Positions 1 through 64,000 of a stretch of DNA of 64,000 nucleotides are shown here, piece after piece (the first letter of the stretch is position 1; each line of letters opens with the position of its first letter). The notes under the pieces were generated by a model. That model saw only the letters and a program-made list of their open reading frames with translations. It was not told the origin of the DNA and made no database searches. The stretch comes from Bacteroidota bacterium (lineage in GTDB: Bacteria; Bacteroidota; Ignavibacteria; Ignavibacteriales; Ignavibacteriaceae), in NCBI GenBank assembly GCA_021777835.1, contig JAJYDC010000009.1, forward strand, positions 1 to 64,000, given 5' to 3'. The translations under genes were made by a program, and so were the position numbers.

Positions 1-1120
1 ATTTAAGCGGAGTACCTGCGGTGATATCTTTTGCGGGAATAGCCTTACCGGTGATCTTATTAAAAATATTTTTAGCATATTGCTTGGAGATCAATCCTTT
101 CTCGGGTACCGGATAAAAATCAGAATCACCAAGGTATTTGGTTCTATCTGCAAAAGCATATTTCATAGTTTCAACCAAATCATGGATATACTTACTGCTT
201 CCCCATTCTCCTTCTTTGAAATGAAAGTTTTCTAGAACATTAAGCATTTCAACTAATGCAATTCCTCCGGAACTTGAAGGAGGCATTGAAACTATTTTAT
301 ATCCGCGATATGTGCCATAAACCGGTTGACGCTCGACAGGGTGATATTTTTCAAGATCTTCTTTTGTTATGTAGCCGCCAAGTGCTTTAATTTGTTCCAC
401 TAACAGATCAGCAGTTTTTCCTTTATAAAAGCCATTACTTCCCTCTTCCTTAATAAGTTCAAGAGAATTTGCCAAGTCTTTCTGGAAAAACATATCACCC
501 GGTTTATACGGTTCGCCATGGTTTGCAAAGATTTTGAATGAGGATGGATATTTCTTAAAGTCATGGAGATAATTTTTAAATGATTCGGCGGTAGAAGTAT
601 CAAGTAAAAACCCATTTCTCGCTAGCTCTATAGCGGGCTGAATTACTTCAGATAAGTCCATAGTGCCATACTTATTAAGAGCGTAAATAAGTCCCGCAAC
701 ACTTCCGGGAACACCGGCAGAAGTAGTTCCTTGCTGGCTAAGGTTAGGGTCAAAGTTTCCATTTTTATCTAAGAACATATTCTTAGTAGATTTTAGGGGA
801 GCTTCCTCGCGGTAATCGATTGCAGTATTTTTCCCATTCTTAAGGTGAATAACCATATAACCGCCGCCGCCAAGATTTCCGGCGTATGGATAAGTAACGG
901 CGAGAGCAAAGCCAACAGCAACTGCGGCATCAACAGCATTGCCCCCTTTTTTGAGAATCTCCAAGCCTACATTAGTTGCTAATCCATTTGCGGAGGCGAC
1001 CATTCCATTTTTAGCTTCAACAGGTTGATTTATTTGTGCGCGAAGGGTTTCAAATGAAAATGAAATTAATAAAACGAATAATATTACAGACTTTTTAGAA
1101 CAAACTAATTTTTGCGTCAA
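1..1120 (-). CDS. ggt: Gamma-glutamyltransferase, partial (C-terminus beyond the window)
   Basis: The reverse-strand frame reads 373 codons of a gamma-glutamyltranspeptidase large-subunit region and runs off the left edge. It contains family-typical stretches such as GGNAVDAAVAVGFAL, NLGGGGYMVI, PGSVAGL and SMPPSSSGGIALVEML. The autoprocessing site and its nucleophilic threonine lie beyond the edge, so activity cannot be judged. I start it at a TTG (1120-1118) preceded by an AAGGA ribosome-binding site; this gives a hydrophobic secretion signal (SVILFVLLISFSF) as expected for this periplasmic or secreted enzyme, which hydrolyses or transfers the gamma-glutamyl group of glutathione. The start overlaps the end of the upstream MlaD-like gene by 26 bases, suggesting coupled translation. 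An ATG further inside would lose the signal peptide. Confidence 0.88.
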   Translation of the reverse strand, partial: MTQKLVCSKKSVILFVLLISFSFETLRAQINQPVEAKNGMVASANGLATNVGLEILKKGGNAVDAAVAVGFALAVTYPYAGNLGGGGYMVIHLKNGKNTAIDYREEAPLKSTKNMFLDKNGNFDPNLSQQGTTSAGVPGSVAGLIYALNKYGTMDLSEVIQPAIELARNGFLLDTSTAESFKNYLHDFKKYPSSFKIFANHGEPYKPGDMFFQKDLANSLELIKEEGSNGFYKGKTADLLVEQIKALGGYITKEDLEKYHPVERQPVYGTYRGYKIVSMPPSSSGGIALVEMLNVLENFHFKEGEWGSSKYIHDLVETMKYAFADRTKYLGDSDFYPVPEKGLISKQYAKNIFNKITGKAIPAKDITAGTPLK

Positions 1121-2009
1121 CTTTGAATCCTTTTTCTTTAAGCTGCTTTAGAATAATCTTAGTCAATTCATTTACTTGCTGCAGAGACTCAGTAAGATTT
1201 TGGTAAACCTTTGGATCGTATAATACTTTCCCGACATTATTCTGTTTATTCTTAATTTCATCAGTCAACCCGTTTATCTTTATAACAAGAGAGTCTGTAC
1301 TTTTCAAGACCTTTGCGGCTTCCTTAATAGTTTGGGACATATCACTTTTATTATCCGCAATAAAAGTTTTAGCTTCATCCGTTAAAGCAGCGCTATTTGA
1401 AGTAATTACTTTGATACTTGATAGATTTTCGTCGACTAAAATATTTAATTTATTAGTTAATTCGGTTAAGTTACTGAGGGATGCTTTCACATCTTTATTT
1501 ATTTGCTGATCAGTTAAATAATTATTCAGCGAAGTCAGAGTAACGTTTACATTCTTTACGATTTTCAATAAATCGTTCTGAGATGATCCCAACATTGACA
1601 TAACAGAAGCAACGTCGCCATAAAACACGCCGGTTTGGACTTGGTTATAATCAATAGGCTCGGGCGAAATACCTGGCTGAATATCTATTTTCTTACCGCC
1701 CATTAAATCAGTCATAGAAATCGCAAACTTTGCATCTTTTCTAAGGTCAACATCATTATCAAGATTGAGGTTCACGAATACTTTATTATCTTTCATTGAA
1801 ATACTTTCCACATGACCCTTGAGCACACCATTTACTGTGACATTATCGCCAACTGCGAGTCCCGAAACATCATTGAATTCGACACTAATTGATTTTTCTT
1901 TTGATGCCAGAGAAAAATTTTTTGCCCAGCCGAGAATCCATATAAAAAGAATAATACCGGCAATAAACATTACCCCAACTTTTATTTCTGTTTTTCTTTG
2001 GTCTTTCAT
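1095..2009 (-). CDS. MCE/MlaD-family lipid-transport protein
   Basis: This 304-residue protein has one N-terminal membrane helix (about residues 11-30, VGVMFIAGIILFIWILGW). An MCE domain (about 38-120) follows, with the characteristic VSGLAVGDNVTVNGVLKGHV stretch, and then a long helical, Asn/Leu-rich C-terminal region. MCE proteins are periplasmic substrate-binding parts of lipid transporters that keep outer-membrane lipid asymmetry; normally they sit beside MlaE permease and MlaF ATPase genes. Neither is visible here, so the partners must be elsewhere or beyond the edge. The ATG overlaps the stop of the upstream 117-residue gene in an ATGA junction, a sign of an operon. The family call is firm; the transported lipid is unknown. 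Confidence 0.85.
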   Translation of the reverse strand: MKDQRKTEIKVGVMFIAGIILFIWILGWAKNFSLASKEKSISVEFNDVSGLAVGDNVTVNGVLKGHVESISMKDNKVFVNLNLDNDVDLRKDAKFAISMTDLMGGKKIDIQPGISPEPIDYNQVQTGVFYGDVASVMSMLGSSQNDLLKIVKNVNVTLTSLNNYLTDQQINKDVKASLSNLTELTNKLNILVDENLSSIKVITSNSAALTDEAKTFIADNKSDMSQTIKEAAKVLKSTDSLVIKINGLTDEIKNKQNNVGKVLYDPKVYQNLTESLQQVNELTKIILKQLKEKGFKVDAKISLF

Positions 2010-2359
2010 TGTTTCACGTTTCGTTTTAAAAGTTCTTTAATATTTTTAAGATTTTCACGAGTGATAACGCTGTCATTTCCAAGTATAGTTTTAATAGAAT
2101 CCGCAAATTCGCCAATAGATTTACCGGAGGTTATATCATCCTTCTTTATTCCATTCACATAACTTCTAATTAATATTTTCAATGAATCCTTTTCAGGTGA
2201 ATCCTTAAACTTGTTAAAGTTTTCATCTAAGCTTCTATTGATAAAGTAACGCCCAGGCACTAAGATAAAATCGTTAAATCTATTCCGTATAAGATATGTA
2301 ATTACAGCCGTAATAATAGTTAAGGCAACAATTAACTTTACAAAACAACCCTTCTTCAT
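2006..2359 (-). CDS. Small membrane-anchored protein of unknown function
   Basis: I do not recognise this 117-residue protein. It has a single N-terminal hydrophobic segment (about residues 8-25, VKLIVALTIITAVITYLI), then a charged, mostly helical domain rich in Lys, Asp and Asn. It overlaps both neighbours by 4 bases (ATGA junctions), with the CNNM/CBS gene upstream and the MlaD-like gene downstream. It is therefore almost certainly co-translated with them and probably works at the cell envelope. No signal-peptide cleavage site or lipobox is evident, so it is most likely anchored in the inner membrane facing the periplasm. The translational coupling is the main support for this being a real gene. 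Confidence 0.7.
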   Translation of the reverse strand: MKKGCFVKLIVALTIITAVITYLIRNRFNDFILVPGRYFINRSLDENFNKFKDSPEKDSLKILIRSYVNGIKKDDITSGKSIGEFADSIKTILGNDSVITRENLKNIKELLKRNVKQ

Positions 2360-3648
2360 TTCTCTAATTCCGGCGGAAGTTTTTCAATATGGACTTTTTT
2401 AATTCTTTTATTAGATACTTCTTTTACCGTAAATTTATGATTTTTTAATATAAAAGAATATCCTTCCTTCGGAATATGTCCGGCATGGTATAATATTAAG
2501 CCACCGAGAGTTTCATAATCTTCATCTTCAGACGAGTAATCAGTTTCGAGTAAATCGTTTAATTCACTTACCGAAACTTTGCCAAGGACAACAAATTGGC
2601 CATCAGTAATTTTTGAATAAGGTGATTCTTCTTTATCATATTCATCTCTAATTTCGCCGACAATTTCTTCTAGAATATCTTCCATAGTAATTAGACCGGC
2701 AGTACCGCCATACTCGTCAACGACAATAGCGATATGCATTTTTTTCTCCTGAAACTCATACATCGTATCGTTTATCATTTTGGTCTGAGGGATAAATAAT
2801 ACTTTCCTAGCAATTTGTCTAATAGTGATTTGCTTTTTTAATTCTTCATTTTTCAGATAAGGAAGAATATCTTTTGCATAAATAACTCCTACAATTCTAT
2901 CAAGATCATTTTCATATAATGGTATTCTGCTATGCCCTGAGGAAGTAATTAGTTCCAAAAGCTCGGTAAAATTAGTATCAACATCTACTGAGATTATATC
3001 AACCCTAGGAGTCATTATTTCCTGGACAGTAACTGATTTTAAGCTAACGATGCTTTTAATTAATCCTTGTTCCTCTTCTTCAATAGTGCCTCTTTCCTGC
3101 CCGATGTCAGCAAGCTCTGAAAATTCGTCATGCAGAATAACTGAATTTGACTTACTAAACTTTATTTTTGAAATAGAAAGTTTTATAAATTCTGTAAGAA
3201 TTTCAGCCACAGGGTAAAAGATAACACTAGTCCAATAAAGCGGGATAGCCACAATTTTTGCAAGAGCGAGAGGTCGTTTTGAAGCCCACACTTTGGGCAC
3301 CAATTCGCCGAAAATAATGATAAGAATTGTCAGCAAAACAATTTCAATTGTAAGGACAATATTGGTTGAATATAGGGTAGAAGCGGCAATATCAAGAGCA
3401 ATTGAAACTGCAATAATAGAAGCTCCGACATTTGCAATAGTGTTTCCGATTAAAACAGTAACCAATAGTCTTCTCGGATGTTCAATCAAAGAATTAAGAT
3501 ACCTGTAAATAATTGGATTTGAGGAGAGATTTTTTTTTATTTTCTTTTTGTCTAGAGAAAATAGAGCTACTTCAGATCCGGAGAAAAAGGCGGATAGAAA
3601 GAATAAAAAGATTAAAAGTGATAATTTGTAATACCATTGTAATAACAA
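2356..3648 (-). CDS. CNNM/CBS-domain transporter-like membrane protein (HlyC/CorC family)
   Basis: The protein has 430 residues in the standard family order: an N-terminal CNNM membrane domain with about four hydrophobic segments (residues 1-190, including FFSGSEVALFSL), a CBS pair (about 205-325, with GHSRIPLYENDLDRIVGVIY and VVDEYGGTAGLITMEDILEE), and a C-terminal CorC_HlyC domain (about 340-425). Such proteins are often labelled hemolysins but are linked to magnesium or cobalt efflux, with the CBS pair sensing nucleotides. The start is a TTG at 3648 without a clear Shine-Dalgarno site, so the exact N-terminus is uncertain. It is the first gene of the overlapping cluster that continues into the small membrane protein, MlaD-like and ggt genes. 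The ion specificity cannot be read from sequence. Confidence 0.87.
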   Translation of the reverse strand: MLLQWYYKLSLLIFLFFLSAFFSGSEVALFSLDKKKIKKNLSSNPIIYRYLNSLIEHPRRLLVTVLIGNTIANVGASIIAVSIALDIAASTLYSTNIVLTIEIVLLTILIIIFGELVPKVWASKRPLALAKIVAIPLYWTSVIFYPVAEILTEFIKLSISKIKFSKSNSVILHDEFSELADIGQERGTIEEEEQGLIKSIVSLKSVTVQEIMTPRVDIISVDVDTNFTELLELITSSGHSRIPLYENDLDRIVGVIYAKDILPYLKNEELKKQITIRQIARKVLFIPQTKMINDTMYEFQEKKMHIAIVVDEYGGTAGLITMEDILEEIVGEIRDEYDKEESPYSKITDGQFVVLGKVSVSELNDLLETDYSSEDEDYETLGGLILYHAGHIPKEGYSFILKNHKFTVKEVSNKRIKKVHIEKLPPELEK

Positions 3649-3694
3649 ATATTGATAAATCCTGTATTAGTATATAAAATTTAAATAGTAGCCT

Positions 3695-3728
3695 ATCCTG
3701 CCCTCTTCGAATTAAGCGAGGGCAGGAT
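3695..3728 (-). terminator. Hairpin downstream of ssb
   Basis: A perfect 11-bp inverted repeat (ATCCTGCCCTC at 3695-3705, GAGGGCAGGAT at 3718-3728) flanks a 12-base loop, 15 bases past the ssb stop. It is followed on the minus strand by a mixed A/T stretch and not a clean U-run. It separates ssb from the CNNM/CBS operon and most likely ends the ssb transcript. Confidence 0.6.
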
Positions 3729-3742
3729 TGTTGAAAAATTAC

Positions 3743-4186
3743 TTAGAACGGAAGATCATTATTATTATCTACACTCATATCTGGTTCATTTGTATTTCCC
3801 CCGGCTGATGATTCATCTGAATATACAGCGCCTCCACCTTCACCACTACCTGAGCCGCTAGCTTCAAGCGGAATTAATTTTTCTGCTACAACTTCCGTTG
3901 AATATCTTTTAATACCTTCTTTATCTGTATAGTCTCTTTTTGTAAGTCTTCCCTCAATATAGAATTTCTTCCCTTTCTTCAAGTTATCCTTAAAATAGTC
4001 GGAAAGATTAAATGCAACAATATTGTGCCAGGTAGTTTCATTAACCCAATTACCATCTTTTCCTTTATATCCAGTAGTAGTTGCCAAAGAAAAATTGGAA
4101 ACGGAGACGTTATTATTTGTAAATCTTGTTTCAGCGTCTTTGCCTAAATTGCCGATTAGCATTATTTTATTTAACGAAAAAGCCAT
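3743..4186 (-). CDS. ssb: Single-stranded DNA-binding protein
   Basis: This is a 147-residue SSB of normal length. The OB fold fills residues 1-105 (MLIGNLGKDAETRFT, NETTWHNIVAF, KGKKFYIEGRL). A short Gly/Ser-rich linker follows (SGSGSGEGGG), then the acidic C-terminal tip ending DLPF, which recruits replication and repair partners. It coats single-stranded DNA as a homotetramer. The ATG has a strong GGAGG site 5 bases upstream. It stands alone, without the rpsF/rpsR neighbours that often flank ssb, and is closed by its own hairpin. The identification is firm. A second ssb elsewhere in the genome cannot be excluded. Confidence 0.96.
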   Translation of the reverse strand: MAFSLNKIMLIGNLGKDAETRFTNNNVSVSNFSLATTTGYKGKDGNWVNETTWHNIVAFNLSDYFKDNLKKGKKFYIEGRLTKRDYTDKEGIKRYSTEVVAEKLIPLEASGSGSGEGGGAVYSDESSAGGNTNEPDMSVDNNNDLPF

Positions 4187-4889
4187 TTATCCTCCGGTTG
4201 TTTTTATTTATATAAACACAATTTAATTTAATAATTCTATTGAATAAATACTATAAGGTTAATAAATATTTAATATGAGAATTAGGTAATTAACAAGTTC
4301 AATACTTGAATTGGAGTTGTAGTTATGGTCCCTTTTTCATAAATCCCCCTTTAAATTATCACTTAAGAAGTACAATAAATTCAATGCATAAGATAGCAGT
4401 ACAAATTGAATTCAAGAACGATGTGAGTAATCAGAATTTCATATAGTAATAAAATACAAAAGTCTATTATATCTGTCAATATTTTGAGCAGATGGATATT
4501 ACAATTTATAATATTACATGACATATTTTTAATCCATGAGCGGTTAATGTTGGACTATGAGAGCTTCGGAAATCCGAACTATTCACATACTTGAGTGTCA
4601 TAGCAAAGGGGAAAAAATAATTGTTAGTATGTTTTCAATATTGTAAAGTCGTACTTCCGACTAAATATTTTTAGGGACATAATTAGAGATATTAAAACAT
4701 TTTGCATTAGTCTTTGGTTAGATATTTTTCTTTTAATTTAATACTCAAAAATTGACCGGATAATTTTTAAACTTTGTGACGGAGATATGCATCTAAATCT
4801 TACATTTTCATAATATTAATAAAAGAAATAAATTATATTTCTCTTAAAATAAATTATTTTGGAAGTTATAAAATACAGGCTAATAAAGG
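4187..4889. other. Intergenic region, about 700 bases, no gene seen
   Basis: A/T-rich sequence between the divergent ssb and surface-protein genes. I see no open frame of note, no tRNA and no clear inverted repeat. It presumably holds the two divergent promoters, but no box is convincing enough to mark. Confidence 0.5.
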
Positions 4890-7800
4890 ATGAAATTGAG
4901 ACTATTAAAAACCGCTTACAAACAATTACTTCTATTACTTCCGGCAGTTCTTGTATTATTTTCGACAGCGCAGGCACAATATTTCGGAAGAAATAAAGTT
5001 ACCTATGATAGTTTTAATTTCAAGATTCTGCACACACAACATTTTGATATATATTATTATCCGGAAGAAAAAGAAGGAGTTGACTTTGCAGCGCGTTTAG
5101 CCGAAAGATGGTATAGACGCCACTCTGTATTGATGGATGATACATTAATGGGAAAGCAGACATTGATTTTATATGACGGATTCCCTCAATTCTCTGAAAC
5201 AAATGTCACGCAGGGTCAAATTGGTCAAGGTACAGGGGGATTCACGGAGCCGATAATGCGCCGAGTTGTTTTGCCTTTTGCAGGACCGCTTGATGAGACA
5301 AGTCACGTAATAGGACATGAACTTGTTCATGCATTTCAGTTTGATGTAACAAGCGCAAGACGCGATGATGGTAGTAAGGGCGGTTTTCCAATTGCTGCTC
5401 AAATGCCTTTGTGGTTTATTGAAGGTATGGCTGAATACTTTTCATTAGGTCCTGACGATCCGAATACAGCAATGTGGATGAGAGACGCTACTCTAAGGAA
5501 GCTCCCGGATATTTCCGATCTTATTAATCCGAAATATTTTCCATATAGATATGGTCAATCTTTGCTTGCATTTATGGGCGGGAAATGGGGCGACTATAAA
5601 ATTATAAGGTTATTAAGAGTTGCCGCGCGGCTTGGAAGTATGGATAAAGGAATTGATAGTGTATATCACATGAAGCCGGATTCGATATCAAAAGAATGGC
5701 ATCAAGCACTGCATACTGCTTATGATTCTTTGGCAAAGGTAACCTCCAGACCAGAAAACTATGGTAAAGAGCTAATCTCAGAGAAACAAGGCGGAGGTGA
5801 AATGAATTTATCTCCTGCACTAAGTCCTGACGGATCAAAGATAGTTTTGTTTTCATCAAAAGACTTATTTGCAATGGATTTATATCTAGCTGATGCGAAG
5901 ACCGGCAAGATTGAAAAGAATATATTTAGGAGTGAACTAAATACTCACCTACAGAATCTGGAGTTTATTAATTCTGCAGGGGCATGGAGCCCCGACAGCA
6001 AGCAATTTATATTTGCGGGTACAGTTGAAAATCGACCTATCCTTACAATAATAGACGTCAATGATGGGAAGGAAGTAAAGGAGATAAAGTTTCCCAAGCT
6101 TGCTGAGATTTTTAATCCTGCATGGTCACCTGATGGACGGTACATTGCATTTTCGGCATTAGCGAACGGCTTGTCTGATCTTTTCATGTACGACTTAAAG
6201 ACAGATTCTTTGAAAAGATTAACTAACGACGCATATGCTGACCTTCAGCCTGCTTTTTCGCCTGACGGAAAAACACTTGCTTTTGTTACAGACAGATTTA
6301 CGACACAGCTTTCCGATTTGAAATTAGGTAATTATCAACTTGCACTTTATGATATTAAATCAGGGACGATTAAACCCACCGGAAGTTTCAAAGACGGAAA
6401 GAACATTAATCCACAATGGTCACCGAACGGAAAAGACATTTATTTTCTTTCTGACAGAAACGGAATAACTAATATTTACAAATTAAATGTAAGTTCAGGG
6501 GATATAAAGCAAATTACAAATCTATTTACCGGAGTAAGCGGAATTACGGGACTAAGTCCTGCACTTTCAGTAGCAGCAAACAAGGAGTATATGGCTTACA
6601 GTGTATTCGATGATGGGAAATACAATATTTATTCAATTGATTCGCTTAAGATTTTGGATGGGAAACCTGAGATTCCTAAATATGCATTTACAAATCCCGG
6701 GGAACTTCCGCCGGTAAAAAGGTTTGGGAATGTGCTTACAAATAATTTAAGCGACCCGAATTTCGGATTGCCAACAGATACAACTTTTAAGGTTTCAAAA
6801 TATCATCCTACGCTAAGATTAAGCGGAGTAGGTCAGCCATCAGTCGGTGCGGGTGTTGATCAATTTGGTACTTATGTAGGTGGTGGTGTTGCGTTATTCT
6901 GGAGTGATTTGCTTGGTGATTATAATTTATCGACTGCGCTTCAAGTTGAATCCGGTAATGGGATAACAAATATATTTGGTTTTGTCGGTTATATGAACAC
7001 GAAGAACAGATGGAACTGGGGCGGAGTTGTTCAACAGGTACCATATTATATAACGGGATACAATATTGGTTACGCCATGGTAAACGGTACACCTGCTTAT
7101 GTAGAGCAGCAATACATTTATAAAGAAACCGACCGGGAGATATCCGGAATTTTAGCATACCCTTTTAATCAGGCTTTCAGGCTAGAATTAAGTGCAGGAT
7201 ACAGAAATATTAGCTTTGATAACGAGGTTATTACTCAAGCAACTTCGTTATATGACGGATCTGCTTTAATAAATAACACTCAGGCACTTCCACACGATGC
7301 TGCATTAAATCTGGCAACTTTTGACGCTGCGTTAGTATATGATAACAGCTACTTCGGTGCAACAAGTCCTTTACTCGGTACACGATTCAGGGTTGATGTG
7401 CAGCCGATTGTAGGTTCAATAAGTTGGGAAAATATACTCGTTGACTTCAGGCAATACTTTTTACCGGTAAAGCCATTTACAGTTGCAATAAGAATCCTAC
7501 ATGCCGGACGATATGGAAGCGGTTCGGATGATAATCGACTCTCCCCTCTTTTCTTAGGATACCCTGGGCTTGTAAGAGGTTACGACACACAGACCTTTAC
7601 TAATCAAGAATATGCAGATACTTCGACAGGTTCATTAATTAGCAGACTATTCGGGAGCAAGTTATTAATTACAAATCTAGAATTGCGATTTCCTCTTTTA
7701 GGTGTACTTGGGATAGGACCTGGTTATTACGGATATTTTCCTATAGAAGTAGCAGCATTTTATGATGCAGGAATTACGTGGACGAATGACTTAAAACCAT

Positions 7801-7958
7801 TTTTTCTAGGCGGCAGTGAAAAACCAGTTAGAAGTTATGGAGCGGCAATAAGGATAAATTTATTTGGATATGCAGTGGGTGAAGTTGATTATGTGCTGCC
7901 TATTGATCGGCCAGGAATTGGATGGCTCTGGGAATTTAACCTGACTGAAGGATTTTAG
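4890..7958 (+). CDS. Secreted peptidase-MA-like / TolB-propeller / surface-antigen beta-barrel fusion protein
   Basis: The 1022-residue protein begins with a signal peptide (LLLLLPAVLVLFSTAQAQ, cleaved near residue 30). Residues 35-250 resemble a gluzincin-type peptidase: HELVH at 143-147, followed by a WFIEGMAEYF segment with candidate third ligands E178 and E182. Residues 265-600 hold several TolB/PD40 propeller blades (SPDGSKIVLFSS, SPDGRYIAFSA, SPDGKTLAFVTD, SPNGKDIYFLSD). The last 400 residues are rich in aromatic alternation and contain LGYPGLVRGYDTQTF, resembling the BamA/TamA surface-antigen barrel. The product is thus probably an outer-membrane barrel carrying a propeller and a metallopeptidase. 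Substrate and direction of action are unknown. The AAAGG site abuts the ATG at 4890, so a TTG two codons later is a possible alternative start. Confidence 0.82.
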   Translation: MKLRLLKTAYKQLLLLLPAVLVLFSTAQAQYFGRNKVTYDSFNFKILHTQHFDIYYYPEEKEGVDFAARLAERWYRRHSVLMDDTLMGKQTLILYDGFPQFSETNVTQGQIGQGTGGFTEPIMRRVVLPFAGPLDETSHVIGHELVHAFQFDVTSARRDDGSKGGFPIAAQMPLWFIEGMAEYFSLGPDDPNTAMWMRDATLRKLPDISDLINPKYFPYRYGQSLLAFMGGKWGDYKIIRLLRVAARLGSMDKGIDSVYHMKPDSISKEWHQALHTAYDSLAKVTSRPENYGKELISEKQGGGEMNLSPALSPDGSKIVLFSSKDLFAMDLYLADAKTGKIEKNIFRSELNTHLQNLEFINSAGAWSPDSKQFIFAGTVENRPILTIIDVNDGKEVKEIKFPKLAEIFNPAWSPDGRYIAFSALANGLSDLFMYDLKTDSLKRLTNDAYADLQPAFSPDGKTLAFVTDRFTTQLSDLKLGNYQLALYDIKSGTIKPTGSFKDGKNINPQWSPNGKDIYFLSDRNGITNIYKLNVSSGDIKQITNLFTGVSGITGLSPALSVAANKEYMAYSVFDDGKYNIYSIDSLKILDGKPEIPKYAFTNPGELPPVKRFGNVLTNNLSDPNFGLPTDTTFKVSKYHPTLRLSGVGQPSVGAGVDQFGTYVGGGVALFWSDLLGDYNLSTALQVESGNGITNIFGFVGYMNTKNRWNWGGVVQQVPYYITGYNIGYAMVNGTPAYVEQQYIYKETDREISGILAYPFNQAFRLELSAGYRNISFDNEVITQATSLYDGSALINNTQALPHDAALNLATFDAALVYDNSYFGATSPLLGTRFRVDVQPIVGSISWENILVDFRQYFLPVKPFTVAIRILHAGRYGSGSDDNRLSPLFLGYPGLVRGYDTQTFTNQEYADTSTGSLISRLFGSKLLITNLELRFPLLGVLGIGPGYYGYFPIEVAAFYDAGITWTNDLKPFFLGGSEKPVRSYGAAIRINLFGYAVGEVDYVLPIDRPGIGWLWEFNLTEGF

Positions 7959-7978
7959 ATTCTTTCTTAAGAAAGGAT
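7959..7978 (+). terminator. Weak hairpin after the surface-protein gene
   Basis: ATTCTTTC and GAAAGGAT pair around a TTAA loop (one G-T pair), immediately after the stop at 7958. A short T-containing stretch follows. It is A/T-rich and weak. Confidence 0.35.
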
Positions 7979-8337
7979 TTGGTTATTCAATGTACGCGCG
8001 AGTAAGAATTACTAATGGGCTATTATAAGGCTAAGACAAATTAGTCAACGGCCAAATTAATCATGATACTGTTTCGTTTTGTATTTTCCAGTAAATTCCC
8101 CGATTAAAGTCTGAGCTACGTGGGAAAGTTCCGTTAGGCTCAGGTATCGGAAGTTAGCGTTAAATCATTCAAGAAAACTTTAGTGCTTGATACTATATCA
8201 AAGTAATAAGAATAGCTTTATATATCTTTAGGTAATATTGAATAATTTATTGCGTCCATTCGGCAAACTCACATTTTTATTTAAGAAATATTGTACTTTT
8301 GTCTAAGCATTTTTCCACATTTGTTATTAGGAACCAG
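7979..8337. other. Intergenic region, about 360 bases, no gene seen
   Basis: It separates the surface-protein gene from the aminotransferase. The only structure noted is a distant CTGAGC/GCTCAG pair (about 8110-8143), too short to interpret. It should contain the aminotransferase promoter. Confidence 0.4.
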
Positions 8338-9510
8338 ATGAAATTCGCTAAAAGATTAGATAGACTTCCCCCCTATCTTTTTGCTGAGCTTAACGCTATT
8401 AAATTAAAGAAGCGCCAGCAAGGGATAGACATGATTGATTTAGGAATGGGCAATCCGGATCAAGCAACTCCGAAATTTATCATAGATAAGTTAAAGCAGA
8501 CAATAGATGATTCGAAGACGCATCGCTATTCAAGATCGCAAGGTATTCCGGGAATACTTAAGGCAATATCGCGTAAATATAAGCGTGATTTTGATGTTGA
8601 TATTGATCCGGAAAAAGAGGCTGTGGCAACAATCGGAAGTAAGGAAGGATTGGCGCATTTATGCCTTGCTACGCTTGATGCAGGTGACGTAGTGCTTGTT
8701 CCAAATCCCACATATCCAATACATATATACGGCGTAATAGCTGCGGGAGCTAATGTAATTTCAATTCCGCTGAGTAAAGAGAACAATTTTGTGCCGGATT
8801 TATCTTTGATTACGCGGGATATGTGGCCTCAACCTAAAATGCTAATATTGAATTTCCCGGCGAATCCAACAACTGCAGTTGTTGATCTTGATTATCTAAA
8901 AGAGATAGTGGCATTTGCTAAAAAGAGAGATATGATAATTGTTCATGATATGGCATATAGCGATATAGTTTTTGACGGTACAAAAGTACCCTCAATACTA
9001 CAAGTGCCTGGGGCAAAGGAAGTAGCAGTTGAGTTTTTTACTATGTCCAAGAGTTACAATATGGCAGGATGGCGAGTTGGTTTCTGCGTAGGTAATGAGT
9101 TGATATGCAAGGCGCTTGCAAAGTTAAAGAGCTTTTATGATTATGGTATATTCACGCCTATTCAAGTTGCAGCAATTGCGGCACTTGACTCCCCTCCTTC
9201 GGTAACTAAGGCAATTGCAGAAGTATATACTAAGAGACGAGACGTACTGGTAGAAGGGCTTAACGGAGCAGGCTGGAATGTTCAAAAGCCGAGGGCAAGT
9301 ATGTTTGTATGGGCAGAGATTCCGGATAAATTTAAGGCTATGGGATCGCTTCAATTTTCCAAGATGCTTATTGATGAAGCAGAAGTAGTAACTTCACCGG
9401 GAGTGGCATTCGGTGAATATGGTGAAGGTTATTTAAGAATTTCTATGGTAGAAAATGAGCAGCGAATTAGGCAAGCGGTAAGGAATATAAAGAAATTAAC
9501 GGATAAGTAA
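8338..9510 (+). CDS. alaC: AlaC-type alanine/glutamate-pyruvate aminotransferase (PLP fold type I)
   Basis: I place the start at the ATG at 8338 (390 residues), because TAGGA precedes it at good spacing and the encoded KRLDRLPPYLF matches the N-terminus of E. coli AlaC. A TTG at 8299 would add 13 residues. AlaC-like segments run throughout: LGMGNPDQATP, TIGSKEGLAHL, VLVPNPTYPIHIYG, VHDMAYSDIVFDG and FFTMSKSYNMAGWRVGF, in which K238 is the PLP-binding lysine. AlaC makes alanine from pyruvate with glutamate as donor, in the cytosol. LL-diaminopimelate aminotransferase is a neighbouring family, but these signature stretches fit AlaC better. It lies 14 bases upstream of the IF-2B-like gene, so the two are probably co-transcribed. 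Confidence 0.88.
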   Translation: MKFAKRLDRLPPYLFAELNAIKLKKRQQGIDMIDLGMGNPDQATPKFIIDKLKQTIDDSKTHRYSRSQGIPGILKAISRKYKRDFDVDIDPEKEAVATIGSKEGLAHLCLATLDAGDVVLVPNPTYPIHIYGVIAAGANVISIPLSKENNFVPDLSLITRDMWPQPKMLILNFPANPTTAVVDLDYLKEIVAFAKKRDMIIVHDMAYSDIVFDGTKVPSILQVPGAKEVAVEFFTMSKSYNMAGWRVGFCVGNELICKALAKLKSFYDYGIFTPIQVAAIAALDSPPSVTKAIAEVYTKRRDVLVEGLNGAGWNVQKPRASMFVWAEIPDKFKAMGSLQFSKMLIDEAEVVTSPGVAFGEYGEGYLRISMVENEQRIRQAVRNIKKLTDK

Positions 9511-9524
9511 ATGCTAATGATTTA

Positions 9525-10313
9525 ATGATAAAGAGAATCAGATTAGAAGAAATTCTTGAGGATACAATTTCGGGTTCAACCGAATTATTATTAAAATTGA
9601 ATGGACTTATCAAAGAAAATCTTGATAATAAATCTGAGTTACAAAGAATAATTAGCAAAGCAAAGAAATACTTTAAGACATTCGAGACAATACAGAGTTA
9701 TATAATCAGGGTTGAGGGTTCTCTAGATGATACTTCAAATAAGGCATTAAAGGTTTTTATTAATGAATTTGAACAAAACCAGCGCTTTGCACATCAATTG
9801 ATGTATGAAAATGCACTGCCTTATTTAGAGGGTATGCAGTCAATACTGACAATTTCAAACAGCAAGACTATTTCGGAGAGCTTAAATCTTTTAGGTAAGA
9901 AAAACAGAAAGCTAAAGATCATAATTGCAGAATCGCGCCCAATGCTTGAAGGAAGGATATTAGCTAAAGAACTCATTAAGAATAAACTTCATGTTGAGTT
10001 GATAACTGACAATATGCTTGCGCAATATATTAGCAAAACGGACGGGGTAATTATAGGGGCAGATATAATTTTGGCAAATGGGAATATCATAAATAAGACA
10101 GGCAGTCTTCCTGCTGCCATTCTAAGCCGTTATTACAATAAGCCTTTCTATGTGTTAGCTTCTAAAGATAAAATTAGTAAAAGTAAAAAATACGTCCAAG
10201 AGGATTCAGAACCGGATGAAGTGTGGAATCACAAATCATCTTACCTTAAGGTTCGGAATTTTTATTTTGAAGAAGTAAATAAGGAACTGATAACAAAAAT
10301 CATCACTAATTAA
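9525..10313 (+). CDS. Initiation-factor-2B-like (eIF-2B alpha/beta/delta fold) protein
   Basis: The protein has 262 residues. The N-terminal half is a helical region; the C-terminal half has the IF-2B Rossmann-like signatures ESRPMLEGRILAKELI and DGVIIGADIILANGNIINK. This fold includes methylthioribose-1-phosphate isomerase (MtnA), archaeal ribose-1,5-bisphosphate isomerase and eIF-2B regulatory subunits. At 262 residues it is shorter than MtnA (usually about 340-370). It is therefore a divergent paralogue, likely a sugar-phosphate-binding protein or isomerase of unknown substrate. It sits between alaC and the DPP-IV gene with gaps of 14 and 12 bases, so the three probably form an operon. The family assignment is good; the reaction is unassigned. 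Confidence 0.75.
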   Translation: MIKRIRLEEILEDTISGSTELLLKLNGLIKENLDNKSELQRIISKAKKYFKTFETIQSYIIRVEGSLDDTSNKALKVFINEFEQNQRFAHQLMYENALPYLEGMQSILTISNSKTISESLNLLGKKNRKLKIIIAESRPMLEGRILAKELIKNKLHVELITDNMLAQYISKTDGVIIGADIILANGNIINKTGSLPAAILSRYYNKPFYVLASKDKISKSKKYVQEDSEPDEVWNHKSSYLKVRNFYFEEVNKELITKIITN

Positions 10314-10325
10314 TGAGGAATAAAA

Positions 10326-12482
10326 ATGAGACTATTTAAGCAGACATTATTGGTAATACTTTCTGCGGCTTTAATTACATTAGCTCAAACAAAGGAACTT
10401 ACATTAAGAGATGTTACAACAAATGCAAGATCGTTTTTCCCTAAGCATCTTGTTCAATTAGAATGGCGCCCATCTACGGAAGCTGTTTCATTCATAGATA
10501 CAGTTGACGGCGCACCTACTTTAACAGTTGAGGATATTCATACAAATAAGAAAGAGTCACTAGTATCATTATCGACATTAAATCAAAAAATGTACGAATT
10601 GAAATTTGAGCCTTTATTAAAATTCCCACAGATTAAATGGCTTACTAAGGACTCGTTCCAATTTTGGCAGGGCGATACATTACTAAGTTATAATGTAAGC
10701 ACAAAAACATTGGATATATCGAACACTGTAAATATCGGAGCTGAAAATATAGATGCTGCAGACGTAAAACATGTGGCATATACAATCAAAAATAATCTTT
10801 ATATTGCTGTAAACGAGAAGCAGATACAGATAACTCAAGATAAAAATCCAGGCATAGTAAACGGGCAATACGTTTCAAGAAATGAATTTGGAATATTTAA
10901 GGGAACATTTTGGTCACCAAAGAATAATTATCTTGCGTTTTACCGTAAGGACGAATCGAAAGTTACCGATTATCCGCTAGTAGATATTACTTCTCGTCCG
11001 GCAAAAGTAGAGGATATAAAATATCCTATGGCAGGAATGACGAGTGAAGAAGTAACACTTGGGGTTTATGATTTAAAGACAGAGAAGACTATTTTCCTGA
11101 AAACAGGAGAACATACCGATCATTATTTAACGGGCATTACCTGGGATCCAAATGAGAAATACATATATATCGGGATACTCAACCGGGATCAGAATCACCT
11201 TGAAGAGATTAAATATGATATAGCTACGGGTGATTCAGTAGAGACTTTATTTGAAGAGCGCAATCCAAAATATGTGCAGCCGTTAAACGGGTTATTCTTT
11301 GTGAAAAATCATCCGGATGAATTTTTATGGTTATCAAGAAGAGACGGTTGGAATCATTTCTACTTATACAATACAGACGGAAAACTAATCAAGCAATTGA
11401 CTAAAGGAGATTGGGAAGTTACCGAGTTCAATGGTTTTGACGAGAAAGGGGCTGACTTATATTACACATCAACGATGGCGAGTCCGCTTGACCGAGACCT
11501 ATATAAGGTTAATTTGAAAAGTGCCAAGATTACCAAACTTACCCAGGCTGAAGGTGTTAATTATATTATACCGGATGAGAACGGAATATATTTTATTGAT
11601 AGCTTCAACGATTTAACGACTCCAAATAATATTTCGGTTATTAACGGTGAAGGAAAAGAGATCACCTCCCTACTCACCTCTCCGAATCCGATAAAAGATT
11701 TTAATATAGGCACGACTAAAATCTTTAAATTGAAAAGCAAAGATGGATTTGATTTATACTGCAGAATGATACTACCGGCTAAATTTGATTCGACAAAGAA
11801 ATATCCTGTACTAATATATGTTTACGGCGGTCCGGGAATACAATTGATTAGAAACGGGTGGCTAGGTGATGCAGGATTATGGCTTAACTACATGGCTGAG
11901 CATGGTTATGTAGTTTTTACACTTGATAATAGAGGCTCTGCAGACAGAGGTTTAGCTTTTGAACAGGTTACATTCAGACATTTAGGAACGAATGAAATCC
12001 AGGATCAAGAACTTGGAGTTAATTACTTAAAATCACTTCCATTTGTAGACACGACAAAGCTAGGTGTTTTCGGATGGAGTTTTGGTGGATTTATGACTAC
12101 ATCCTTAATGACACGGACGCCGGGATTATTCAAGGTAGCAGTTGCCGGCGGATCAGTTATTAACTGGAAATATTATGAAGTAATGTATACCGAGCGATAC
12201 ATGGATACGCCGCAAGATAATCCAAAAGGATACGAGCAATCAAATCTCTTAAATTATGCGAAGAACTTAAAAGGTAAATTATTAATGATACACGGGACAA
12301 TGGATCCGATTGTAGTCTGGCAGCATGATTTAATGTTTATAAAGAAATGCGCTGACTTAGGAGTCCCGGTAGATTATTTTGTTTATCCCGGACAACAACA
12401 TGGAGTAACCGGAATTGATACATATCATCTATACGATAAGATAACAAATTACTTTAAGGATTTTTTAATTGAAGGAAAATAG
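10326..12482 (+). CDS. Dipeptidyl-peptidase IV-like S9B serine peptidase, secreted
   Basis: This 718-residue enzyme has an N-terminal signal (LLVILSAALITLAQT), a beta-propeller domain (about 30-460) and an alpha/beta-hydrolase domain (about 470-718). The catalytic triad is visible: S585 in GWSFGGFM, D660 in HGTMDP and H692 in GQQHGVTG. The substrate N-terminus-binding glutamate probably lies in SRNEFGI, as in many bacterial S9 members. These enzymes release X-Pro or X-Ala dipeptides from peptides in the periplasm. The ATG is preceded by GAGGAA. It is the last gene of the alaC, IF-2B-like, DPP-IV group and converges on the MATE gene. Exact specificity within S9 is inferred. Confidence 0.9.
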   Translation: MRLFKQTLLVILSAALITLAQTKELTLRDVTTNARSFFPKHLVQLEWRPSTEAVSFIDTVDGAPTLTVEDIHTNKKESLVSLSTLNQKMYELKFEPLLKFPQIKWLTKDSFQFWQGDTLLSYNVSTKTLDISNTVNIGAENIDAADVKHVAYTIKNNLYIAVNEKQIQITQDKNPGIVNGQYVSRNEFGIFKGTFWSPKNNYLAFYRKDESKVTDYPLVDITSRPAKVEDIKYPMAGMTSEEVTLGVYDLKTEKTIFLKTGEHTDHYLTGITWDPNEKYIYIGILNRDQNHLEEIKYDIATGDSVETLFEERNPKYVQPLNGLFFVKNHPDEFLWLSRRDGWNHFYLYNTDGKLIKQLTKGDWEVTEFNGFDEKGADLYYTSTMASPLDRDLYKVNLKSAKITKLTQAEGVNYIIPDENGIYFIDSFNDLTTPNNISVINGEGKEITSLLTSPNPIKDFNIGTTKIFKLKSKDGFDLYCRMILPAKFDSTKKYPVLIYVYGGPGIQLIRNGWLGDAGLWLNYMAEHGYVVFTLDNRGSADRGLAFEQVTFRHLGTNEIQDQELGVNYLKSLPFVDTTKLGVFGWSFGGFMTTSLMTRTPGLFKVAVAGGSVINWKYYEVMYTERYMDTPQDNPKGYEQSNLLNYAKNLKGKLLMIHGTMDPIVVWQHDLMFIKKCADLGVPVDYFVYPGQQHGVTGIDTYHLYDKITNYFKDFLIEGK

Positions 12483-12600
12483 AATATAGACAGGGATTTT
12501 TCGTGACTACTTCGAGGATATTCGTTGAATAAGGAAATTTTGTTACACGAAGATCCGAGAAGTAGGCGCGAAGATTTATTAGATTTGACGCAAGATACAA

Positions 12601-13938
12601 TTAGACTTCAATAAGCAATTTACTATTCTTATTGAATCTGAGAGTAAGCAGAACTGCAGCAGTAACCAGACCAAGGAGTAATCCAATCCAGACCCCGACG
12701 ACATTAAGATGAAGAGTAAAGCCTAAAAAATATCCGATAGGAAGAGCTATTATCCAATAAGCTACAAAGGTAATTATTGTAGGTATCTTTACATCTGTTA
12801 ATCCTCTAAGAACGCCGATGCCGACAGCCTGAGTGCCGTCGAATATTTGAAATATAGCGGCAATAATTAATAAATTTGCCGCGATAGAAATTACTTCGGG
12901 GTCTTTGATATACAACAAAGGTAAAATTCCTCTTAGGCTAATAAAAATAATACCGAAGCATGCCATTAAGGAAGCACCCAAAATTATTGCCGAGAAACCA
13001 GCTCTTCTGACAAGCTTAATATTTTGTTTACCAAGGGCATTGCCAACGCGAATTGCACCAGCACTAGAGATGCCGAGAGTTATCATATAAGATATTGATG
13101 CAAGATTTATAGCTATTTGGTGCGCTGCTAATTGTTTTGTGCCAAGCCATCCAACCATTATAATTGCAATGGTAAAAGCTCCGACTTCAAAGACATATTG
13201 AAAGGCGCTAGGCAATCCCAAAGCTAAAATCTTTTTTATTACGCGTAAATCTATTTTACTGAGCATTAGAGACAAGTCAAACTGTTTAAAGTGTTTCGAC
13301 TTAATCACATAGAGCATCAATACTATTCCCATGAACAGGCGCGAGAAGAAGGTAGCCCATCCGGAACCGTTTAGTCCTAATTCGGGAAAGCCGAACTTCC
13401 CATATATCAATAGCCAATTCATCAGAAGATTTATAAGGTTAGCTGTAATGGTAATGTACATTGCAGGCCGAGTAAAGGACAAGCCTTCTATGAACTGTTT
13501 ATAAGTCTGGAAAAGCATTACGGGTAAAATTGAGAAACCAAGTATTTTCATATAAGGCACTGCCAATTCGGCGACACCTGCGGGTTCATTAAGATACTTT
13601 ATAAAAATCGAAAAGAAAAAGGTAGCAAGAAATAAAACTATACCTAAGGAAAAGTTGATTAAAATAGATTGCTTAAAAGTCGATTCACATTCATTAGACT
13701 TTTTAGAACCAACGGCAATAGCAACCAAGGGAGTAACAGCAAAGGATACGCCCAATCCGATAATAAGAATAAGAATAAAAATTCCGTTAGACAAGGCAGA
13801 TGCTGCAAGCGCTCTAGCGCCTAATCCTCCTACCATAATGCTATCTACAACGCCCATCATCATAAATCCAAGTTGACCGAGGCTTACAGGGTATGCAAGT
13901 TTTATTGTGGCTTTTAGTTCTTCTTTTATAGTCTGCAT
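12601..13938 (-). CDS. MATE-family multidrug efflux transporter (NorM-like)
   Basis: The 445-residue integral membrane protein has about 12 hydrophobic segments in two related halves. Family hallmarks include the N-terminal YPVSLGQLGFMMMGVVDSIMVG, of which the VVDSIMVG part is diagnostic, the VSFAVTPLVAIAVG helix, and the second-half SAGAIRVGNALG. MATE proteins export cationic drugs and metabolites using a sodium or proton gradient; the coupling ion cannot be read here. The gene is transcribed toward the DPP-IV gene and has no clear Shine-Dalgarno site before its ATG. No regulator lies beside it. Confidence 0.92.
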   Translation of the reverse strand: MQTIKEELKATIKLAYPVSLGQLGFMMMGVVDSIMVGGLGARALAASALSNGIFILILIIGLGVSFAVTPLVAIAVGSKKSNECESTFKQSILINFSLGIVLFLATFFFSIFIKYLNEPAGVAELAVPYMKILGFSILPVMLFQTYKQFIEGLSFTRPAMYITITANLINLLMNWLLIYGKFGFPELGLNGSGWATFFSRLFMGIVLMLYVIKSKHFKQFDLSLMLSKIDLRVIKKILALGLPSAFQYVFEVGAFTIAIIMVGWLGTKQLAAHQIAINLASISYMITLGISSAGAIRVGNALGKQNIKLVRRAGFSAIILGASLMACFGIIFISLRGILPLLYIKDPEVISIAANLLIIAAIFQIFDGTQAVGIGVLRGLTDVKIPTIITFVAYWIIALPIGYFLGFTLHLNVVGVWIGLLLGLVTAAVLLTLRFNKNSKLLIEV

Positions 13939-14121
13939 TAGATAGAATATTTTATTTTATAAAACGTAAAGTGAAATTTAATTTAACTTTGGATGGTAAA
14001 AAAGCACGAGAGTATTTTCAGAGACTAGTTTATAAATGCATATTTATTATAGAAGAAATGGGATTTTATTTGAAAGAGAATGAAAGGAAAAGAAAATAAG
14101 GAATTTCCGGGCGAGATAATA

Positions 14122-14376
14122 TTACTGGATAGTACTTTTAGGGTAATAGTTTGATGTTTGGGCATTAGCAACAGTAAAGTGATAATTTGAGGCAGCGCTA
14201 ATACTATCGATTTGCTGGATTGTAAGACGAGGTGTTGGCTTTACTGAATAGAATATCGATGAATAAGATGAACTATTTTTAATAGTATTATTATCCCCGA
14301 AGATACCTACAGAAAGCAAGCCTCCAAACAAAAACAAAAGACTTAGAAAGATAGAAAGTCTTATTACAAATTTCAT
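14122..14376 (-). CDS. Small secreted or anchored hypothetical protein
   Basis: I do not recognise this protein. The reading frame is open upstream to 14433, but the ATG at 14376 gives a natural N-terminus: MKFVIRLSIFLSLLFLFGG, a positively charged start plus a hydrophobic segment like a signal peptide or anchor. About 60 Ser/Thr/Asn-rich residues follow (84 in total). No cysteine lipobox and no known domain are visible. A weak GGAT lies upstream of the ATG. It stands alone between the MATE gene and the serine tRNAs. Confidence 0.45.
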   Translation of the reverse strand: MKFVIRLSIFLSLLFLFGGLLSVGIFGDNNTIKNSSSYSSIFYSVKPTPRLTIQQIDSISAASNYHFTVANAQTSNYYPKSTIQ

Positions 14377-14644
14377 ATAAATAGATCCATTAAATGCCGG
14401 TTGAAAATAGATTCGGGATTTAAGCTTAAACAATAAAATCGACCTGGTATAAGATTAACAAAATAGGGATAATAGTCAAGGATCAAATAAAGTTTAGTGA
14501 ATTAGGCCGCATATAAATGAAGTTAAGAAAAGCAGGTTTAAAGCTGACAAACTTACGAAATAGGTAAATAACTTCAGTCAACTAATACTACAATGTAATT
14601 ATTGTTATAGAAAATTGAAATCTTTATATTTGCTTTTCTTTTTC

Positions 14645-14731
14645 GGAAAGATGCAGGAGTGGTTTAACTGGCACGCCTGGAAAGCGTGTGTGCCTTCACG
14701 GGTACCGAGGGTTCGAATCCCTCTCTTTCCG
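14645..14731 (+). tRNA. tRNA-Ser (GGA anticodon)
   Basis: The acceptor stem pairs GGAAAGA (from 14645) with TCTTTCC (14724-14730), followed by a G discriminator. The anticodon stem CACGC/GCGTG closes a CTGGAAA loop, so the anticodon is GGA. A long variable arm typical of serine tRNAs follows, then the GGTTCGAATCC T-arm. CCA is not encoded, so it must be added after transcription. Confidence 0.95.
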
Positions 14732-14904
14732 CATATTAGGGTATAAACTATCTGGAGAACCATTCAATTATTGCTTCTAAGAAAGTTAATAATTTATTAT
14801 AAAACAATAGTTTAATGGTTTTAACCCATATTTAATATTAATATATTTTTTAATCCTAAATAGATCTAAATAGTAATTAAAAGGTTAATATTTAATCATT
14901 TAAT

Positions 14905-14991
14905 GGAGAGATGCCAGAGTGGTTGAATGGGACGGTCTCGAAAACCGTTAAGGATGTAAGTCCTTCCAGGGTTCGAATCCCTGTCTCTCCG
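14905..14991 (+). tRNA. tRNA-Ser (CGA anticodon)
   Basis: The acceptor stem pairs GGAGAGA with TCTCTCC, with a G discriminator at 14991. The anticodon stem ACGGT/ACCGT closes a CTCGAAA loop, giving a CGA anticodon that reads UCG. The long variable arm (AAGGATGTAAGTCCTT) and the GGTTCGAATCC T-arm confirm a serine tRNA. It lies 173 bases after the tRNA-Ser(GGA) gene on the same strand. CCA is not encoded. Confidence 0.95.
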
Positions 14992-15323
14992 CAAAACAAG
15001 AAAAAGCCTGAGAATACTACTAGCATTGGAAGGTTTCCTTATTTTAAATTGAGGAGATCGATTTACTTAGTGTTTTCTACTTATGCATTAGATAATTAAT
15101 AGAGAGACACTGCAGGTATTTCCGTATTGCTTAATTTCAGAACCTCTTCTGCCTTGGATATTGTTAATTTTATTGAATCTATTTGTGAACCCATTTTTAA
15201 TCTATCCAAATCTCACGAACTCATTGTCAGTGTTCCTTTCTTTTTGAGGCTTCTCCTTTTTTGAAAATCTCAAGTTAATTCCCTTTTTAGTGACATTTCT
15301 ACTTTGCTGAATTCATGACATTC
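14992..15323. other. Intergenic region with possible decayed coding sequence
   Basis: This stretch lies between the tRNA genes and the RHS fragment. On the minus strand a short frame at 15096-15194 encodes 32 residues (SIKLTISKAEEVLKLSNTEI is its core) and has an in-frame stop just upstream. It looks protein-like but I do not recognise it; it may be another broken remnant belonging to the same decayed element. Confidence 0.3.
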
Positions 15324-15550
15324 TTAATAATTATAACTACACCACCCAGGATATTTATCTGCCATCGCATCAACACTTAGCCACCTTGCTGGTGTGCTTT
15401 CATAATACCTGGCACTAAAATAATCCAAATTACTTTCATTATGACGAACTTTGCCGGTGAACTTATATGTCTGGTCAGCGCTCGAAGTATAGTTCATTCC
15501 AATCGTCTGTATGCAGTGAGGATAGTAACTATCTGACAGCCAAAACTTAG
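15324..15550 (-). pseudogene. Remnant of an RHS/YD-repeat-associated core domain
   Basis: Translating the minus strand gives about 70 residues that match the conserved C-terminal core of RHS/YD-repeat proteins. In order these are YYP, MNYTSSADQTYKFTGK, NLDYFSARYYE, RWLSVDAMADKYPGW and SYN, followed at once by a stop (15326-15324). In intact proteins this core is preceded by thousands of bases of YD repeats and followed by a variable toxin tip. Here there is neither an upstream repeat region nor a start codon, and the expected continuation after SYN is cut. It is a dead fragment, beside tRNA genes where accessory DNA often accumulates. The family is clear from the motif spacing; the fragment's upstream limit is approximate. 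Confidence 0.75.
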
Positions 15551-15723
15551 TTTCTATATTAATTTCAATAAATAATAGTTTCAGAAATAATGAATAATAT
15601 TTTTATTTTTATATAGGAATATAAAAATGTTATATATAATATAAATAATATAGCAAAATTATAGGGTTAACATTTGGATTGCTTTTATTGCAACCCGGGG
15701 TTGGTTTTGAGAATAGGATCTAT

Positions 15724-16737
15724 CTAGCTTGAGGAAATAATAACTCCAAATTCAAAGGTAGATTTTTGACCGGGTAGAACTGTTATTGCTTCTCTTAATT
15801 CGCTTCTATTAAAAGCATTAGTCATAACCTGGAGCGGTTCAATGGCGATTGATTTTCTTGGGCGCACCGTTAATAAATCACCGGTAAATACCAAAGTAAC
15901 ACCTCCCTTTTGAGTCAGAGATATTTTCAATCCATTATCAGGGTCATAAATATAAGCTGTCGAAATACCATTTGTATCTTTGGCAATCTTATCGTAGCAG
16001 TGATCAATTTTTCTATGGCTTATAACTCGAAATTGCGGAGGCACGCTGCTCCTAAAATCCAATTGAGGAAAATCATTAATACTTCCATAAGCTAAACTTC
16101 CCGGCAAAGGTATATAGTTTTGATCCAATAGAATAACAGATTCGGATTCTAATGATAGTATTAAGTGTTCGATACCATCATCAGTTGTTTTGAAATACGG
16201 GTGCCAGCCACTAGAATAAGGTAAGGGAATATCTCCCACATTTTCTGCAATAATCTTTACGTCTAAATGAGAATCATGCAGCTTATATTTGATAAAGAGA
16301 TCCAACGCGAACGGATATCCCTTAAATATTCCGGGACGTATCATTGTAGTTGATAAAGTGACCTCAATAAAGCTGTCGGTTATCTCAAGATTGTATATTT
16401 CGAATGGTATCAAGTGAGAAAATCCATGGATAACTTTCCCATTTATGGAATTTGGTTCCATGCGATATTTGTTTCCATTAAATTGATAAGTATCATCAGA
16501 AATTCTATTAGTAAAGGGAGCCATCATCCAACATCTTGAACCTTCTCCCTCTAATAGTTCGGTAGGCGACATAAAACTATCCAGGATATTAAAAATTCTT
16601 CCGTTTACCGGTATATTAAATTTTAATGGAGTAGCCCCTGTTAAAGATATTTGAAACCTTGAACCATTGCTTTCATCAGAAAGAATAACAGTTTTATAGA
16701 TACCAAATTTTATTTCAGAAAATTTATATTTACTCAA
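15724..16737 (-). CDS. galM: Aldose 1-epimerase (mutarotase)
   Basis: This is a 337-residue GalM-family enzyme. The residues known to be catalytic in the family are present: H104 in KVIHGFSH, H179 in GWHPYF and E300 in IAIEPLQVM. A substrate-binding arginine in APFTNRIS is also kept. It interconverts alpha and beta anomers of aldoses such as galactose so that the downstream kinase gets its preferred anomer. The start is a TTG at 16737 without a clear Shine-Dalgarno site, so the N-terminus is slightly uncertain. It is the last gene of the long minus-strand sugar locus, 24 bases after the epimerase gene. Substrate choice (galactose or another hexose) is inferred from the locus. Confidence 0.9.
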   Translation of the reverse strand: MSKYKFSEIKFGIYKTVILSDESNGSRFQISLTGATPLKFNIPVNGRIFNILDSFMSPTELLEGEGSRCWMMAPFTNRISDDTYQFNGNKYRMEPNSINGKVIHGFSHLIPFEIYNLEITDSFIEVTLSTTMIRPGIFKGYPFALDLFIKYKLHDSHLDVKIIAENVGDIPLPYSSGWHPYFKTTDDGIEHLILSLESESVILLDQNYIPLPGSLAYGSINDFPQLDFRSSVPPQFRVISHRKIDHCYDKIAKDTNGISTAYIYDPDNGLKISLTQKGGVTLVFTGDLLTVRPRKSIAIEPLQVMTNAFNRSELREAITVLPGQKSTFEFGVIISSS

Positions 16738-16761
16738 AAAGTAGATTCAATTCAATTTTTA

Positions 16762-17700
16762 TTAATTAAAAATATTTACAAAATATTTAATCGTATCCTT
16801 CAACCCATCCGATAAAGAATATTTCGGCTTAAAGCCAAGGTTTAAAGTAGTAAGATTTATTGATGATAAGCTATGCTTAATATCTCCTGCTCTAGTTTCC
16901 TCATAGACAATTTTGCTATTACTATTTGTTTCTTTGATTATCAATTTTGCAATTTCATTTATAGATACAGCATCGCCTCTACCGACATTAAAAACGCCCG
17001 TAATATTTTCATTAGTTGCGGCTAGGACGTTTGCCTGCACGACATCTTTAACATAAACGAAGTCTCTTGTTTGCTCACCGTCTCCGTAAATAACTATAGG
17101 TTCATTTTTTATAGCTTTGCTAATAAATATCGGTATTGCCGCAGCATATTGACTTTTAGGGTCTTGTCTAGGTCCAAACACATTAAAATAACGTAATGCA
17201 GTACCTTTTAAGGAGTAATTCTCATGATATACCTGCAAGTAATATTCGCCGTCCAATTTAGTAATTCCATAAGGAGATTTAGGTTTAGGCAGCATTGATA
17301 TTTCTTTAGGAGATTCAGGATTTTCTCCGTAAATAGCGGCGCTACTGCTATGAACAATTTTTTTTACTTTGTGTTTAGCCGCAGCATCAAGGACGTTCAA
17401 CAGACCGTTTATATTAATATCAACGCATTCTATTGGTTTTTGTATTGATTCAGGAACTGATATCATTGCAGCAAGATGATGGACATAAGAAGCATTTTCC
17501 AATATATCAAAAACGGCTTCCCTATCGGTAATACTAACTTTATGAAAGGCAACATTTTTAGATGAATCTATATTTTTAATATATCCGCTTCTTAAATTAT
17601 CAATAACATGAACCTCTGCATTTCTGCTTTCCCAATATTCGACTAAATGAGAGCCAATAAATCCAGCTCCGCCTGTTATTACTACTTTAATATTTTCCAT
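16762..17700 (-). CDS. NAD-dependent UDP-sugar 4-epimerase-like SDR enzyme (GalE-like)
   Basis: The protein has 312 residues of the extended SDR family. The NAD-binding GGAGFIG lies at 10-16, the serine-containing VHSSSAAIYG at about 116-125, and the YxxxK pair is Y144/K148 (PYGITK). LRYFNVFGPRQDP and GEQTRDFVYVKDVV are typical of UDP-glucose or UDP-N-acetylglucosamine 4-epimerases. Set between a mutarotase, a ROK protein, a pyrophosphorylase-like enzyme and a GHMP kinase, it most likely converts UDP-galactose to UDP-glucose, or UDP-GalNAc to UDP-GlcNAc. The sequence alone does not settle which, and other SDR epimerases or dehydratases share these motifs. Confidence 0.85.
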   Translation of the reverse strand: MENIKVVITGGAGFIGSHLVEYWESRNAEVHVIDNLRSGYIKNIDSSKNVAFHKVSITDREAVFDILENASYVHHLAAMISVPESIQKPIECVDININGLLNVLDAAAKHKVKKIVHSSSAAIYGENPESPKEISMLPKPKSPYGITKLDGEYYLQVYHENYSLKGTALRYFNVFGPRQDPKSQYAAAIPIFISKAIKNEPIVIYGDGEQTRDFVYVKDVVQANVLAATNENITGVFNVGRGDAVSINEIAKLIIKETNSNSKIVYEETRAGDIKHSLSSINLTTLNLGFKPKYSLSDGLKDTIKYFVNIFN

Positions 17701-17717
17701 TTATCGATTTCTTATAA

Positions 17718-18932
17718 TTATACATACGCAATCGGATTTAAGTGGTCAACCTCAAATAAATCCCTTGCTAAATAAATTGCTACACCCAAAGCTCCGGCTT
17801 TATTGCCAAGCTTTGATGTAACAAATCTTACTTTTTTATTCAATTGAACTAAGGAATGTTTCATGGCATTACTTTTTATAGAATCCAGAAGATAAGGAGC
17901 TGCATTAGATACACCGCCGCCCAATATAATTAATGAAGGGTTAAACAAGTTTATTAGAACGGCTATTCCAGAGCCAAGATATCTGCCTGCTTCTTCGATT
18001 ATTTCTATAGAAAATTGATCACCGCGGTTTGCAGCTTCAAATACCATCTTTGAATCTATCTGTTCAATGTTTATATTTTCACCCGATAGCATTGTAGTAG
18101 CACCTTCAGATATTCTAGCTTTAGCGATATGCGCAATAGCTCTGCTTGAGGATACAGTTTCAAGGCATCCTTTCTTACCGCAGTAGCAAAGATCACCATC
18201 AGGAATTACTTGAATGTGTCCGAATTCCCCGGCGTAACCATCTTCGCCATAATATACTTTGCCATCCAGAATAATTCCCAGACCGAGTCCCCAGCCAACA
18301 TTAACGCAAAGAACGTTCTTTTCATTTTTAGCTTCACCGAACCATAATTCGCCAAGAGCCATTGCTTGCAAGTCATGTTCAATATGAACCGGCTTTTTGA
18401 ACTTCTCTTCTAATATTTCTTTCGCAGATCTTTCTCCGAAGTTCAAATAAGTCTCGCTTAAGCCTTTTCTTCCTTTAACCATACCAGGTATAGAAATACC
18501 AATCCCTAGTAATTTATTCCAGCTAATTTTCGCTTCAGAGATAACGCTTTTTATTTCTTTATCTAATTGATCTATCAGGCTTATATCATTACTGAGAGGT
18601 ATAGAAATTTTTCTTACATCGGCTAAAACATTATGCTCTAAGTCAAGAACAATAAAATTTGTAAATAATCTGCCAATATCTATCCCCAAAATAAATCCTG
18701 CTTTACCGTTAAGCTTAACCAAATACGGGGGTCTTCCAGCTTGTGTATTGTCTTTATCCTTAACCTCAATTATTAAGTTTTCTTTTGCTAAAGAAGAGAT
18801 AATATTAGAGACTACCGGAAGAGTAATACCCGTATTTTTCATTAAGTCAGTTAAGGATAATTGCCCGTAATCCAGTAATGCCCGTAATATTAAATTCCTT
18901 CTTATTTCATTTTTTTTTCTGACTTTACTCAT
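17718..18932 (-). CDS. ROK-family protein with N-terminal HTH (NagC/XylR-like regulator)
   Basis: This 404-residue protein starts with a winged helix-turn-helix (about residues 8-65, LTDLMKNTGITLPVVSNIIS) and continues as a ROK fold. The nucleotide-binding LGIDIGRLFTN follows at about 82-92. The sugar site (EHDLQAMALGE, with the kinase-type Asp at 187) and the zinc motif GHIQ...CYCGKKGCLE (H239, C249, C251, C256) complete the fold. ROK repressors of this build respond to N-acetylglucosamine, xylose or similar sugars. Because the Asp of ROK kinases is kept, it could also phosphorylate sugar. Lying inside the sugar gene run with a 4-base gap to the nucleotidyltransferase gene, it is the best candidate regulator of the locus. 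The inducer is unknown. Confidence 0.88.
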   Translation of the reverse strand: MSKVRKKNEIRRNLILRALLDYGQLSLTDLMKNTGITLPVVSNIISSLAKENLIIEVKDKDNTQAGRPPYLVKLNGKAGFILGIDIGRLFTNFIVLDLEHNVLADVRKISIPLSNDISLIDQLDKEIKSVISEAKISWNKLLGIGISIPGMVKGRKGLSETYLNFGERSAKEILEEKFKKPVHIEHDLQAMALGELWFGEAKNEKNVLCVNVGWGLGLGIILDGKVYYGEDGYAGEFGHIQVIPDGDLCYCGKKGCLETVSSSRAIAHIAKARISEGATTMLSGENINIEQIDSKMVFEAANRGDQFSIEIIEEAGRYLGSGIAVLINLFNPSLIILGGGVSNAAPYLLDSIKSNAMKHSLVQLNKKVRFVTSKLGNKAGALGVAIYLARDLFEVDHLNPIAYV

Positions 18933-18936
18933 AATG

Positions 18937-19809
18937 TTATAACTTAAAATTGGAAAAGTGATTTTCTAAATATTTTTTAACGATCAATATATCATTTTTA
19001 ACAGTTAAATCGGGAACATGTTCCCCTAATGAATATGCAAAGACACTCTGAGGCATTTCATTTGCTAACATTTTAACCGCGGTTGGAAGTTCCTTTTCCT
19101 GTCTTACAGGATGAAAAGGTACTTTTTCTAAAAAGGGAAAAATCATATCATATTGAAGGCTAAATATATTCATACTTACACCAATAATTCCATCTTTACT
19201 TCTAGCTTTTTCAATTTCTTCTTCCGTAGGTTTTTCAAGAATATCGACTAAGAAATTATCTTTATCTTTAAATGTAACAGCAAATTTTGAAATACGGTCT
19301 AATTCAAACTCTAATGAATCACGGTCATAATCAATCATCGCATTTTTATAATCTTCTTTCAGCATTAACTTCAAAGCAATCTTAGAGTAAAGATTATCGC
19401 TATTACATACAGTAAATCTTTTACCCGACCAATCACTTTTGGATTGCAGTCCTTGAAACAAAGCATCCGCTGTTCCGATAGGTTTTTCTTTTCCGAATGG
19501 AATTTTTTGAACTGCATAAGAAATGCTTAGTCCATAAAACTTATTATCTGTATTTTTTTCTCCGTAGTACTTTTTAATGCTATCATCCTTTTCGCCGATG
19601 ACAATTAATATTTCTTTGTACCCGGATTCTCTAGCATTATACAAGAGGTAATCAAGGAATGGTCTATAATCCTGTCCGACTCCTATCATTGATTTCGTTT
19701 TAAGATTTGCATCCTCAATTAACCGGTTTTCTACATTGTCTTTTAACTCAGCAGGCTTTTTCATGCGTGAAGAGATGCCTCCGGCTAGAATTATCAATTT
19801 CCCTTCCAT
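18937..19809 (-). CDS. NDP-sugar pyrophosphorylase-like nucleotidyltransferase
   Basis: The protein has 290 residues. Its N-terminal LAGGISSRMKKP (about 8-19) is the nucleotide-binding signature of sugar-1-phosphate nucleotidyltransferases, and FTVCNSDNLYS is the expected metal-binding Asp segment. The gene starts on the last base of the GHMP kinase stop region (1-base overlap), so the two are almost certainly co-translated. The likely role is to join UTP (or another NTP) to the sugar-1-phosphate made by that kinase, giving the substrate for the GalE-like epimerase. This would replace the galactose-1-phosphate uridylyltransferase (GalT), which I do not find here. The nucleotide and sugar specificities are inferred. 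Confidence 0.8.
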   Translation of the reverse strand: MEGKLIILAGGISSRMKKPAELKDNVENRLIEDANLKTKSMIGVGQDYRPFLDYLLYNARESGYKEILIVIGEKDDSIKKYYGEKNTDNKFYGLSISYAVQKIPFGKEKPIGTADALFQGLQSKSDWSGKRFTVCNSDNLYSKIALKLMLKEDYKNAMIDYDRDSLEFELDRISKFAVTFKDKDNFLVDILEKPTEEEIEKARSKDGIIGVSMNIFSLQYDMIFPFLEKVPFHPVRQEKELPTAVKMLANEMPQSVFAYSLGEHVPDLTVKNDILIVKKYLENHFSNFKL

Positions 19810-20906
19810 TACTTAGCTGCCTCCAAAACACTACTATGAGTCCCTTTATCTACCTGAATGATATAGCTCTTGCCTCCTTCTTTTTCAATTGCGTCATTTA
19901 CCTCATTAGTATGTTGAGGAGCATAGGCAAACATGCATCCCCCGCCACCTGAGCCGTTTATCTTCGCCCCGTAGGCTCCGGCTTTAAGTGCAGAATCAAT
20001 CATTCTATCAATTTTGGGAGTAGAGATTTTCAAAACGTCTCTAAGTATCGCTTGATGTTCAGTTAACATAAGACCAATTTCTTTATGGTCAATCGGGGAT
20101 TTTAATAATAGTTTTTTAGCTTTTCTAGTTATATCTCGATTCTTTATTGTTCCTTCAAGAAGTTCAATTTGTTCTTTGTTAAGGTCTTTAGTAAACCGAC
20201 CTGTTTCATTTAAATCAATATTTTGCAATGAGAAGTCCGGATATTTTTTCTGAAGTTCTTTAGAGACATTTTGAATTTGATTTTTTACTCTTGCAAGAAT
20301 AAATTTTGTATCTTTTGGTTCTTGAGAATCACCCAGAACGAATGATCCAAGATTTGAATTTATTCTTTCTACATTGACTTTTGGATAAGATTCTAAAAAT
20401 ATAATCCCTCCCACAGCCGTTGAATATTGATCCATCATACCGCCCGGTTCTGCGAACTCAAGGACTTCAGCCTCGTAGGCAAAATAAGCAATCTCTTCGG
20501 CGCTTAATTTTCTTGCCTGATCGCTCATCTGGGTTAGAAAATTAACCCATGCGATAATCAAGGCAGATGAACTTGAAGTACCTGCATTGATCGGGATTTT
20601 CCCTTTTACGGTACAATCAACGCCATTTGAGAAAGTAAAGCCATTGCGACTTAATACATTTAAGGTACTCTTAAAGTAATCTCTTTCCCTATCATATTTA
20701 ATGGGAAAATCTAAAGAAAAAATTTCTTTATCATTAATATCGGGTAAGTTGATGTTGATTAAATTATCATTTCTTTTGTTTCCTTCAATAGATACTCTTA
20801 AAGAAATTGCACAAGCAATTATCGGGAGTTTTAAGTAGTCTTGATGTTCACCGAACAAGCATACTCTACCCGGTGTTGAAACAGTTAATTCACTATAGTT
20901 TTTCAT
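19809..20906 (-). CDS. GHMP-family sugar kinase (galactokinase-like)
   Basis: This 365-residue kinase has the three GHMP motifs. They are TPGRVCLFGEHQDY near residues 11-24 (the galactokinase-type signature has GEHTDY here), the phosphate-binding GKIPINAGTSSSSA at about 102-115, and INGSGGGGCMFAYAP near the C-terminus. It should phosphorylate C1 of a sugar with ATP in the cytosol. Galactose is the first guess; GalNAc or another hexose is possible, since the Gln in GEHQDY differs from classical galactokinases. It is followed directly by the nucleotidyltransferase gene and preceded by the SSS symporter gene (15-base gap), which places uptake, phosphorylation and activation in a row. Confidence 0.85.
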   Translation of the reverse strand: MKNYSELTVSTPGRVCLFGEHQDYLKLPIIACAISLRVSIEGNKRNDNLININLPDINDKEIFSLDFPIKYDRERDYFKSTLNVLSRNGFTFSNGVDCTVKGKIPINAGTSSSSALIIAWVNFLTQMSDQARKLSAEEIAYFAYEAEVLEFAEPGGMMDQYSTAVGGIIFLESYPKVNVERINSNLGSFVLGDSQEPKDTKFILARVKNQIQNVSKELQKKYPDFSLQNIDLNETGRFTKDLNKEQIELLEGTIKNRDITRKAKKLLLKSPIDHKEIGLMLTEHQAILRDVLKISTPKIDRMIDSALKAGAYGAKINGSGGGGCMFAYAPQHTNEVNDAIEKEGGKSYIIQVDKGTHSSVLEAAK

Positions 20907-20921
20907 ATTTTCTTTCGATGT

Positions 20922-22568
20922 TTAATTAGTATAAGCTTTTAAAAGTCCGCCAATAAAATACAATATCATTCCAGAGACACTAAGAATTGAAGCTAATTCG
21001 AGACCTTCACTTCCTAGGATAACGCCAACCAGGAATAGAACTAATCCAAGGGCAAGAATGGATAAGCTGATTTTCCCAGGTATTGTTTTAGGTATAATGT
21101 TATAAACATTATTGCTGTTCGATTCTTCTTCACTGGTTTTCTTAGCTTTCCATATATTATCTACCGTCACTGAAGTAGATTTTTTTGTAATTAAACTGAT
21201 AATAGGTGTAACCACTAAAGCTGCACCGGCAGAAATAAAAGTGGTTAAGTTAAAGTCGAATTTAAAAAAGTACTGCCCTATAATTCCTGCAATGGCGCCG
21301 CTGAAATAGCCTCCTATTGCACCCTGCCAATTAGCTCTTTTCCACAATAGACCATATACGACGGCAATTATGAAAAGCGGCATATCCATAATGGCTATAA
21401 CTGTGAGGTAGGCATTAACAGCACCTCCCAAAACCGGGACTGCATAAGCAAATGCAATCATTGCAATTCCTGCTAATATTGTTATTATTCGAGCAACCAG
21501 GATAACATCTTTATCCGTAGCCTTTCGATTAAGAACATTTTCATAAATATCACTTGCAAAAACAGTCGCAATACCATTTAGATTTCCGGAAGTTGCTGAT
21601 AATTGGGAAGAAAACAGTCCTACAACTATAATTCCTAAAATTATGTTGGGAATAAAATGAGCAAGTAATAAGGGTACAGCTGTATCAGCATTAGCTAAAT
21701 GGGGGAAAATTATTCTAGCGGCCAGACCCGGCAGATTCCATAATAAAGCAAATGGAGTAGTAATAATCGCTGCTAATACTAAACCCTTAGCGACAGTTCT
21801 GGTATTTTCTGCGCCGAAAGCCCTTTGCAGAAGACCCTGGTCAACGCAAGCCCATTCAATTCCTAGCAAGAAAATTGCCAATACAAATTTCCAACTATAT
21901 TTGCCGGACTGCTGAACCAACGTCAACGAGTCTTTCGGCAATTTAGCAATTAGTCCCGGCCACCAGCCTACATAACTCATTGCGATGGGTAATAGAATTA
22001 AGGCACCACCCAGCATTAAAATAAATTGAATAACATCAGTAAAGGCTACAGACCACATACCGCCTAACATTGTATAAATTATTACAACAACTGATAGAAT
22101 TAGAACCAGGGCGGTGAATGAGTGTAATCCTGTAATTATTTGAGCTGCGGTAACTGCAGTATACAAAATTACACCAAGCCAGAATGCCAATCTGAATACC
22201 CAAATTACTGCAACAAGAGTTCTAACTCCTTTGCTATATCGCATTTCTAAGAATTCAGGTATTGTTCTTATCCTAAGCCGCCTGAAAATTGGAATGACAA
22301 ATAATCCGGAAAAGACCATAGCCATATTACCCGTCCATGTCTGCCATATAATAGGTATTCCGTATTTGTATGCGATTCCTGACTGCCCGATAAAGCTATA
22401 AAGGTTGATATTAGTTGCTGCCAATACGGCGGCAAGGATAAAAGGTGTTAAGTTTCTACCGGCTAAATAAAAATCGTCGGAATTCCCTATCCATTTATAG
22501 AATATTGATCCAACAAAAAATATCATGCCTAAGAAGGCTACAACAATCAAGTAGTCAATCGAATTCAA
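20922..22568 (-). CDS. Sodium:solute symporter (SSS family), sugar-type
   Basis: The 548-residue membrane protein has about 14 hydrophobic segments and SSS-family features: DDFYLAGRNLTPFILAA near the N-terminus, YTMLGGMWSVAFTDVIQFI, and a SATSGNLNGIATVFASDIYE segment in the later core helices. It resembles SglT-like sugar/sodium symporters of this phylum and would bring monosaccharides or short glycosides across the inner membrane. The start is a TTG at 22568 with a GGAG site 7 bases upstream. It lies directly before the GHMP kinase gene and after a 43-residue membrane peptide gene. The transported sugar is inferred from neighbours. Confidence 0.9.
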   Translation of the reverse strand: MNSIDYLIVVAFLGMIFFVGSIFYKWIGNSDDFYLAGRNLTPFILAAVLAATNINLYSFIGQSGIAYKYGIPIIWQTWTGNMAMVFSGLFVIPIFRRLRIRTIPEFLEMRYSKGVRTLVAVIWVFRLAFWLGVILYTAVTAAQIITGLHSFTALVLILSVVVIIYTMLGGMWSVAFTDVIQFILMLGGALILLPIAMSYVGWWPGLIAKLPKDSLTLVQQSGKYSWKFVLAIFLLGIEWACVDQGLLQRAFGAENTRTVAKGLVLAAIITTPFALLWNLPGLAARIIFPHLANADTAVPLLLAHFIPNIILGIIVVGLFSSQLSATSGNLNGIATVFASDIYENVLNRKATDKDVILVARIITILAGIAMIAFAYAVPVLGGAVNAYLTVIAIMDMPLFIIAVVYGLLWKRANWQGAIGGYFSGAIAGIIGQYFFKFDFNLTTFISAGAALVVTPIISLITKKSTSVTVDNIWKAKKTSEEESNSNNVYNIIPKTIPGKISLSILALGLVLFLVGVILGSEGLELASILSVSGMILYFIGGLLKAYTN

Positions 22569-22591
22569 TTTTTTCTCCGTCGTTTATATTT

Positions 22592-22723
22592 TTAGTTACT
22601 TTTATTTTTTTCTTTGCGTTTTTTAAGGAGTTTTTTAAACTCCCTAATTGGTACTATAATCCAAACAACCAGGATGGAAAATCCTATTGCCCAAATACCC
22701 CAGGTTCTCCAGTCAAAATACAT
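22592..22723 (-). CDS. 43-residue single-span membrane peptide upstream of the symporter
   Basis: This gene is easily missed. It has an ATG at 22723 with AGGAG 5 bases upstream, and 43 codons to a TAA. The protein begins MYFDWRTWGIWAIGFS, crosses the membrane once (ILVVWIIVPI), and ends in a strongly basic tail (KKLLKKRKEKNK). It lies 13 bases after the stop of the clan GH-D hydrolase gene and 24 bases before the TTG of the SSS symporter gene. The spacing, ribosome-binding site and positive-inside tail argue for a real protein. A role as an accessory subunit of the symporter is my inference from position; I do not recognise a family. Confidence 0.65.
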   Translation of the reverse strand: MYFDWRTWGIWAIGFSILVVWIIVPIREFKKLLKKRKEKNKSN

Positions 22724-22735
22724 GCATGCTCCTAT

Positions 22736-25369
22736 TTAAATTTTATTTTTCTTTATAGATATTATAATCTTTTGAATATCTGCCGGGTATGGCTTAGCCG
22801 GTAATAACTCTTGATCATTAAATGAACCTGTTTTTATCACTTTACCCGATAATTTTTCATCTGCAAAAATCCATGAACTGATTTTACCTTTTACATTATC
22901 TTTAAATTTTATTTTATAATTGACCAGATTTTTACCATTCTTCAAATCAGCTAAGACCCAGAACCATTTCCCGTTTTCTTCTTCAATACGTATCTTTTGA
23001 GTTTCCCCGTTTACTTCAACATTCATTTCGGGTTTCGAATCTTTTTGAAGATTAGTATCCGGCTCAAGAAGGAAACCAAACTTTGCGTGTTCATAATTAG
23101 ACGGGATATTTATTTCAGCATTAGATTCAAAGTCTTTACTGTTATTTACAAGAGGACTATTTTCATGAAACTCAAGTTTACCGGCAACAGCTTTGAAATT
23201 AACATCGCTAAGCTTCTCAGACCCGGTAGAAATAATATTTTCTTTTTTATCAGGGGTTCCATAAACAGTTAGCCTATTATTATCAATTGAATATTTTATT
23301 CCTACAGGCAAGTTCTTATCTATTTTATTAGCCGGGACAAGTTCTGCAGTTAGAACTTCATAGCCATCAAGGCGAATATTTAATTCCTGATTGATTTTAA
23401 CAGTGTTCGGCAGTATCAAATTATAGGGATAAATTATTTTCACAAAATATTTTGTCGAAGGATCAATATCTCCTAGATCGGGAGTCAATTTAATTTTAGT
23501 TTGTCTTGCCTCAACATCCGGGTTCCTCAGTAGGAGAATTCCTTTATCTTTAGTAAAATGAATGTAGCCGTAAGTTTCCCGTTTTAACGGATTTCCCAAT
23601 ATCATTTTGGTTTTTTCAAGTGCTTCCTTATTGGCTTTAGCCCATTTTATTGATGAAGCAATTGCATCCCATTCTTTGGTCGAAAGCAAATCTGGTGAGA
23701 TGTACAATTCCCACATCATTACGCCCCTGCCGAAATACATCATGACTTCATTACTAAATGAATCAAGAGATTCATTTTTGCCGCCAAGGAAATTCAGTCT
23801 GCCTTTAATAATACCATGCGTCATCAGACTTGACATTGGGAATAACAAGTGTTGTTTTTGAAGATCATCCCAGAGTACCGCATCTCTATACGTAATTGAT
23901 TTATCTCTATCATTTATAGACGGTACTTCTTCAGCATAAGCATAGTCAGCTCCTTGCATCCAGATGCAATCAGCATATTTAAGCCACCACGGTGAAAGCC
24001 ATGTACCGGTAGTAATGTTTATATAAATTTTAGGATTTATTTTTCTTACCGAGTTGATGATTTTAATATAAGTTGAGACATTTGCTTCGCGAGAATAAAT
24101 GCCCGGAAGGTGACCATGATCAGGTTCATTGCAAGAAAGCAGGAAGCCGTCCCATTTAAAGTAGCCGACATTATATTCTTGTGTATATTTATCCATAACG
24201 TTTTTATATGCTGCTCCATATTTAGTGCCGGCAAAACAAAGGAAGTCACCTACTTTTTCATAACCATGAGCCGCGCCCCAATTTACACGTATATCTCTAT
24301 TTGAATATCCGCAGAAAGGCGAAGCCCACAAGCCTAGAGAAGTATGCATGCTTTTCAATGCATTTACCAAAGGAGTGAATCCATGCGGAAATCTAGTTGA
24401 ATCAATACCCCACATAGATTTATAATTATCCCAACCGTCATCTAATACAAAGGCATTTAGGGCAATATTATACTTATCATACATGAACTTTTTAAATGTC
24501 TCTATTCTATCTAAAACATTTTTCTCGTTCATTACGCTAGAAGAGTCTGTAACTATAGCGGGATTTCTAAAATCATACCATGAGTTATAAAGCAAATATG
24601 GGTGTGTGCCGTTAACCTTAATTTGATCGACATAATCCATAAATGTCTGCTCAAGTTTAACGGGAGAGGATGAAGCGCCAAGAACGGAAGTGTGACTTTT
24701 ATATATATTTTTTTTTATTTCTTTCCCTACGATATATCCAATCTGCATTTTGCTGCCGGTAATTTTATTTTCAACTGTCGGATATTCCACGCCCATGAAT
24801 ATATCATCATTAAATACTGGCTGACCAAATTGACCATGGGAAAAATCTTTCTTATCAAAAGACATTGATTCCACATCGAGCTTATCAAGGAAATCAATAC
24901 CGTATGAAGAGTCGGATATTTCAATCCATTTCCTCATATAAAAATTATTTGGATACACTTCATATTTAACATTTAAATAATAATTCGTGACATCATAATT
25001 GAAATTAAAACTTAAAGTCAGCAGTTTTCCTCCGTCTGCCAGCTCATTTTCCTTATAACCTGTGAATTTGAAATCTTTAGCGGTCAGGTTAACCGGATTC
25101 TCACCATTTTGTTCTTTGCTATAGGCAGGCCCCACACCCGAAAACACTACCCGTAATACGAATTCATCCGATTTGACGTTATACGTCCTTCCGGATATAT
25201 TATTTTTTATTTGAATTGTCCCGACATCCCGCGGAGAAATATTTATAACTCTTTCTATATAGCTATTTCCTATGCTAATATGGTTGCCGTCTTTTTTTAT
25301 AAAGGCTGTATTCTGGGCTAGCAGCGAGGTTATAGCTAAAGCAATTATTATGATAGTATTCTTAAACAT
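22736..25369 (-). CDS. Secreted GH-D clan glycoside hydrolase (GH36/alpha-galactosidase-like)
   Basis: This 877-residue protein has a signal peptide (IIIIALAITSLLAQ), an N-terminal beta-sandwich region, and a TIM barrel from about residue 290 to 560. The barrel carries NAFVLDDGW, GLWASPFCGY and GYFKWDGF, where D407 matches the clan GH-D nucleophile position. WMQGADY (D475) is a candidate for the acid/base position. Beta-rich C-terminal modules follow. Alpha-galactosidases and alpha-N-acetylgalactosaminidases share this clan, so the terminal sugar could be galactose or GalNAc. No T9SS tag is seen, so it is probably periplasmic. The next gene is the membrane peptide, then the symporter. Confidence 0.78.
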   Translation of the reverse strand: MFKNTIIIIALAITSLLAQNTAFIKKDGNHISIGNSYIERVINISPRDVGTIQIKNNISGRTYNVKSDEFVLRVVFSGVGPAYSKEQNGENPVNLTAKDFKFTGYKENELADGGKLLTLSFNFNYDVTNYYLNVKYEVYPNNFYMRKWIEISDSSYGIDFLDKLDVESMSFDKKDFSHGQFGQPVFNDDIFMGVEYPTVENKITGSKMQIGYIVGKEIKKNIYKSHTSVLGASSSPVKLEQTFMDYVDQIKVNGTHPYLLYNSWYDFRNPAIVTDSSSVMNEKNVLDRIETFKKFMYDKYNIALNAFVLDDGWDNYKSMWGIDSTRFPHGFTPLVNALKSMHTSLGLWASPFCGYSNRDIRVNWGAAHGYEKVGDFLCFAGTKYGAAYKNVMDKYTQEYNVGYFKWDGFLLSCNEPDHGHLPGIYSREANVSTYIKIINSVRKINPKIYINITTGTWLSPWWLKYADCIWMQGADYAYAEEVPSINDRDKSITYRDAVLWDDLQKQHLLFPMSSLMTHGIIKGRLNFLGGKNESLDSFSNEVMMYFGRGVMMWELYISPDLLSTKEWDAIASSIKWAKANKEALEKTKMILGNPLKRETYGYIHFTKDKGILLLRNPDVEARQTKIKLTPDLGDIDPSTKYFVKIIYPYNLILPNTVKINQELNIRLDGYEVLTAELVPANKIDKNLPVGIKYSIDNNRLTVYGTPDKKENIISTGSEKLSDVNFKAVAGKLEFHENSPLVNNSKDFESNAEINIPSNYEHAKFGFLLEPDTNLQKDSKPEMNVEVNGETQKIRIEEENGKWFWVLADLKNGKNLVNYKIKFKDNVKGKISSWIFADEKLSGKVIKTGSFNDQELLPAKPYPADIQKIIISIKKNKI

Positions 25370-25405
25370 TTTGTTTCCGCATAATTTTTATATTAGGTTT
25401 TAATT

Positions 25406-26338
25406 TCAAAAGAAATCACTCTGCCAAAAATTTAGGTTTCTATCTTTCAATAGTTCATTTTTAATTTGCACACTCAGATTATTGTCCAGGAAGCAAATCA
25501 TAAAATCTTTCTCATCCTTTAATGAAAAGGAATATTTTCCGATTATCTTTTCTTCATCTTTAGTAAGAAAAAACCTAAAATCATTTATACCGGTGATGAA
25601 GGAAAGTTCTTCTATTAAATTTGCAAACACTAAAGCGTTATTATCTTTGGAAGCATATTCTAAGACTGATATGTAATTATCTTTCCTTTGAGCACGAATG
25701 AATCCTATTATTCCGTCTTTCGATCTGTATACAAGGAATAAGTCTTTGTTCTCGTCGCAGAATTCAAATTGAGATAACCAGTACTTTTCGTCCCTTACTA
25801 TTGTTCCAATTTTTCCGGAATTAAATCCGTTATAAATATTTATAACATCTTTAAGGTCATTATTCTTGTCGAACCTACTTATCTCTTTATGATTTTTCCC
25901 TTCATTGCAATTAATTGCAGCAATGGTTCTCAAAACTGTCTGAAAACCGAATTTTGCGTAGTAAGGATTTATACTTGTTGTCAGCATAGAAAGGGAGTAT
26001 CCTTTTTTAATAATATAATCAAGCGAGTCCTTGAGTAATAATCCGGCATAACCTTTCCCTCTTTCTGCAGGCAGCGTAGCAACATTTCCAATGCCGCCTA
26101 TTTGTATCTTTTCTTTTTGCACAAAAATAGTTCTAGGGAATACCTGAACAGAACTAACTATTTTCCCATTAATCAAAAGAACGCGAGTATCATTTTTGTC
26201 TAATGTTTTATCTTTCAGTACATGTCTTTCAAAATATTCTCGATTGGTTTTGGGAAATGCAGAATCGCATAATTCAACAACTTCGACTAATTCTTCTTTA
26301 GAATTACAACCCCGTATTTCTATTGATGCACTCTTCAT
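25406..26338 (-). CDS. GNAT-family N-acetyltransferase
   Basis: I set the start at the ATG at 26338, whose ATGA overlaps the TGA of the upstream permease gene; the frame is open 12 codons further. The protein (310 residues) has a GNAT fold with the acetyl-CoA-binding loop in GIGNVATLPAERGKGYAGLLL (R/Q-x-x-G-x-G/A type, here RGKGYA), at about residues 80-100. A second, less clear domain follows, as in Eis-like two-domain members. It would transfer an acetyl group to an amine. In a locus with amino-sugar enzymes an aminosugar substrate is tempting, but this is only context. The overlap shows it is co-translated with the APC permease. Confidence 0.78.
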   Translation of the reverse strand: MKSASIEIRGCNSKEELVEVVELCDSAFPKTNREYFERHVLKDKTLDKNDTRVLLINGKIVSSVQVFPRTIFVQKEKIQIGGIGNVATLPAERGKGYAGLLLKDSLDYIIKKGYSLSMLTTSINPYYAKFGFQTVLRTIAAINCNEGKNHKEISRFDKNNDLKDVINIYNGFNSGKIGTIVRDEKYWLSQFEFCDENKDLFLVYRSKDGIIGFIRAQRKDNYISVLEYASKDNNALVFANLIEELSFITGINDFRFFLTKDEEKIIGKYSFSLKDEKDFMICFLDNNLSVQIKNELLKDRNLNFWQSDFF

Positions 26339-27696
26339 ACTATTTCCGCGCTTTCCAAAGATTTGAAAGGCCATTCATTATTTTGTTTAGCCCAATAGAA
26401 AAAGAATACTACTCCAACAACAAGCCAAATAAGTCCCAATGAAATTGCTTCAATTCCTGAACTTATGAAGATAAACGCAAAGCCAATAAAAGCTATGAAC
26501 GATGGTAGCGGGTAAAGCCACATTTTATAAGGTCTTTTTAAGTCAGGCTGAGTCTTTCTTAAAATAGTAAGCCCAACAATTTGTCCAATAAACTGTATTA
26601 ATATCCTGCTTGATAATGTAGCAGCAATAATAAAATCTAAATTGAAAAGACTAGCTATACAAGTAATCGACCCAACAATTAATAATGAATAATGCGGGAA
26701 ATGTTTTGTAGGGTGAATCTCCTTAAGCCAACTAAAAAAGAATCCATCTCTTGCCGCGGCAAAAGGAATCCTTGAATAGCTCATCATCAGGGAGTAAATT
26801 GAACCATATGCTGTCAACGCAACCAGTATTGTTATTATTACTGCGGTTGTATGTCCGTAATAAGTATTGAAAATATCGGAGACAATATGAGTTGAGCCGA
26901 TTACGATTCGCCAATGTGTAACGCCGAGAATCAGGAAGTTCATTACTGCATATAGAATGGCTACTCCAATAACCGACCAAATAATAGCTCGAGGGAAAAC
27001 ATATCCGGGATTTTTAACTTCTTCTTCTACGTAGCAGATATTATTATATCCCAAAAGATCATACATCGCAATTAAGGTAGCTCCACCAAGACCTAAAAGG
27101 AATCCCCATGAAAAAGAGAACCAACCTTTAGGGATATCAAATACATTAGCAGAATTAAAATGAAGGATCCCGACCAAAATTGTCAAAGCAACTGTAGATA
27201 ACATTATGACCCATAAAATTACAGTTAGAACACCAACAAATTTTATCTTATTATAATGAAGAATAATTGTAACCAATCCAGCGACAAATGATAATATTCT
27301 AATATTAGTTTCCGTCAGCCAGGGAAAAATAAAAGCGACGTAATGCATCATTCCAACCAAACCGGAAGCAATTTCAAATGGTCCGCTAAGAAGAAATGAC
27401 CAGACAAACATAAAAGCTATTAGTTTACCGAAGTATTTTTTATAGGCTTCCCTTAAATAAATATAAGTACCGCCTTCTCCAGGGAGAGAAGTACTTAGTT
27501 CAGCCCACACTTGCCCGTCCGAAATAGCAATGATGGCACCGATGACCCACCCAAGCATTGCCTGGGGGCCTCCCATAGCAGAGATAATTAAAGGAAAAGT
27601 AATAAATGGTCCAATCCCGACCATTGTAGCCATATTTGAGGCGGTAGCATGCAGCAGCCCCAAACTTCTATCTAACTTTTTTACTTTTTCCGGCAT
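26335..27696 (-). CDS. APC-superfamily amino acid/polyamine permease
   Basis: The 453-residue protein has about 12 membrane segments and the APC opening MVGIGPFITFPLIISAMGGP, with the helix-breaking GIG-type binding motif. ELSTSLPGEGGTYIYLREAY is the conserved second-helix segment. APC proteins import amino acids or related amines by proton or sodium symport or exchange. Its place inside a sugar-glycan locus, translationally coupled to a GNAT acetyltransferase, is unusual; it may carry an amine-bearing compound. The substrate is not readable from the sequence. Confidence 0.88.
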   Translation of the reverse strand: MPEKVKKLDRSLGLLHATASNMATMVGIGPFITFPLIISAMGGPQAMLGWVIGAIIAISDGQVWAELSTSLPGEGGTYIYLREAYKKYFGKLIAFMFVWSFLLSGPFEIASGLVGMMHYVAFIFPWLTETNIRILSFVAGLVTIILHYNKIKFVGVLTVILWVIMLSTVALTILVGILHFNSANVFDIPKGWFSFSWGFLLGLGGATLIAMYDLLGYNNICYVEEEVKNPGYVFPRAIIWSVIGVAILYAVMNFLILGVTHWRIVIGSTHIVSDIFNTYYGHTTAVIITILVALTAYGSIYSLMMSYSRIPFAAARDGFFFSWLKEIHPTKHFPHYSLLIVGSITCIASLFNLDFIIAATLSSRILIQFIGQIVGLTILRKTQPDLKRPYKMWLYPLPSFIAFIGFAFIFISSGIEAISLGLIWLVVGVVFFFYWAKQNNEWPFKSLESAEIV

Positions 27697-27716
27697 TTAA
27701 TCTTTAACAGTAATAT

Positions 27717-29807
27717 TTAGGATTTATTTATTTTTATTAAACTTGTTGATTTAGGCTTAACATAAATCATAACTACAATTTTGCTGTAGGTTCTCTTATA
27801 AGTAAGTACCTTCCCTTGAATTAATTCTTTAACAGTTAGAGTTTTATTTAGTCCAAGGTCCTTAGCGTCAATAGTAATTGCAGATCGAATTTCAGTTGAA
27901 TCAGGATTATATATTGTAAAATAAATATTATTACTTCCTTTATCACCGAATCTCTCTAATTTTAAATTATTATTTTTAATTTTTGCATAAGTAACAGGTT
28001 GCCAGCCTGCCTGTGATACTTCTTTAATTAAAGGAATATATTTCTTGAAGAAAGGTCTACCCTGATTATATTTAGTCGAATCTTCCCAATATATATTGTT
28101 TGAAGAATTTGTACTAAAGAAGGATGGGTAAAATCCATAGAACAACATTCTCTCAAAATATATTTTATATCCGTCATAAGGAGGCTGAGTGAATACTTTA
28201 TCATCTAATCCTTCGTTAAGCAAAAAGACAATCGGTTTTTGATAAGATACTGCACGAATAAATTCGAGGTTATTTTCATAGGCTTCACCTTTGGAATACC
28301 AGCTAAATTCCGAGCCGAACAAATCTAAAATACCGGGAGCAAATGGGATCCATCCAAAACCATTTCCCATTGTTAGTTTACCCTTCAAATGCATTTCATT
28401 AGCAATCTTACTCATCATTTCATATTCAGAAGCATAGTTCCATATAGCCGGTTTAGGTTTTTCTAATGATGCAGAAAAAGTAAGAGGAAAGTTAGCAAAT
28501 GCGAATTGAGTTCGGTTATAATTTAGATCGTTGTGCCAGTTCCACTCCATAGAATCGAAATATATTCCATCAACATTCAAATTTATAGCCGGGTCAATTT
28601 CATTTTTTCTTGTAAATTTATATTGGTTAATACCGATAATCTCGGGATTAGCATCCGTTGTTATGCTTACAGCCCATCCGGTTTTGAACCATGGTGTTTG
28701 AAGTTTACGCGCCTGCCAAAGGTTATTCTTATCTAATGTTGCGCTATTCTTAAGCATTTCCTGATATCTTTGCGGAATAACGGTATCACTAACCAGATCA
28801 CTATATGTAATATTAGTGTCCTTAATAGGTATTTGCACATCCCAAGGTTCAGTATACTGGAAGCTATAGACTCCGGCTTGTCTATCTGCATCAATTGTCG
28901 ATTCGTTTAATAACCCGGGATCCTTTGATGCCCAGCTTGTCTCGTGAAATGCAAATCCGAAGTCCTGAAAGTCTTTAATTAAATGCAGCGGCGCAAAAGG
29001 AAGCCATATTCCCTCTTTAGTTACCCGTCTCTTAAAATAATCCGGTTGAATTTCATAATATTTTTTTAATGCCGCACGCATATTCCAGTTAGAATTATAT
29101 TCAAAGAGAAGGAGTTTAAAGAAACTTCTGTTTGGGAATTTTTTTGTTTCTTTAGAAATAGCCATATCAAATTCCGAAATCAGTCCATTCATTGGTTCAT
29201 AAGCTAACCGGAATACTATCGGAATACCCATATCGACCCCCCAGCCAAATCCTGTTCCATCCGATGAAACTGCAGCCAACGGATAGAAAGACATTTTACC
29301 GACTCCTACCTTATCTCCATATCCTCCATTATGCTTCTCATCAATGTTAAACGCCCCGTTCGGAGGGACTACCGTATTTGCGTCTACAAAATTACCGAAT
29401 AGTTTATTGCTGTCTCCAACGGATACCGTACTGTCTAAGTCATAACTCCATCTAACATTTTTCTTCATGTTGCCCAATGGAGATATAAGTTTTAGAGTAA
29501 AGCATAAATCTTCCTTTTTCAAACTTGTTACTTCACCGAACAATTCAATATGAGAATTATATTTCTTAAATGTTAGTTTAACATTCAGATTCTCATTGGA
29601 GAATTCTTTGATAAGACCAATTACATTTTCTTTTGTGCTTTTTTCTTGAATCATTTTAAATGATTCAGATTTTACGGGAGAGAAGTACTGAACTGCAACT
29701 TTTGTTTGATTTATTATTTCCAGCCATTTGTCAACTTGAGCGTTAGCTGGATATACTGCCATTAAAATAAAAATGATTATAAGAAAATATAAATTGCGAC
29801 GTTTCAT
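27717..29807 (-). CDS. Secreted glycosidase-like protein, family not assigned
   Basis: The 696-residue protein starts with a signal peptide (LYFLIIIFILMAVYPANAQ). An N-terminal beta-rich region (about 30-230) is followed by a central region that reads like a TIM barrel: GIWLPFAPL, NLNVDGIYFDSMEWNW (candidate catalytic Asp/Glu), KLTMGNGFGWIPF and LDLFGSEFSWY. It ends with a beta-sandwich. The acidic residues at strand ends are typical of retaining glycosidases, but I cannot place it in a numbered GH family. It lies 5 bases before the end of the GH36 gene and 20 bases from the permease gene, so it is part of the same transcript and probably helps degrade the same glycan. Confidence 0.62.
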   Translation of the reverse strand: MKRRNLYFLIIIFILMAVYPANAQVDKWLEIINQTKVAVQYFSPVKSESFKMIQEKSTKENVIGLIKEFSNENLNVKLTFKKYNSHIELFGEVTSLKKEDLCFTLKLISPLGNMKKNVRWSYDLDSTVSVGDSNKLFGNFVDANTVVPPNGAFNIDEKHNGGYGDKVGVGKMSFYPLAAVSSDGTGFGWGVDMGIPIVFRLAYEPMNGLISEFDMAISKETKKFPNRSFFKLLLFEYNSNWNMRAALKKYYEIQPDYFKRRVTKEGIWLPFAPLHLIKDFQDFGFAFHETSWASKDPGLLNESTIDADRQAGVYSFQYTEPWDVQIPIKDTNITYSDLVSDTVIPQRYQEMLKNSATLDKNNLWQARKLQTPWFKTGWAVSITTDANPEIIGINQYKFTRKNEIDPAINLNVDGIYFDSMEWNWHNDLNYNRTQFAFANFPLTFSASLEKPKPAIWNYASEYEMMSKIANEMHLKGKLTMGNGFGWIPFAPGILDLFGSEFSWYSKGEAYENNLEFIRAVSYQKPIVFLLNEGLDDKVFTQPPYDGYKIYFERMLFYGFYPSFFSTNSSNNIYWEDSTKYNQGRPFFKKYIPLIKEVSQAGWQPVTYAKIKNNNLKLERFGDKGSNNIYFTIYNPDSTEIRSAITIDAKDLGLNKTLTVKELIQGKVLTYKRTYSKIVVMIYVKPKSTSLIKINKS

Positions 29808-29812
29808 AAGTT

Positions 29813-32008
29813 TTACCGATTTTCTTTAACTGCTTTTAATAGCAAATATTTATCAAAATTTATGTGAAGATAAGGCACGTTTACATTGATATTGGCAATT
29901 ACTTTGCCTGTGTATAGATTATAGACTTTATAATTACCCCTCTCCAGACCTCTTAATTGAACTTTACCGTCAAAATTTTTAGTAGCAAAAAAAGAATAAT
30001 AATATGAATTGCCTTTTTTAATCAAATGAGTTTCCGGTTTATCAAAGGCTATATCGTAAAGATTTAAATATTTACCTTCACTCATTTTTTCGGTGTTATA
30101 GATTTGCATCCATCGTTTGTAATATTTTTCTTTTGCCGGATCAAGCATTAAAGTCGAATCAGCCTGTGCAATACCATCAAAAGTAAACTTTGAAGCAGGG
30201 ATACCTCCAACAGCTAAAGTAGATGCGAAATCTTCTTTACCGTGAGGAATAAATTTCTGCAACTTATCGTCCCAAGTGCGGTTTGTAAGTTCAACATGGT
30301 CTCCACTATAAGACTCCCTATTTCCATATAAGGCTCGGAATGTCTTTCCTTTTAGTCTTACCTGCCAGGAGCTCAACGGATCCGAGGCGACTGTTTGATT
30401 TACATAAGGAAGATTATAGATTGAAAAATTAGTTCCGCAAGGGCATGCCTGAATTACGAAATTAGGGTTCAAAGATATTGCTGTTTTATAAAGGTCTTTG
30501 AAAAACCCGGGGACTCCTTGAGTTGATTCATCAGGATTTTTATGATGATGTTCGGGATTATAGCATGGCTGTACTTCATTTAAATTTTGTCCATCAATCT
30601 TAAATCCGTCGATTCTCCATTTTGTAATTGCTTTCTTAAGAAACGCCTGATAATATTCTCTGACCTGCGGTAATGCAGGGCAAAGCAGATAAGAATTCCA
30701 CCAGGATACTTGCACCCTTTGTCCATTCTTATCAAGCAAAAACCAATCCGGATGCTCAAGAGCTAATTTACTCTGAGTTTTCATTCCGTACTCATTCATT
30801 CTATCGGGAAAGTGCTTAACATTATAAGAAGAGTCCTGTGCTGCAAACGGCACCCACCAGAGTCTTACTTTTAAGCCATGAGAATGAATTGCATCAATGA
30901 ATGATATAAAGTCTTTTTCACCGCCGGGGAATTTGTCAAGACTTGGTTCCCAATCTCCGTCCGCATTCTGCCAGCCATCGTCTATTGTCACCCATTTAAA
31001 TCCAAGTTTCTTAACTTCATTTAAACTCTTAAGGATTTGTTCTTTATTAAAATTTCTTTCATAACCCCACGCGCACCACTCAGGCTGAAAAGCATCTTTA
31101 GGCGCTTCGGGATATGAAAAACCTTCCCTCTGCATTAGTTTAGAATAAGTGTGTAATCCGTTAAAATAATCACCGTGGTGAGTAATTATTGCCAATGGAA
31201 CTTCCGATAAACTTTTTCCGGGCTGAATTATATATTGATTTGAATCTTTAACGGCAAACGAAACGGTTCCGGAATTTTCAACTTTTACAGGTAATGATAT
31301 TAACTGAGGAGCAACATCTATAGATGCAAATGCAAGTCCCTGCTCTTTTGTCCATAAATCAACAACGGGTATTCCTCCTCCATAATCTGGAGCATTCATA
31401 CCCTGATAATTTTCTCTGTTATAGGATGGAGTTAACGGAAATATCCAATCATATCTTTCTGGGTAACTACCTCCTTGAAAGCTCCAAAATTTATATGAGC
31501 TGTCCGCTCCAAAGTTTTTAGCGTCAAGAGCAGTGTTAAAGGCTTCATATTCACTTATTACAATCGGCTTATTACTTTCGTTAATTAAAGAAGCTTTATA
31601 AAGGATAGAGTTGTTTAATTTCTTAGGAATAATAAATACAAAGCTTTGCTCCAAACTTGAATCCTGAGATAAAGCAGTAAAAGATATTGTTTTTAAGTAT
31701 TCAGAGCCTGGACTATTTTGAAGTGTTTTTATTGATGAACTATTAATATTAAACGTTTGAACATTATTGATATTCTTTAAATTAACTTTAAATAAACAAT
31801 TTCCTCGAGCAAGAAGCTTTATTTTTTTTGAGTTGTTGAGAAAAGAATAAATTATAAAGTCTGTATTTTTATAAACTTTTATTAAGATTTCTTTGTTCGC
31901 AATATTAATAGGAAATTTTTTTTCTTGTCCAGCAGGATAATTTTTTATAAATGGCAGAAATATTGTAAACAGAGAAATAATTATTAGAAACTTAAAAAAC
32001 TTATTCAT
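29813..32008 (-). CDS. GH36-type alpha-galactosidase, secreted
   Basis: This 731-residue enzyme has an N-terminal hydrophobic secretion segment (FLIIISLFTIFLPFI) and a beta-sandwich domain. A clear GH36 barrel follows, with WVTIDDGWQNADGDW, KVRLWWVPFAA, and WRIDGFKIDGQN, where D472 is the expected nucleophile. ASDPLSSWQ (D543) matches the acid/base aspartate. A small beta domain closes the protein. It should cleave terminal alpha-linked galactose, or a related sugar, from glycans. It is the second clan GH-D hydrolase in the locus, not a close copy of the 877-residue one. No T9SS tag is present. Confidence 0.85.
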   Translation of the reverse strand: MNKFFKFLIIISLFTIFLPFIKNYPAGQEKKFPINIANKEILIKVYKNTDFIIYSFLNNSKKIKLLARGNCLFKVNLKNINNVQTFNINSSSIKTLQNSPGSEYLKTISFTALSQDSSLEQSFVFIIPKKLNNSILYKASLINESNKPIVISEYEAFNTALDAKNFGADSSYKFWSFQGGSYPERYDWIFPLTPSYNRENYQGMNAPDYGGGIPVVDLWTKEQGLAFASIDVAPQLISLPVKVENSGTVSFAVKDSNQYIIQPGKSLSEVPLAIITHHGDYFNGLHTYSKLMQREGFSYPEAPKDAFQPEWCAWGYERNFNKEQILKSLNEVKKLGFKWVTIDDGWQNADGDWEPSLDKFPGGEKDFISFIDAIHSHGLKVRLWWVPFAAQDSSYNVKHFPDRMNEYGMKTQSKLALEHPDWFLLDKNGQRVQVSWWNSYLLCPALPQVREYYQAFLKKAITKWRIDGFKIDGQNLNEVQPCYNPEHHHKNPDESTQGVPGFFKDLYKTAISLNPNFVIQACPCGTNFSIYNLPYVNQTVASDPLSSWQVRLKGKTFRALYGNRESYSGDHVELTNRTWDDKLQKFIPHGKEDFASTLAVGGIPASKFTFDGIAQADSTLMLDPAKEKYYKRWMQIYNTEKMSEGKYLNLYDIAFDKPETHLIKKGNSYYYSFFATKNFDGKVQLRGLERGNYKVYNLYTGKVIANINVNVPYLHINFDKYLLLKAVKENR

Positions 32009-32118
32009 AGTCTCATTTTCTTTTTTGTTTTACCATCTCAATTTAGGATATCAAGTAAAAATATCCGGGACTACTTTTACAAGTAGCCCCGAATTTAGAG
32101 TAGAGGATAACTAACTAA

Positions 32119-33864
32119 CTACTTCATGAGTACCATTTTCTTTGTAATCTGTTGATTACCTTGAATAAGGGTATAGAAATAAACGCCGCTTGACAAATTA
32201 TCCATATTGACTTGATAATTGTAATCGCCTTTATTCTTATACGAATTATTAACTAAAGTTTTTACTAATTGTCCCATCAAATTGTAAATTTTCAGACTCA
32301 CATTACCAGCCTGAGACAAGCTGAATTTAATGTTTGTTGTAGGATTAAAAGGATTCGGATATGCTTCATAGAGAGCAAACTGATTAGGTACTTGTGCAAC
32401 AGTTTTTGGAACACCTGTATAACCGCCGGTAAACCAACCCGGATCTCCAACCGGTTGACCATCAGTGCCTGCGTTCTTTAAAGCTGTGTTACTGTACTGC
32501 ATATCTGCTAGCTCAGGAAGCGGCCAAGCAGGAATCCAGTTCGAACCAGTTACACTCTGAGGTTGATACCCATAGATATCAGTAGTGGCTGAATTTGTTC
32601 TAATATCTACGCAATACTGAAATATTCCTACACCGTTTCCGGTATTATTCAGCAATACTTTATCAATCGAAGATCCATATCCGGGATCGACAAATTGATT
32701 GCCGGATTCAACCAAATTTGGCCAATGTGTTTTATCAGTAAACATTCCAGTAGTTCTTGTATTCATCCAGGAAGTTGTATAAAGTGAATCTGTATGAGCA
32801 GTATCATTCCATGCAGTCCAGAAGTTTGTAACGGCTGCCGGCTGATAATAATCATTATTCTTTACTTCAATAGTTCTTTTAGCTTCTGCTAACCATCTAA
32901 GATTTGGATTACTTGCGTCTGATGGGTCAAAAACGGTATCCTTAGCAGCATCAAGAGTATCTAAATCAATAATTGACCCTACCTCAATTGACCATAATTG
33001 ATCCCACATGCCTTGATATTCCGGAATGGTAATACCGCCAACCCAGTTAGCATAAAATATATTATTGTTAATTTTTGCATCTGTTACGTTAAAAATCCAG
33101 AATGGATTTTGGAAAGTTAAAAGGACACTATTATGAGTAAATTCAAAATACTTAGTATATACAGAAGTTACAGGGCAAGCAGCGTAAGCATTGATAGCAA
33201 GTATAGTGTTATTTCTCATTACAATTGAATCAGTTATAGCACTGTTGTTCTGATTTCTTAAAGCTTCGCCAGAATACCATTGAGTGGCTGATACCATGTT
33301 TCTAAATTTACAATTGGTAACGAACATATCATCCCAGTTTCCGCTATAACTTATAGCGTTCTCCGGCCAATCTTCGAATATTACATTATCAACATAAAGT
33401 TTAATATAATCACCGGAAATTTGAATTAGCGCTCCTATTCCGTTTACATTAAGCTGATTAATTGTGTTATTCGTAGCCAGACCGGTAAGATAAAGGTTCT
33501 TGAACGTTCCTACCGTATTGCTTCCGTTCATAACGAACAAATAGTATGGTAAAGATCCATCGCTAAGAACACCCGGCTGAATACATGGAGGTCTGCCATT
33601 AGATCCTAGCACCCCTTCAACAGTAATACTTGTTTTAACTGAAACCGGGCCAAGGAAAATGTATGTCGTATCAAGAGAAACAAGTTTATAAACGCTATGT
33701 GCTTGCGTACCAGAAGAAGTTGTATCACTATTTATAACCTGATCTATGCTCGCCCCGTTTGCATAAACTACTAGTGTATCGCCGCTAGCAGCTAAAACTT
33801 TGCTAGACGATAAAGCAAAAACCATAACCGCCATAACTAAAGCTGCAGTTAATGTTGATTTCAT
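32119..33864 (-). CDS. T9SS-exported beta-helix-like surface protein
   Basis: This 581-residue protein has a signal peptide (ALVMAVMVFALSSSKVLA). A region of about 400 residues rich in Asn, Ser and short beta strands looks like a right-handed parallel beta-helix of the pectate-lyase-like kind (for example FTHNSVLLTFQNPFWIFNV, NNNIFYANWVGG). The last 85 residues are a T9SS type-A sorting domain (AYPNPFNPTTNIKF, SSGVYFYTLIQG, KKMVLMK), which directs export across the outer membrane. The ATG has an AGGAG site. It follows the TonB receptor gene, the place where SusD-like lipoprotein genes usually lie in Bacteroidetes. Whether it binds or cuts glycan is not known. Confidence 0.78.
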   Translation of the reverse strand: MKSTLTAALVMAVMVFALSSSKVLAASGDTLVVYANGASIDQVINSDTTSSGTQAHSVYKLVSLDTTYIFLGPVSVKTSITVEGVLGSNGRPPCIQPGVLSDGSLPYYLFVMNGSNTVGTFKNLYLTGLATNNTINQLNVNGIGALIQISGDYIKLYVDNVIFEDWPENAISYSGNWDDMFVTNCKFRNMVSATQWYSGEALRNQNNSAITDSIVMRNNTILAINAYAACPVTSVYTKYFEFTHNSVLLTFQNPFWIFNVTDAKINNNIFYANWVGGITIPEYQGMWDQLWSIEVGSIIDLDTLDAAKDTVFDPSDASNPNLRWLAEAKRTIEVKNNDYYQPAAVTNFWTAWNDTAHTDSLYTTSWMNTRTTGMFTDKTHWPNLVESGNQFVDPGYGSSIDKVLLNNTGNGVGIFQYCVDIRTNSATTDIYGYQPQSVTGSNWIPAWPLPELADMQYSNTALKNAGTDGQPVGDPGWFTGGYTGVPKTVAQVPNQFALYEAYPNPFNPTTNIKFSLSQAGNVSLKIYNLMGQLVKTLVNNSYKNKGDYNYQVNMDNLSSGVYFYTLIQGNQQITKKMVLMK

Positions 33865-34026
33865 GAAAAGTCTCCTTCCATTGAGAGATTATTTAAAAAT
33901 TCGAACAATACTAAATTTGATAGAACTTATTAAATTGGCTTCTATCAACCATTTAAGAAAATTTTTAACAGCCTCCTTTCTCTATTAGTCGCATTGTTAA
34001 TAACATTAATTTTCAGAAATATTCTT

Positions 34027-36945
34027 TTAAAGTCCCCATCGAAGTCCCAAATCTCCGGTCATACCGTAGTTTTGAACTGCCTGAGGCACTCCGCCTCCCT
34101 GAATCACGCTTATATCATTCGCTCCATTTATGTTGTATAGATCTCCAAAAATCTGAATGTTAAACCAAGGCAATTCCTGTTTACAGGCCAAATCCCAACG
34201 GGTATAAGCGGAAGTATTAGTTCTTAATTGAGGCCAGAAGTTAGCTCCAGTAAAAATATCGGCTTGATAAAGCATAGATACCCTAATTGAAAAGTCTTTA
34301 TAATCAAATCCAAGAGAAAGGTTCGCAATATTGTCAGGCTGATCTAAAAGTCTATCAGTAAAGGATGTATCTTTGTAGCTGATTGCACGTCCGGTTGAAA
34401 TTATTTTAACGTATGGATACTGAGCTTTCGAGAAAATATGTGTGAAGTTTGCGCTAAATACTAATCCGGACAAGGGACCCGGCAGATACCAGAAATGAGT
34501 CTGCCAGTCAAGTTCCATTCCATAGTTGTTAATCATGTAGGAATCATTTACATAAGTAGTTACACTATAAGTTCCTGTAGGTGTTGAGGATGTAAGACTA
34601 GCAGGAAAATATTGCTGAGCACTCGCACCCGATACATAGAAGGTCCACGGATAAATTAAATTATCAATTTGTTTTAGAAAAGCGCCTGCAGTGAACAATC
34701 CTATTGTATTATTATAAAATGAAAAATAAGCGTCATAATTTCGAGACCTGGATGGTAATGTTTTATAATTATTCCATGCTATAGTCCCATTTCCGACATC
34801 AATTCTCGGAATGATTGCGTTAAAATCCGGGTAGGCTATCGTGTTAGTATATGATAGACGAACATCGAACCAAGTTAGAGGTTTATATCTCAATGAAAAA
34901 TCCGGAAGCCAGTACCCGTGATTTTGGGTTACAGTTGTGTCATAGTGATTATATGCATTAAAAGAATTTCTGCTTTCTATTCCACGAACGCCGGTATAAA
35001 CAGACTCAAGATTCTGATAACGTACACCGGGTATGAAAGTTATTTCAGGTCCGATATTTACAACTGACATTAAATAAAATGCCGATTGGTATTCATTTCC
35101 TGAATAATTATAAGTATTAGATAGGAAATTATCATGACTAAATGCCTGAGAACCATTGTTTGCAGCAATGTTCTCTACATTCCGTTTTAATAGATCAACC
35201 ATTTGTGATAATTTTGCGAGACTCAGCGGCTCAACTAAAGCGTAATCACCGTTAAGGAATTTGCCATAATTATAATTAGGATCGGCAAAATCAGTAATTG
35301 GGATGTTGTACTTTGCGCTTTGAGGCAATGAGAAATATGAAATTATTAAATCATTTGCATAAGATGCACCGCCATATTGGAAACCGCCCCCATCATACTG
35401 GTCATAACTATATGATCTAGTTTGATATCTGTACATACCTCCGAATTTAATCATTGCAGTGATTAGGTCTGAAAAATTAATATTTGTTTTAAAATCCAAT
35501 GATCCTGTTAATGCGCGCTCACGAGAGAAACTACTGTTGTTATAAACTGTGTTTAAGATAGTTTTGGAAAAATTAGTAATTACTGATTTTGGAACATCTA
35601 TTGGATTAACACTTTGGGTATTATTAAATTGACTAAGCCCTGCCGAAGGTTGAAGGAAGTTTATTGACCAGTCATTCGGATCCTTCGTCTCCGAATAAGC
35701 ATGTGAAAATTTTGCGTCCATTTTAAATATTGGCAACTGCTGTTGAAAGTCAATCCCATTTGTAATTGTTGTCGATGAGCTATTAGTATTTGATAGTGCA
35801 TAGAACAACTGATTATTTGCAATGTCGAAGGTTTCCTGTCTTGTCTGGTTATTTGAATTCCCTGTACTGAAGAAATTTGAAAGTTTAATTTTCCCTTCCG
35901 GAAGTTTATAGTCGATAACCAACGCCGCATTATTTCTTTGTATATCTCTAGGGATATCATATAGATTCAGCGCTGTAGTATAATATTGGGTTGTACTATT
36001 GCTCGCATGAGTATATGCAGCGCCCATTTCATTAGACGTTAGATTTTTTCTTTCAATATCTACTTGCGCAAAAATACCCAGACGATCATTTAGAAACCTT
36101 TCTTCTGCGCTTCCAACATATTTGTAGTTATTAAATTTGTTATAAGCATCCGAAAGATTGTTGTAGCCTCCCTGTACAAGAAGTCCAAATTTTGGAATTC
36201 CGGGTTTTCCTGCTCTTGCCTCCCTCAATTCAAAGTTTACGGTACCTCCTATTACATTAGCATCCATATCCGGAGTAACTGTTTTTGAAACCTGAATCCC
36301 TTCAAGCATATTTGAAGATATCATGCTTAGGTCTGTGCTTCTATCATCGGGATTTGAAGAAGACATTTGAATACCGTCAATCGTAATTTGATTATACTTC
36401 GGCTGCATACCGCGTATCACTACTTCAGTACCTTCGCCGCCGTTTCTAAGTACAGAAATACCGGGCAATCTTCCGACTGATTCTGCGGCATTTGCGTCTG
36501 GCAACTCCTGAATCTTAGCTGCCGAAACAACATCAAGAATTTGGTCAGACGACAACTGCTGGTTAATTGCTTGAGTTTGTCCGCTTGCTTGTGCTGTTAC
36601 TACGACTGCTTTTCCTTCAACTCCAACCGGTTCTAGTTGGAAATTTTGCTTAAGACTTTCATTTTCTTTAATCGTAGCTTTTATATTTTGCGTTTTGTAT
36701 CCGATATAAGTAGCACGCAGTGTATATGATCCGGGCTTAACATTTAGAATTACAAATCTTCCATTCATATCAGTTGCCGCGCCCATACTTGTGCCAACAA
36801 TCATTATATTAGCGCCAAAAAGACCTTCTCCTGTCTTTGCATCTTTTACATATCCTTCTACATTTGAATTTGATGCAAGCGTACTTTTACTGATAAAAAT
36901 TATTATTAAGAACAAAGCGCCCAAAACAGAAAAAATTCTATTCAT
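34027..36945 (-). CDS. TonB-dependent outer-membrane receptor with carboxypeptidase-like regulatory domain
   Basis: This 972-residue receptor has a signal peptide (SVLGALFLIIIFISKSTLA). A carboxypeptidase-like regulatory domain follows (about 27-115, VEGYVKDAKTGEGLFGANI, GRFVILNVKPGSYTLRATY). Then comes a plug (about 130-250, including LPDANAAESVGRLPGISVLR and VVIRGMQPKYNQITIDGIQM), and a long beta-barrel ends in GLRWGL. Such receptors import large substrates across the outer membrane with energy from TonB. In this locus the substrate is likely an oligosaccharide released by the secreted hydrolases. No SusD-like partner gene is present. The ATG is preceded by AAGGAGAG. Confidence 0.92.
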   Translation of the reverse strand: MNRIFSVLGALFLIIIFISKSTLASNSNVEGYVKDAKTGEGLFGANIMIVGTSMGAATDMNGRFVILNVKPGSYTLRATYIGYKTQNIKATIKENESLKQNFQLEPVGVEGKAVVVTAQASGQTQAINQQLSSDQILDVVSAAKIQELPDANAAESVGRLPGISVLRNGGEGTEVVIRGMQPKYNQITIDGIQMSSSNPDDRSTDLSMISSNMLEGIQVSKTVTPDMDANVIGGTVNFELREARAGKPGIPKFGLLVQGGYNNLSDAYNKFNNYKYVGSAEERFLNDRLGIFAQVDIERKNLTSNEMGAAYTHASNSTTQYYTTALNLYDIPRDIQRNNAALVIDYKLPEGKIKLSNFFSTGNSNNQTRQETFDIANNQLFYALSNTNSSSTTITNGIDFQQQLPIFKMDAKFSHAYSETKDPNDWSINFLQPSAGLSQFNNTQSVNPIDVPKSVITNFSKTILNTVYNNSSFSRERALTGSLDFKTNINFSDLITAMIKFGGMYRYQTRSYSYDQYDGGGFQYGGASYANDLIISYFSLPQSAKYNIPITDFADPNYNYGKFLNGDYALVEPLSLAKLSQMVDLLKRNVENIAANNGSQAFSHDNFLSNTYNYSGNEYQSAFYLMSVVNIGPEITFIPGVRYQNLESVYTGVRGIESRNSFNAYNHYDTTVTQNHGYWLPDFSLRYKPLTWFDVRLSYTNTIAYPDFNAIIPRIDVGNGTIAWNNYKTLPSRSRNYDAYFSFYNNTIGLFTAGAFLKQIDNLIYPWTFYVSGASAQQYFPASLTSSTPTGTYSVTTYVNDSYMINNYGMELDWQTHFWYLPGPLSGLVFSANFTHIFSKAQYPYVKIISTGRAISYKDTSFTDRLLDQPDNIANLSLGFDYKDFSIRVSMLYQADIFTGANFWPQLRTNTSAYTRWDLACKQELPWFNIQIFGDLYNINGANDISVIQGGGVPQAVQNYGMTGDLGLRWGL

Positions 36946-36999
36946 ATTTCTCTCCTTAATTAGTTTAATTTTAAGGTTAATAAGTATTTCAAAAACATT

Positions 37000-38745
37000 T
37001 TATTTTAATAGTATCATTTTCTTTATTTCAAAATAACTGCCTGCTTCAAGCCTGTATAGATAAACTCCACTGGATAGATTTCCACTGACAGATGACATCT
37101 GGACACTATATTTTCCAGCCGGTTGTACTTTATTTACAAGTGTCTCGACTTTCCTTCCAAGCAAATCATATATTATTAATTTGACTAACCCAGATTTTGG
37201 GATTTCATAAGTTATAATTGTACTAGGATTAAATGGGTTAGGGTAATTTTGCCCTAAATAATATGAAACATTTTTGTTTTCATTTTGTTTCACATCAGTT
37301 AAGCTGCTTATTTGGTATGTATAGCTTTGAGTTTTATAATTGTTCGGCGCAATATCCATTAGAGAATACGGAGATGCTGCCATGTTTGTCTGAAAAATTA
37401 TTTTTATATTATTTTTTATTCCATTAGGAAATAAAGTCTTTAACGGAATACTTAATTCTGATCTTCCTCCGTTGTCTGCCTTTTGCAGGCCGGCGGCAGA
37501 AGACCACGACCAATTAGAGCCTCCTGTTCCCGTGTACGAATATAGTCCGCCGTTTTCGACCATGAATTCTGCGCCGATAGAAGCACTGTCATTATAAACG
37601 TAACCTGTCTTACTAGCTGAATCTCCGTCAATATCAATATATACATGATAGAAGTAGGATGAAGAAATAGTTCCAGCAACTTGATAGCTTAAATACAAAT
37701 TTGCTGAATCATTTGTTGCCCACACATTTGTAAAGTTTGCATTTGGAGAACTTGAATAAGTTGGGTTCAAAGAATCAGCGGGAGTATTGAGAGAGCTAAT
37801 GCCCTGCCAATCACTAAAATTTCCGTCTATAATTATCTTATTGTTATTAACATACGTTACAACAGTTCCGGTAAGAATATAATTGCAGTAATCCTCGAAA
37901 TATCCGGGTAATGTGTTATATGGATTAGATGCTCCTGCATCTGTAAAGTATGTCCAGCCAATATTTAATGAAGCGGCTCGATTTACCCTATTTACATATT
38001 GACTAGCTGAGGTTGAGTAAGGAATAACATAAAAATTATCGCTGCTATATTTTCCGCACCATGAGGCGGGTGTCCATGAATCAAAGCCTGTATTCGATTC
38101 AAAAATACAAATAACATCTGAAATCCGTTGTCCGTTGTAGTACAAATAACTTTCAATTGTATTAGTCCCGGGGTTTGTTACGACTAATGCAGTTGAATCT
38201 TTTTGTTTAATATAGCCGTAAATTTGACTATAGTAAGGCTCTTGTCCTGCGACATTATCCTGTTCATCAATAAATATCCCGTCCAAAGATGGATAGAAAG
38301 AATACCATGCATCAATATCGGCTTTGACTAATGATAAAGATCTAGCACCATAAGATGTATGCACGTAACCAATTACTTTTCCGCTATCAGTATGCATGTT
38401 ACTAATAACTGCTGCATAAGATACTTCATATTGCGTTCCGGGACCAGAATTTACGTTAGCTATTGCATAAAGGCGACCCGGCATTTTAGCGGCTTGAATC
38501 GCCATACGGCTCCAATAATTTGAGCTTGAAGGGTCAAAATACGCCGGAACCATAATTTTCATATTGCTCAGTGTATTTCCGGCAATATGTTCTTTATTAT
38601 TACCATTATGAATTGGGGCACTGAATAAGACTGTTTGGATTGACAGGAAGATTGTTGATAGAAATAATATTTTAAGTATTATTCTTTGAGAAAGGTTTTT
38701 TTCGATTTTAATTTTCAGAGCGTAATGTAAATTATCATTTTGCAT
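37000..38745 (-). CDS. Spherulin-4-like secreted glycoside hydrolase with sugar-binding module and T9SS tag
   Basis: The 581-residue protein has three parts. Residues about 58-280 match the spherulin-4 family (KIMVPAYFDPSSSNYW, GKVIGYVHTSYGARS, DIDAWYSFYPSLDGIFIDE). In this family and its GH135 relatives the fold is a TIM barrel, and the IFIDE segment carries candidate catalytic acids; the characterised Sph3 enzyme cleaves alpha-1,4-galactosaminan. Residues about 295-470 resemble a CBM9/DOMON-like module (IDGNFSDWQG, FYHVYIDIDGDS). The last 85 residues are a T9SS sorting domain (NYPNPFNPSTIITY, KKMILLK). The N-terminus has a hydrophobic export segment. It is the promoter-proximal gene of the locus. 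Substrate is inferred from family knowledge. Confidence 0.78.
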   Translation of the reverse strand: MQNDNLHYALKIKIEKNLSQRIILKILFLSTIFLSIQTVLFSAPIHNGNNKEHIAGNTLSNMKIMVPAYFDPSSSNYWSRMAIQAAKMPGRLYAIANVNSGPGTQYEVSYAAVISNMHTDSGKVIGYVHTSYGARSLSLVKADIDAWYSFYPSLDGIFIDEQDNVAGQEPYYSQIYGYIKQKDSTALVVTNPGTNTIESYLYYNGQRISDVICIFESNTGFDSWTPASWCGKYSSDNFYVIPYSTSASQYVNRVNRAASLNIGWTYFTDAGASNPYNTLPGYFEDYCNYILTGTVVTYVNNNKIIIDGNFSDWQGISSLNTPADSLNPTYSSSPNANFTNVWATNDSANLYLSYQVAGTISSSYFYHVYIDIDGDSASKTGYVYNDSASIGAEFMVENGGLYSYTGTGGSNWSWSSAAGLQKADNGGRSELSIPLKTLFPNGIKNNIKIIFQTNMAASPYSLMDIAPNNYKTQSYTYQISSLTDVKQNENKNVSYYLGQNYPNPFNPSTIITYEIPKSGLVKLIIYDLLGRKVETLVNKVQPAGKYSVQMSSVSGNLSSGVYLYRLEAGSYFEIKKMILLK

Positions 38746-39183
38746 ATGATACTCTTTTTTAAATCAATTTATTTTATAATCATGCACTTTTTTATTTGTC
38801 AAATCTTTCTTATGGAATATTATAATTATTTTATTTAAAAGCAAATAATAATTAAATTATTTTAATTATTAATCTCTTTCCGCACACAATTTCTTCATAT
38901 GTTGATGTTTTGAGTACTTAGTTATCAACTATTCCCGAATCTTTCAAAGATCATTTAAGCGTTTTCTATCTAAATAGTTGGCATTTGTTCGTTTATATTA
39001 TTTTTTTTATTTATTATATGCTATTATTTAAATATATTTAATAATTATTTATATTTAGCTCTAAAGAAATATCTGTCTGAGAACTAACTAGCTTTCAGCT
39101 ATTGCGGTAATCATCCATAGGGAGGATTGCTGCAGGTATTATCTCTCGTAATTATAATATGTAAAACAATAATAGAAATAAAA
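38746..39183. promoter_or_regulatory. Divergent intergenic region between the spherulin-like gene and the NagB-PIG-L gene
   Basis: About 440 bases, very A/T-rich, separate the first gene of the minus-strand sugar locus from the divergent amino-sugar enzyme gene, so it should hold both promoters. It contains a perfect 14-base palindrome (TTAAATATATTTAA, 39028-39041), a possible operator for a ROK-type regulator, but such A/T palindromes arise easily by chance. I see no clear -10/-35 pair. Confidence 0.4.
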
Positions 39184-41535
39184 ATGGTAACCAATAAAAT
39201 GTCAGCGTTGTCAAATGTGGAGAAGATATATTTACAGAATTCAGGCAGAGAATTACTTTATTCTCCTACCGAGAAAGTAGGAATAATACAAATAAAGAAC
39301 TTCCCTGAATTAGGAAAATTAACCGCATTAAGATTTATTGAATGGGTAATAGAAAATCCCGGAGGTGTTGTCTCCCTGCCTACCGGTAAAACACCTGAGC
39401 ATTTTATAAAATGGGTAACTTATTATCTTATGAATTGGCAAAACAAAGAGGTCAAAGAGATATTAGAAAATATTGGAATAAATACGTCTTTAAAACCTGA
39501 AATGCGAAGTCTTCACTTTGTTCAAATAGATGAATTTTATCCGATAGATTCTTTTCAACACAATAGTTTCTACTATTATATACAGAGATATTATTTAAGC
39601 AATTTTGAAATGGATGCAAATAAAGCTCTCCTGATAAATGTGAATGAAATTCCGACTGCTAAAGGGATACCTATTGATCAAATATTCCCTGATAAATGTG
39701 TTGACCTATCACTTCGTTATAGATATGCGAAAACAAAGCTTGAACAGCTGCAGAAGCAAACAATTGAAATGGTCGACGAATTCTGCACCGAATATGAAAG
39801 AAAGATTCGAGAACTTGGAGGAGTAGGTTTTTTCCTCGGCGGAATAGGACCGGACGGGCACATTGGATTTAATATACAAGGCAGCGATCACTTTTCGACC
39901 ACCCGATTAATGGAAACCAACTATGAAACTCAGGCAGCTGCTTCAACTGATCTTGGAGGAATAGAAATAGCAAGGAACAGACTTGTTATTACCATCGGGC
40001 TAAATACTATTACATATAACAAAGATGCTGTAGCATTAATAATTGCATCGGGAGAGGCAAAAGCAAATATTGTACGCGACTCAATCGAAAGTCCGCTTAG
40101 CAACAAATATCCTGCTTCAGTTCTTCAAAATCTATCTAAAGCCAGGTTCTACCTTACTGATGGAGCCGCTTTAAGATTGCAGGAAAGAAGATTAGGAGAC
40201 ATTAAGAACGAAAATCCGATTTCTGAATTCTCAATTGAGCGTGCAATTATTAACCTTGCTGTACAAAAGCAAAAAGAAGTCTTGAAATTAAATGTTGACG
40301 ATTATAATGATGATGAATTTGGTAAATATATTTTAAAGAAAACAGGACAATCAGTTGAAGTTATAAACCAGAAGGTACACGATTCTGTCTATAATAGATT
40401 TTATCGCGGAATTGCTCCAGTAGAAAATCAAAGAATTTTGCACACAGGTCCCCATCATGATGATATAATGCTGGGTTATTTGCCATACATTGTTCATCTT
40501 GTCCGTACTGTAACGAACAAGCATCACTTTTCAGTTCTGACAAGCGGGTTTACTGCAGTTACGAACTCTTACATGCTGGAGATTTTAGAGAACCTGAAGC
40601 ATCATTTTTCTAAAGAAGAATTTAAGAATAGACTAAACACCAAATATTTTGAAACATCATTTGAAGAAGGAATTAACCGTGATGTTAATTTATACCTGGA
40701 TGGAGTAGCAGCTAAAAGCTTGGTAATTAATAACGAAGCGCAGGCAAGAAGAACATTACGGAACCTTATTGAAATCTTTGGGAATAGTGATGTAGAATTC
40801 TTAAATGAAAAAATTAAAGAACTAATAATCTATTTTCAGACTCAATATCCAGGTAAGAAAGATTCACCGGAAGTTCAAAAGCTCAAGGGAATGCTCAGAG
40901 AATGGGAAGAAGAAATACTTTGGGCACATTTAGGATTTCATAGTGATGAGGTATCTCATTTAAGGCTTGGTTTTTACCAGGGAGAAATATTTACTGAAAA
41001 TCCGGAAATTGACAGAGATGTTTTACCGGTATTAAATCTCTTCAGAAAATTTAAGCCTACCGTAATTACTGTAGCTCTTGATCCCGAAGGCAGCGGTCCG
41101 GATACTCATTACAAGGTACTTCAAACTATATCTGAAGCTCTACGGTTATACGCAAAAGAAACAGATATTTCAAAATTGCGTATTTGGGGCTATCGCAATG
41201 TATGGTATAGATTTCATCCGGCAGAAGCAAACATATATATACCTGTAAGTCTAAATAGTTTTGCATTGATTGAAAGCATGTTCATGAACAGTTACGGTTC
41301 TCAGAAGAATGCAAGTTTTCCGAGCTTTGAGCTTGATGGACCCTTCTCTGCCCTTTCTCAGAATGTACTTGCAGAACAGTACAAAACTATAAGGTTATGC
41401 TTAGGAAGAGATTTTTTTATTAAACATGAAATCCCGAGAGTAAGAGCAGCACATGGAATGGTTTATTTAAAAGAACTTACATTAGATGAGTTCTTTACAA
41501 AATCAATTGAGTTGAAAAAATTAACTGAGAATTAG
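39184..41535 (+). CDS. nagB: Glucosamine-6-phosphate deaminase-like / PIG-L deacetylase fusion (NagB-II type)
   Basis: I start at the ATG at 39184 (783 residues). The frame is open to a TTG at 39127, but the extra residues are hydrophobic and unlike a cytosolic enzyme. Residues 40-370 are a NagB/RpiA-type isomerase fold (SLPTGKTPEHF, VQIDEFYPI, FFLGGIGPDGHIGFNIQG, NTITYNKDAVALIIASGEAK). Residues 400-770 carry a PIG-L deacetylase domain (GPHHDDIMLGYLPYI, LDPEGSGPDTHYKVLQ), with the HDD metal motif. This two-domain layout is common in the Bacteroidetes group. It would convert an amino-sugar phosphate to keto-sugar phosphate plus ammonia. The PIG-L part may remove acetyl groups. It is divergent from the glycan locus and probably shares its control. 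Confidence 0.85.
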   Translation: MVTNKMSALSNVEKIYLQNSGRELLYSPTEKVGIIQIKNFPELGKLTALRFIEWVIENPGGVVSLPTGKTPEHFIKWVTYYLMNWQNKEVKEILENIGINTSLKPEMRSLHFVQIDEFYPIDSFQHNSFYYYIQRYYLSNFEMDANKALLINVNEIPTAKGIPIDQIFPDKCVDLSLRYRYAKTKLEQLQKQTIEMVDEFCTEYERKIRELGGVGFFLGGIGPDGHIGFNIQGSDHFSTTRLMETNYETQAAASTDLGGIEIARNRLVITIGLNTITYNKDAVALIIASGEAKANIVRDSIESPLSNKYPASVLQNLSKARFYLTDGAALRLQERRLGDIKNENPISEFSIERAIINLAVQKQKEVLKLNVDDYNDDEFGKYILKKTGQSVEVINQKVHDSVYNRFYRGIAPVENQRILHTGPHHDDIMLGYLPYIVHLVRTVTNKHHFSVLTSGFTAVTNSYMLEILENLKHHFSKEEFKNRLNTKYFETSFEEGINRDVNLYLDGVAAKSLVINNEAQARRTLRNLIEIFGNSDVEFLNEKIKELIIYFQTQYPGKKDSPEVQKLKGMLREWEEEILWAHLGFHSDEVSHLRLGFYQGEIFTENPEIDRDVLPVLNLFRKFKPTVITVALDPEGSGPDTHYKVLQTISEALRLYAKETDISKLRIWGYRNVWYRFHPAEANIYIPVSLNSFALIESMFMNSYGSQKNASFPSFELDGPFSALSQNVLAEQYKTIRLCLGRDFFIKHEIPRVRAAHGMVYLKELTLDEFFTKSIELKKLTEN

Positions 41536-41802
41536 AACTGTTGTCTGCAATAAATATCTATATTCTTCTTCATATCTTGCCTGAAGAATCGGGCTAATTC
41601 ATATTCTGTGGAATGATCGAGATCTTTTTTGTCGACCCTTAAATCACAAGCTAGGTCAAAGGGATTATTGCCAGCATGCCCTTTAAGGTTTTAATTATGG
41701 AATAGATACCCCATTAAAGACAAATATCTTTAGCAGAGTTGGGTTTTTGCGAATTTATAAGAATTGTTCAAATTATTATGTTACTTAATGATTCTTTTTT
41801 TT
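41536..41802. other. Short intergenic region after the NagB-PIG-L gene
   Basis: Between converging genes. A 7-bp ATTCTTC/GAAGAAT inverted repeat lies in this region without a U-run; nothing else stands out. Confidence 0.3.
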
Positions 41803-42024
41803 TCAAAATATTGCCCATCCAAGTAACGCACTAAGAAATAAAGCAAGCATTGAAGGTGTCCATAACAAGCTTAGATTACTCATCATTCCATTTCCATTAT
41901 CTCGGGGATACTTCATTGTTGAAAAAATAGCACCGCCGGAAAAGAGAAGAAATACTATTAAAATAATTATAAAGGCCAACACCAGAGGCTTACTTGTTTT
42001 TGTATTTATACTATTTAGCTCCAA
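41803..42024 (-). CDS. Small two-span membrane protein, unknown
   Basis: This 73-residue protein is not recognised. It has two hydrophobic helices (about 14-36, VLAFIIILIVFLLFSGGAIF, and 53-72, LWTPSMLALFLSALLGWAIF) joined by a short Asn/Gly-rich loop with charged residues. The start is a TTG at 42024 with no clear ribosome-binding site. The gene lies alone between the amino-sugar enzyme and the SGNH hydrolase. A 34-base motif about 60 bases upstream of its start resembles one upstream of the DUF4382 gene. The membrane-helix pattern is the only support. Confidence 0.45.
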   Translation of the reverse strand: MELNSINTKTSKPLVLAFIIILIVFLLFSGGAIFSTMKYPRDNGNGMMSNLSLLWTPSMLALFLSALLGWAIF

Positions 42025-42084
42025 TTTGGTAATTAACAGATTGATATTATCTGTGCATAATTAAGCTATACAGGGACATAAGGA

Positions 42085-42118
42085 AATTCAATCGGGCAAA
42101 AGGATGGAAAAGGAGCTA
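42085..42118 (-). promoter_or_regulatory. 34-base motif shared with 47690-47723, upstream of the 73-residue gene
   Basis: This sequence and 47690-47723 align without gaps at 27 of 34 positions, sharing AATTCAAT, GCAAA, GGAT, AAAAGG and CTA. Both lie about 60-80 bases upstream of a minus-strand start. It could be a promoter or operator element, or a coincidence in A/T-rich DNA. Confidence 0.3.
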
Positions 42119-42496
42119 ATCCTTTGGGAGGATTAAACACTTACAGTCAACTATGATTGGGTATTCTAAATATTATTTATGAGGATTTTGTTGATAAAAT
42201 ATTTCATTTAATGATCTTTAAAGGCATTATTAAAATATTATGATAAAATAGTGACTTTTCCTCCAATCTTATTAACGCATAGGGAAAGATCGCCTTTTGA
42301 TTTTTCTTTATTATTGGAATTAACAGTTCCGTTTTTTGTTTATAGAAAGAAAATAATTTTGACCTAAGACAAATAAATTATTAATTTATAATTAATAAAT
42401 TGAGCATTAAGATAAGGGATATTAAAATTGTTGAAACTATCCATCCTCTAACTAATTTGAAGCGCCGGAATAAATTGGTCTCGAAAGGACACATTA
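42119..42496. other. Intergenic region upstream of the SGNH hydrolase
   Basis: About 380 bases of A/T-rich sequence with no gene seen. It must carry the promoter of the SGNH hydrolase gene. Confidence 0.35.
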
Positions 42497-43195
42497 ATGA
42501 AAAACATATTTATTTTAATTTGTTTAATTATAATTTGCATTCAATTACCTACTTACAGTCAAAATGACAAATCAAATGAAGATTGGGCTAATTTGAAAAA
42601 GTATTCTGCAGCTGATAAACTTCTGACCAGTCAAGCCTCCGGAGAAAAACGAGTTGTGTTTATGGGCAACTCAATTACAGAATTTTGGACTAAAATAGAC
42701 ACTGCTTTTTTCGCAAATAAAACATATATAGATAGAGGTATTAGCGGGCAAACATCGCCTCAAATTCTCCTGCGTTTTCGCCAGGATGTAATTAATCTTA
42801 AGCCTGATATTGTTGTTATCTTAGCCGGAACGAATGATATTGCAGAAAATACTGGCCCCATTTCATTGGAAGATGTTTTAGGAAATATAATTTCTATGGT
42901 TCAATTAGCGGAAGCGAATAAAATCAAAGTGATCCTTTCCTCAGTTCTTCCCGCATATGACTTCCCCTGGCATCCAAGATTGCAGCCTGCTGAAAAAATT
43001 ATAAAACTAAACAGCATGATTAAATCATACTGTAAGGAGAATAATATTTTATATGTTGACTACTATTCAAGCATGGTAGATGATAGGAAGGGTTTGGATA
43101 GCAAGTATACTAATGACGGTGTTCATCCTACATTAGCTGGCTATAAAATAATGGATAGGTTAATTGAAAGAGCAATTACTTCTGTATTAAATTAG
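42497..43195 (+). CDS. Secreted SGNH/GDSL-family esterase
   Basis: The 232-residue protein has a signal peptide (IFILICLIIICIQLPTYS) and the four SGNH blocks. They are FMGNSIT (nucleophile S59), the oxyanion Gly in RGISGQTSPQ, GTNDIA, and DGVHPTLAG with the catalytic Asp/His. Such enzymes remove acetyl or acyl groups from sugars, lipids or peptidoglycan in the periplasm or outside the cell. The ATG has an AAAGGA site. It is monocistronic, about 1 kb from the glycan locus, so a role in deacetylating the same glycan is possible but not shown. Confidence 0.87.
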   Translation: MKNIFILICLIIICIQLPTYSQNDKSNEDWANLKKYSAADKLLTSQASGEKRVVFMGNSITEFWTKIDTAFFANKTYIDRGISGQTSPQILLRFRQDVINLKPDIVVILAGTNDIAENTGPISLEDVLGNIISMVQLAEANKIKVILSSVLPAYDFPWHPRLQPAEKIIKLNSMIKSYCKENNILYVDYYSSMVDDRKGLDSKYTNDGVHPTLAGYKIMDRLIERAITSVLN

Positions 43196-43246
43196 GCTAA
43201 GACTCTATAACGGAATAATAAAAAGATATTAAGATTTTACTTTAGA

Positions 43247-46200
43247 CTATTTAATTCTTATTACCAAAACAGTCATATCATCATTTGGCTTATCTTTTTT
43301 AATGAATTTTTGAACTTCCTTTATGATCGCATTTTTTATATCGAGTACTGATAACCCGGTATTATTAAGAGAAAGAATGAATTGTTTTAGTCTTTCATCA
43401 CCAAATAATTCACGATTAATATTTTGAGCTTCATTAATTCCGTCTGTGGTTAGAATAATAAGGTCGCCCTTTTTCAGATTGTAATCGGTTTGCTCATATT
43501 GAATATTGCTTTTAACACCCAATGGTAATCTTGGTCCCTCCGGTTGCAGAAAATCAATTTTCCCATCAGTCAGTATAATTGGTCTATTTAACCCAGCGTT
43601 AGCAATCGAAAGCTGTTTGTTTTCAATATCTATTACGCATAGGCAAATCGCAACAAACATCCTTTTTTCAATTTTGTTAATTAATGATGCATTTACATTT
43701 TCTAGAATTTTGCTGATACTTCCGTTTGATCTTGTTTCAGACATAATCATCCCGCTTGTCATAATGGCTGTTATTGCGGCTTTCATAGCTTTACCGGAAA
43801 CATCGCCAATCATTATTCCAAATTTCTTGGGATCGTTATCTAGCCAGAAGTAATCAAAGAAATCTCCGCCTACCTCATTTGCAGGAATGCAAGTTCCGGA
43901 TATTTCCAGGTTATCAATAACTGGATCTAAAAGCGGCATTATTGATATTTGCGCATCGTGAGCGGTTTGAAGTTCTATTTTCATTCTTATTATTCTCAAT
44001 CTTCTCATATATAATAGATAGGCTATGCCGATAATCAGGACAGCAACAAAAATTATAAACCATAGTCTTTGCCAAAATGGAGGAATTATTGTTAGAATTA
44101 ATTTTACACCTTTTTCATTCCACAATCCGTCACTATTTGAACCTTTCACATAAAAAACATACTTACCGGGTGGAAGAGTCGTGTACGCAGCAAATCTTTG
44201 ATCAGCGTTCACAAATACCCAGTCTTTATCTACACCTTGCATTTTATAAGCATATTTGTTTTTTTCAGGAGCAGAATAATCAAGTGCTGAAAACTCAAAA
44301 GAAAAAACATTATCAGAATATGGTAGTTCGATCTCCCTAATCGAAGTTAACTGTTCTGAAAAATTAACTTCCTTGTTAAATTTTTTAAATGATGTTATGA
44401 CAACAGGAGGGATATACTTATTATCCTTAATGTTCTCAGGATAGAATGCATTGAATCCGTTAATTCCGCCGAAAAGCATCTCACCGCTTTTAGTTTTATA
44501 ATAAGATCCCCCGTTAAACTCGTTATCCTGTAAACCGTCTTTTACATTATAATTTTTAAATTTATTCTCTTTAGGATTATATTTTGATAATCCATTGTTT
44601 GTACTAATCCAAAAATTTCCGTCCCGGTCTTTAAGCATACCATAGATAGAATTGCTTGGTAATCCATCGAGCAAAGTATATTTGTTAACCAAGCCGGTCT
44701 TTGTATCGAATCTATTGAGTCCCCCTCCGTAAGTCCCTAGCCATAATATTCCTGAAGCATCATAATAAATTGAAAAGATATATTCACTGGATAAAGAATT
44801 TAGATCACCGTTATGTGCTCTATATCTAATAAACTTTTCTGACTTCTTATCAAATTTGTTCAGTCCGCCGCCTTCTGTACCAATCCACAAATATCCTTCT
44901 TCATCCTCAATAATAGCCCTAACATAATTTTGACTAAGACTTGTAGTATCATCGGGTATATTCACAAAGTGTTTAAATATACCGGTTGAAGGATCAAACT
45001 TATCCATTCCTTTCCCATAAGTACCAATCCAAACGATTCCCTTCCCATCCCTATAAATTGATCTAATTTCATTTTGGGCTAAACTATTTTGTTTATCTGA
45101 AACATTCGACCAATTTTTGAAATAACCGGTTTTGGGATCAAATTCATCCATACCGCCGCCATTTGTTCCGATTAAAAGTTTACCATCATTAAGCGGAGTA
45201 ATAACTCTAACCACATTATTACTTAGACTATTTTTCCCGTGAATATGAAAATAATATTTATATGTATTTGTCTTCCTGTCTAATTTATTTAAGCCATTAT
45301 GAGTACCAATCCAGAGTACACTATCGCCTTCTTCATAAAACGACCATATTATTGAGTGGCTTAAAGAGGTTGGATCATCCTGCCTGTGTTTGTAATGATA
45401 AAATTGACCAGCCCCCCTGGATACCTTATTTATTCCGCTTCCATAAGTTCCTATCCACATAATGCCGGAGCGATCCATATACAAAGATCTGATTTCATCT
45501 GTACTTAAGGATCTGTTATCCAATTGGTCATGCCGATATGAGGCAAAGTTATTTTTTTTTATATCATAAATATTTACTCCGCCGCCGTTAGTACCAATCC
45601 ATATCATGCCAGAAGCATCTTCTGATATTGCATAGACTTCATTGTTACTAATTGAGTTATTATTCGAAGAAGAAAATAGATAATGATTAAACTTAGGGAT
45701 AGTTTTATTGCGATCAGTTGAAGAAATTTTATTTAATCCATAATCGGTTCCGATCCAAAGATTTCCATTTGCATCCTCAAAAATAGATCTTACATCATTA
45801 TCACTTAATGAGTTTTTAGCAGCGGGTTCTTTGAAGTATCCAATAATTGTGTATAATATTTTTCCATTCTCTTTAAGTATTTTTGACAGACCATTATTTG
45901 TCCCAACCCATAATACGCCTTTGCTATCGATAAGAAGAGATAAGACTTTAACATTTCCCAGAACATATTTTTTATCGGATACTTTGATTCCCCTTCTGAT
46001 GGTAAAGGTAGTATCGGTAGATTCCGACTTTACAATCTGATTCAGTCCGTTATCAGTTCCGACCCATATATTCCCTTCTTTATCTTCTACTATTGCATTT
46101 ATGTTATCATTGCTTAAACTATTCTGGTTACTCCCATTATAATTAAACCGTATAAATTTTTTCTTCCATGGGATGTAAAGGTTTACGCCTGAGTTGAATG

Positions 46201-46534
46201 TCCCAATCCACAATCTGCCGAGCTTATCTTCACAAAGAGCTGTAATATCATTATAACTTAAACTATTCGGATTCTCAGACTTTCTTAAAACTTTAAATGA
46301 ATATGCATCATATATATTTAGTCCGTCTTCAGTTCCAAAGTACATAAACCCGCGGTGATCCTGGAGAATACATTTAACGATACTTTGAGATAATCCTTCT
46401 TCAAGAAATATTTGATCAAAAGATACATCACTTACTTGTGAGTAAGCCTTACTGACCAGAGCTAATAAGAGTACACTTGCAAAAACAACCGTTCTTCTTG
46501 TTAGCTCTGATGCCGCACAAGAATACATTCTCAT
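43247..46534 (-). CDS. Large Reg_prop/Y_Y_Y sensor fused to a SpoIIE-type serine phosphatase
   Basis: The 1095-residue protein has a hydrophobic N-terminal segment. Some 650 residues of two-component-regulator propeller repeats follow (units such as DRSGIMWIGTYGSGINK and DEEGYLWIGTEGGGLNKF). Then come a Y_Y_Y-like beta-sandwich (about 700-770, YAYKMQGVDKDWVFV), one membrane helix (LWFIIFVAVLIIGIAYLLYM) and a C-terminal SpoIIE phosphatase (about 860-1095, EVGGDFFDYFW, FGIMIGDVSGKAMKAA, TDGINEAQN). In Bacteroidetes the same sensory half usually drives a histidine kinase and senses glycans; here a phosphatase replaces it. That implies control of an anti-sigma or anti-anti-sigma (STAS) switch. 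Its target is not in the window. Confidence 0.88.
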   Translation of the reverse strand: MRMYSCAASELTRRTVVFASVLLLALVSKAYSQVSDVSFDQIFLEEGLSQSIVKCILQDHRGFMYFGTEDGLNIYDAYSFKVLRKSENPNSLSYNDITALCEDKLGRLWIGTFNSGVNLYIPWKKKFIRFNYNGSNQNSLSNDNINAIVEDKEGNIWVGTDNGLNQIVKSESTDTTFTIRRGIKVSDKKYVLGNVKVLSLLIDSKGVLWVGTNNGLSKILKENGKILYTIIGYFKEPAAKNSLSDNDVRSIFEDANGNLWIGTDYGLNKISSTDRNKTIPKFNHYLFSSSNNNSISNNEVYAISEDASGMIWIGTNGGGVNIYDIKKNNFASYRHDQLDNRSLSTDEIRSLYMDRSGIMWIGTYGSGINKVSRGAGQFYHYKHRQDDPTSLSHSIIWSFYEEGDSVLWIGTHNGLNKLDRKTNTYKYYFHIHGKNSLSNNVVRVITPLNDGKLLIGTNGGGMDEFDPKTGYFKNWSNVSDKQNSLAQNEIRSIYRDGKGIVWIGTYGKGMDKFDPSTGIFKHFVNIPDDTTSLSQNYVRAIIEDEEGYLWIGTEGGGLNKFDKKSEKFIRYRAHNGDLNSLSSEYIFSIYYDASGILWLGTYGGGLNRFDTKTGLVNKYTLLDGLPSNSIYGMLKDRDGNFWISTNNGLSKYNPKENKFKNYNVKDGLQDNEFNGGSYYKTKSGEMLFGGINGFNAFYPENIKDNKYIPPVVITSFKKFNKEVNFSEQLTSIREIELPYSDNVFSFEFSALDYSAPEKNKYAYKMQGVDKDWVFVNADQRFAAYTTLPPGKYVFYVKGSNSDGLWNEKGVKLILTIIPPFWQRLWFIIFVAVLIIGIAYLLYMRRLRIIRMKIELQTAHDAQISIMPLLDPVIDNLEISGTCIPANEVGGDFFDYFWLDNDPKKFGIMIGDVSGKAMKAAITAIMTSGMIMSETRSNGSISKILENVNASLINKIEKRMFVAICLCVIDIENKQLSIANAGLNRPIILTDGKIDFLQPEGPRLPLGVKSNIQYEQTDYNLKKGDLIILTTDGINEAQNINRELFGDERLKQFILSLNNTGLSVLDIKNAIIKEVQKFIKKDKPNDDMTVLVIRIK

Positions 46535-46731
46535 TTATTTAACCTTAAGTGAAATAATATTTATAACTCTTAAGAAAATAAAATTATTAAGGTCTTATGT
46601 AATAAATAAGCATTTCTCCGAATCAAAATCAAGAAGAATAAGAATGTGGAATGGCAAATAATAATGTCAAGTTAAGATTTCCGCAAAAGAGATTTTTCCT
46701 GAAATTATTTTTTATAATTTGTATAGTGATA

Positions 46732-46765
46732 TTAATAAGCCGGTTAACTTTGACCGGCTTATTAA
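46732..46765 (-). terminator. Strong hairpin after the DUF4382 gene
   Basis: A perfect 13-bp inverted repeat (TTAATAAGCCGGT and ACCGGCTTATTAA) with an 8-base loop lies 15 bases past the DUF4382 stop. T-rich sequence inside and after the arm fits a rho-independent terminator on the minus strand. Confidence 0.75.
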
Positions 46766-46780
46766 AGTTTTCAGGTAAGG

Positions 46781-47611
46781 TTACTTTTTAGTAAGAACAA
46801 CAGTTCCGATATTAGTTGTATTCGAAGCAGTTACATTAACATTAACTACTGTTGTATCTTTATAAGAAGTATCTTTAGGTGCAATATATACTGAATAGCT
46901 ATTTGGAGATAGATATTGAAGTTTAAATCCTCCTGTGGCATCTGTTGAAGTCGAAACACTGTCCCCTTCCGAAATTGCCCAAACATTAGATGACACTGAA
47001 ATTGGCGACACTACTCCGGCAATTATCCCTGTGGTTCCAGTTGCAACAGCTCTGATAACGGGCTTTAGGATATATTTAGCATTTAATAATAAACCTGTTT
47101 GAACTATTGAACGATTTGCATCGAAATCCAGAGTCAACAAATAGGTAATTCCGGGCAGCACAGTTGCATGTATATTTAGCTTAATTCCGCTCTGACTTCC
47201 ACTTGGAGTTGTAAGTGCGATAGTCTGTCCATTAATAACAATATTACTTCCACTGCCAATAAATAGTCTAATCTGAGTATAATAACCTGCTTGTAAAGTA
47301 TCTTCGCCAATTACTGCATTAGCGCCATTTACCAGCTTTAATAAATCGTAAGTTGCCGGATGATTGTCTAGAGTAACCCACCCGGTAGTGCTGTCGTTGT
47401 TTGCTAAATGTGCTTGCACACTATCAATTACAATATTCACCTCTGAATAATCTGCGGGGCTGTCAATCATCTGAACTTTCATCATCCCGCTAGTTGTAGT
47501 CGGTTGAGACGGGTTATCATTTGATGTACACCCATTATAAATTACAGTGCTAGAAATCAGCAAGAGAGACAATGCTAAAGATTTTTCTAAACTAAAACCT
47601 CGAAACTTCAT
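46781..47611 (-). CDS. DUF4382-domain lipoprotein
   Basis: The 276-residue protein has a lipoprotein signal: hydrophobic LALSLLLISSTVIYNGC with the cysteine as lipidation site. Residues about 42-190 match DUF4382 (MMKVQMIDSPADYSEVNIVI, ATYDLLKLVNGANAVIGEDT, AGYYTQIRLFIG). The C-terminal third is a beta-rich carboxypeptidase-regulatory-like module (GFKLQYLSPNSYSVYI). The function of DUF4382 is not known; members are usually surface-exposed lipoproteins in this phylum. It is monocistronic and ends at a strong terminator. Function cannot be assigned. Confidence 0.82.
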   Translation of the reverse strand: MKFRGFSLEKSLALSLLLISSTVIYNGCTSNDNPSQPTTTSGMMKVQMIDSPADYSEVNIVIDSVQAHLANNDSTTGWVTLDNHPATYDLLKLVNGANAVIGEDTLQAGYYTQIRLFIGSGSNIVINGQTIALTTPSGSQSGIKLNIHATVLPGITYLLTLDFDANRSIVQTGLLLNAKYILKPVIRAVATGTTGIIAGVVSPISVSSNVWAISEGDSVSTSTDATGGFKLQYLSPNSYSVYIAPKDTSYKDTTVVNVNVTASNTTNIGTVVLTKK

Positions 47612-47998
47612 TATATAATCCTTTTCTAATATTTACGGATCTTGTAAAAACATTTTTATACTTAAACAAATTATCTATTCGGGTGTGTCAATTCAATAGA
47701 GCAAAGGGATTAAAAAGGGACTACATCTTTAGTGTGAGAAATAAGAAGCGCATAATACTTTCACACTTTACCTATGGCAGCAAGCCGCAACGGAATTTGC
47801 TTGATGGAGTATGTAATATGGAGTATGCGAAACAAATTTGAAATATCTTGACACAAAAAGCAATCTGCCTATTGCGGATAAATCGCAATACTTTAGTAAA
47901 TAACTATTAAAAGAAATTAATTACAGCACCAGACGGAACGATTATAATGCAATTTAAGTTCATGAAATCGAGAACTATTTTCTCCGCTGACTAATTCC
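47612..47998. other. Intergenic region with two repeat-like motifs
   Basis: About 390 bases without a gene. It holds two sequences with partners elsewhere: 47690-47723, like 42085-42118, and 47804-47829, like 53372-53397. The second reads as a short internal repetition of GGAGTATG units. Confidence 0.45.
47804..47829. repeat. 26-base dispersed element, copy 1
   Basis: A 26-base sequence with internal ATGGAGTATG and ATATGGAGTATG units matches 53372-53397 at 23 of 26 positions. Both copies are intergenic, and no gene is interrupted. It could be a small palindromic-type or satellite repeat, or a chance match. Confidence 0.4.
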
Positions 47999-48532
47999 TT
48001 ATTTTTTTTGCTTCATCGAAAGAGGAATTATTCCCAATATAATTGCAACAATTATTACACAAACAGAGCCAACCACATCCGGTTTAATAGTCATAATAAA
48101 AATTTGTCCTAAACCGACTGCAATTTCAGATTGCAATAAATTCATTAGGCTTAACTTGCCTATTTGACTATGCAATTCAGTATCTGACATTTGGCTATTA
48201 GAATTTATTATTTTGCTTAATTTCTCAAGTCTTTTTCCAGTAACTAGAATTATATGCAAGAACAGGAAAAGCCACATCAACATTGCAGCTATTATCCAGG
48301 CAGTCCAGTTCCATTTTGCAGAAACCAAATAAGCCCCAGTAAAAAGCAGAAGAGTACCTATTCCCATAAAGACATATTTAAGCGGTAAAATATATTTTAT
48401 CCATTCATCGATTTGGTCTCTTTTGACAGCGAGTTGAAGTTTTGATATTCCTACCCATTCAATAGCCATTGCCATAAACAGAACTAAGGCGCTTGTTATA
48501 TGTATAAAAAGGATTAATAAATAAAATTCCAT
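47999..48532 (-). CDS. Multi-span membrane protein (possibly DUF2269-like)
   Basis: This 177-residue protein has about five hydrophobic segments. The first reads FYLLILFIHITSALVLFMAM, with the HI...S pattern seen in DUF2269 and related membrane proteins. A charged cytosolic loop (QLAVKRDQIDEWIKY) follows. The ATG has a GAGAG site. Histidines within the first helices might bind heme or metal, but I cannot show this. It is transcribed alone, away from the DUF2911 gene. The function is unknown; the family label is a weak guess from the helix pattern. Confidence 0.6.
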   Translation of the reverse strand: MEFYLLILFIHITSALVLFMAMAIEWVGISKLQLAVKRDQIDEWIKYILPLKYVFMGIGTLLLFTGAYLVSAKWNWTAWIIAAMLMWLFLFLHIILVTGKRLEKLSKIINSNSQMSDTELHSQIGKLSLMNLLQSEIAVGLGQIFIMTIKPDVVGSVCVIIVAIILGIIPLSMKQKK

Positions 48533-48759
48533 ATACTACTCTCATTTTTATAAGTGATAAGAAATATTCTTATTAATATAATACATATTCTAGGAATTTG
48601 CGATGCAACTGAACATATTCTTTCCAATTTACGCAGTATTCCGAAATTAAAAGGCAAGGGCTTAAATGGATATATTTAGAAATTGTTCATCGGTCACTTT
48701 CATATTGATGGATTTTTATTATGTTCTTAATAACAATATTTAATTTATATGAGGAAGTT

Positions 48760-49353
48760 ATGAAACACACCAGACTTTTCGGCAGCGTCATTACTTTAGT
48801 TTCTCTGTTATTATTTCTTTCTTTTGTAACAGAGGCGCAGATGAAACAAGAGAAGAAACCTCGACTCAGTCTAAAAGCCGGAGTATTCCAAAGAATCGGC
48901 GTTGATACTGATATTAACATCTCATACAGCAGACCTGGAGTTAAGGGAAGGAAAATTTGGGGAGGTTTAGTTCCATATGGATTAGCTCCGGGAACTAAAG
49001 AATCAAATGGAAAACCTTTTCCATGGCGAGGCGGTGCTAACGAGTGTACAACTATAGAATTTAGTAAAGATGTCTCTATAAACGGGGATAAATTACCTGC
49101 CGGGAAATATAGTATTCAGTTCATTCCGTCTAAAGAAAAATGGACAGTAATATTTAACAAGAATACAAAGCTTTGGGGTAGTTTTGAATACGATAAAAAG
49201 GATGATGCTTTACGAATAAATGTTACGCCGGTTAATGTGCCTTTCCAGGAATGGCTCTCTTATGGTTTTGATGATTTGGCAGGAACTTCTTGCACAGCAT
49301 ATTTGAGGTGGGAAAAATTAGAAATCCCATTTAAGATATCAACTGCAGACTAA
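48760..49353 (+). CDS. DUF2911-domain secreted protein
   Basis: I start at the ATG at 48760, where GAGGA lies 4 bases upstream and the encoded N-terminus is a good signal peptide (FGSVITLVSLLLFLSFVTEA). An ATG at 48721 would put 13 residues in front of it. The mature protein (197 residues in all) matches DUF2911, with SYSRPGVKGRKIWGGLVPYG, CTTIEFSKDVSINGDKLPAG and KYSIQFIPSKEKWTVIFN. The domain is widespread in Bacteroidetes-group bacteria and has no known function. A bidirectional hairpin follows. Confidence 0.85.
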   Translation: MKHTRLFGSVITLVSLLLFLSFVTEAQMKQEKKPRLSLKAGVFQRIGVDTDINISYSRPGVKGRKIWGGLVPYGLAPGTKESNGKPFPWRGGANECTTIEFSKDVSINGDKLPAGKYSIQFIPSKEKWTVIFNKNTKLWGSFEYDKKDDALRINVTPVNVPFQEWLSYGFDDLAGTSCTAYLRWEKLEIPFKISTAD

Positions 49354-49497
49354 GAATTTATTATTGTTGTCGTGAATAAGTGTCCATATAACCGGAAACG
49401 GTTTATAATTTGGAGTAATATAGGTCTCGTAAAATATCCTTGCGCTGATTAAGCAGAAAGTGATAGGAAAGATCTTTCATTTTATGCATAATATAAT

Positions 49498-49529
49498 AAA
49501 AGGGATGAAATTAAGTTTTATCCCTTTTT
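49498..49529 (+). terminator. Hairpin between converging genes
   Basis: AAAAGGGAT (49498-49506) pairs with ATCCCTTTT (49520-49528), with further T after the arm. A-rich before and T-rich after, it can end transcripts from both the DUF2911 gene (+) and the BNR-repeat gene (-). Confidence 0.65.
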
Positions 49530-49551
49530 CGTACCAATAGTATAATGATAC

Positions 49552-51663
49552 CTATTTCATTAAAATTAATTTTTTTGTTTCTGAGAAGCTTCCGGCCTGC
49601 ATCCGATAAAAATAAATTCCACTTGCAATACTTTTATTGAAGACTCCAAACTTAATGCTATAACTGCCGGCTGATTTCTCTTCATTCACCAAAGTAGATA
49701 TTTCCCTTCCCATCTCATCATAAACCTTTATAGTTACAAACTCTGACTTAGGGATTCCATATTTTATTGTTGTTGTCGGATTGAAAGGATTTGGGTAGTT
49801 TTGGTACAACGAAAAACTTACCGGCAAATTATTTTTTTTATCATCAATGCCGGTTATCATATCAGTCAAAGGTCTCTTCCAAACTCCACTACCGACAGTA
49901 CCCGCAAAAAGATAAGAACTGGAAATATCCAATGATTGCACCGGAGTATTTGTAAATCCTGAACTGACATTAGACCAACTAATGCCGTTGTTAGTAGATA
50001 AGAAAATACCGCCGCTGAATGTTCCAGCAAATAATTCATTTCCGTTTGCTGCAAAAGAAATTACTACGTTGTTTGTCAAACCGGAATCAACTTCTGTCCA
50101 GTTTGTCCCATTATCGGTAGATCGGAAAACACCGTTCATTGTTCCTGCAAAAAGGCTATTGCCTGAAACTGCAAGAGCAAAAATACTTGCACTTGTTAAT
50201 CCTGTGTTGGCGGCAGTCCAATTTTTTCCGTTATCAGTAGATCGAAAAACGCCATTACTTGAAGTTCCAGCAAAAATATTTGTATCTACAGCATTTGCAA
50301 TTACAGCTAAAGATTTGATTACAGTATCTGTTAGACCATTATTAACCTGAGCCCAGGAGCTACCTAAATCCGTTGATAAGAAAACACCTGCATCGCTCCC
50401 GGCGAATATATTTGTCCCCGGGGCATTTGAATGGATTACTTTAATAGCCCATGTAGAAACTAGCTGGTTTGTAAATTTGGAAAACTGCCAGTTTGCACCG
50501 TCATCACTTGATATAAAAACTCCTCCGCTAGAACCGGTTCCTGCATAAATATTTGTTCCATCCTCATCAAGTGTACTTATCCAAAAACTCCATAATCCGG
50601 AATTCATTTGAAACCACTGATCACCATTATCCGATGTTCTGAACATTCCGCATGCGCCAGTCCCTGCAAAAACATTACTTCCTTTCACACAAAGAGACTG
50701 AGCAGAAAGATTATATCCAAGTCCACTGTTAGCTAATGACCAACTTGATCCGTTATTTGCTGATATGAAAACACCGCTATTTGTTCCAGCTAAAATCTCC
50801 GAACTGTTGAATGCAATTGCATACACATAAAGATTCGTCAAACCATTGCTTATAGGTGTCCAATTTAAGCCGCCATCAGTAGTTACAAAAATCCCGCCTC
50901 CGTTTGTTCCGGCAAAGACGCTCGATCCATTATAAGCAAATAAATTGACGCCGCTCATTAAACCGTTATTCCTACTATTCCATGATCCCCCATTGTCTGT
51001 TGAAACAAAGACACCGGCGGAAGTTCCGGCATAGACATATCCATTTGCAGCGCATAACGAAATAACATTATAACTATTTAATCCCGTATCGACAGGAACC
51101 CAGCTTGGAACATTAACAGTAGATCGGAAAATCCCGCCGCCTAGTGTCCCTGCAAAAATAGTCGTATCGGTAATAGCAATTGAAAAAACACTAGCTCCTG
51201 AGACATTTGATCCTACTTGAGTCCAACTTGATCCATTGTTTGTTGAAGTAAATATTTTACCGTAATTACATCCTGCGTATAAATGCGTGCCGGCTACAGC
51301 TAAAGCGCGGACTGTATAATCAGTTAAGCCGGCATTTACGGGAGTCCAGCTTGAACCGTTATCCGTTGATTTTAAAATTCCGCCATTTCCACCAGAATAA
51401 ATATCATTTCCGTTAACAAGTAGACAGAGAATTTCATAATTAGATAAACCATTGTTTGATTGTGTCCAGCTTGTGCTGTTGTCTGCGGAGGAATAAATGC
51501 CACCGCCAAAAGTTCCCGCAAATATATTTGTTCCGCTAAAGGCAATACTGGAAACATAGGCGCCTTTGGGTCCGCTTGTTTGAACCCATTGAGCATAGAG
51601 ATTTTGTAATGGTAATGAAAAGATAATTAACAACATAGGTAGGACCCGGGACGTAATCTTCAT
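49552..51663 (-). CDS. T9SS-exported BNR/sortilin-like repeat protein
   Basis: The 703-residue protein has a signal peptide (LPMLLIIFSLPLQNLYAQ). About a dozen repeats of roughly 43 residues follow, each with a SxDxGxxW-type Asp-box (for example FRSTDNGTNWTEVDSGLTN, FISANNGSSWSLANSGL), spanning about residues 25-600. These form beta-propellers, as in sialidase/BNR and sortilin proteins. The last 85 residues are a T9SS sorting domain (YPNPFNPTTTIKY, SGIYFYRMQAG, KKLILMK). It is therefore a surface or secreted propeller, likely for binding; no sialidase catalytic residues are obvious. The ATG has an AGGAG site. Confidence 0.85.
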   Translation of the reverse strand: MKITSRVLPMLLIIFSLPLQNLYAQWVQTSGPKGAYVSSIAFSGTNIFAGTFGGGIYSSADNSTSWTQSNNGLSNYEILCLLVNGNDIYSGGNGGILKSTDNGSSWTPVNAGLTDYTVRALAVAGTHLYAGCNYGKIFTSTNNGSSWTQVGSNVSGASVFSIAITDTTIFAGTLGGGIFRSTVNVPSWVPVDTGLNSYNVISLCAANGYVYAGTSAGVFVSTDNGGSWNSRNNGLMSGVNLFAYNGSSVFAGTNGGGIFVTTDGGLNWTPISNGLTNLYVYAIAFNSSEILAGTNSGVFISANNGSSWSLANSGLGYNLSAQSLCVKGSNVFAGTGACGMFRTSDNGDQWFQMNSGLWSFWISTLDEDGTNIYAGTGSSGGVFISSDDGANWQFSKFTNQLVSTWAIKVIHSNAPGTNIFAGSDAGVFLSTDLGSSWAQVNNGLTDTVIKSLAVIANAVDTNIFAGTSSNGVFRSTDNGKNWTAANTGLTSASIFALAVSGNSLFAGTMNGVFRSTDNGTNWTEVDSGLTNNVVISFAANGNELFAGTFSGGIFLSTNNGISWSNVSSGFTNTPVQSLDISSSYLFAGTVGSGVWKRPLTDMITGIDDKKNNLPVSFSLYQNYPNPFNPTTTIKYGIPKSEFVTIKVYDEMGREISTLVNEEKSAGSYSIKFGVFNKSIASGIYFYRMQAGSFSETKKLILMK

Positions 51664-52029
51664 AATGATTCTCCTTTTATAAAAGAAAATGTTGCGACTA
51701 ATTTCTTCTTATATAAATATAGTACATTTCTGGAAAGTTCAATAATCTTCAGGAAGTCACATACTGTTTACATTCCTTGTGCCCTTTGCTTCTTAGAATT
51801 AAAAGTTTTTAGAAATGCACTTAATATTTTACCCATTAGCTAATATCATACATTCAATTAATAAATATTTATCATAGAAAACATATAAGAATTTGAACTA
51901 TGAATTTTTTTCAACATAATAAATTATCTCAGCAATCACTTTTAATTTGTAAACATTTAGTCTATTAAGTATATTATTACAAACAATTTATGAGCCCCTC
52001 TTTAATTAATCATTTAATTTGGAGTTATC
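51664..52029. other. Divergent intergenic region
   Basis: 366 bases between the BNR-repeat gene and the cytochrome c gene, A/T-rich, no gene seen. It holds both promoters, with a TGGAG site before the cytochrome start. Confidence 0.4.
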
Positions 52030-52614
52030 ATGAAAAATAAACTTATCTTTCTTGCAATTATCACCATCTCAGTTTTTTTCCTTTTAGTTCAAATAAATTG
52101 TTCGTCTAAGATGACAAAGGATGAACAGGTTGCTAGAGGGAAATATCTTGTTAATATCGGGGGATGCAATGATTGCCACTCACCTAAAATAATGACATCT
52201 ATGGGACCGGTACCCGACACAACTCGCCTTTTATCGGGACAGTCATCTGATTTGCGTTTGCCCCCAATTGATACTGCTATGATCGCAGATGGTAAATGGA
52301 TCATTACTACCGGAGATCTGAATGCATGGGTAGGACCGTGGGGAATTTCTTTTGCCGCAAATTTAACTCCTGATTCTTCAACCGGCATCGGTTTATGGAC
52401 ACCTGATATATTTATCAAGGCTATGCGACAAGGTAAGCATATGGGTTCAGGCAGGGATATTTTGCCGCCAATGCCCTGGCAGGCTATTGCGGGGCTTACA
52501 GATAAAGACTTGGATTGTGTTTTTGCTTATCTGCAATCAATACCGGCAATCAGTAATCGTGTCCCGTCCCCTATTCCGCCAAATATGATTGTTCAAATGT
52601 CGAAGAAAAAATAA
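52030..52614 (+). CDS. Monoheme cytochrome c lipoprotein
   Basis: The 194-residue protein has a lipoprotein signal (FLLVQINCSS, with the cysteine as lipid site). A single CNDCH heme motif (GGCNDCHSPK) lies near residue 50. A long cytochrome c domain follows, with candidate axial methionine in PPMPWQ and the closing helix DLDCVFAYLQSIP. Such proteins resemble cytochrome c subunits of alcohol or sugar dehydrogenases. It likely sits on the periplasmic face and passes electrons between a donor enzyme and the respiratory chain. No partner gene is adjacent, and it ends at a strong terminator. Confidence 0.83.
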   Translation: MKNKLIFLAIITISVFFLLVQINCSSKMTKDEQVARGKYLVNIGGCNDCHSPKIMTSMGPVPDTTRLLSGQSSDLRLPPIDTAMIADGKWIITTGDLNAWVGPWGISFAANLTPDSSTGIGLWTPDIFIKAMRQGKHMGSGRDILPPMPWQAIAGLTDKDLDCVFAYLQSIPAISNRVPSPIPPNMIVQMSKKK

Positions 52615-52621
52615 TATACAT

Positions 52622-52645
52622 AAGGGAGCAACTGCTCCCTTTTTA
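52622..52645 (+). terminator. Rho-independent terminator after the cytochrome c gene
   Basis: AAGGGAGC pairs with GCTCCCTT around an AACT loop and is followed by a T-run, 7 bases past the stop at 52614. Confidence 0.85.
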
Positions 52646-52714
52646 TTTCTTATAACAAATCCTTCGTGAATTGTGAATTCATATTCAAGAATTTGACAAA
52701 TCTAATCCCTGCAA

Positions 52715-53287
52715 TTAGTTTGTTTTGATTCCTATAATTCCATAATGGTATGGCGGTAATTGAATTACTTCACTGTCTATTGTAAAGCCTCCCTGTTCAA
52801 TCCACGCTATGCATTGTTCAGGCTTTGGTCTAATATCTAATGAAGGACCTCTTGGTGTTGAGGATGAATAAATCCAATGAATAATTCCGACCTTTGCGCC
52901 ATTTCTTAATACCCGGTATGCTTCCTTTAATAATGCCAGCGGGTCTTCCGCATGAAGGATATTAAAAAGCATTGCGTAATCGATTGAATCTTCTTTTAAT
53001 CCTGTACCCTCCTTGGCGAAGTCAATCTGTTTAATTATAATATTTGAAAGTTTTTCTAGTTTTACTTTTCTTTTTAAGCTGCTTATCATTTCCCTTTCAA
53101 TATCCAGCGCATATAGATTACCTTTTATGATTTTAGCCGCTGGTATTGTAAAGGTGCCATAACCGGATCCAAGTTCTATCGCGTCAGAAATTGCGTCATC
53201 AAATTTAAGCTTACTAAAAATATATTGAGGATTAAAGAATGATTCCCAGTATTTTTCTTCAGGCATCCCACTTTCGCGAATCTTCAT
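52715..53287 (-). CDS. Class I SAM-dependent methyltransferase
   Basis: This 190-residue protein has the SAM-binding motif I AIELGSGYGTFTIPA. An acidic ALDIERE loop follows, and YAMLFNILHAEDPL then fits the end of strand 4. It belongs to the methyltransferase type 11/25 group, and the substrate is unknown. The start is an ATG at 53287. Upstream (about 85 bases from the start) lies the second copy of the 26-base dispersed element. Confidence 0.85.
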   Translation of the reverse strand: MKIRESGMPEEKYWESFFNPQYIFSKLKFDDAISDAIELGSGYGTFTIPAAKIIKGNLYALDIEREMISSLKRKVKLEKLSNIIIKQIDFAKEGTGLKEDSIDYAMLFNILHAEDPLALLKEAYRVLRNGAKVGIIHWIYSSSTPRGPSLDIRPKPEQCIAWIEQGGFTIDSEVIQLPPYHYGIIGIKTN

Positions 53288-53632
53288 TTATTGTAAATAA
53301 TAATTTATAAAATAGTAAATACATTTTTGTAAAAATAATAAGATATCACCGAAAGTGGCAATGATGAATTAATGGAGTATGGAATATAGAGTATACGTAA
53401 AAAAGGAATAAGAAAATTGTTCATTTTAGAGTAGTTACTAAGACACAAATGCATAATTCATAATACATTATTTTTGTTAGGCTTTCACATAAGAAATTAT
53501 ATTGGTGAATTATTCTTGTAGGATTCTCAGTAAGCTTTCGCACAAGTGTTAGATGATGCTCAATAAAAGGAATTGTCTTGATGATAAATAAAAAAGTTTT
53601 CTATAATTCTAAATTGATTTTTAGAAAGTAGA
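53288..53632. other. Divergent intergenic region
   Basis: About 345 A/T-rich bases between the methyltransferase and MFS genes. Apart from the repeat element at 53372-53397 I see nothing distinctive. Confidence 0.4.
53372..53397. repeat. 26-base dispersed element, copy 2
   Basis: It matches 47804-47829 at 23 of 26 positions. The unit is built from ATGGAGTATG-like words and lies in the promoter region between divergent genes. Confidence 0.4.
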
Positions 53633-54943
53633 ATGATGTTTTCTATTTCGGGAATAATTGAAAACCTGATTCATTCGATACGAAGGTGGGTATCACCATG
53701 GTATCTGGCTTACGCAATTTTAGGCGCTGTTTCCACTGCGATAATTCCGGTGTTACTGCCGTTAATAGTAACTTCATCATCGCATAATCTATCTAATGTT
53801 GCATGGGTAATGGGTGTTTATAATCTTGGTATTTTAACCTCACCTTTATGGGGAAATCTAAACGATAAAAAACACATACCACGCTTAATATTTTTCAGCA
53901 GCTTTTTTTCTTTGATGGTTAGTTTAGCCGTATTACCATTTATAATATCACTCTTAGGCTGGTTAATTATTTCATTTCTACTGGGAACTAGTACTGCTGC
54001 AGTCGTTACAATTTCAACCTTATTTGTAGTTGAATATAATCCTCAATCAGAGTGGACACAAAGGATCGGATGGCTTCAAAGCTTCAATGGATCAGGACAA
54101 ACAATAGGTTTGTTCATCGCTGCATTCTTTTCAGCGAGTAAATTATATAATGAAGGAATATGGATAGGAGCTGCATTGCTCATTCCAGCAATTGTACTTG
54201 GTCATTTAGGGTTGCCGGTGAAGAAAAGTAAAATGTCTATGCCAAGCAAATTAAAACATTTGGACTTTCGGAAGATAGCAAATTTCGGTAAGACAGAATT
54301 AATTGGCGGTGGTATAATTAGGCATTCACATATCTTAAATCTAAGCGCATTGCGCAGTATTAAAAAATTGCTATCGACTCGTTTAGGATTTTTCATCATC
54401 ACCTGGTTTTTATCCGCCTTTGGCGCAGCTTCATTTTTCTCATACTTCCCTATCTTGATGAACACATCCTATCATGTATCCCCGGGTGCAACTTCTTTAA
54501 TATACGCTATTGCAGGCGCAGCCGGCATAGCTTTATATACCGGAAGTACAAAGATCTCTGAGAAATTAGGTGTTCAGAGAGTATATAAATTGGGAATCTT
54601 AATAAGACTAATTGGATTTGCATTATTACTGCTGCTCATATTCTATAAAATACCCGCAATGCCTGAAATAGCATCACTTGCTTTTGCGATAATAATACTA
54701 TCCTGGCCTATACTAAGCGTTACAAGCACAACATTAACAGCTGAGCTATCCCCTGTAAGCGAAGGTGAAGCTATGGGATTGTACAATGCATCCGGTGCAG
54801 TTGCTACTGTACTCGGCACTTTTATTGGAGGAGCTTTAATAAATTTTGTTGGATTTAGCGCGATTTCTATTCTCGGTGTCTGTGGACTTGGATTATCTTT
54901 ATTAATAACTATGAAGGTTCATAAAAGTACAACTGAGCCATAA
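53633..54943 (+). CDS. Major facilitator superfamily transporter
   Basis: This 436-residue protein has about 12 hydrophobic segments. The loop after helix 2 carries a reduced MFS signature (SPLWGNLNDKKHIPRLIF), and a large charged cytosolic loop (KKSKMSMPSKLKHLDFRK) divides the two halves. The second half repeats the pattern with YTGSTKISEKLGVQRVYKLG. It is a single transporter of unknown substrate, perhaps a drug or sugar exporter. Two ATG codons lie in tandem at the start; I keep the first. Confidence 0.88.
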   Translation: MMFSISGIIENLIHSIRRWVSPWYLAYAILGAVSTAIIPVLLPLIVTSSSHNLSNVAWVMGVYNLGILTSPLWGNLNDKKHIPRLIFFSSFFSLMVSLAVLPFIISLLGWLIISFLLGTSTAAVVTISTLFVVEYNPQSEWTQRIGWLQSFNGSGQTIGLFIAAFFSASKLYNEGIWIGAALLIPAIVLGHLGLPVKKSKMSMPSKLKHLDFRKIANFGKTELIGGGIIRHSHILNLSALRSIKKLLSTRLGFFIITWFLSAFGAASFFSYFPILMNTSYHVSPGATSLIYAIAGAAGIALYTGSTKISEKLGVQRVYKLGILIRLIGFALLLLLIFYKIPAMPEIASLAFAIIILSWPILSVTSTTLTAELSPVSEGEAMGLYNASGAVATVLGTFIGGALINFVGFSAISILGVCGLGLSLLITMKVHKSTTEP

Positions 54944-55597
54944 ATTCCTTTGACTTTCCCTCTCAAAAGTTGACGATGCACATTATTCAAATTGAAGTCC
55001 TTTTTATTTGAATTCTATTTGTCTAGAAGCTGATCTAAACAATCAAACGACATTTTATCGTTTTATAGGACATATAGTTTCTCAATTATTTTGTCGATTT
55101 GCTTGTCCGCCGTTTTTGACAATCAACTAAATGTGAGAAAGCCATACTATTCGTTTTTAGCTCATTTTCGGCACTTATTACTTTGGGCATGTCTTGTACC
55201 TATCTTGTACTTAACCTGCTCTTATTTTATACTTGTCTAAAATTTATCTTGACTTATCTTATACTTGACTTGCACCTGTAATTTGGAGTCTGCCATTTTA
55301 GCAGATGGTGAGAAATTATGGTGTGTAAAGTTGCGTTTTGTTTTCGCTAATCTGCAGATCTAAGAAACTTCATCTCAGGTTGAAATAAATACTTTTCAAA
55401 GTAAAATATTATTTAACTTTTGCTCTCATTTAACAAACCAGAACAAAGTCTTTTCTGTTAAGATCTGGAATAACAATAAATTTTAAATAGAGACTGAAAC
55501 TCACCAATTGTGTACTTCAACAATATCGTGCAAAAGTACGATATAAATATAAGTTTCTTTTTATTATTATAAAATTAATCCTATAGTCAAGCCTTTT
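54944..55597. other. Intergenic region with a degenerate short-repeat tract
   Basis: About 650 bases between the converging MFS and cydB genes. No gene is seen. At 55192-55277 the words CTTGTAC, CTTATACTTG and CTTGACTT recur with variation, making a degenerate tandem-like tract. Confidence 0.45.
55192..55277. repeat. Degenerate CTTRTACTT-like repeat tract
   Basis: Roughly five spaced, imperfect copies of CTTGTAC/CTTATACTTG/CTTGACTT occur within 86 bases. The spacing is irregular, so this may be a decayed tandem repeat. Confidence 0.4.
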
Positions 55598-56614
55598 CTA
55601 ATAGCTTTCTTTTGTAATAACTACCTTACCCTTAAATATCCTATAGACGAATATTGTATATGCTATCACTATCGGCATCCCTATTAGTGCAATGTACAGC
55701 ATAGCTGTTAAAGATGTTTTAGAAGAGGCTGAATTATAAACAGTCAAGCTGAAATCCAAATCGATATTCGAAGGTACAATTCTTGGGAATAAACTTAATG
55801 CCGTTAGCCCTATCATTGAAATAATGGTCAGCGAGGAAAAAATCAATGCTCTAAAATACTTTTGTGCTTTTACAAAAACAGGGATTAATACAATTGAAAC
55901 TAACAGCAATATAAAGAGAATCCAGAACAATGGACTTTTTAATAAACCGTTAAATTGAAATGGTGCTTCGAACAATGTAAAAAAGGAAGTAAGTGCGTAT
56001 AATAATACTGTCGTCATCCATAGTTTATTAACGTACGGCTGCACTTTTTCATTTATAGATCCTTCGGTTTTAATCATTAGATATATTGAGCCATGCATTG
56101 AAAATAAAGCTAGACTGACCAGCCCTACAAGAATAGCATAGGCATTAAGCAGTTGAGGAAATCTGCCAATGTACATCCCGCTAATATCTATCGGTAAACC
56201 GCTAACAATATTTCCTACTGCTACGCCAAATAATATTGCCGGCAGCAGACTTCCTATTCCGAAGAAGTAATCCCAAAGTTTTTTCCATCCAGGCGAAGAA
56301 ACCTTTCCTCTGAATTCAAATGAAATAGCTCTAAAAATAAGAGCCGCAAGCAATAACATGAATGGAATATAAAAGCCGCTAAATACTGTAGCATACACTA
56401 CCGGAAACGCTGCAAATAATGCTCCACCTGCTGTAAGCAGCCAGACTTCATTTCCATCCCATACCGGACCGATTGAGTTTAAGTATACCCTTTTGGCTGT
56501 TTCGTCTTTTGTGAAAAGATATAATACCCCTACACCTAAATCGAAACCGTCCAATACTGCATAACCCATAATTAGAATGATAATCAGTAGAAACCAAACA
56601 GTGTTTAAGTCCAT
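55598..56614 (-). CDS. cydB: Cytochrome bd oxidase subunit II
   Basis: The 338-residue membrane protein has the CydB opening LNTVWFLLIIILIMGYAVLDGFDLGVGVL-type pattern (GYAVLDGFDLG is the key part). It also has GPVWDGNEVWLLTAGGALFAAFP, whose conserved WDGNEVWL is a hallmark. About eight to nine membrane segments follow. With CydA it forms the quinol oxidase that reduces oxygen at low concentration. Its ATG overlaps the last base of the cydA stop, so the pair is co-translated. No CydX-like small subunit is seen directly downstream. Confidence 0.95.
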   Translation of the reverse strand: MDLNTVWFLLIIILIMGYAVLDGFDLGVGVLYLFTKDETAKRVYLNSIGPVWDGNEVWLLTAGGALFAAFPVVYATVFSGFYIPFMLLLAALIFRAISFEFRGKVSSPGWKKLWDYFFGIGSLLPAILFGVAVGNIVSGLPIDISGMYIGRFPQLLNAYAILVGLVSLALFSMHGSIYLMIKTEGSINEKVQPYVNKLWMTTVLLYALTSFFTLFEAPFQFNGLLKSPLFWILFILLLVSIVLIPVFVKAQKYFRALIFSSLTIISMIGLTALSLFPRIVPSNIDLDFSLTVYNSASSKTSLTAMLYIALIGMPIVIAYTIFVYRIFKGKVVITKESY

Positions 56615-57948
56615 TATGATAACTCCTCCTTTACAATTGAAGGTTCAGGTCCGTGCTTAATTTCTTTTACAAGTAAATAGACATACAATGAGCCGATAAG
56701 CAAATAAATCAGCGCAAACATTATAATCGAGAATAAAATATCACCAGCCGGTACGTTTGCAGAAACAGCATCGGATGTTCGCATTACATTATAAATTATC
56801 CATGGCTGCCTGCCCACCTCGGCAGATATCCACCCAAGTTCACACGCAATTACTGGTAATGGAATAGCCCAAATAAACATTCTAAGTATAATTTTTGTAT
56901 CCCATAATTTATTTTTTATTATTAAGTAGGTTGCCATCATCATAAGTAGAATAAATATCATTCCAAGCACCACCATATTATGGTATGCAACGAATGTAAT
57001 AAATAACGGCGGTAAGTCATTAGCGGGGAATGCGTTTATTCCTAACACTTTAGCATTAAAATCGCCGAATGCAAGCCAACTAAGAAGCCCGGGTATCTCA
57101 ACTTTCGCTTTTAATTCAGGCGGAGGCATTATTGGAACTGCAAACACTGCCAGAGGGGCTCCAGTTTGGGAAGTATATAGACCTTGTATTGCTGCAAACT
57201 TTGCAGGTTGATATTTAGCTACTTCCCTGCCGCTTTCATGCCCAAATGGGAATAATTCAAGTAAGGAAACTATTAAACCAAAATACACGGCAATTTTCAT
57301 CGAACGCTTAGCAAGTTCTGTTTCTTTGTTTTTTAGAATTAAGTAAGCTGAAACTCCGGCAACCATAAAAGCACCGGCTATCAGGCCGGCATCTATTGTG
57401 TGCAGGAATCTGATTACTGTTGATGGATTAAATACTGCATCCCAAAAATTGGTAAGTACAGCACGCCCGTTTTCGATAATATATCCAGCCGGCGTTTGCA
57501 TCCATGATCCTGCAACGATAATCCAGAATGCGGATATTGTTGCTCCGATAGCAACCATCCATATTGAAAATAAATGAACTCCTCTTGATACTTTATCTCT
57601 TCCGAATAAATATAAACCTAGAAATGTTGATTCAAGGAAAAAGGCAAATACTCCTTCAGCAGCTAATGGAGCTCCAAATATATCGCCTACAAATTTAGAG
57701 TACTCTGCCCAGTTAGTGCCGAACTGAAATTCCATAACTATTCCGGTAGCTACACCGATGGAGAATGTAAGGGCTAGGATTTTGCCAAAGAAATTACCTG
57801 CTCTAATGAAAACTTCTTCTTTTCTTTTATATCCAAAAGTTTCAATAATTACAAGGAGCCATGCTAATCCGATAGATACTGGAGGAAATAAGAAATGAAA
57901 ACCAACAGTCATTGCAAACTGTATTCTCGACAATAAAACTGCGTCCAT
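56614..57948 (-). CDS. cydA: Cytochrome bd oxidase subunit I
   Basis: This 444-residue protein is a CydA with about nine helices. The heme-ligand His lies in QFAMTVGFHFLFPPVS near residue 18, and the GRQPWIIYNVMRTSDAVS stretch (GRQPW motif) is present. Also typical are FQFGTNWAEYSKFVGDIFG and the FLESTFLGLYLFG segment. It oxidises quinol and donates electrons to hemes b and d for oxygen reduction, without proton pumping. The quinol-binding loop is short, as in short-loop CydA types. A GGGAG site precedes the ATG. The upstream 780 bases hold no gene, so control by an oxygen sensor is likely but no site is identified. Confidence 0.96.
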   Translation of the reverse strand: MDAVLLSRIQFAMTVGFHFLFPPVSIGLAWLLVIIETFGYKRKEEVFIRAGNFFGKILALTFSIGVATGIVMEFQFGTNWAEYSKFVGDIFGAPLAAEGVFAFFLESTFLGLYLFGRDKVSRGVHLFSIWMVAIGATISAFWIIVAGSWMQTPAGYIIENGRAVLTNFWDAVFNPSTVIRFLHTIDAGLIAGAFMVAGVSAYLILKNKETELAKRSMKIAVYFGLIVSLLELFPFGHESGREVAKYQPAKFAAIQGLYTSQTGAPLAVFAVPIMPPPELKAKVEIPGLLSWLAFGDFNAKVLGINAFPANDLPPLFITFVAYHNMVVLGMIFILLMMMATYLIIKNKLWDTKIILRMFIWAIPLPVIACELGWISAEVGRQPWIIYNVMRTSDAVSANVPAGDILFSIIMFALIYLLIGSLYVYLLVKEIKHGPEPSIVKEELS

Positions 57949-58733
57949 ATATCAACTCCCAAATTAAGTTATGATATTTTCATGGCTTCGAGCAAACAAC
58001 TATTATTCCAAGATTACCGATATTATATATAGAATATTGTTGATAATTTAAGGAAATTGAGTAGTTGTGATCATAATTACCGAAATTAATTCTCGATATT
58101 TGAAGGATTGCGAAACATGCTTCTCTTTGTTGAGAAAGTCAAATGTGAAATATTGCAGACAATTATAAAAAGATTACAACGAACTTTATTTGTAATTGCT
58201 ATTTACCCATTAGTGTCACACCAGTCATTGTTTTAAATAATTCTTTTATCACAAAGCAGGAAGAAATCAACATAGATTAATATTAGTGCTATAATAATAG
58301 ATTTTATAATTAATTGTTTAGGGAGACAACAGCTAATATTAAAAACTTTTCTGCCACAGGGTACAAAAGTGAACGATGAATCCCGCTAAGAATTTTTGAA
58401 CTCATTTTTGTTTAATTCAATTTCAAATTGAGTTTTATGTTCAAAGCAAAAAAATATTTACTGTTGCAACGTCGGTAATAAATCTAATATTCTTTTCTTC
58501 ATTTTTTATAGACTCTACTAGCTTTATTAATGTAAAATAATTTCCACAGACATTTTTTAATGCATTTATTTTTCTCTCATAAGAGAACCATATCGTGTTT
58601 TTTCTCACACATGGAAAGAAAATCTTACAAATTTGATGAATTTACTTACAATACTTTGGTTTGCTTTTTGACTACAGACTGCAGTCATTAAAAAATGACA
58701 CAATTAAAATACTTATAAAAATTCGGGGTCATT
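57949..58733. other. Divergent intergenic region between cydA and the cytochrome cluster
   Basis: About 785 A/T-rich bases with no gene. It carries the promoters of cydAB (minus) and of the cytochrome cluster (plus). A 9-bp inverted repeat lies near its right end (58669-58687). Confidence 0.45.
58669..58687. promoter_or_regulatory. Candidate operator or promoter element upstream of the multiheme cytochrome
   Basis: TGACTACAG (58669-58677) and CTGCAGTCA (58679-58687) form a near-perfect inverted repeat around one base (one mismatched pair), 46 bases before the start at 58734. It overlaps a TTGACT that could be a -35 box. A regulator binding here would be well placed. Confidence 0.4.
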
Positions 58734-60338
58734 ATGAAACTTAAAATTGTTACTTTAATCTTTGTCCTGGCAATGGCGGCAAATTTTTCCTTTGCCCAGG
58801 ATTTCTATCTGGGAGTAGGGACGCCTGGCGATCCGCAAGGTACCTCCTGCGCTACTTGCCACTCATCAAGCGGTATAGCAGATAATACTCCTTACTATGA
58901 TTCATGGAAACTTACAAAACATGCTCAAGCTTATGATTCGCTAAGCGGTATATTAAACTATAGCTGTTTGCAATGTCACACCACAGGCTGGAATGCTGCT
59001 GTTAAAAACGGTGGTGCAGATGAATATGTCAAAGCCGATACATCACAAAAACATGGATACACAATTACAGATGCTACAGGTTTCAATAGGACCAAGAACA
59101 TCGGCTGCGAAGATTGCCATGGTCCTCTTGGGGATAGCAGCGGTACCTTACCGTCAATTGATCACTGGGGATTCTTGAACAACGGTACTACAAATGTACC
59201 TAGCGTTGCTGCAAGTGTATGCGGTTCATGCCATTCAGGCTCACACAATCCTTACCTCGACGAGTGGCAATTATCGGTACATGCTTCTTCTACATCAGGT
59301 AACCCAACTATTACTAATGTAGTTATTAAAAATAAATCATGCGTAAGATGCCACGTAGCTCAAAACTTTATCTCATATATTAAGAATCCTACTGCATATA
59401 GAGATACTATTTTAGTTACAGGTGCAAATATTCAACCAATTACTTGCGCGGCTTGCCATGATCCGCATAGCGCTGCTAATGAAAAACAACTTAGAATGGC
59501 AGTAACAAACAAAGCAGTTATTTGCGATGCATGCCATAGTGTTTATCTTGATTCAGTAAACGTAAAGACAGCCGTGCATGAAGATAACGGACCTGCATTA
59601 GACGGTGCAGCTACTTTTGGATATAGGTATCCGGGACAGACTTACTCGAATTCAGCACATACTTTTGCGGCTACAAAGAGATGTATTACTTGCCACGTTT
59701 ATGCTTCCACAACAGGCGGCGTAACAAATACAGGTCATACATTTGAGCCAAGAGTAGCAGCGTGCGCAACATGCCATCCTGACTATTATTCAAACGTTGA
59801 TACTTCAAATTTTGCAAAAAGATTTGACTATGACGGAGTTCAAACAACAACTGATAGTCTAATGGCCGTATTACAGGCAAAGTTAAACAAAGCTACTCAC
59901 TCAGATTCAACTTCAATGGCATTCCTTGAAGCTAATTACAACCTGGCTGCAGTTTCCGGAGACGGAAGTCATGGTGTTCATAATACACGTCTTGAACAAA
60001 AACTATTGACTGATGCTATTGCTAACTTTACTCCATCAGGTGTAAGTGATGTTAAAAATAATAATACATTACCAATTACTTACAGTCTAAGTCAAAATTA
60101 TCCTAATCCGTTTAATCCAACAACTACTATTGACTTCTCAATTCCTGAAGCTGGAAGTGTTAAGATTACGGTTTATGATGCACTAGGTAAGCAAATTACC
60201 ACACTGGTTAATTCATTCATGAACCGTGGAAATTACAAAGCTACCTGGAATGCAGTTTCTTATGCTTCAGGTGTTTATTTCTACAGAATTGAAGCTAAGA
60301 ATTTCTTAATGGTTAAGAAAATGGTTCTACTTAAATAA
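58734..60338 (+). CDS. T9SS-exported nine-heme cytochrome c
   Basis: This 534-residue protein begins with a signal peptide (IVTLIFVLAMAANFSFAQ) and has nine CxxCH heme motifs (CATCH, CLQCH, CEDCH, CGSCH, CVRCH, CAACH, CDACH, CITCH, CATCH) between about residues 40 and 350. The last 85 residues are a T9SS sorting domain (YPNPFNPTTTIDFSI, SGVYFYRIEAK, KKMVLLK). A multiheme cytochrome sent across the outer membrane by T9SS would be a cell-surface electron carrier, which fits extracellular electron transfer. It starts the cytochrome cluster. It lacks the fixed motif spacing of classical OmcS/OmcZ proteins, so I do not assign a named family. Confidence 0.9.
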   Translation: MKLKIVTLIFVLAMAANFSFAQDFYLGVGTPGDPQGTSCATCHSSSGIADNTPYYDSWKLTKHAQAYDSLSGILNYSCLQCHTTGWNAAVKNGGADEYVKADTSQKHGYTITDATGFNRTKNIGCEDCHGPLGDSSGTLPSIDHWGFLNNGTTNVPSVAASVCGSCHSGSHNPYLDEWQLSVHASSTSGNPTITNVVIKNKSCVRCHVAQNFISYIKNPTAYRDTILVTGANIQPITCAACHDPHSAANEKQLRMAVTNKAVICDACHSVYLDSVNVKTAVHEDNGPALDGAATFGYRYPGQTYSNSAHTFAATKRCITCHVYASTTGGVTNTGHTFEPRVAACATCHPDYYSNVDTSNFAKRFDYDGVQTTTDSLMAVLQAKLNKATHSDSTSMAFLEANYNLAAVSGDGSHGVHNTRLEQKLLTDAIANFTPSGVSDVKNNNTLPITYSLSQNYPNPFNPTTTIDFSIPEAGSVKITVYDALGKQITTLVNSFMNRGNYKATWNAVSYASGVYFYRIEAKNFLMVKKMVLLK

Positions 60339-60426
60339 CAAAAATGTCAGAGTAGAGTTCATATTTGTTATATCATGGCAAGTATGATCTCTACATTTTT
60401 TACAACCTCAATTCAAAGGAGGAAAA

Positions 60427-61002
60427 ATGTTAGGTAAATTATTAATCCCAGTGCTTCTGCTTTCGTCTTCTCTGCTGTTAGCTGCTGCGGATTCAACAAA
60501 GACTGCTGAAATGCCAAAGCATGGTTTTATAGGTGCAACGGCATGCGGTATGTGTCATCATACTGACAAACAAGGGAAGCAATTGGAGATTTGGCAGAAC
60601 AGTAAACATGCTAATGCCTATAAAACTCTTCAAACAGATGAAGCAAATAAAATCGCAAAGGATAAAGGATTCACAACTCCTGCAGCTGAAACTCCTGAAT
60701 GTTTGAAATGTCATTCGCCAGCTTACAATGTTGATAAATCAATGCTCGGTCCTAAATACAATATAGCTGATGGTGTTCAATGCGAAACTTGTCATGGCGG
60801 CGGTGCTGATTACAAAATGCTATCTATTATGAAAGATAAAGAAAAAGCTGTAGCTAATGGTTTAGTTATGCACGATGATCTTAAAACTTTCTGTGCTACT
60901 TGCCATAATTCAGAAAGCCCAACTTTCAAAGCAGATAAAGCTATTGATATAAATGCAATGTGGGATAAAATAAAGCACCCAATACCACAGGATGCAAAGT
61001 AA
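60427..61002 (+). CDS. Tetraheme cytochrome c (c554-like)
   Basis: The 191-residue protein has a signal peptide (LLIPVLLLSSSLLLAAA) and four CxxCH motifs (CGMCH, CLKCH, CETCH, CATCH). The spacing and the IWQNSKHANAYKTL segment resemble cytochrome c554-type tetraheme proteins (PF13435), which shuttle electrons in the periplasm. An AAAGGAGG site precedes the ATG. It lies 88 bases after the nine-heme gene and before the beta-barrel gene, so it may connect them. The donor and acceptor are unknown. Confidence 0.88.
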   Translation: MLGKLLIPVLLLSSSLLLAAADSTKTAEMPKHGFIGATACGMCHHTDKQGKQLEIWQNSKHANAYKTLQTDEANKIAKDKGFTTPAAETPECLKCHSPAYNVDKSMLGPKYNIADGVQCETCHGGGADYKMLSIMKDKEKAVANGLVMHDDLKTFCATCHNSESPTFKADKAIDINAMWDKIKHPIPQDAK

Positions 61003-61088
61003 TTTATATATAATTGTCATTGGGCAATATGTATAAAATAATTATTGACATGTATAAAATTATATCTTTTAAAATAATTCTCTAGGGC

Positions 61089-61135
61089 AAAGCGAGATTC
61101 TACAATCAATCATAAACTCGTGACTCTCGCTTTGG
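61089..61135 (+). terminator. Long-loop hairpin after the tetraheme gene
   Basis: CAAAGCGAGA (61089-61098) and TCTCGCTTTG (61126-61135) pair perfectly around a 27-base loop. A U-run is absent immediately after it, so its role as terminator is uncertain; it may separate the tetraheme gene from the next gene. Confidence 0.4.
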
Positions 61136-61210
61136 CCAAAGGGGTATCTAATAGGGTAACAGCAATATAATTTTTTTTGACAGCTTTGTTTAGAAAAAAC
61201 GAAAACTAAT

Positions 61211-62482
61211 ATGAAAAAACTTTTTACTATTATTTTTATCATTGGAATTACAGCCGTTGTATTGCCTCAAAGCTTCAACGGAAGATTCTCATCTTCGCTT
61301 TATTCATTCCAAACATACGATTCGGCTTCCGCTTCTAATAACTACCTGCGCTCGTATCAAATGTTGAATTTGAATATTAACCAGGGTAATGTTTCCCTTC
61401 GTTCTTATATGAATTTAGAAGGTGATCTTACAGGCGAAAAGATGGTTTACGATCCAATGCTTAGGTTCTACAATTTATACTTAGAGGTTCGGGATTTATT
61501 TGATATGGCTACAATAAAATTAGGCAGGCAGCCAATTTTTAATAGCATTGCTGGAGGCGTTTATGACGGTATAAATATCGACCTTAAAAAGAACGCTTAT
61601 AAATTTAGCGGTTATTACGGCGGCGATGTACCTGCTTATGATAAACTGCAATTAACAAATAAATGGGACAAAGATTTCATTCTTGGCGGCAGATTTACAA
61701 CTATTGCACTCGATAATTTCCAAATGTCACTTAGTTATGTTGATAAGAACTTTCAGCCGGATCCTTATTGGGCTACAAGGCTTGATGTAAATCTAAATCC
61801 TATACAAGTATTAATTAGCAACAAATCACTTCAATATCAATTTACGTCCGCAGAAGTAAATTATAGTTATAAAGATAAGGTTAACATTTTTACAACTTAT
61901 AACTATGACCTTAACTATGACAGAACATCCAAAGTTGAATTTGACGGCGGATATAACCCGTACAAAGACCTCAGACTTAGTTTGTACTATAATTATCGCG
62001 CACCAATGATTAGCTACAACTCAATATTCTCAGTATTTGATTACGGGAATACACAGGAGGTTGAGGTCGGAGCAGATTATACAATAAACAAATACTTTAC
62101 TGCAACAGGCAGATACGGGAACGTAATTTACCAGGATGCAAATTCTCAGAGAGTTACGGTTGGGATTAGTTCAAATTACGGAAGTATAAGCTATAGAAAA
62201 ACATTTGGTTATGCCGGAGAGCTTGATGCTCTGTCTCTTTATTCAGCGTATACGGTACTTAACGGTCTATTGACACCGTCGGTTGGGGTATCATTTACAC
62301 AATATAAGCTAGAGTCAGATGGTCCGCTAAATCATCTTACAGCTTTAATCGGCGGATTAAATGTTCGCCCATGGTCTTTATTATCTTTTGATTTACAGGC
62401 TCAATACATGGATAATCAGATCTATAAAAATAACTTCAGTATGTTCTTGAAGCTCAATTATTGGTTTAATTCAAATTTTTAA
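61211..62482 (+). CDS. Outer-membrane beta-barrel protein in the cytochrome cluster
   Basis: This 423-residue protein has a signal peptide (LFTIIFIIGITAVVLPQ) and then alternating aromatic/polar strands through to a C-terminus ending LNYWFNSNF, with the terminal Phe expected for outer-membrane barrels. About 16-18 strands could be drawn; segments such as FNGRFSSSLYSFQTYD, YKFSGYYGGD and FTATGRYGNVIY are typical. I find no CxxCH. Lying between cytochrome genes with a 10-base gap to the 14-heme gene, it is a candidate for the barrel of a porin-cytochrome conduit, in which a cytochrome is threaded through the outer membrane. It does not show clear PioB/MtrB signatures. Confidence 0.75.
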   Translation: MKKLFTIIFIIGITAVVLPQSFNGRFSSSLYSFQTYDSASASNNYLRSYQMLNLNINQGNVSLRSYMNLEGDLTGEKMVYDPMLRFYNLYLEVRDLFDMATIKLGRQPIFNSIAGGVYDGINIDLKKNAYKFSGYYGGDVPAYDKLQLTNKWDKDFILGGRFTTIALDNFQMSLSYVDKNFQPDPYWATRLDVNLNPIQVLISNKSLQYQFTSAEVNYSYKDKVNIFTTYNYDLNYDRTSKVEFDGGYNPYKDLRLSLYYNYRAPMISYNSIFSVFDYGNTQEVEVGADYTINKYFTATGRYGNVIYQDANSQRVTVGISSNYGSISYRKTFGYAGELDALSLYSAYTVLNGLLTPSVGVSFTQYKLESDGPLNHLTALIGGLNVRPWSLLSFDLQAQYMDNQIYKNNFSMFLKLNYWFNSNF

Positions 62483-62492
62483 CTGATGTATT

Positions 62493-63701
62493 ATGAAAAT
62501 TAAATACCTTTATATTTTTGTTCTTCCACTTGTAGCGGCTGTTCTAATTTTTAGCGCTTTCTTTTTGAAAAGCGATCCTCAAGGAGTCGGAAACAAGGGC
62601 ATCATTAAGTTTTCACACAAAGTGCATAATGGAAACGCTGAATGTGTAGATTGCCACACAGCAGTACCTAAAAGCACTTCCCTTAAAGACAATTTGATGC
62701 CTAATCATGACGCATGTTCAAGCTGTCATGATGTAACCGACAAGACTAAATGCGACAAATGCCACTATGACAATATTTATAAACCGTTAATTCAGAAGAA
62801 ATCGGAATTGAAATTCAATCACGAGTTTCATTTGGATAAACAAAAGATCAAATGCGAAACATGTCATAAAGGAATTTATGATGTAGCATACGCAGAAGAT
62901 GCTGTTCAGCCAAGTCCTAAGATGGAAACATGTTATTCATGCCACAATAATAAATCGACTGCATCAAATGAGTGTATTAGCTGCCACGTTTCAACTGCGG
63001 ACTTAAAACCTCAGTCGCACAAAAGCGAAGACTTTCTTCATACACACAAATTTGCAGCTAGAGAATTCAACGCAAATTGTATAATGTGTCATGACAATGC
63101 TTCTTGCCAGGAATGTCATACCGGAACAACAATGCTATCGGGAACTAATGCAAAAAATGATTTTTATCAGCCTTACTCCCCTACTAATTCCAAAGACGGA
63201 ATTAAACAGCAACAAATAACCAGGGTTCACGATCTTAACTACAGATTTACTCATGGTATTGATGCAAAAGGAAAAACTGCTGAATGCCAGTCGTGTCATC
63301 AAATAAATACATTTTGTGCAACCTGTCATCAATCAAAGTCCGGTGATTTCTCTCTTGGCGGAATTGAGCCTACATCTCACTTAAGTCCTAATTTCATGAT
63401 AATAGGAGTAGGTTCCGGAGGCGGCGAACATGCTACTTTAGCTAGAAGAGATATAGAAACCTGCGCAGCCTGTCATGACGTTCAAGGCGGCGACCCAACT
63501 TGTATTCAATGCCATACTGATCCTGATGGAATCCAAGGAACAAATCCAAGAACCCATCCTCGTAACTACATGCATGATGTACACGGTGACTGGCATACCA
63601 GCCAGGGTTCGATTTGCTTTAATTGCCATACCGGTTCTTCCCCGTCCTCACCGGCTGGAGTTGGTTTCTGCGGTTACTGTCATGGTTCAAATGTACACTG
63701 A
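62493..63701 (+). CDS. Fourteen-heme cytochrome c
   Basis: The 402-residue protein begins with a hydrophobic anchor or signal (YLYIFVLPLVAAVLIFSAFFL) and contains 14 CxxCH motifs, in order CVDCH, CSSCH, CDKCH, CETCH, CYSCH, CISCH, CIMCH, CQECH, CQSCH, CATCH, CAACH, CIQCH, CFNCH and CGYCH. Many extra histidines (such as HKVHNG, HEFHLD) can serve as axial ligands. It is dense in heme, about one per 29 residues, as in long-range electron-transfer wires. It lies 10 bases after the beta-barrel gene and 6 bases before the next cytochrome gene, so the three are co-transcribed. No T9SS domain is present, so it probably acts in the periplasm or in a barrel. Confidence 0.92.
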   Translation: MKIKYLYIFVLPLVAAVLIFSAFFLKSDPQGVGNKGIIKFSHKVHNGNAECVDCHTAVPKSTSLKDNLMPNHDACSSCHDVTDKTKCDKCHYDNIYKPLIQKKSELKFNHEFHLDKQKIKCETCHKGIYDVAYAEDAVQPSPKMETCYSCHNNKSTASNECISCHVSTADLKPQSHKSEDFLHTHKFAAREFNANCIMCHDNASCQECHTGTTMLSGTNAKNDFYQPYSPTNSKDGIKQQQITRVHDLNYRFTHGIDAKGKTAECQSCHQINTFCATCHQSKSGDFSLGGIEPTSHLSPNFMIIGVGSGGGEHATLARRDIETCAACHDVQGGDPTCIQCHTDPDGIQGTNPRTHPRNYMHDVHGDWHTSQGSICFNCHTGSSPSSPAGVGFCGYCHGSNVH

Positions 63702-63719
63702 TAATTAATGGAAATAAAA

Positions 63720-64000
63720 ATGAAATACTTTCTAACAAATATATTATTAGCGTTTGCTTTTGCAATAATATTAATCGGCTGCAGTGATTTGCAAAATAAT
63801 ATCCCCGTTACTCCTCAACTTAGCGCACATAAGGCTGGAAATTTAGATCCAACCTCGCCAAACTTTCATGGCAATGTTGTTAAGGCTAACAATTGGAGTA
63901 TGAAGGATTGTCAACAATGTCACGCAGCAGACTACAGCGGCGGTACTACCGGTGCAAGCTGCAAGTCGTGCCACACCTCGCCGAAAGGTCCTGAAGCATG
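63720..64000 (+). CDS. Multiheme cytochrome c lipoprotein, partial
   Basis: The frame from the ATG at 63720 runs off the right edge after 93 codons. It encodes a lipoprotein signal (LAFAFAIILIGC, cysteine as lipid site) and two heme motifs so far (CQQCH and CKSCH). An in-frame ATG at 63708 adds four residues and is possible. It is the fourth c-type cytochrome in the cluster, 18 bases after the 14-heme gene. Further heme motifs likely follow outside the window. Confidence 0.85.
   Translation, partial: MKYFLTNILLAFAFAIILIGCSDLQNNIPVTPQLSAHKAGNLDPTSPNFHGNVVKANNWSMKDCQQCHAADYSGGTTGASCKSCHTSPKGPEA

Follow-up and report, generated by a model that had tools for sequence, protein, structure and literature searches.

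Which glycan is served by a bacterial locus that places a predicted endo-galactosaminidase beside exo-glycosidases, a TonB-dependent receptor and sugar-processing genes? Members of the endo-alpha-1,4-galactosaminidase families are mostly bacterial, and the reason why bacteria should possess four of these families has been posed as an open question (PMC12054363). The locus lies in the window, by which we mean the whole 64,000-nucleotide stretch analyzed (contig JAJYDC010000009.1, family Ignavibacteriaceae). Reading from homology and gene context, we consider it probable that operon 38745-15724 is a SusD-less locus for utilizing a polymer of alpha-1,4-linked galactosamine, either galactosaminogalactan (Gal, GalNAc and GalN) or Pel-type galactosaminan (GalN and GalNAc).

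Gene content and predicted transport functions

Open reading frames analyzed with Pfam and NCBIfam gave 14 co-directional genes on the minus strand, from 38745 to 15724, in the following order.

37000..38745 (-): Spherulin4/GH135-like predicted endo-galactosaminidase (Sph4) with a type IX secretion (T9SS) tail (PF12138, 7.3e-38; TIGR04183)
34027..36945 (-): TonB-dependent receptor, not SusC type (TIGR01782)
32119..33864 (-): beta-helix protein with T9SS tail (PF13229, 0.0013; TIGR04183, 50.8 bits)
29813..32008 (-): GH36, FpGalNase-like putative alpha-galactosaminidase (phmmer 9awt, 3.9e-58; export judged by eye)
27717..29807 (-): U696, orphan protein of 696 aa, possible glycosidase (export judged by eye)
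26335..27696 (-): APC-superfamily permease (PF13520, 1.9e-45)
25406..26374 (-): GNAT acetyltransferase (PF13527, 6.6e-24)
22736..25369 (-): GHD877, putative second clan GH-D-like exo-glycosidase, 877 aa (Melibiase below threshold, hhalign; export judged by eye)
20922..22568 (-): SSS sodium/solute symporter (PF00474, 3.6e-45; TIGR00813, 197 bits, cut-off 184)
19809..20906 (-): GHMP sugar kinase, galactokinase type (PF10509, 2.9e-8; PF00288; PF08544)
18937..19809 (-): nucleotidyltransferase, NTPt (PF00483, 6.6e-9)
17718..18932 (-): ROK regulator with N-terminal HTH (PF00480, 2e-66; NagC/Mlc-type matches below cut-offs)
16762..17700 (-): nucleotide-sugar 4-epimerase, GalE/TviC/WbpP-like (PF01370, 3.7e-65)
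15724..16737 (-): aldose-1-epimerase (mutarotase, GalM-like; PF01263, 6.2e-28)

Intergenic gaps ranged from -40 to 167 bp, as in an operon, and a divergent NagB-PIG-L gene was located 381 bp from the run. This confirmed the gene set of a first-pass annotation of the same DNA, a one-direction run with a divergent NagB-PIG-L gene, although the run comprises 14 genes and not about 15. The APC permease, the GNAT acetyltransferase and the beta-helix T9SS protein are run members absent from that earlier list.

No SusD family protein was detected at E 0.01 among the 14 proteins. The TonB receptor scored 333.9 bits against TIGR01782 (cut-off 310) and 72.5 against the SusC/RagA model TIGR04056 (cut-off 368), so that the SusC/SusD pair of a SusCD-type PUL is lacking and the SusD-less locus type proposed earlier is borne out. 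The receptor may import oligosaccharides. With respect to the APC permease, the FrlA fructoselysine transporter was among its NCBIfam matches, far below the FrlA cut-off; its gene and that for GNAT share 40 bp, and it is a candidate galactosamine importer. The beta-helix protein scored 18.8 bits against PF13229, below the cut-off of 25.9, and was seen in 11 of the 17 genomes that carry all or part of the locus (10 aligned).

Glycosidases and the predicted substrate

Sph4 carries a GH135 domain (PF12138, 130.9 bits; gathering cut-off 30.2) and a type IX secretion tail (TIGR04183, 38.3 bits; cut-off 23). It shares PF12138 with Sph3, the Aspergillus galactosaminogalactan hydrolase, and while sequence similarity to the PDB entries 5d6t/5c5g was weak (E 5e-5), both GH135 catalytic residues, nucleophile Asp and acid/base Glu, are kept, D160 aligning by HMMER with the catalytic Asp of Sph3 and E216 with its Glu222. 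The Sph3 pair is printed as Asp196/Glu222 (PMC12054363); by chain numbering the Asp aligned to D160 is residue 166. Sph4 may thus be a surface depolymerase. Sph3 is an enzyme of GAG synthesis whose substrate is the acetylated polymer (PMC12054363), whereas the window protein is T9SS-tailed and sits in a catabolic-looking operon, not a biosynthetic cluster. That the genes instead build or remodel the organism's own galactosamine exopolysaccharide, as the biosynthetic role of fungal Sph3 and the UDP-sugar-type genes of the run might suggest (GHMP kinase, NTPt and epimerase then making UDP-sugar precursors), we regard as very improbable. Pfam and NCBIfam found no glycosyltransferase among the 14 genes, while the TonB receptor, the symporters and the deaminase and aldolase genes of relatives point to catabolism. 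The one pel-like neighborhood seen, in genome G179, where a DUF3492 glycosyltransferase that we take to be PelF lies beside a weak PF12138 match, also looks different.

The closest solved relative of the window GH36 was FpGalNase from Flavonifractor plautii (PDB 9awt), with a phmmer E-value of 3.9e-58 compared to 2.2e-12 for the next match, an alpha-galactosidase other than FpGalNase; the profile search gave 1.6e-77. The two proteins show full-length homology, with 30.7% identity across 430 residues, and have the motif CYNPxHxHxxPxEST in common. The FpGalNase active site comprises W317, D346, D347, W387, K461, D463, Y464, C513 and D532 (PMC11762096). Eight of these nine residues, including the patch-B pair C513 and D532, are kept in the window GH36, as W314, D343, D344, W384, K470, D472, C524 and D543. 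D463 fell on Q474 in the automatic alignment and on D472 once the gap was reset by hand on the FKxD motif. Tyr464 is not kept, and the setting of the window enzyme, a locus with a TonB receptor and T9SS proteins, also differs. Overall the protein looks like an alpha-galactosaminidase of the FpGalNase type.

FpGalNase is known for blood-group A removal (PMC11762096), and the target might accordingly be an alpha-GalNAc-capped glycoconjugate (a mucin or blood-group-like glycan, bacterial O-antigen or S-layer glycan) in place of a galactosaminan. The distribution of PF12138 bears on this in both directions, as the domain was found in 9/17 locus genomes and in G006, a tenth genome, was cut off where the contig stops, but was missing in G002, G037, G046, G337, G340, G342 and G343; only the Sph4 C-terminal part (from residues ~285-304) was matched in G037, G046, G340 and G337. 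As no fucosidase, sialidase or beta-hexosaminidase family was detected by Pfam or NCBIfam among the 14 genes, a glycoconjugate target appears rather unlikely. Among 59 relatives, PF12138 was present in 4/7 genomes with a strong GH36 match (better than 1e-50, as in 7 of 20 genomes) and in 1/52 others (Fisher p 3.7e-4; this and the Fisher values below overstate independence because the genomes are related MAGs). Across the phylum, Spherulin4 matches occurred in 4/395 genomes, own genome counted, three of them above cut-off. Neighbors in G249 were a TIR effector, a KdpD-type protein and a P-type ATPase, and in G179 the DUF3492 glycosyltransferase noted above. Spherulin4 was rejected as a general marker; no galactosamine-catabolic context was found for it outside this lineage among the phylum matches and the neighbors of G249 and G179, which counts against a general rule.

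GHD877 scored 18.7 bits against Pfam Melibiase, below the cut-off of 27. Hhalign to the GH36 profile (93.7%, E 1.9e-7) aligned its DD and FKxD motifs (DDGW 310-313, FKWD 404-407), placing it in clan GH-D, in line with the earlier claim of a second such hydrolase besides GH36. The best 18 Foldseek matches were alpha-galactosidases and FpGalNase, consistent with a GH36 fold, though this is weak support because the model has a pLDDT of 61 and rmsd was 17.5-19.7 Å. GHD877 is not locus-specific, since similar proteins occur in 11/296 phylum genomes (own genome counted). U696 had no relatives in NCBIfam or PDB and only a sub-threshold Melibiase_C match in Pfam (15.3 bits). With hhalign to GH36 at 0.3% and 0.7%, it was rejected as a third GH-D enzyme. 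Its family is present in 6/59 relatives, own genome counted, and its AlphaFold model (5 sequences, pLDDT 46) did not have the quality that a fold search needs.

Sugar-processing genes and recurrence in relatives

The gene order of the window, sought in other genomes as the first-pass annotation had proposed, recurred in G007, and 15 further genomes carried the whole locus or pieces of it, in some cases as fragments only; the neighborhood is therefore not due to chance. NagB-PIG-L, by contrast, had been listed as a component and was rejected on co-occurrence among the 59 relatives, being present in 3/8 locus-bearing genomes versus 22/51 others among the matches listed. In G009, G046 and G037 the gene was not observed next to the locus. 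Its NagB domain reads DGHIGFNI at the site where E. coli NagB has Glu148.

GatZ, a tagatose-bisphosphate aldolase subunit, was present in 6/17 locus or part-locus genomes (G009, G334, G037, G046, G002 and KSB1 G343), in five of the six on the GH36 contig, and accompanied by SIS-deaminase and PfkB genes. This set is a predicted galactosamine-to-tagatose route. The AgaS, PfkB and GatY/GatZ genes lie beside the glycosidases in G009, G037 and G334 and on a separate contig in G002; GatY was not seen in G046, and in G343 the set is split over contigs. In G009, AgaS-GatZ-EamA-PfkB-GatY adjoins Sph4, and in G334 a single run leads from GH36 to NagA, NagB, GHD877, SSS, GHMP, NTPt, ROK, AgaS, GatZ, EamA, PfkB and GatY. 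SIS proteins of four relatives are AgaS-type (TIGR02815, 329-349 bits, below the cut-off of 529), and those of G046 and G343 are nearer GlmD. TIGR02810 scores were 542-597 bits, one of five above the cut-off of 569, and PfkB and GatY-type proteins scored below the cut-offs of tagatose models. No GalN 6-kinase was identified.

Among the 59 relatives, GatZ occurred in 4/8 locus-bearing genomes and 0/51 others (Fisher p 1.5e-4). That count includes G002, which has no strong GH36 match and, unlike the other 51, was examined because of its GatZ; its assignment to the locus-bearing group rests on a contig that holds NTPt-GHMP-SSS together with a GHD877 fragment. The stricter GH36-only count gave 3/7 versus 1/52 (p 0.004). 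Left out of the tally were an incomplete GatZ match in G341, which at 26.7 bits only reached the cut-off, and a single additional short fragment in each of G334 and G343. Only two of the six GatZ genomes, G009 and G334, have PF12138. GatZ is absent from the window's genome (G000) and no SIS gene is among the 14, so the window locus is not of the Aga type and the best evidence for the substrate is that from related genomes. GNAT was in the locus of 8/17 genomes (the window and seven others), GatZ in 6/17 and both in 0/17 (p 0.009, with GNAT absence judged within the retrieved stretches only).

The GHMP kinase carries the GalK substrate signature PF10509 and reached 116.9 bits against TIGR00131 (cut-off 226.65); the genome encodes a canonical GalK at another site (358.8 bits). 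The epimerase matched TviC best in NCBIfam (213 bits, cut-off 760) and WbgU/WbpP among others in the PDB, Ser277 aligning with the WbgU Ser. NTPt is a candidate UDP-sugar pyrophosphorylase, and GNAT, with weak Eis-like similarity in NCBIfam, a candidate galactosamine N-acetyltransferase. PDB searches failed to give specificity for either, returning one uncharacterized protein (E 0.0025) for NTPt and two uncharacterized GNATs. Substrates of GNAT, APC and GHMP kinase are guesses.

The GalK signature, the GalM and GalE-like genes and the frequency of alpha-galactosidases within clan GH-D would also fit a locus for alpha-galactosides or alpha-galactans without amino sugar, in which GH36 and GHD877 would act as ordinary alpha-galactosidases, with GHMP, NTPt and epimerase forming a variant Leloir route. 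We judge this distinctly improbable given a GH36 far nearer FpGalNase than the other listed alpha-galactosidases, SIS-deaminase and tagatose genes within relatives' loci, the canonical GalK elsewhere and the GH135-type protein. The first-pass proposal of a galactosamine/galactose glycan locus is thus retained, strengthened by the FpGalNase-like GH36, the GH135 residues and the relatives' tagatose genes, with NagB-PIG-L removed.

Proposed pathway and comparison with known systems

From the observed gene content, homology, catalytic residues and co-occurrence we infer a galactosamine-polymer substrate, the localization of the proteins and the following order of steps. The T9SS-exported Sph4 would cleave the polymer at the cell surface and the TonB receptor would take in oligosaccharides. 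Exported exo-enzymes would then release GalN (GH36) and GalNAc and/or Gal (GHD877, perhaps U696), and the sugars would be imported via the SSS symporter and APC permease. In a fifth step, presumed throughout, GNAT would acetylate imported GalN for the GHMP kinase to phosphorylate at C1, NTPt would form the UDP-sugar and the epimerase convert it to the gluco form, under control of the ROK regulator. In some relatives SIS deaminase, PfkB kinase and tagatose-bisphosphate aldolase would replace GNAT/APC. That GNAT-APC-GHMP-NTPt-epimerase is a new GalN catabolic route via C1 phosphate and UDP-GalNAc/UDP-GlcNAc, replacing the Aga-type route and joined to dedicated galactosaminan depolymerization, is a tentative and somewhat doubtful proposal.

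The carbohydrate-utilization TonB (CUT) loci of Xanthomonas and SusCD polysaccharide utilization loci (PULs) likewise bring together receptor, glycosidases, inner-membrane transporter, sugar-processing genes and regulator; the window locus differs in lacking SusD, in its non-SusC receptor and in its T9SS-tailed depolymerase. The aga/kba operons of enterobacteria are GalNAc-GalN catabolic operons, and relatives' loci similarly carry SIS (AgaS-type in four), PfkB, GatY-type and GatZ/KbaZ genes. In the relatives, however, these are joined to depolymerases, and the window locus has GNAT/APC instead. Galactosamine biofilm polymers are made by moulds and Pseudomonas. The BT4240-50 GalNAc locus of B. 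thetaiotaomicron has a dedicated kinase that phosphorylates GalNAc, at C1 by that paper's data, but differs in its APH-family kinase, SusD-like protein and mucin target (PMC11992087). Bacterial GH135 proteins in the metaproteome of woodchip-bioreactor bins were assigned by annotation to fungal galactosaminogalactan, the same family and substrate as proposed here, although the accessible text describes no such gene locus (PMC11653725). Searches of open-licence PubMed Central listings yielded no galactosaminan utilization locus.

The locus would link a predicted endo-galactosaminidase with an exo-glycosidase of GalN type and, in related genomes, with the catabolism of galactosamine, and it names Sph4, GH36, GHD877, U696, the beta-helix protein and DUF4832 as candidates for biofilm-degrading tools. 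If the proposal is true, some bacteria feed on cationic polymers from fungal and bacterial biofilms, which would be one answer to why bacteria hold four endo-galactosaminidase families.

Operon structure and the GH-D hydrolases

Reading frames and family scans placed 14 minus-strand genes in one operon, with intergenic gaps of -40 to 167 bp:

38745 to 15724, minus strand: the operon, comprising
genes 1-8: Sph4 (a Spherulin4/GH135-like protein, PF12138) with a T9SS tail; TonB receptor; beta-helix protein with a T9SS tail; GH36; U696 (a 696-aa orphan); APC permease; GNAT; GHD877 (an 877-aa GH-D-like protein)
genes 9-14: SSS symporter; GHMP kinase; nucleotidyltransferase; ROK protein with HTH; GalE/TviC-like epimerase; mutarotase
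39127-41535: divergent NagB-PIG-L gene, 802 aa
14645-14992: two tRNA-Ser genes, about 0.7 kb past the operon end

The run was as described in the first-pass annotation, to whose gene list the APC permease, GNAT and beta-helix protein must be added. The NagB-PIG-L gene, which had been counted as a member of the system, is to be dropped; it is common in the lineage, and its NagB motif has no equivalent of Glu148. Family scans found no SusD among the 14 operon genes and no family match for U696. Signal-like hydrophobic N-termini, judged by eye, were present on GH36, U696, GHD877 and the surface proteins. The tRNA-Ser pair is a possible insertion point of the locus.

The best solved relatives of GH36 were 8x1b (4.9e-59) and 9awt (3.9e-58), the latter being FpGalNase, the Flavonifractor plautii GH36 alpha-galactosaminidase; the next scored 2.2e-12. 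Entry 8x1b is named an alpha-galactosidase, and its aligned letters are almost identical to FpGalNase. According to PMC11762096, FpGalNase together with an N-acetylgalactosamine deacetylase converts A-type red cells. FpGalNase residues W317, D346, D347, W387, K461, C513 and D532 correspond to W314, D343, D344, W384, K470, C524 and D543 of GH36. FpGalNase D463 corresponds to D472 when a two-residue gap is set after FKxD, the automatic alignment having placed the gap earlier, and Y464 has no counterpart kept in GH36. GHD877 is, by sequence comparison, a distant relative of GH36.

Distribution of the locus and of candidate galactosamine catabolism genes

A genome search using the profile of GH36 turned up 14 loci; each was in a MAG whose title named Bacteroidetes, Ignavibacteria or KSB1. 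With overlaps counted once, the locus or a recognisable part of it was found in 17 draft genomes, from which all data are sequence-based: G000 (the window genome), G002, G006, G007, G009, G010, G037, G046, G333, G334, G336, G337, G338, G340, G341, G342 and G343. Gene order in G007 was identical to that of the window throughout, and G342 showed hardly anything beyond GH36. The U696 family occurred in 6/59 relatives (own genome counted) and in one of 296 phylum genomes, its own; GHD877-like proteins were more widespread (11/296, own counted). Amidohydro_2 (PF04909) genes were seen in several loci (L030:8842-9939, L030:16733-17782, L032:5983-7041 and 11055-12143, L096:989-2182). G046 carries a second locus (L085:4501-20000) with TonB, beta-helix, CBM9, a protein bearing the Sph4 C-terminal part, GH36, EamA, a class II aldolase, PfkB (L086) and a NagB-like gene.

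Several genomes carried genes resembling those of tagatose-type galactosamine catabolism, including GatZ, a tagatose-bisphosphate aldolase subunit:

G009: AgaS-GatZ-EamA-PfkB-GatY immediately ahead of Sph4-TonB-beta-helix
G334, one stretch: GH36, two DUF4832 genes, NagA-like, NagB-like, GHD877, SSS, GHMP, nucleotidyltransferase, ROK, AgaS, GatZ, EamA, PfkB, GatY
G037: one contig shared by GH36 and AgaS-GatZ-EamA-PfkB-GatY
G046: GHMP-nucleotidyltransferase-ROK, then SIS-PfkB-GatZ-EamA
G002: one contig with AgaS-GatZ-EamA-PfkB-GatY; a second with GHD877 fragment-SSS-GHMP-nucleotidyltransferase
G343 (KSB1): GH36 contig with GatZ and EamA; separate contig with SIS and PfkB

Against NCBIfam models, the SIS proteins of G009, G037, G334 and G002 matched AgaS at 329-349 bits, below the cut-off of 529, and those of G046 and G343 were nearer GlmD. 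GatZ proteins scored 542-597 bits against a cut-off of 569 (one of five above), and the PfkB and GatY-type proteins fell below tagatose-specific cut-offs. No galactosamine 6-kinase was found for the tagatose-type loci. Among the 59 relatives GatZ occurred in four, all counted as locus-bearing (4/8 vs 0/51, Fisher p 1.5e-4), or in 3/7 vs 1/52 (p 0.004) with G002 set aside as GH36-negative, these tests taking no account of ancestry. Among 14 control genomes GatZ was present in E. coli alone. The KSB1 genome, which is without PF12138, is the most independent case of the association.

GNAT was present in the locus of eight of the 17 genomes (G000, G006, G007, G010, G333, G336, G338, G340) and a full GatZ in six (G002, G009, G037, G046, G334, G343); no genome showed both (Fisher p 0.009, uncorrected for relatedness), and neither was seen in G337, G341 and G342. 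Tblastn gave no GNAT match in the retrieved stretches of the six GatZ genomes. The locus GHMP kinase was also seen in seven of the eight GNAT genomes, the contig of the eighth (G336) not having been read that far; G009 and G037 showed no locus-type GHMP kinase. For the GNAT genomes we infer a route via GNAT, the GHMP kinase and the epimerase, as an alternative ending to the GatZ type. A canonical galactokinase is encoded elsewhere in the window genome, so the locus kinase may have a main substrate other than galactose. GalNAc would suit it, alongside the epimerase, whose Ser277 aligns with WbgU; Ser is also found there in aligned UDP-glucose 4-epimerases.

Sph4 and other candidate depolymerases

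The catalytic Asp and Glu of Sph3, the Aspergillus galactosaminogalactan hydrolase, are kept in aligned Sph4 as D160 and E216. PF12138 was found in nine of the 17 genomes (G000, G007, G009, G010, G333, G334, G336, G338, G341) and was lost at a contig end in G006. In G007 (L028:3261-5010) the Spherulin4 gene lies in two overlapping frames, split after the catalytic domain by a frameshift or assembly error. A second Spherulin4 paralogue in G009 (L010:9417-10583) has DG (GIFFDGMA) where the catalytic pair of the first copy is DE, and possibly has altered activity.

In G037, G046, G337 and G340 the match was limited to the C-terminal part of Sph4, fused to different N-terminal parts, so another depolymerase would have to act there, perhaps a DUF4832 protein. 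DUF4874-DUF4832 proteins recur in related loci (L031:12361-13827, L032, L036-L039, L082, L099; named by Pfam for L031, the remainder by similarity to the L031 protein). They were not found in the window's locus and are a candidate glycosidase family for its substrate. Recurrence of the Sph4 C-terminal half (window 37000-37850, from about residue 300) on varied N-terminal parts (L082, L085, L035, L037, L092) suggests an interchangeable module with a carrier or binding role. In G179 (L104:10243-14190) a weak PF12138 match adjoins a DUF3492 glycosyltransferase, which we take to be PelF; weak matches may therefore be PelA-like proteins of Pel biosynthesis.

Probable substrate

The central proposal of the first-pass annotation, a utilisation locus for an alpha-galactosyl/galactosaminyl glycan, holds, with GH36 nearest FpGalNase, the GH135 Asp/Glu kept and GatZ in relatives. 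Judged from sequence, the locus most probably serves glycan utilisation, with galactosaminan as the substrate. The galactose signature of the locus kinase would favour a galactose-containing polymer, galactosaminogalactan, over Pel; a kinase with this signature may act on GalNAc instead.
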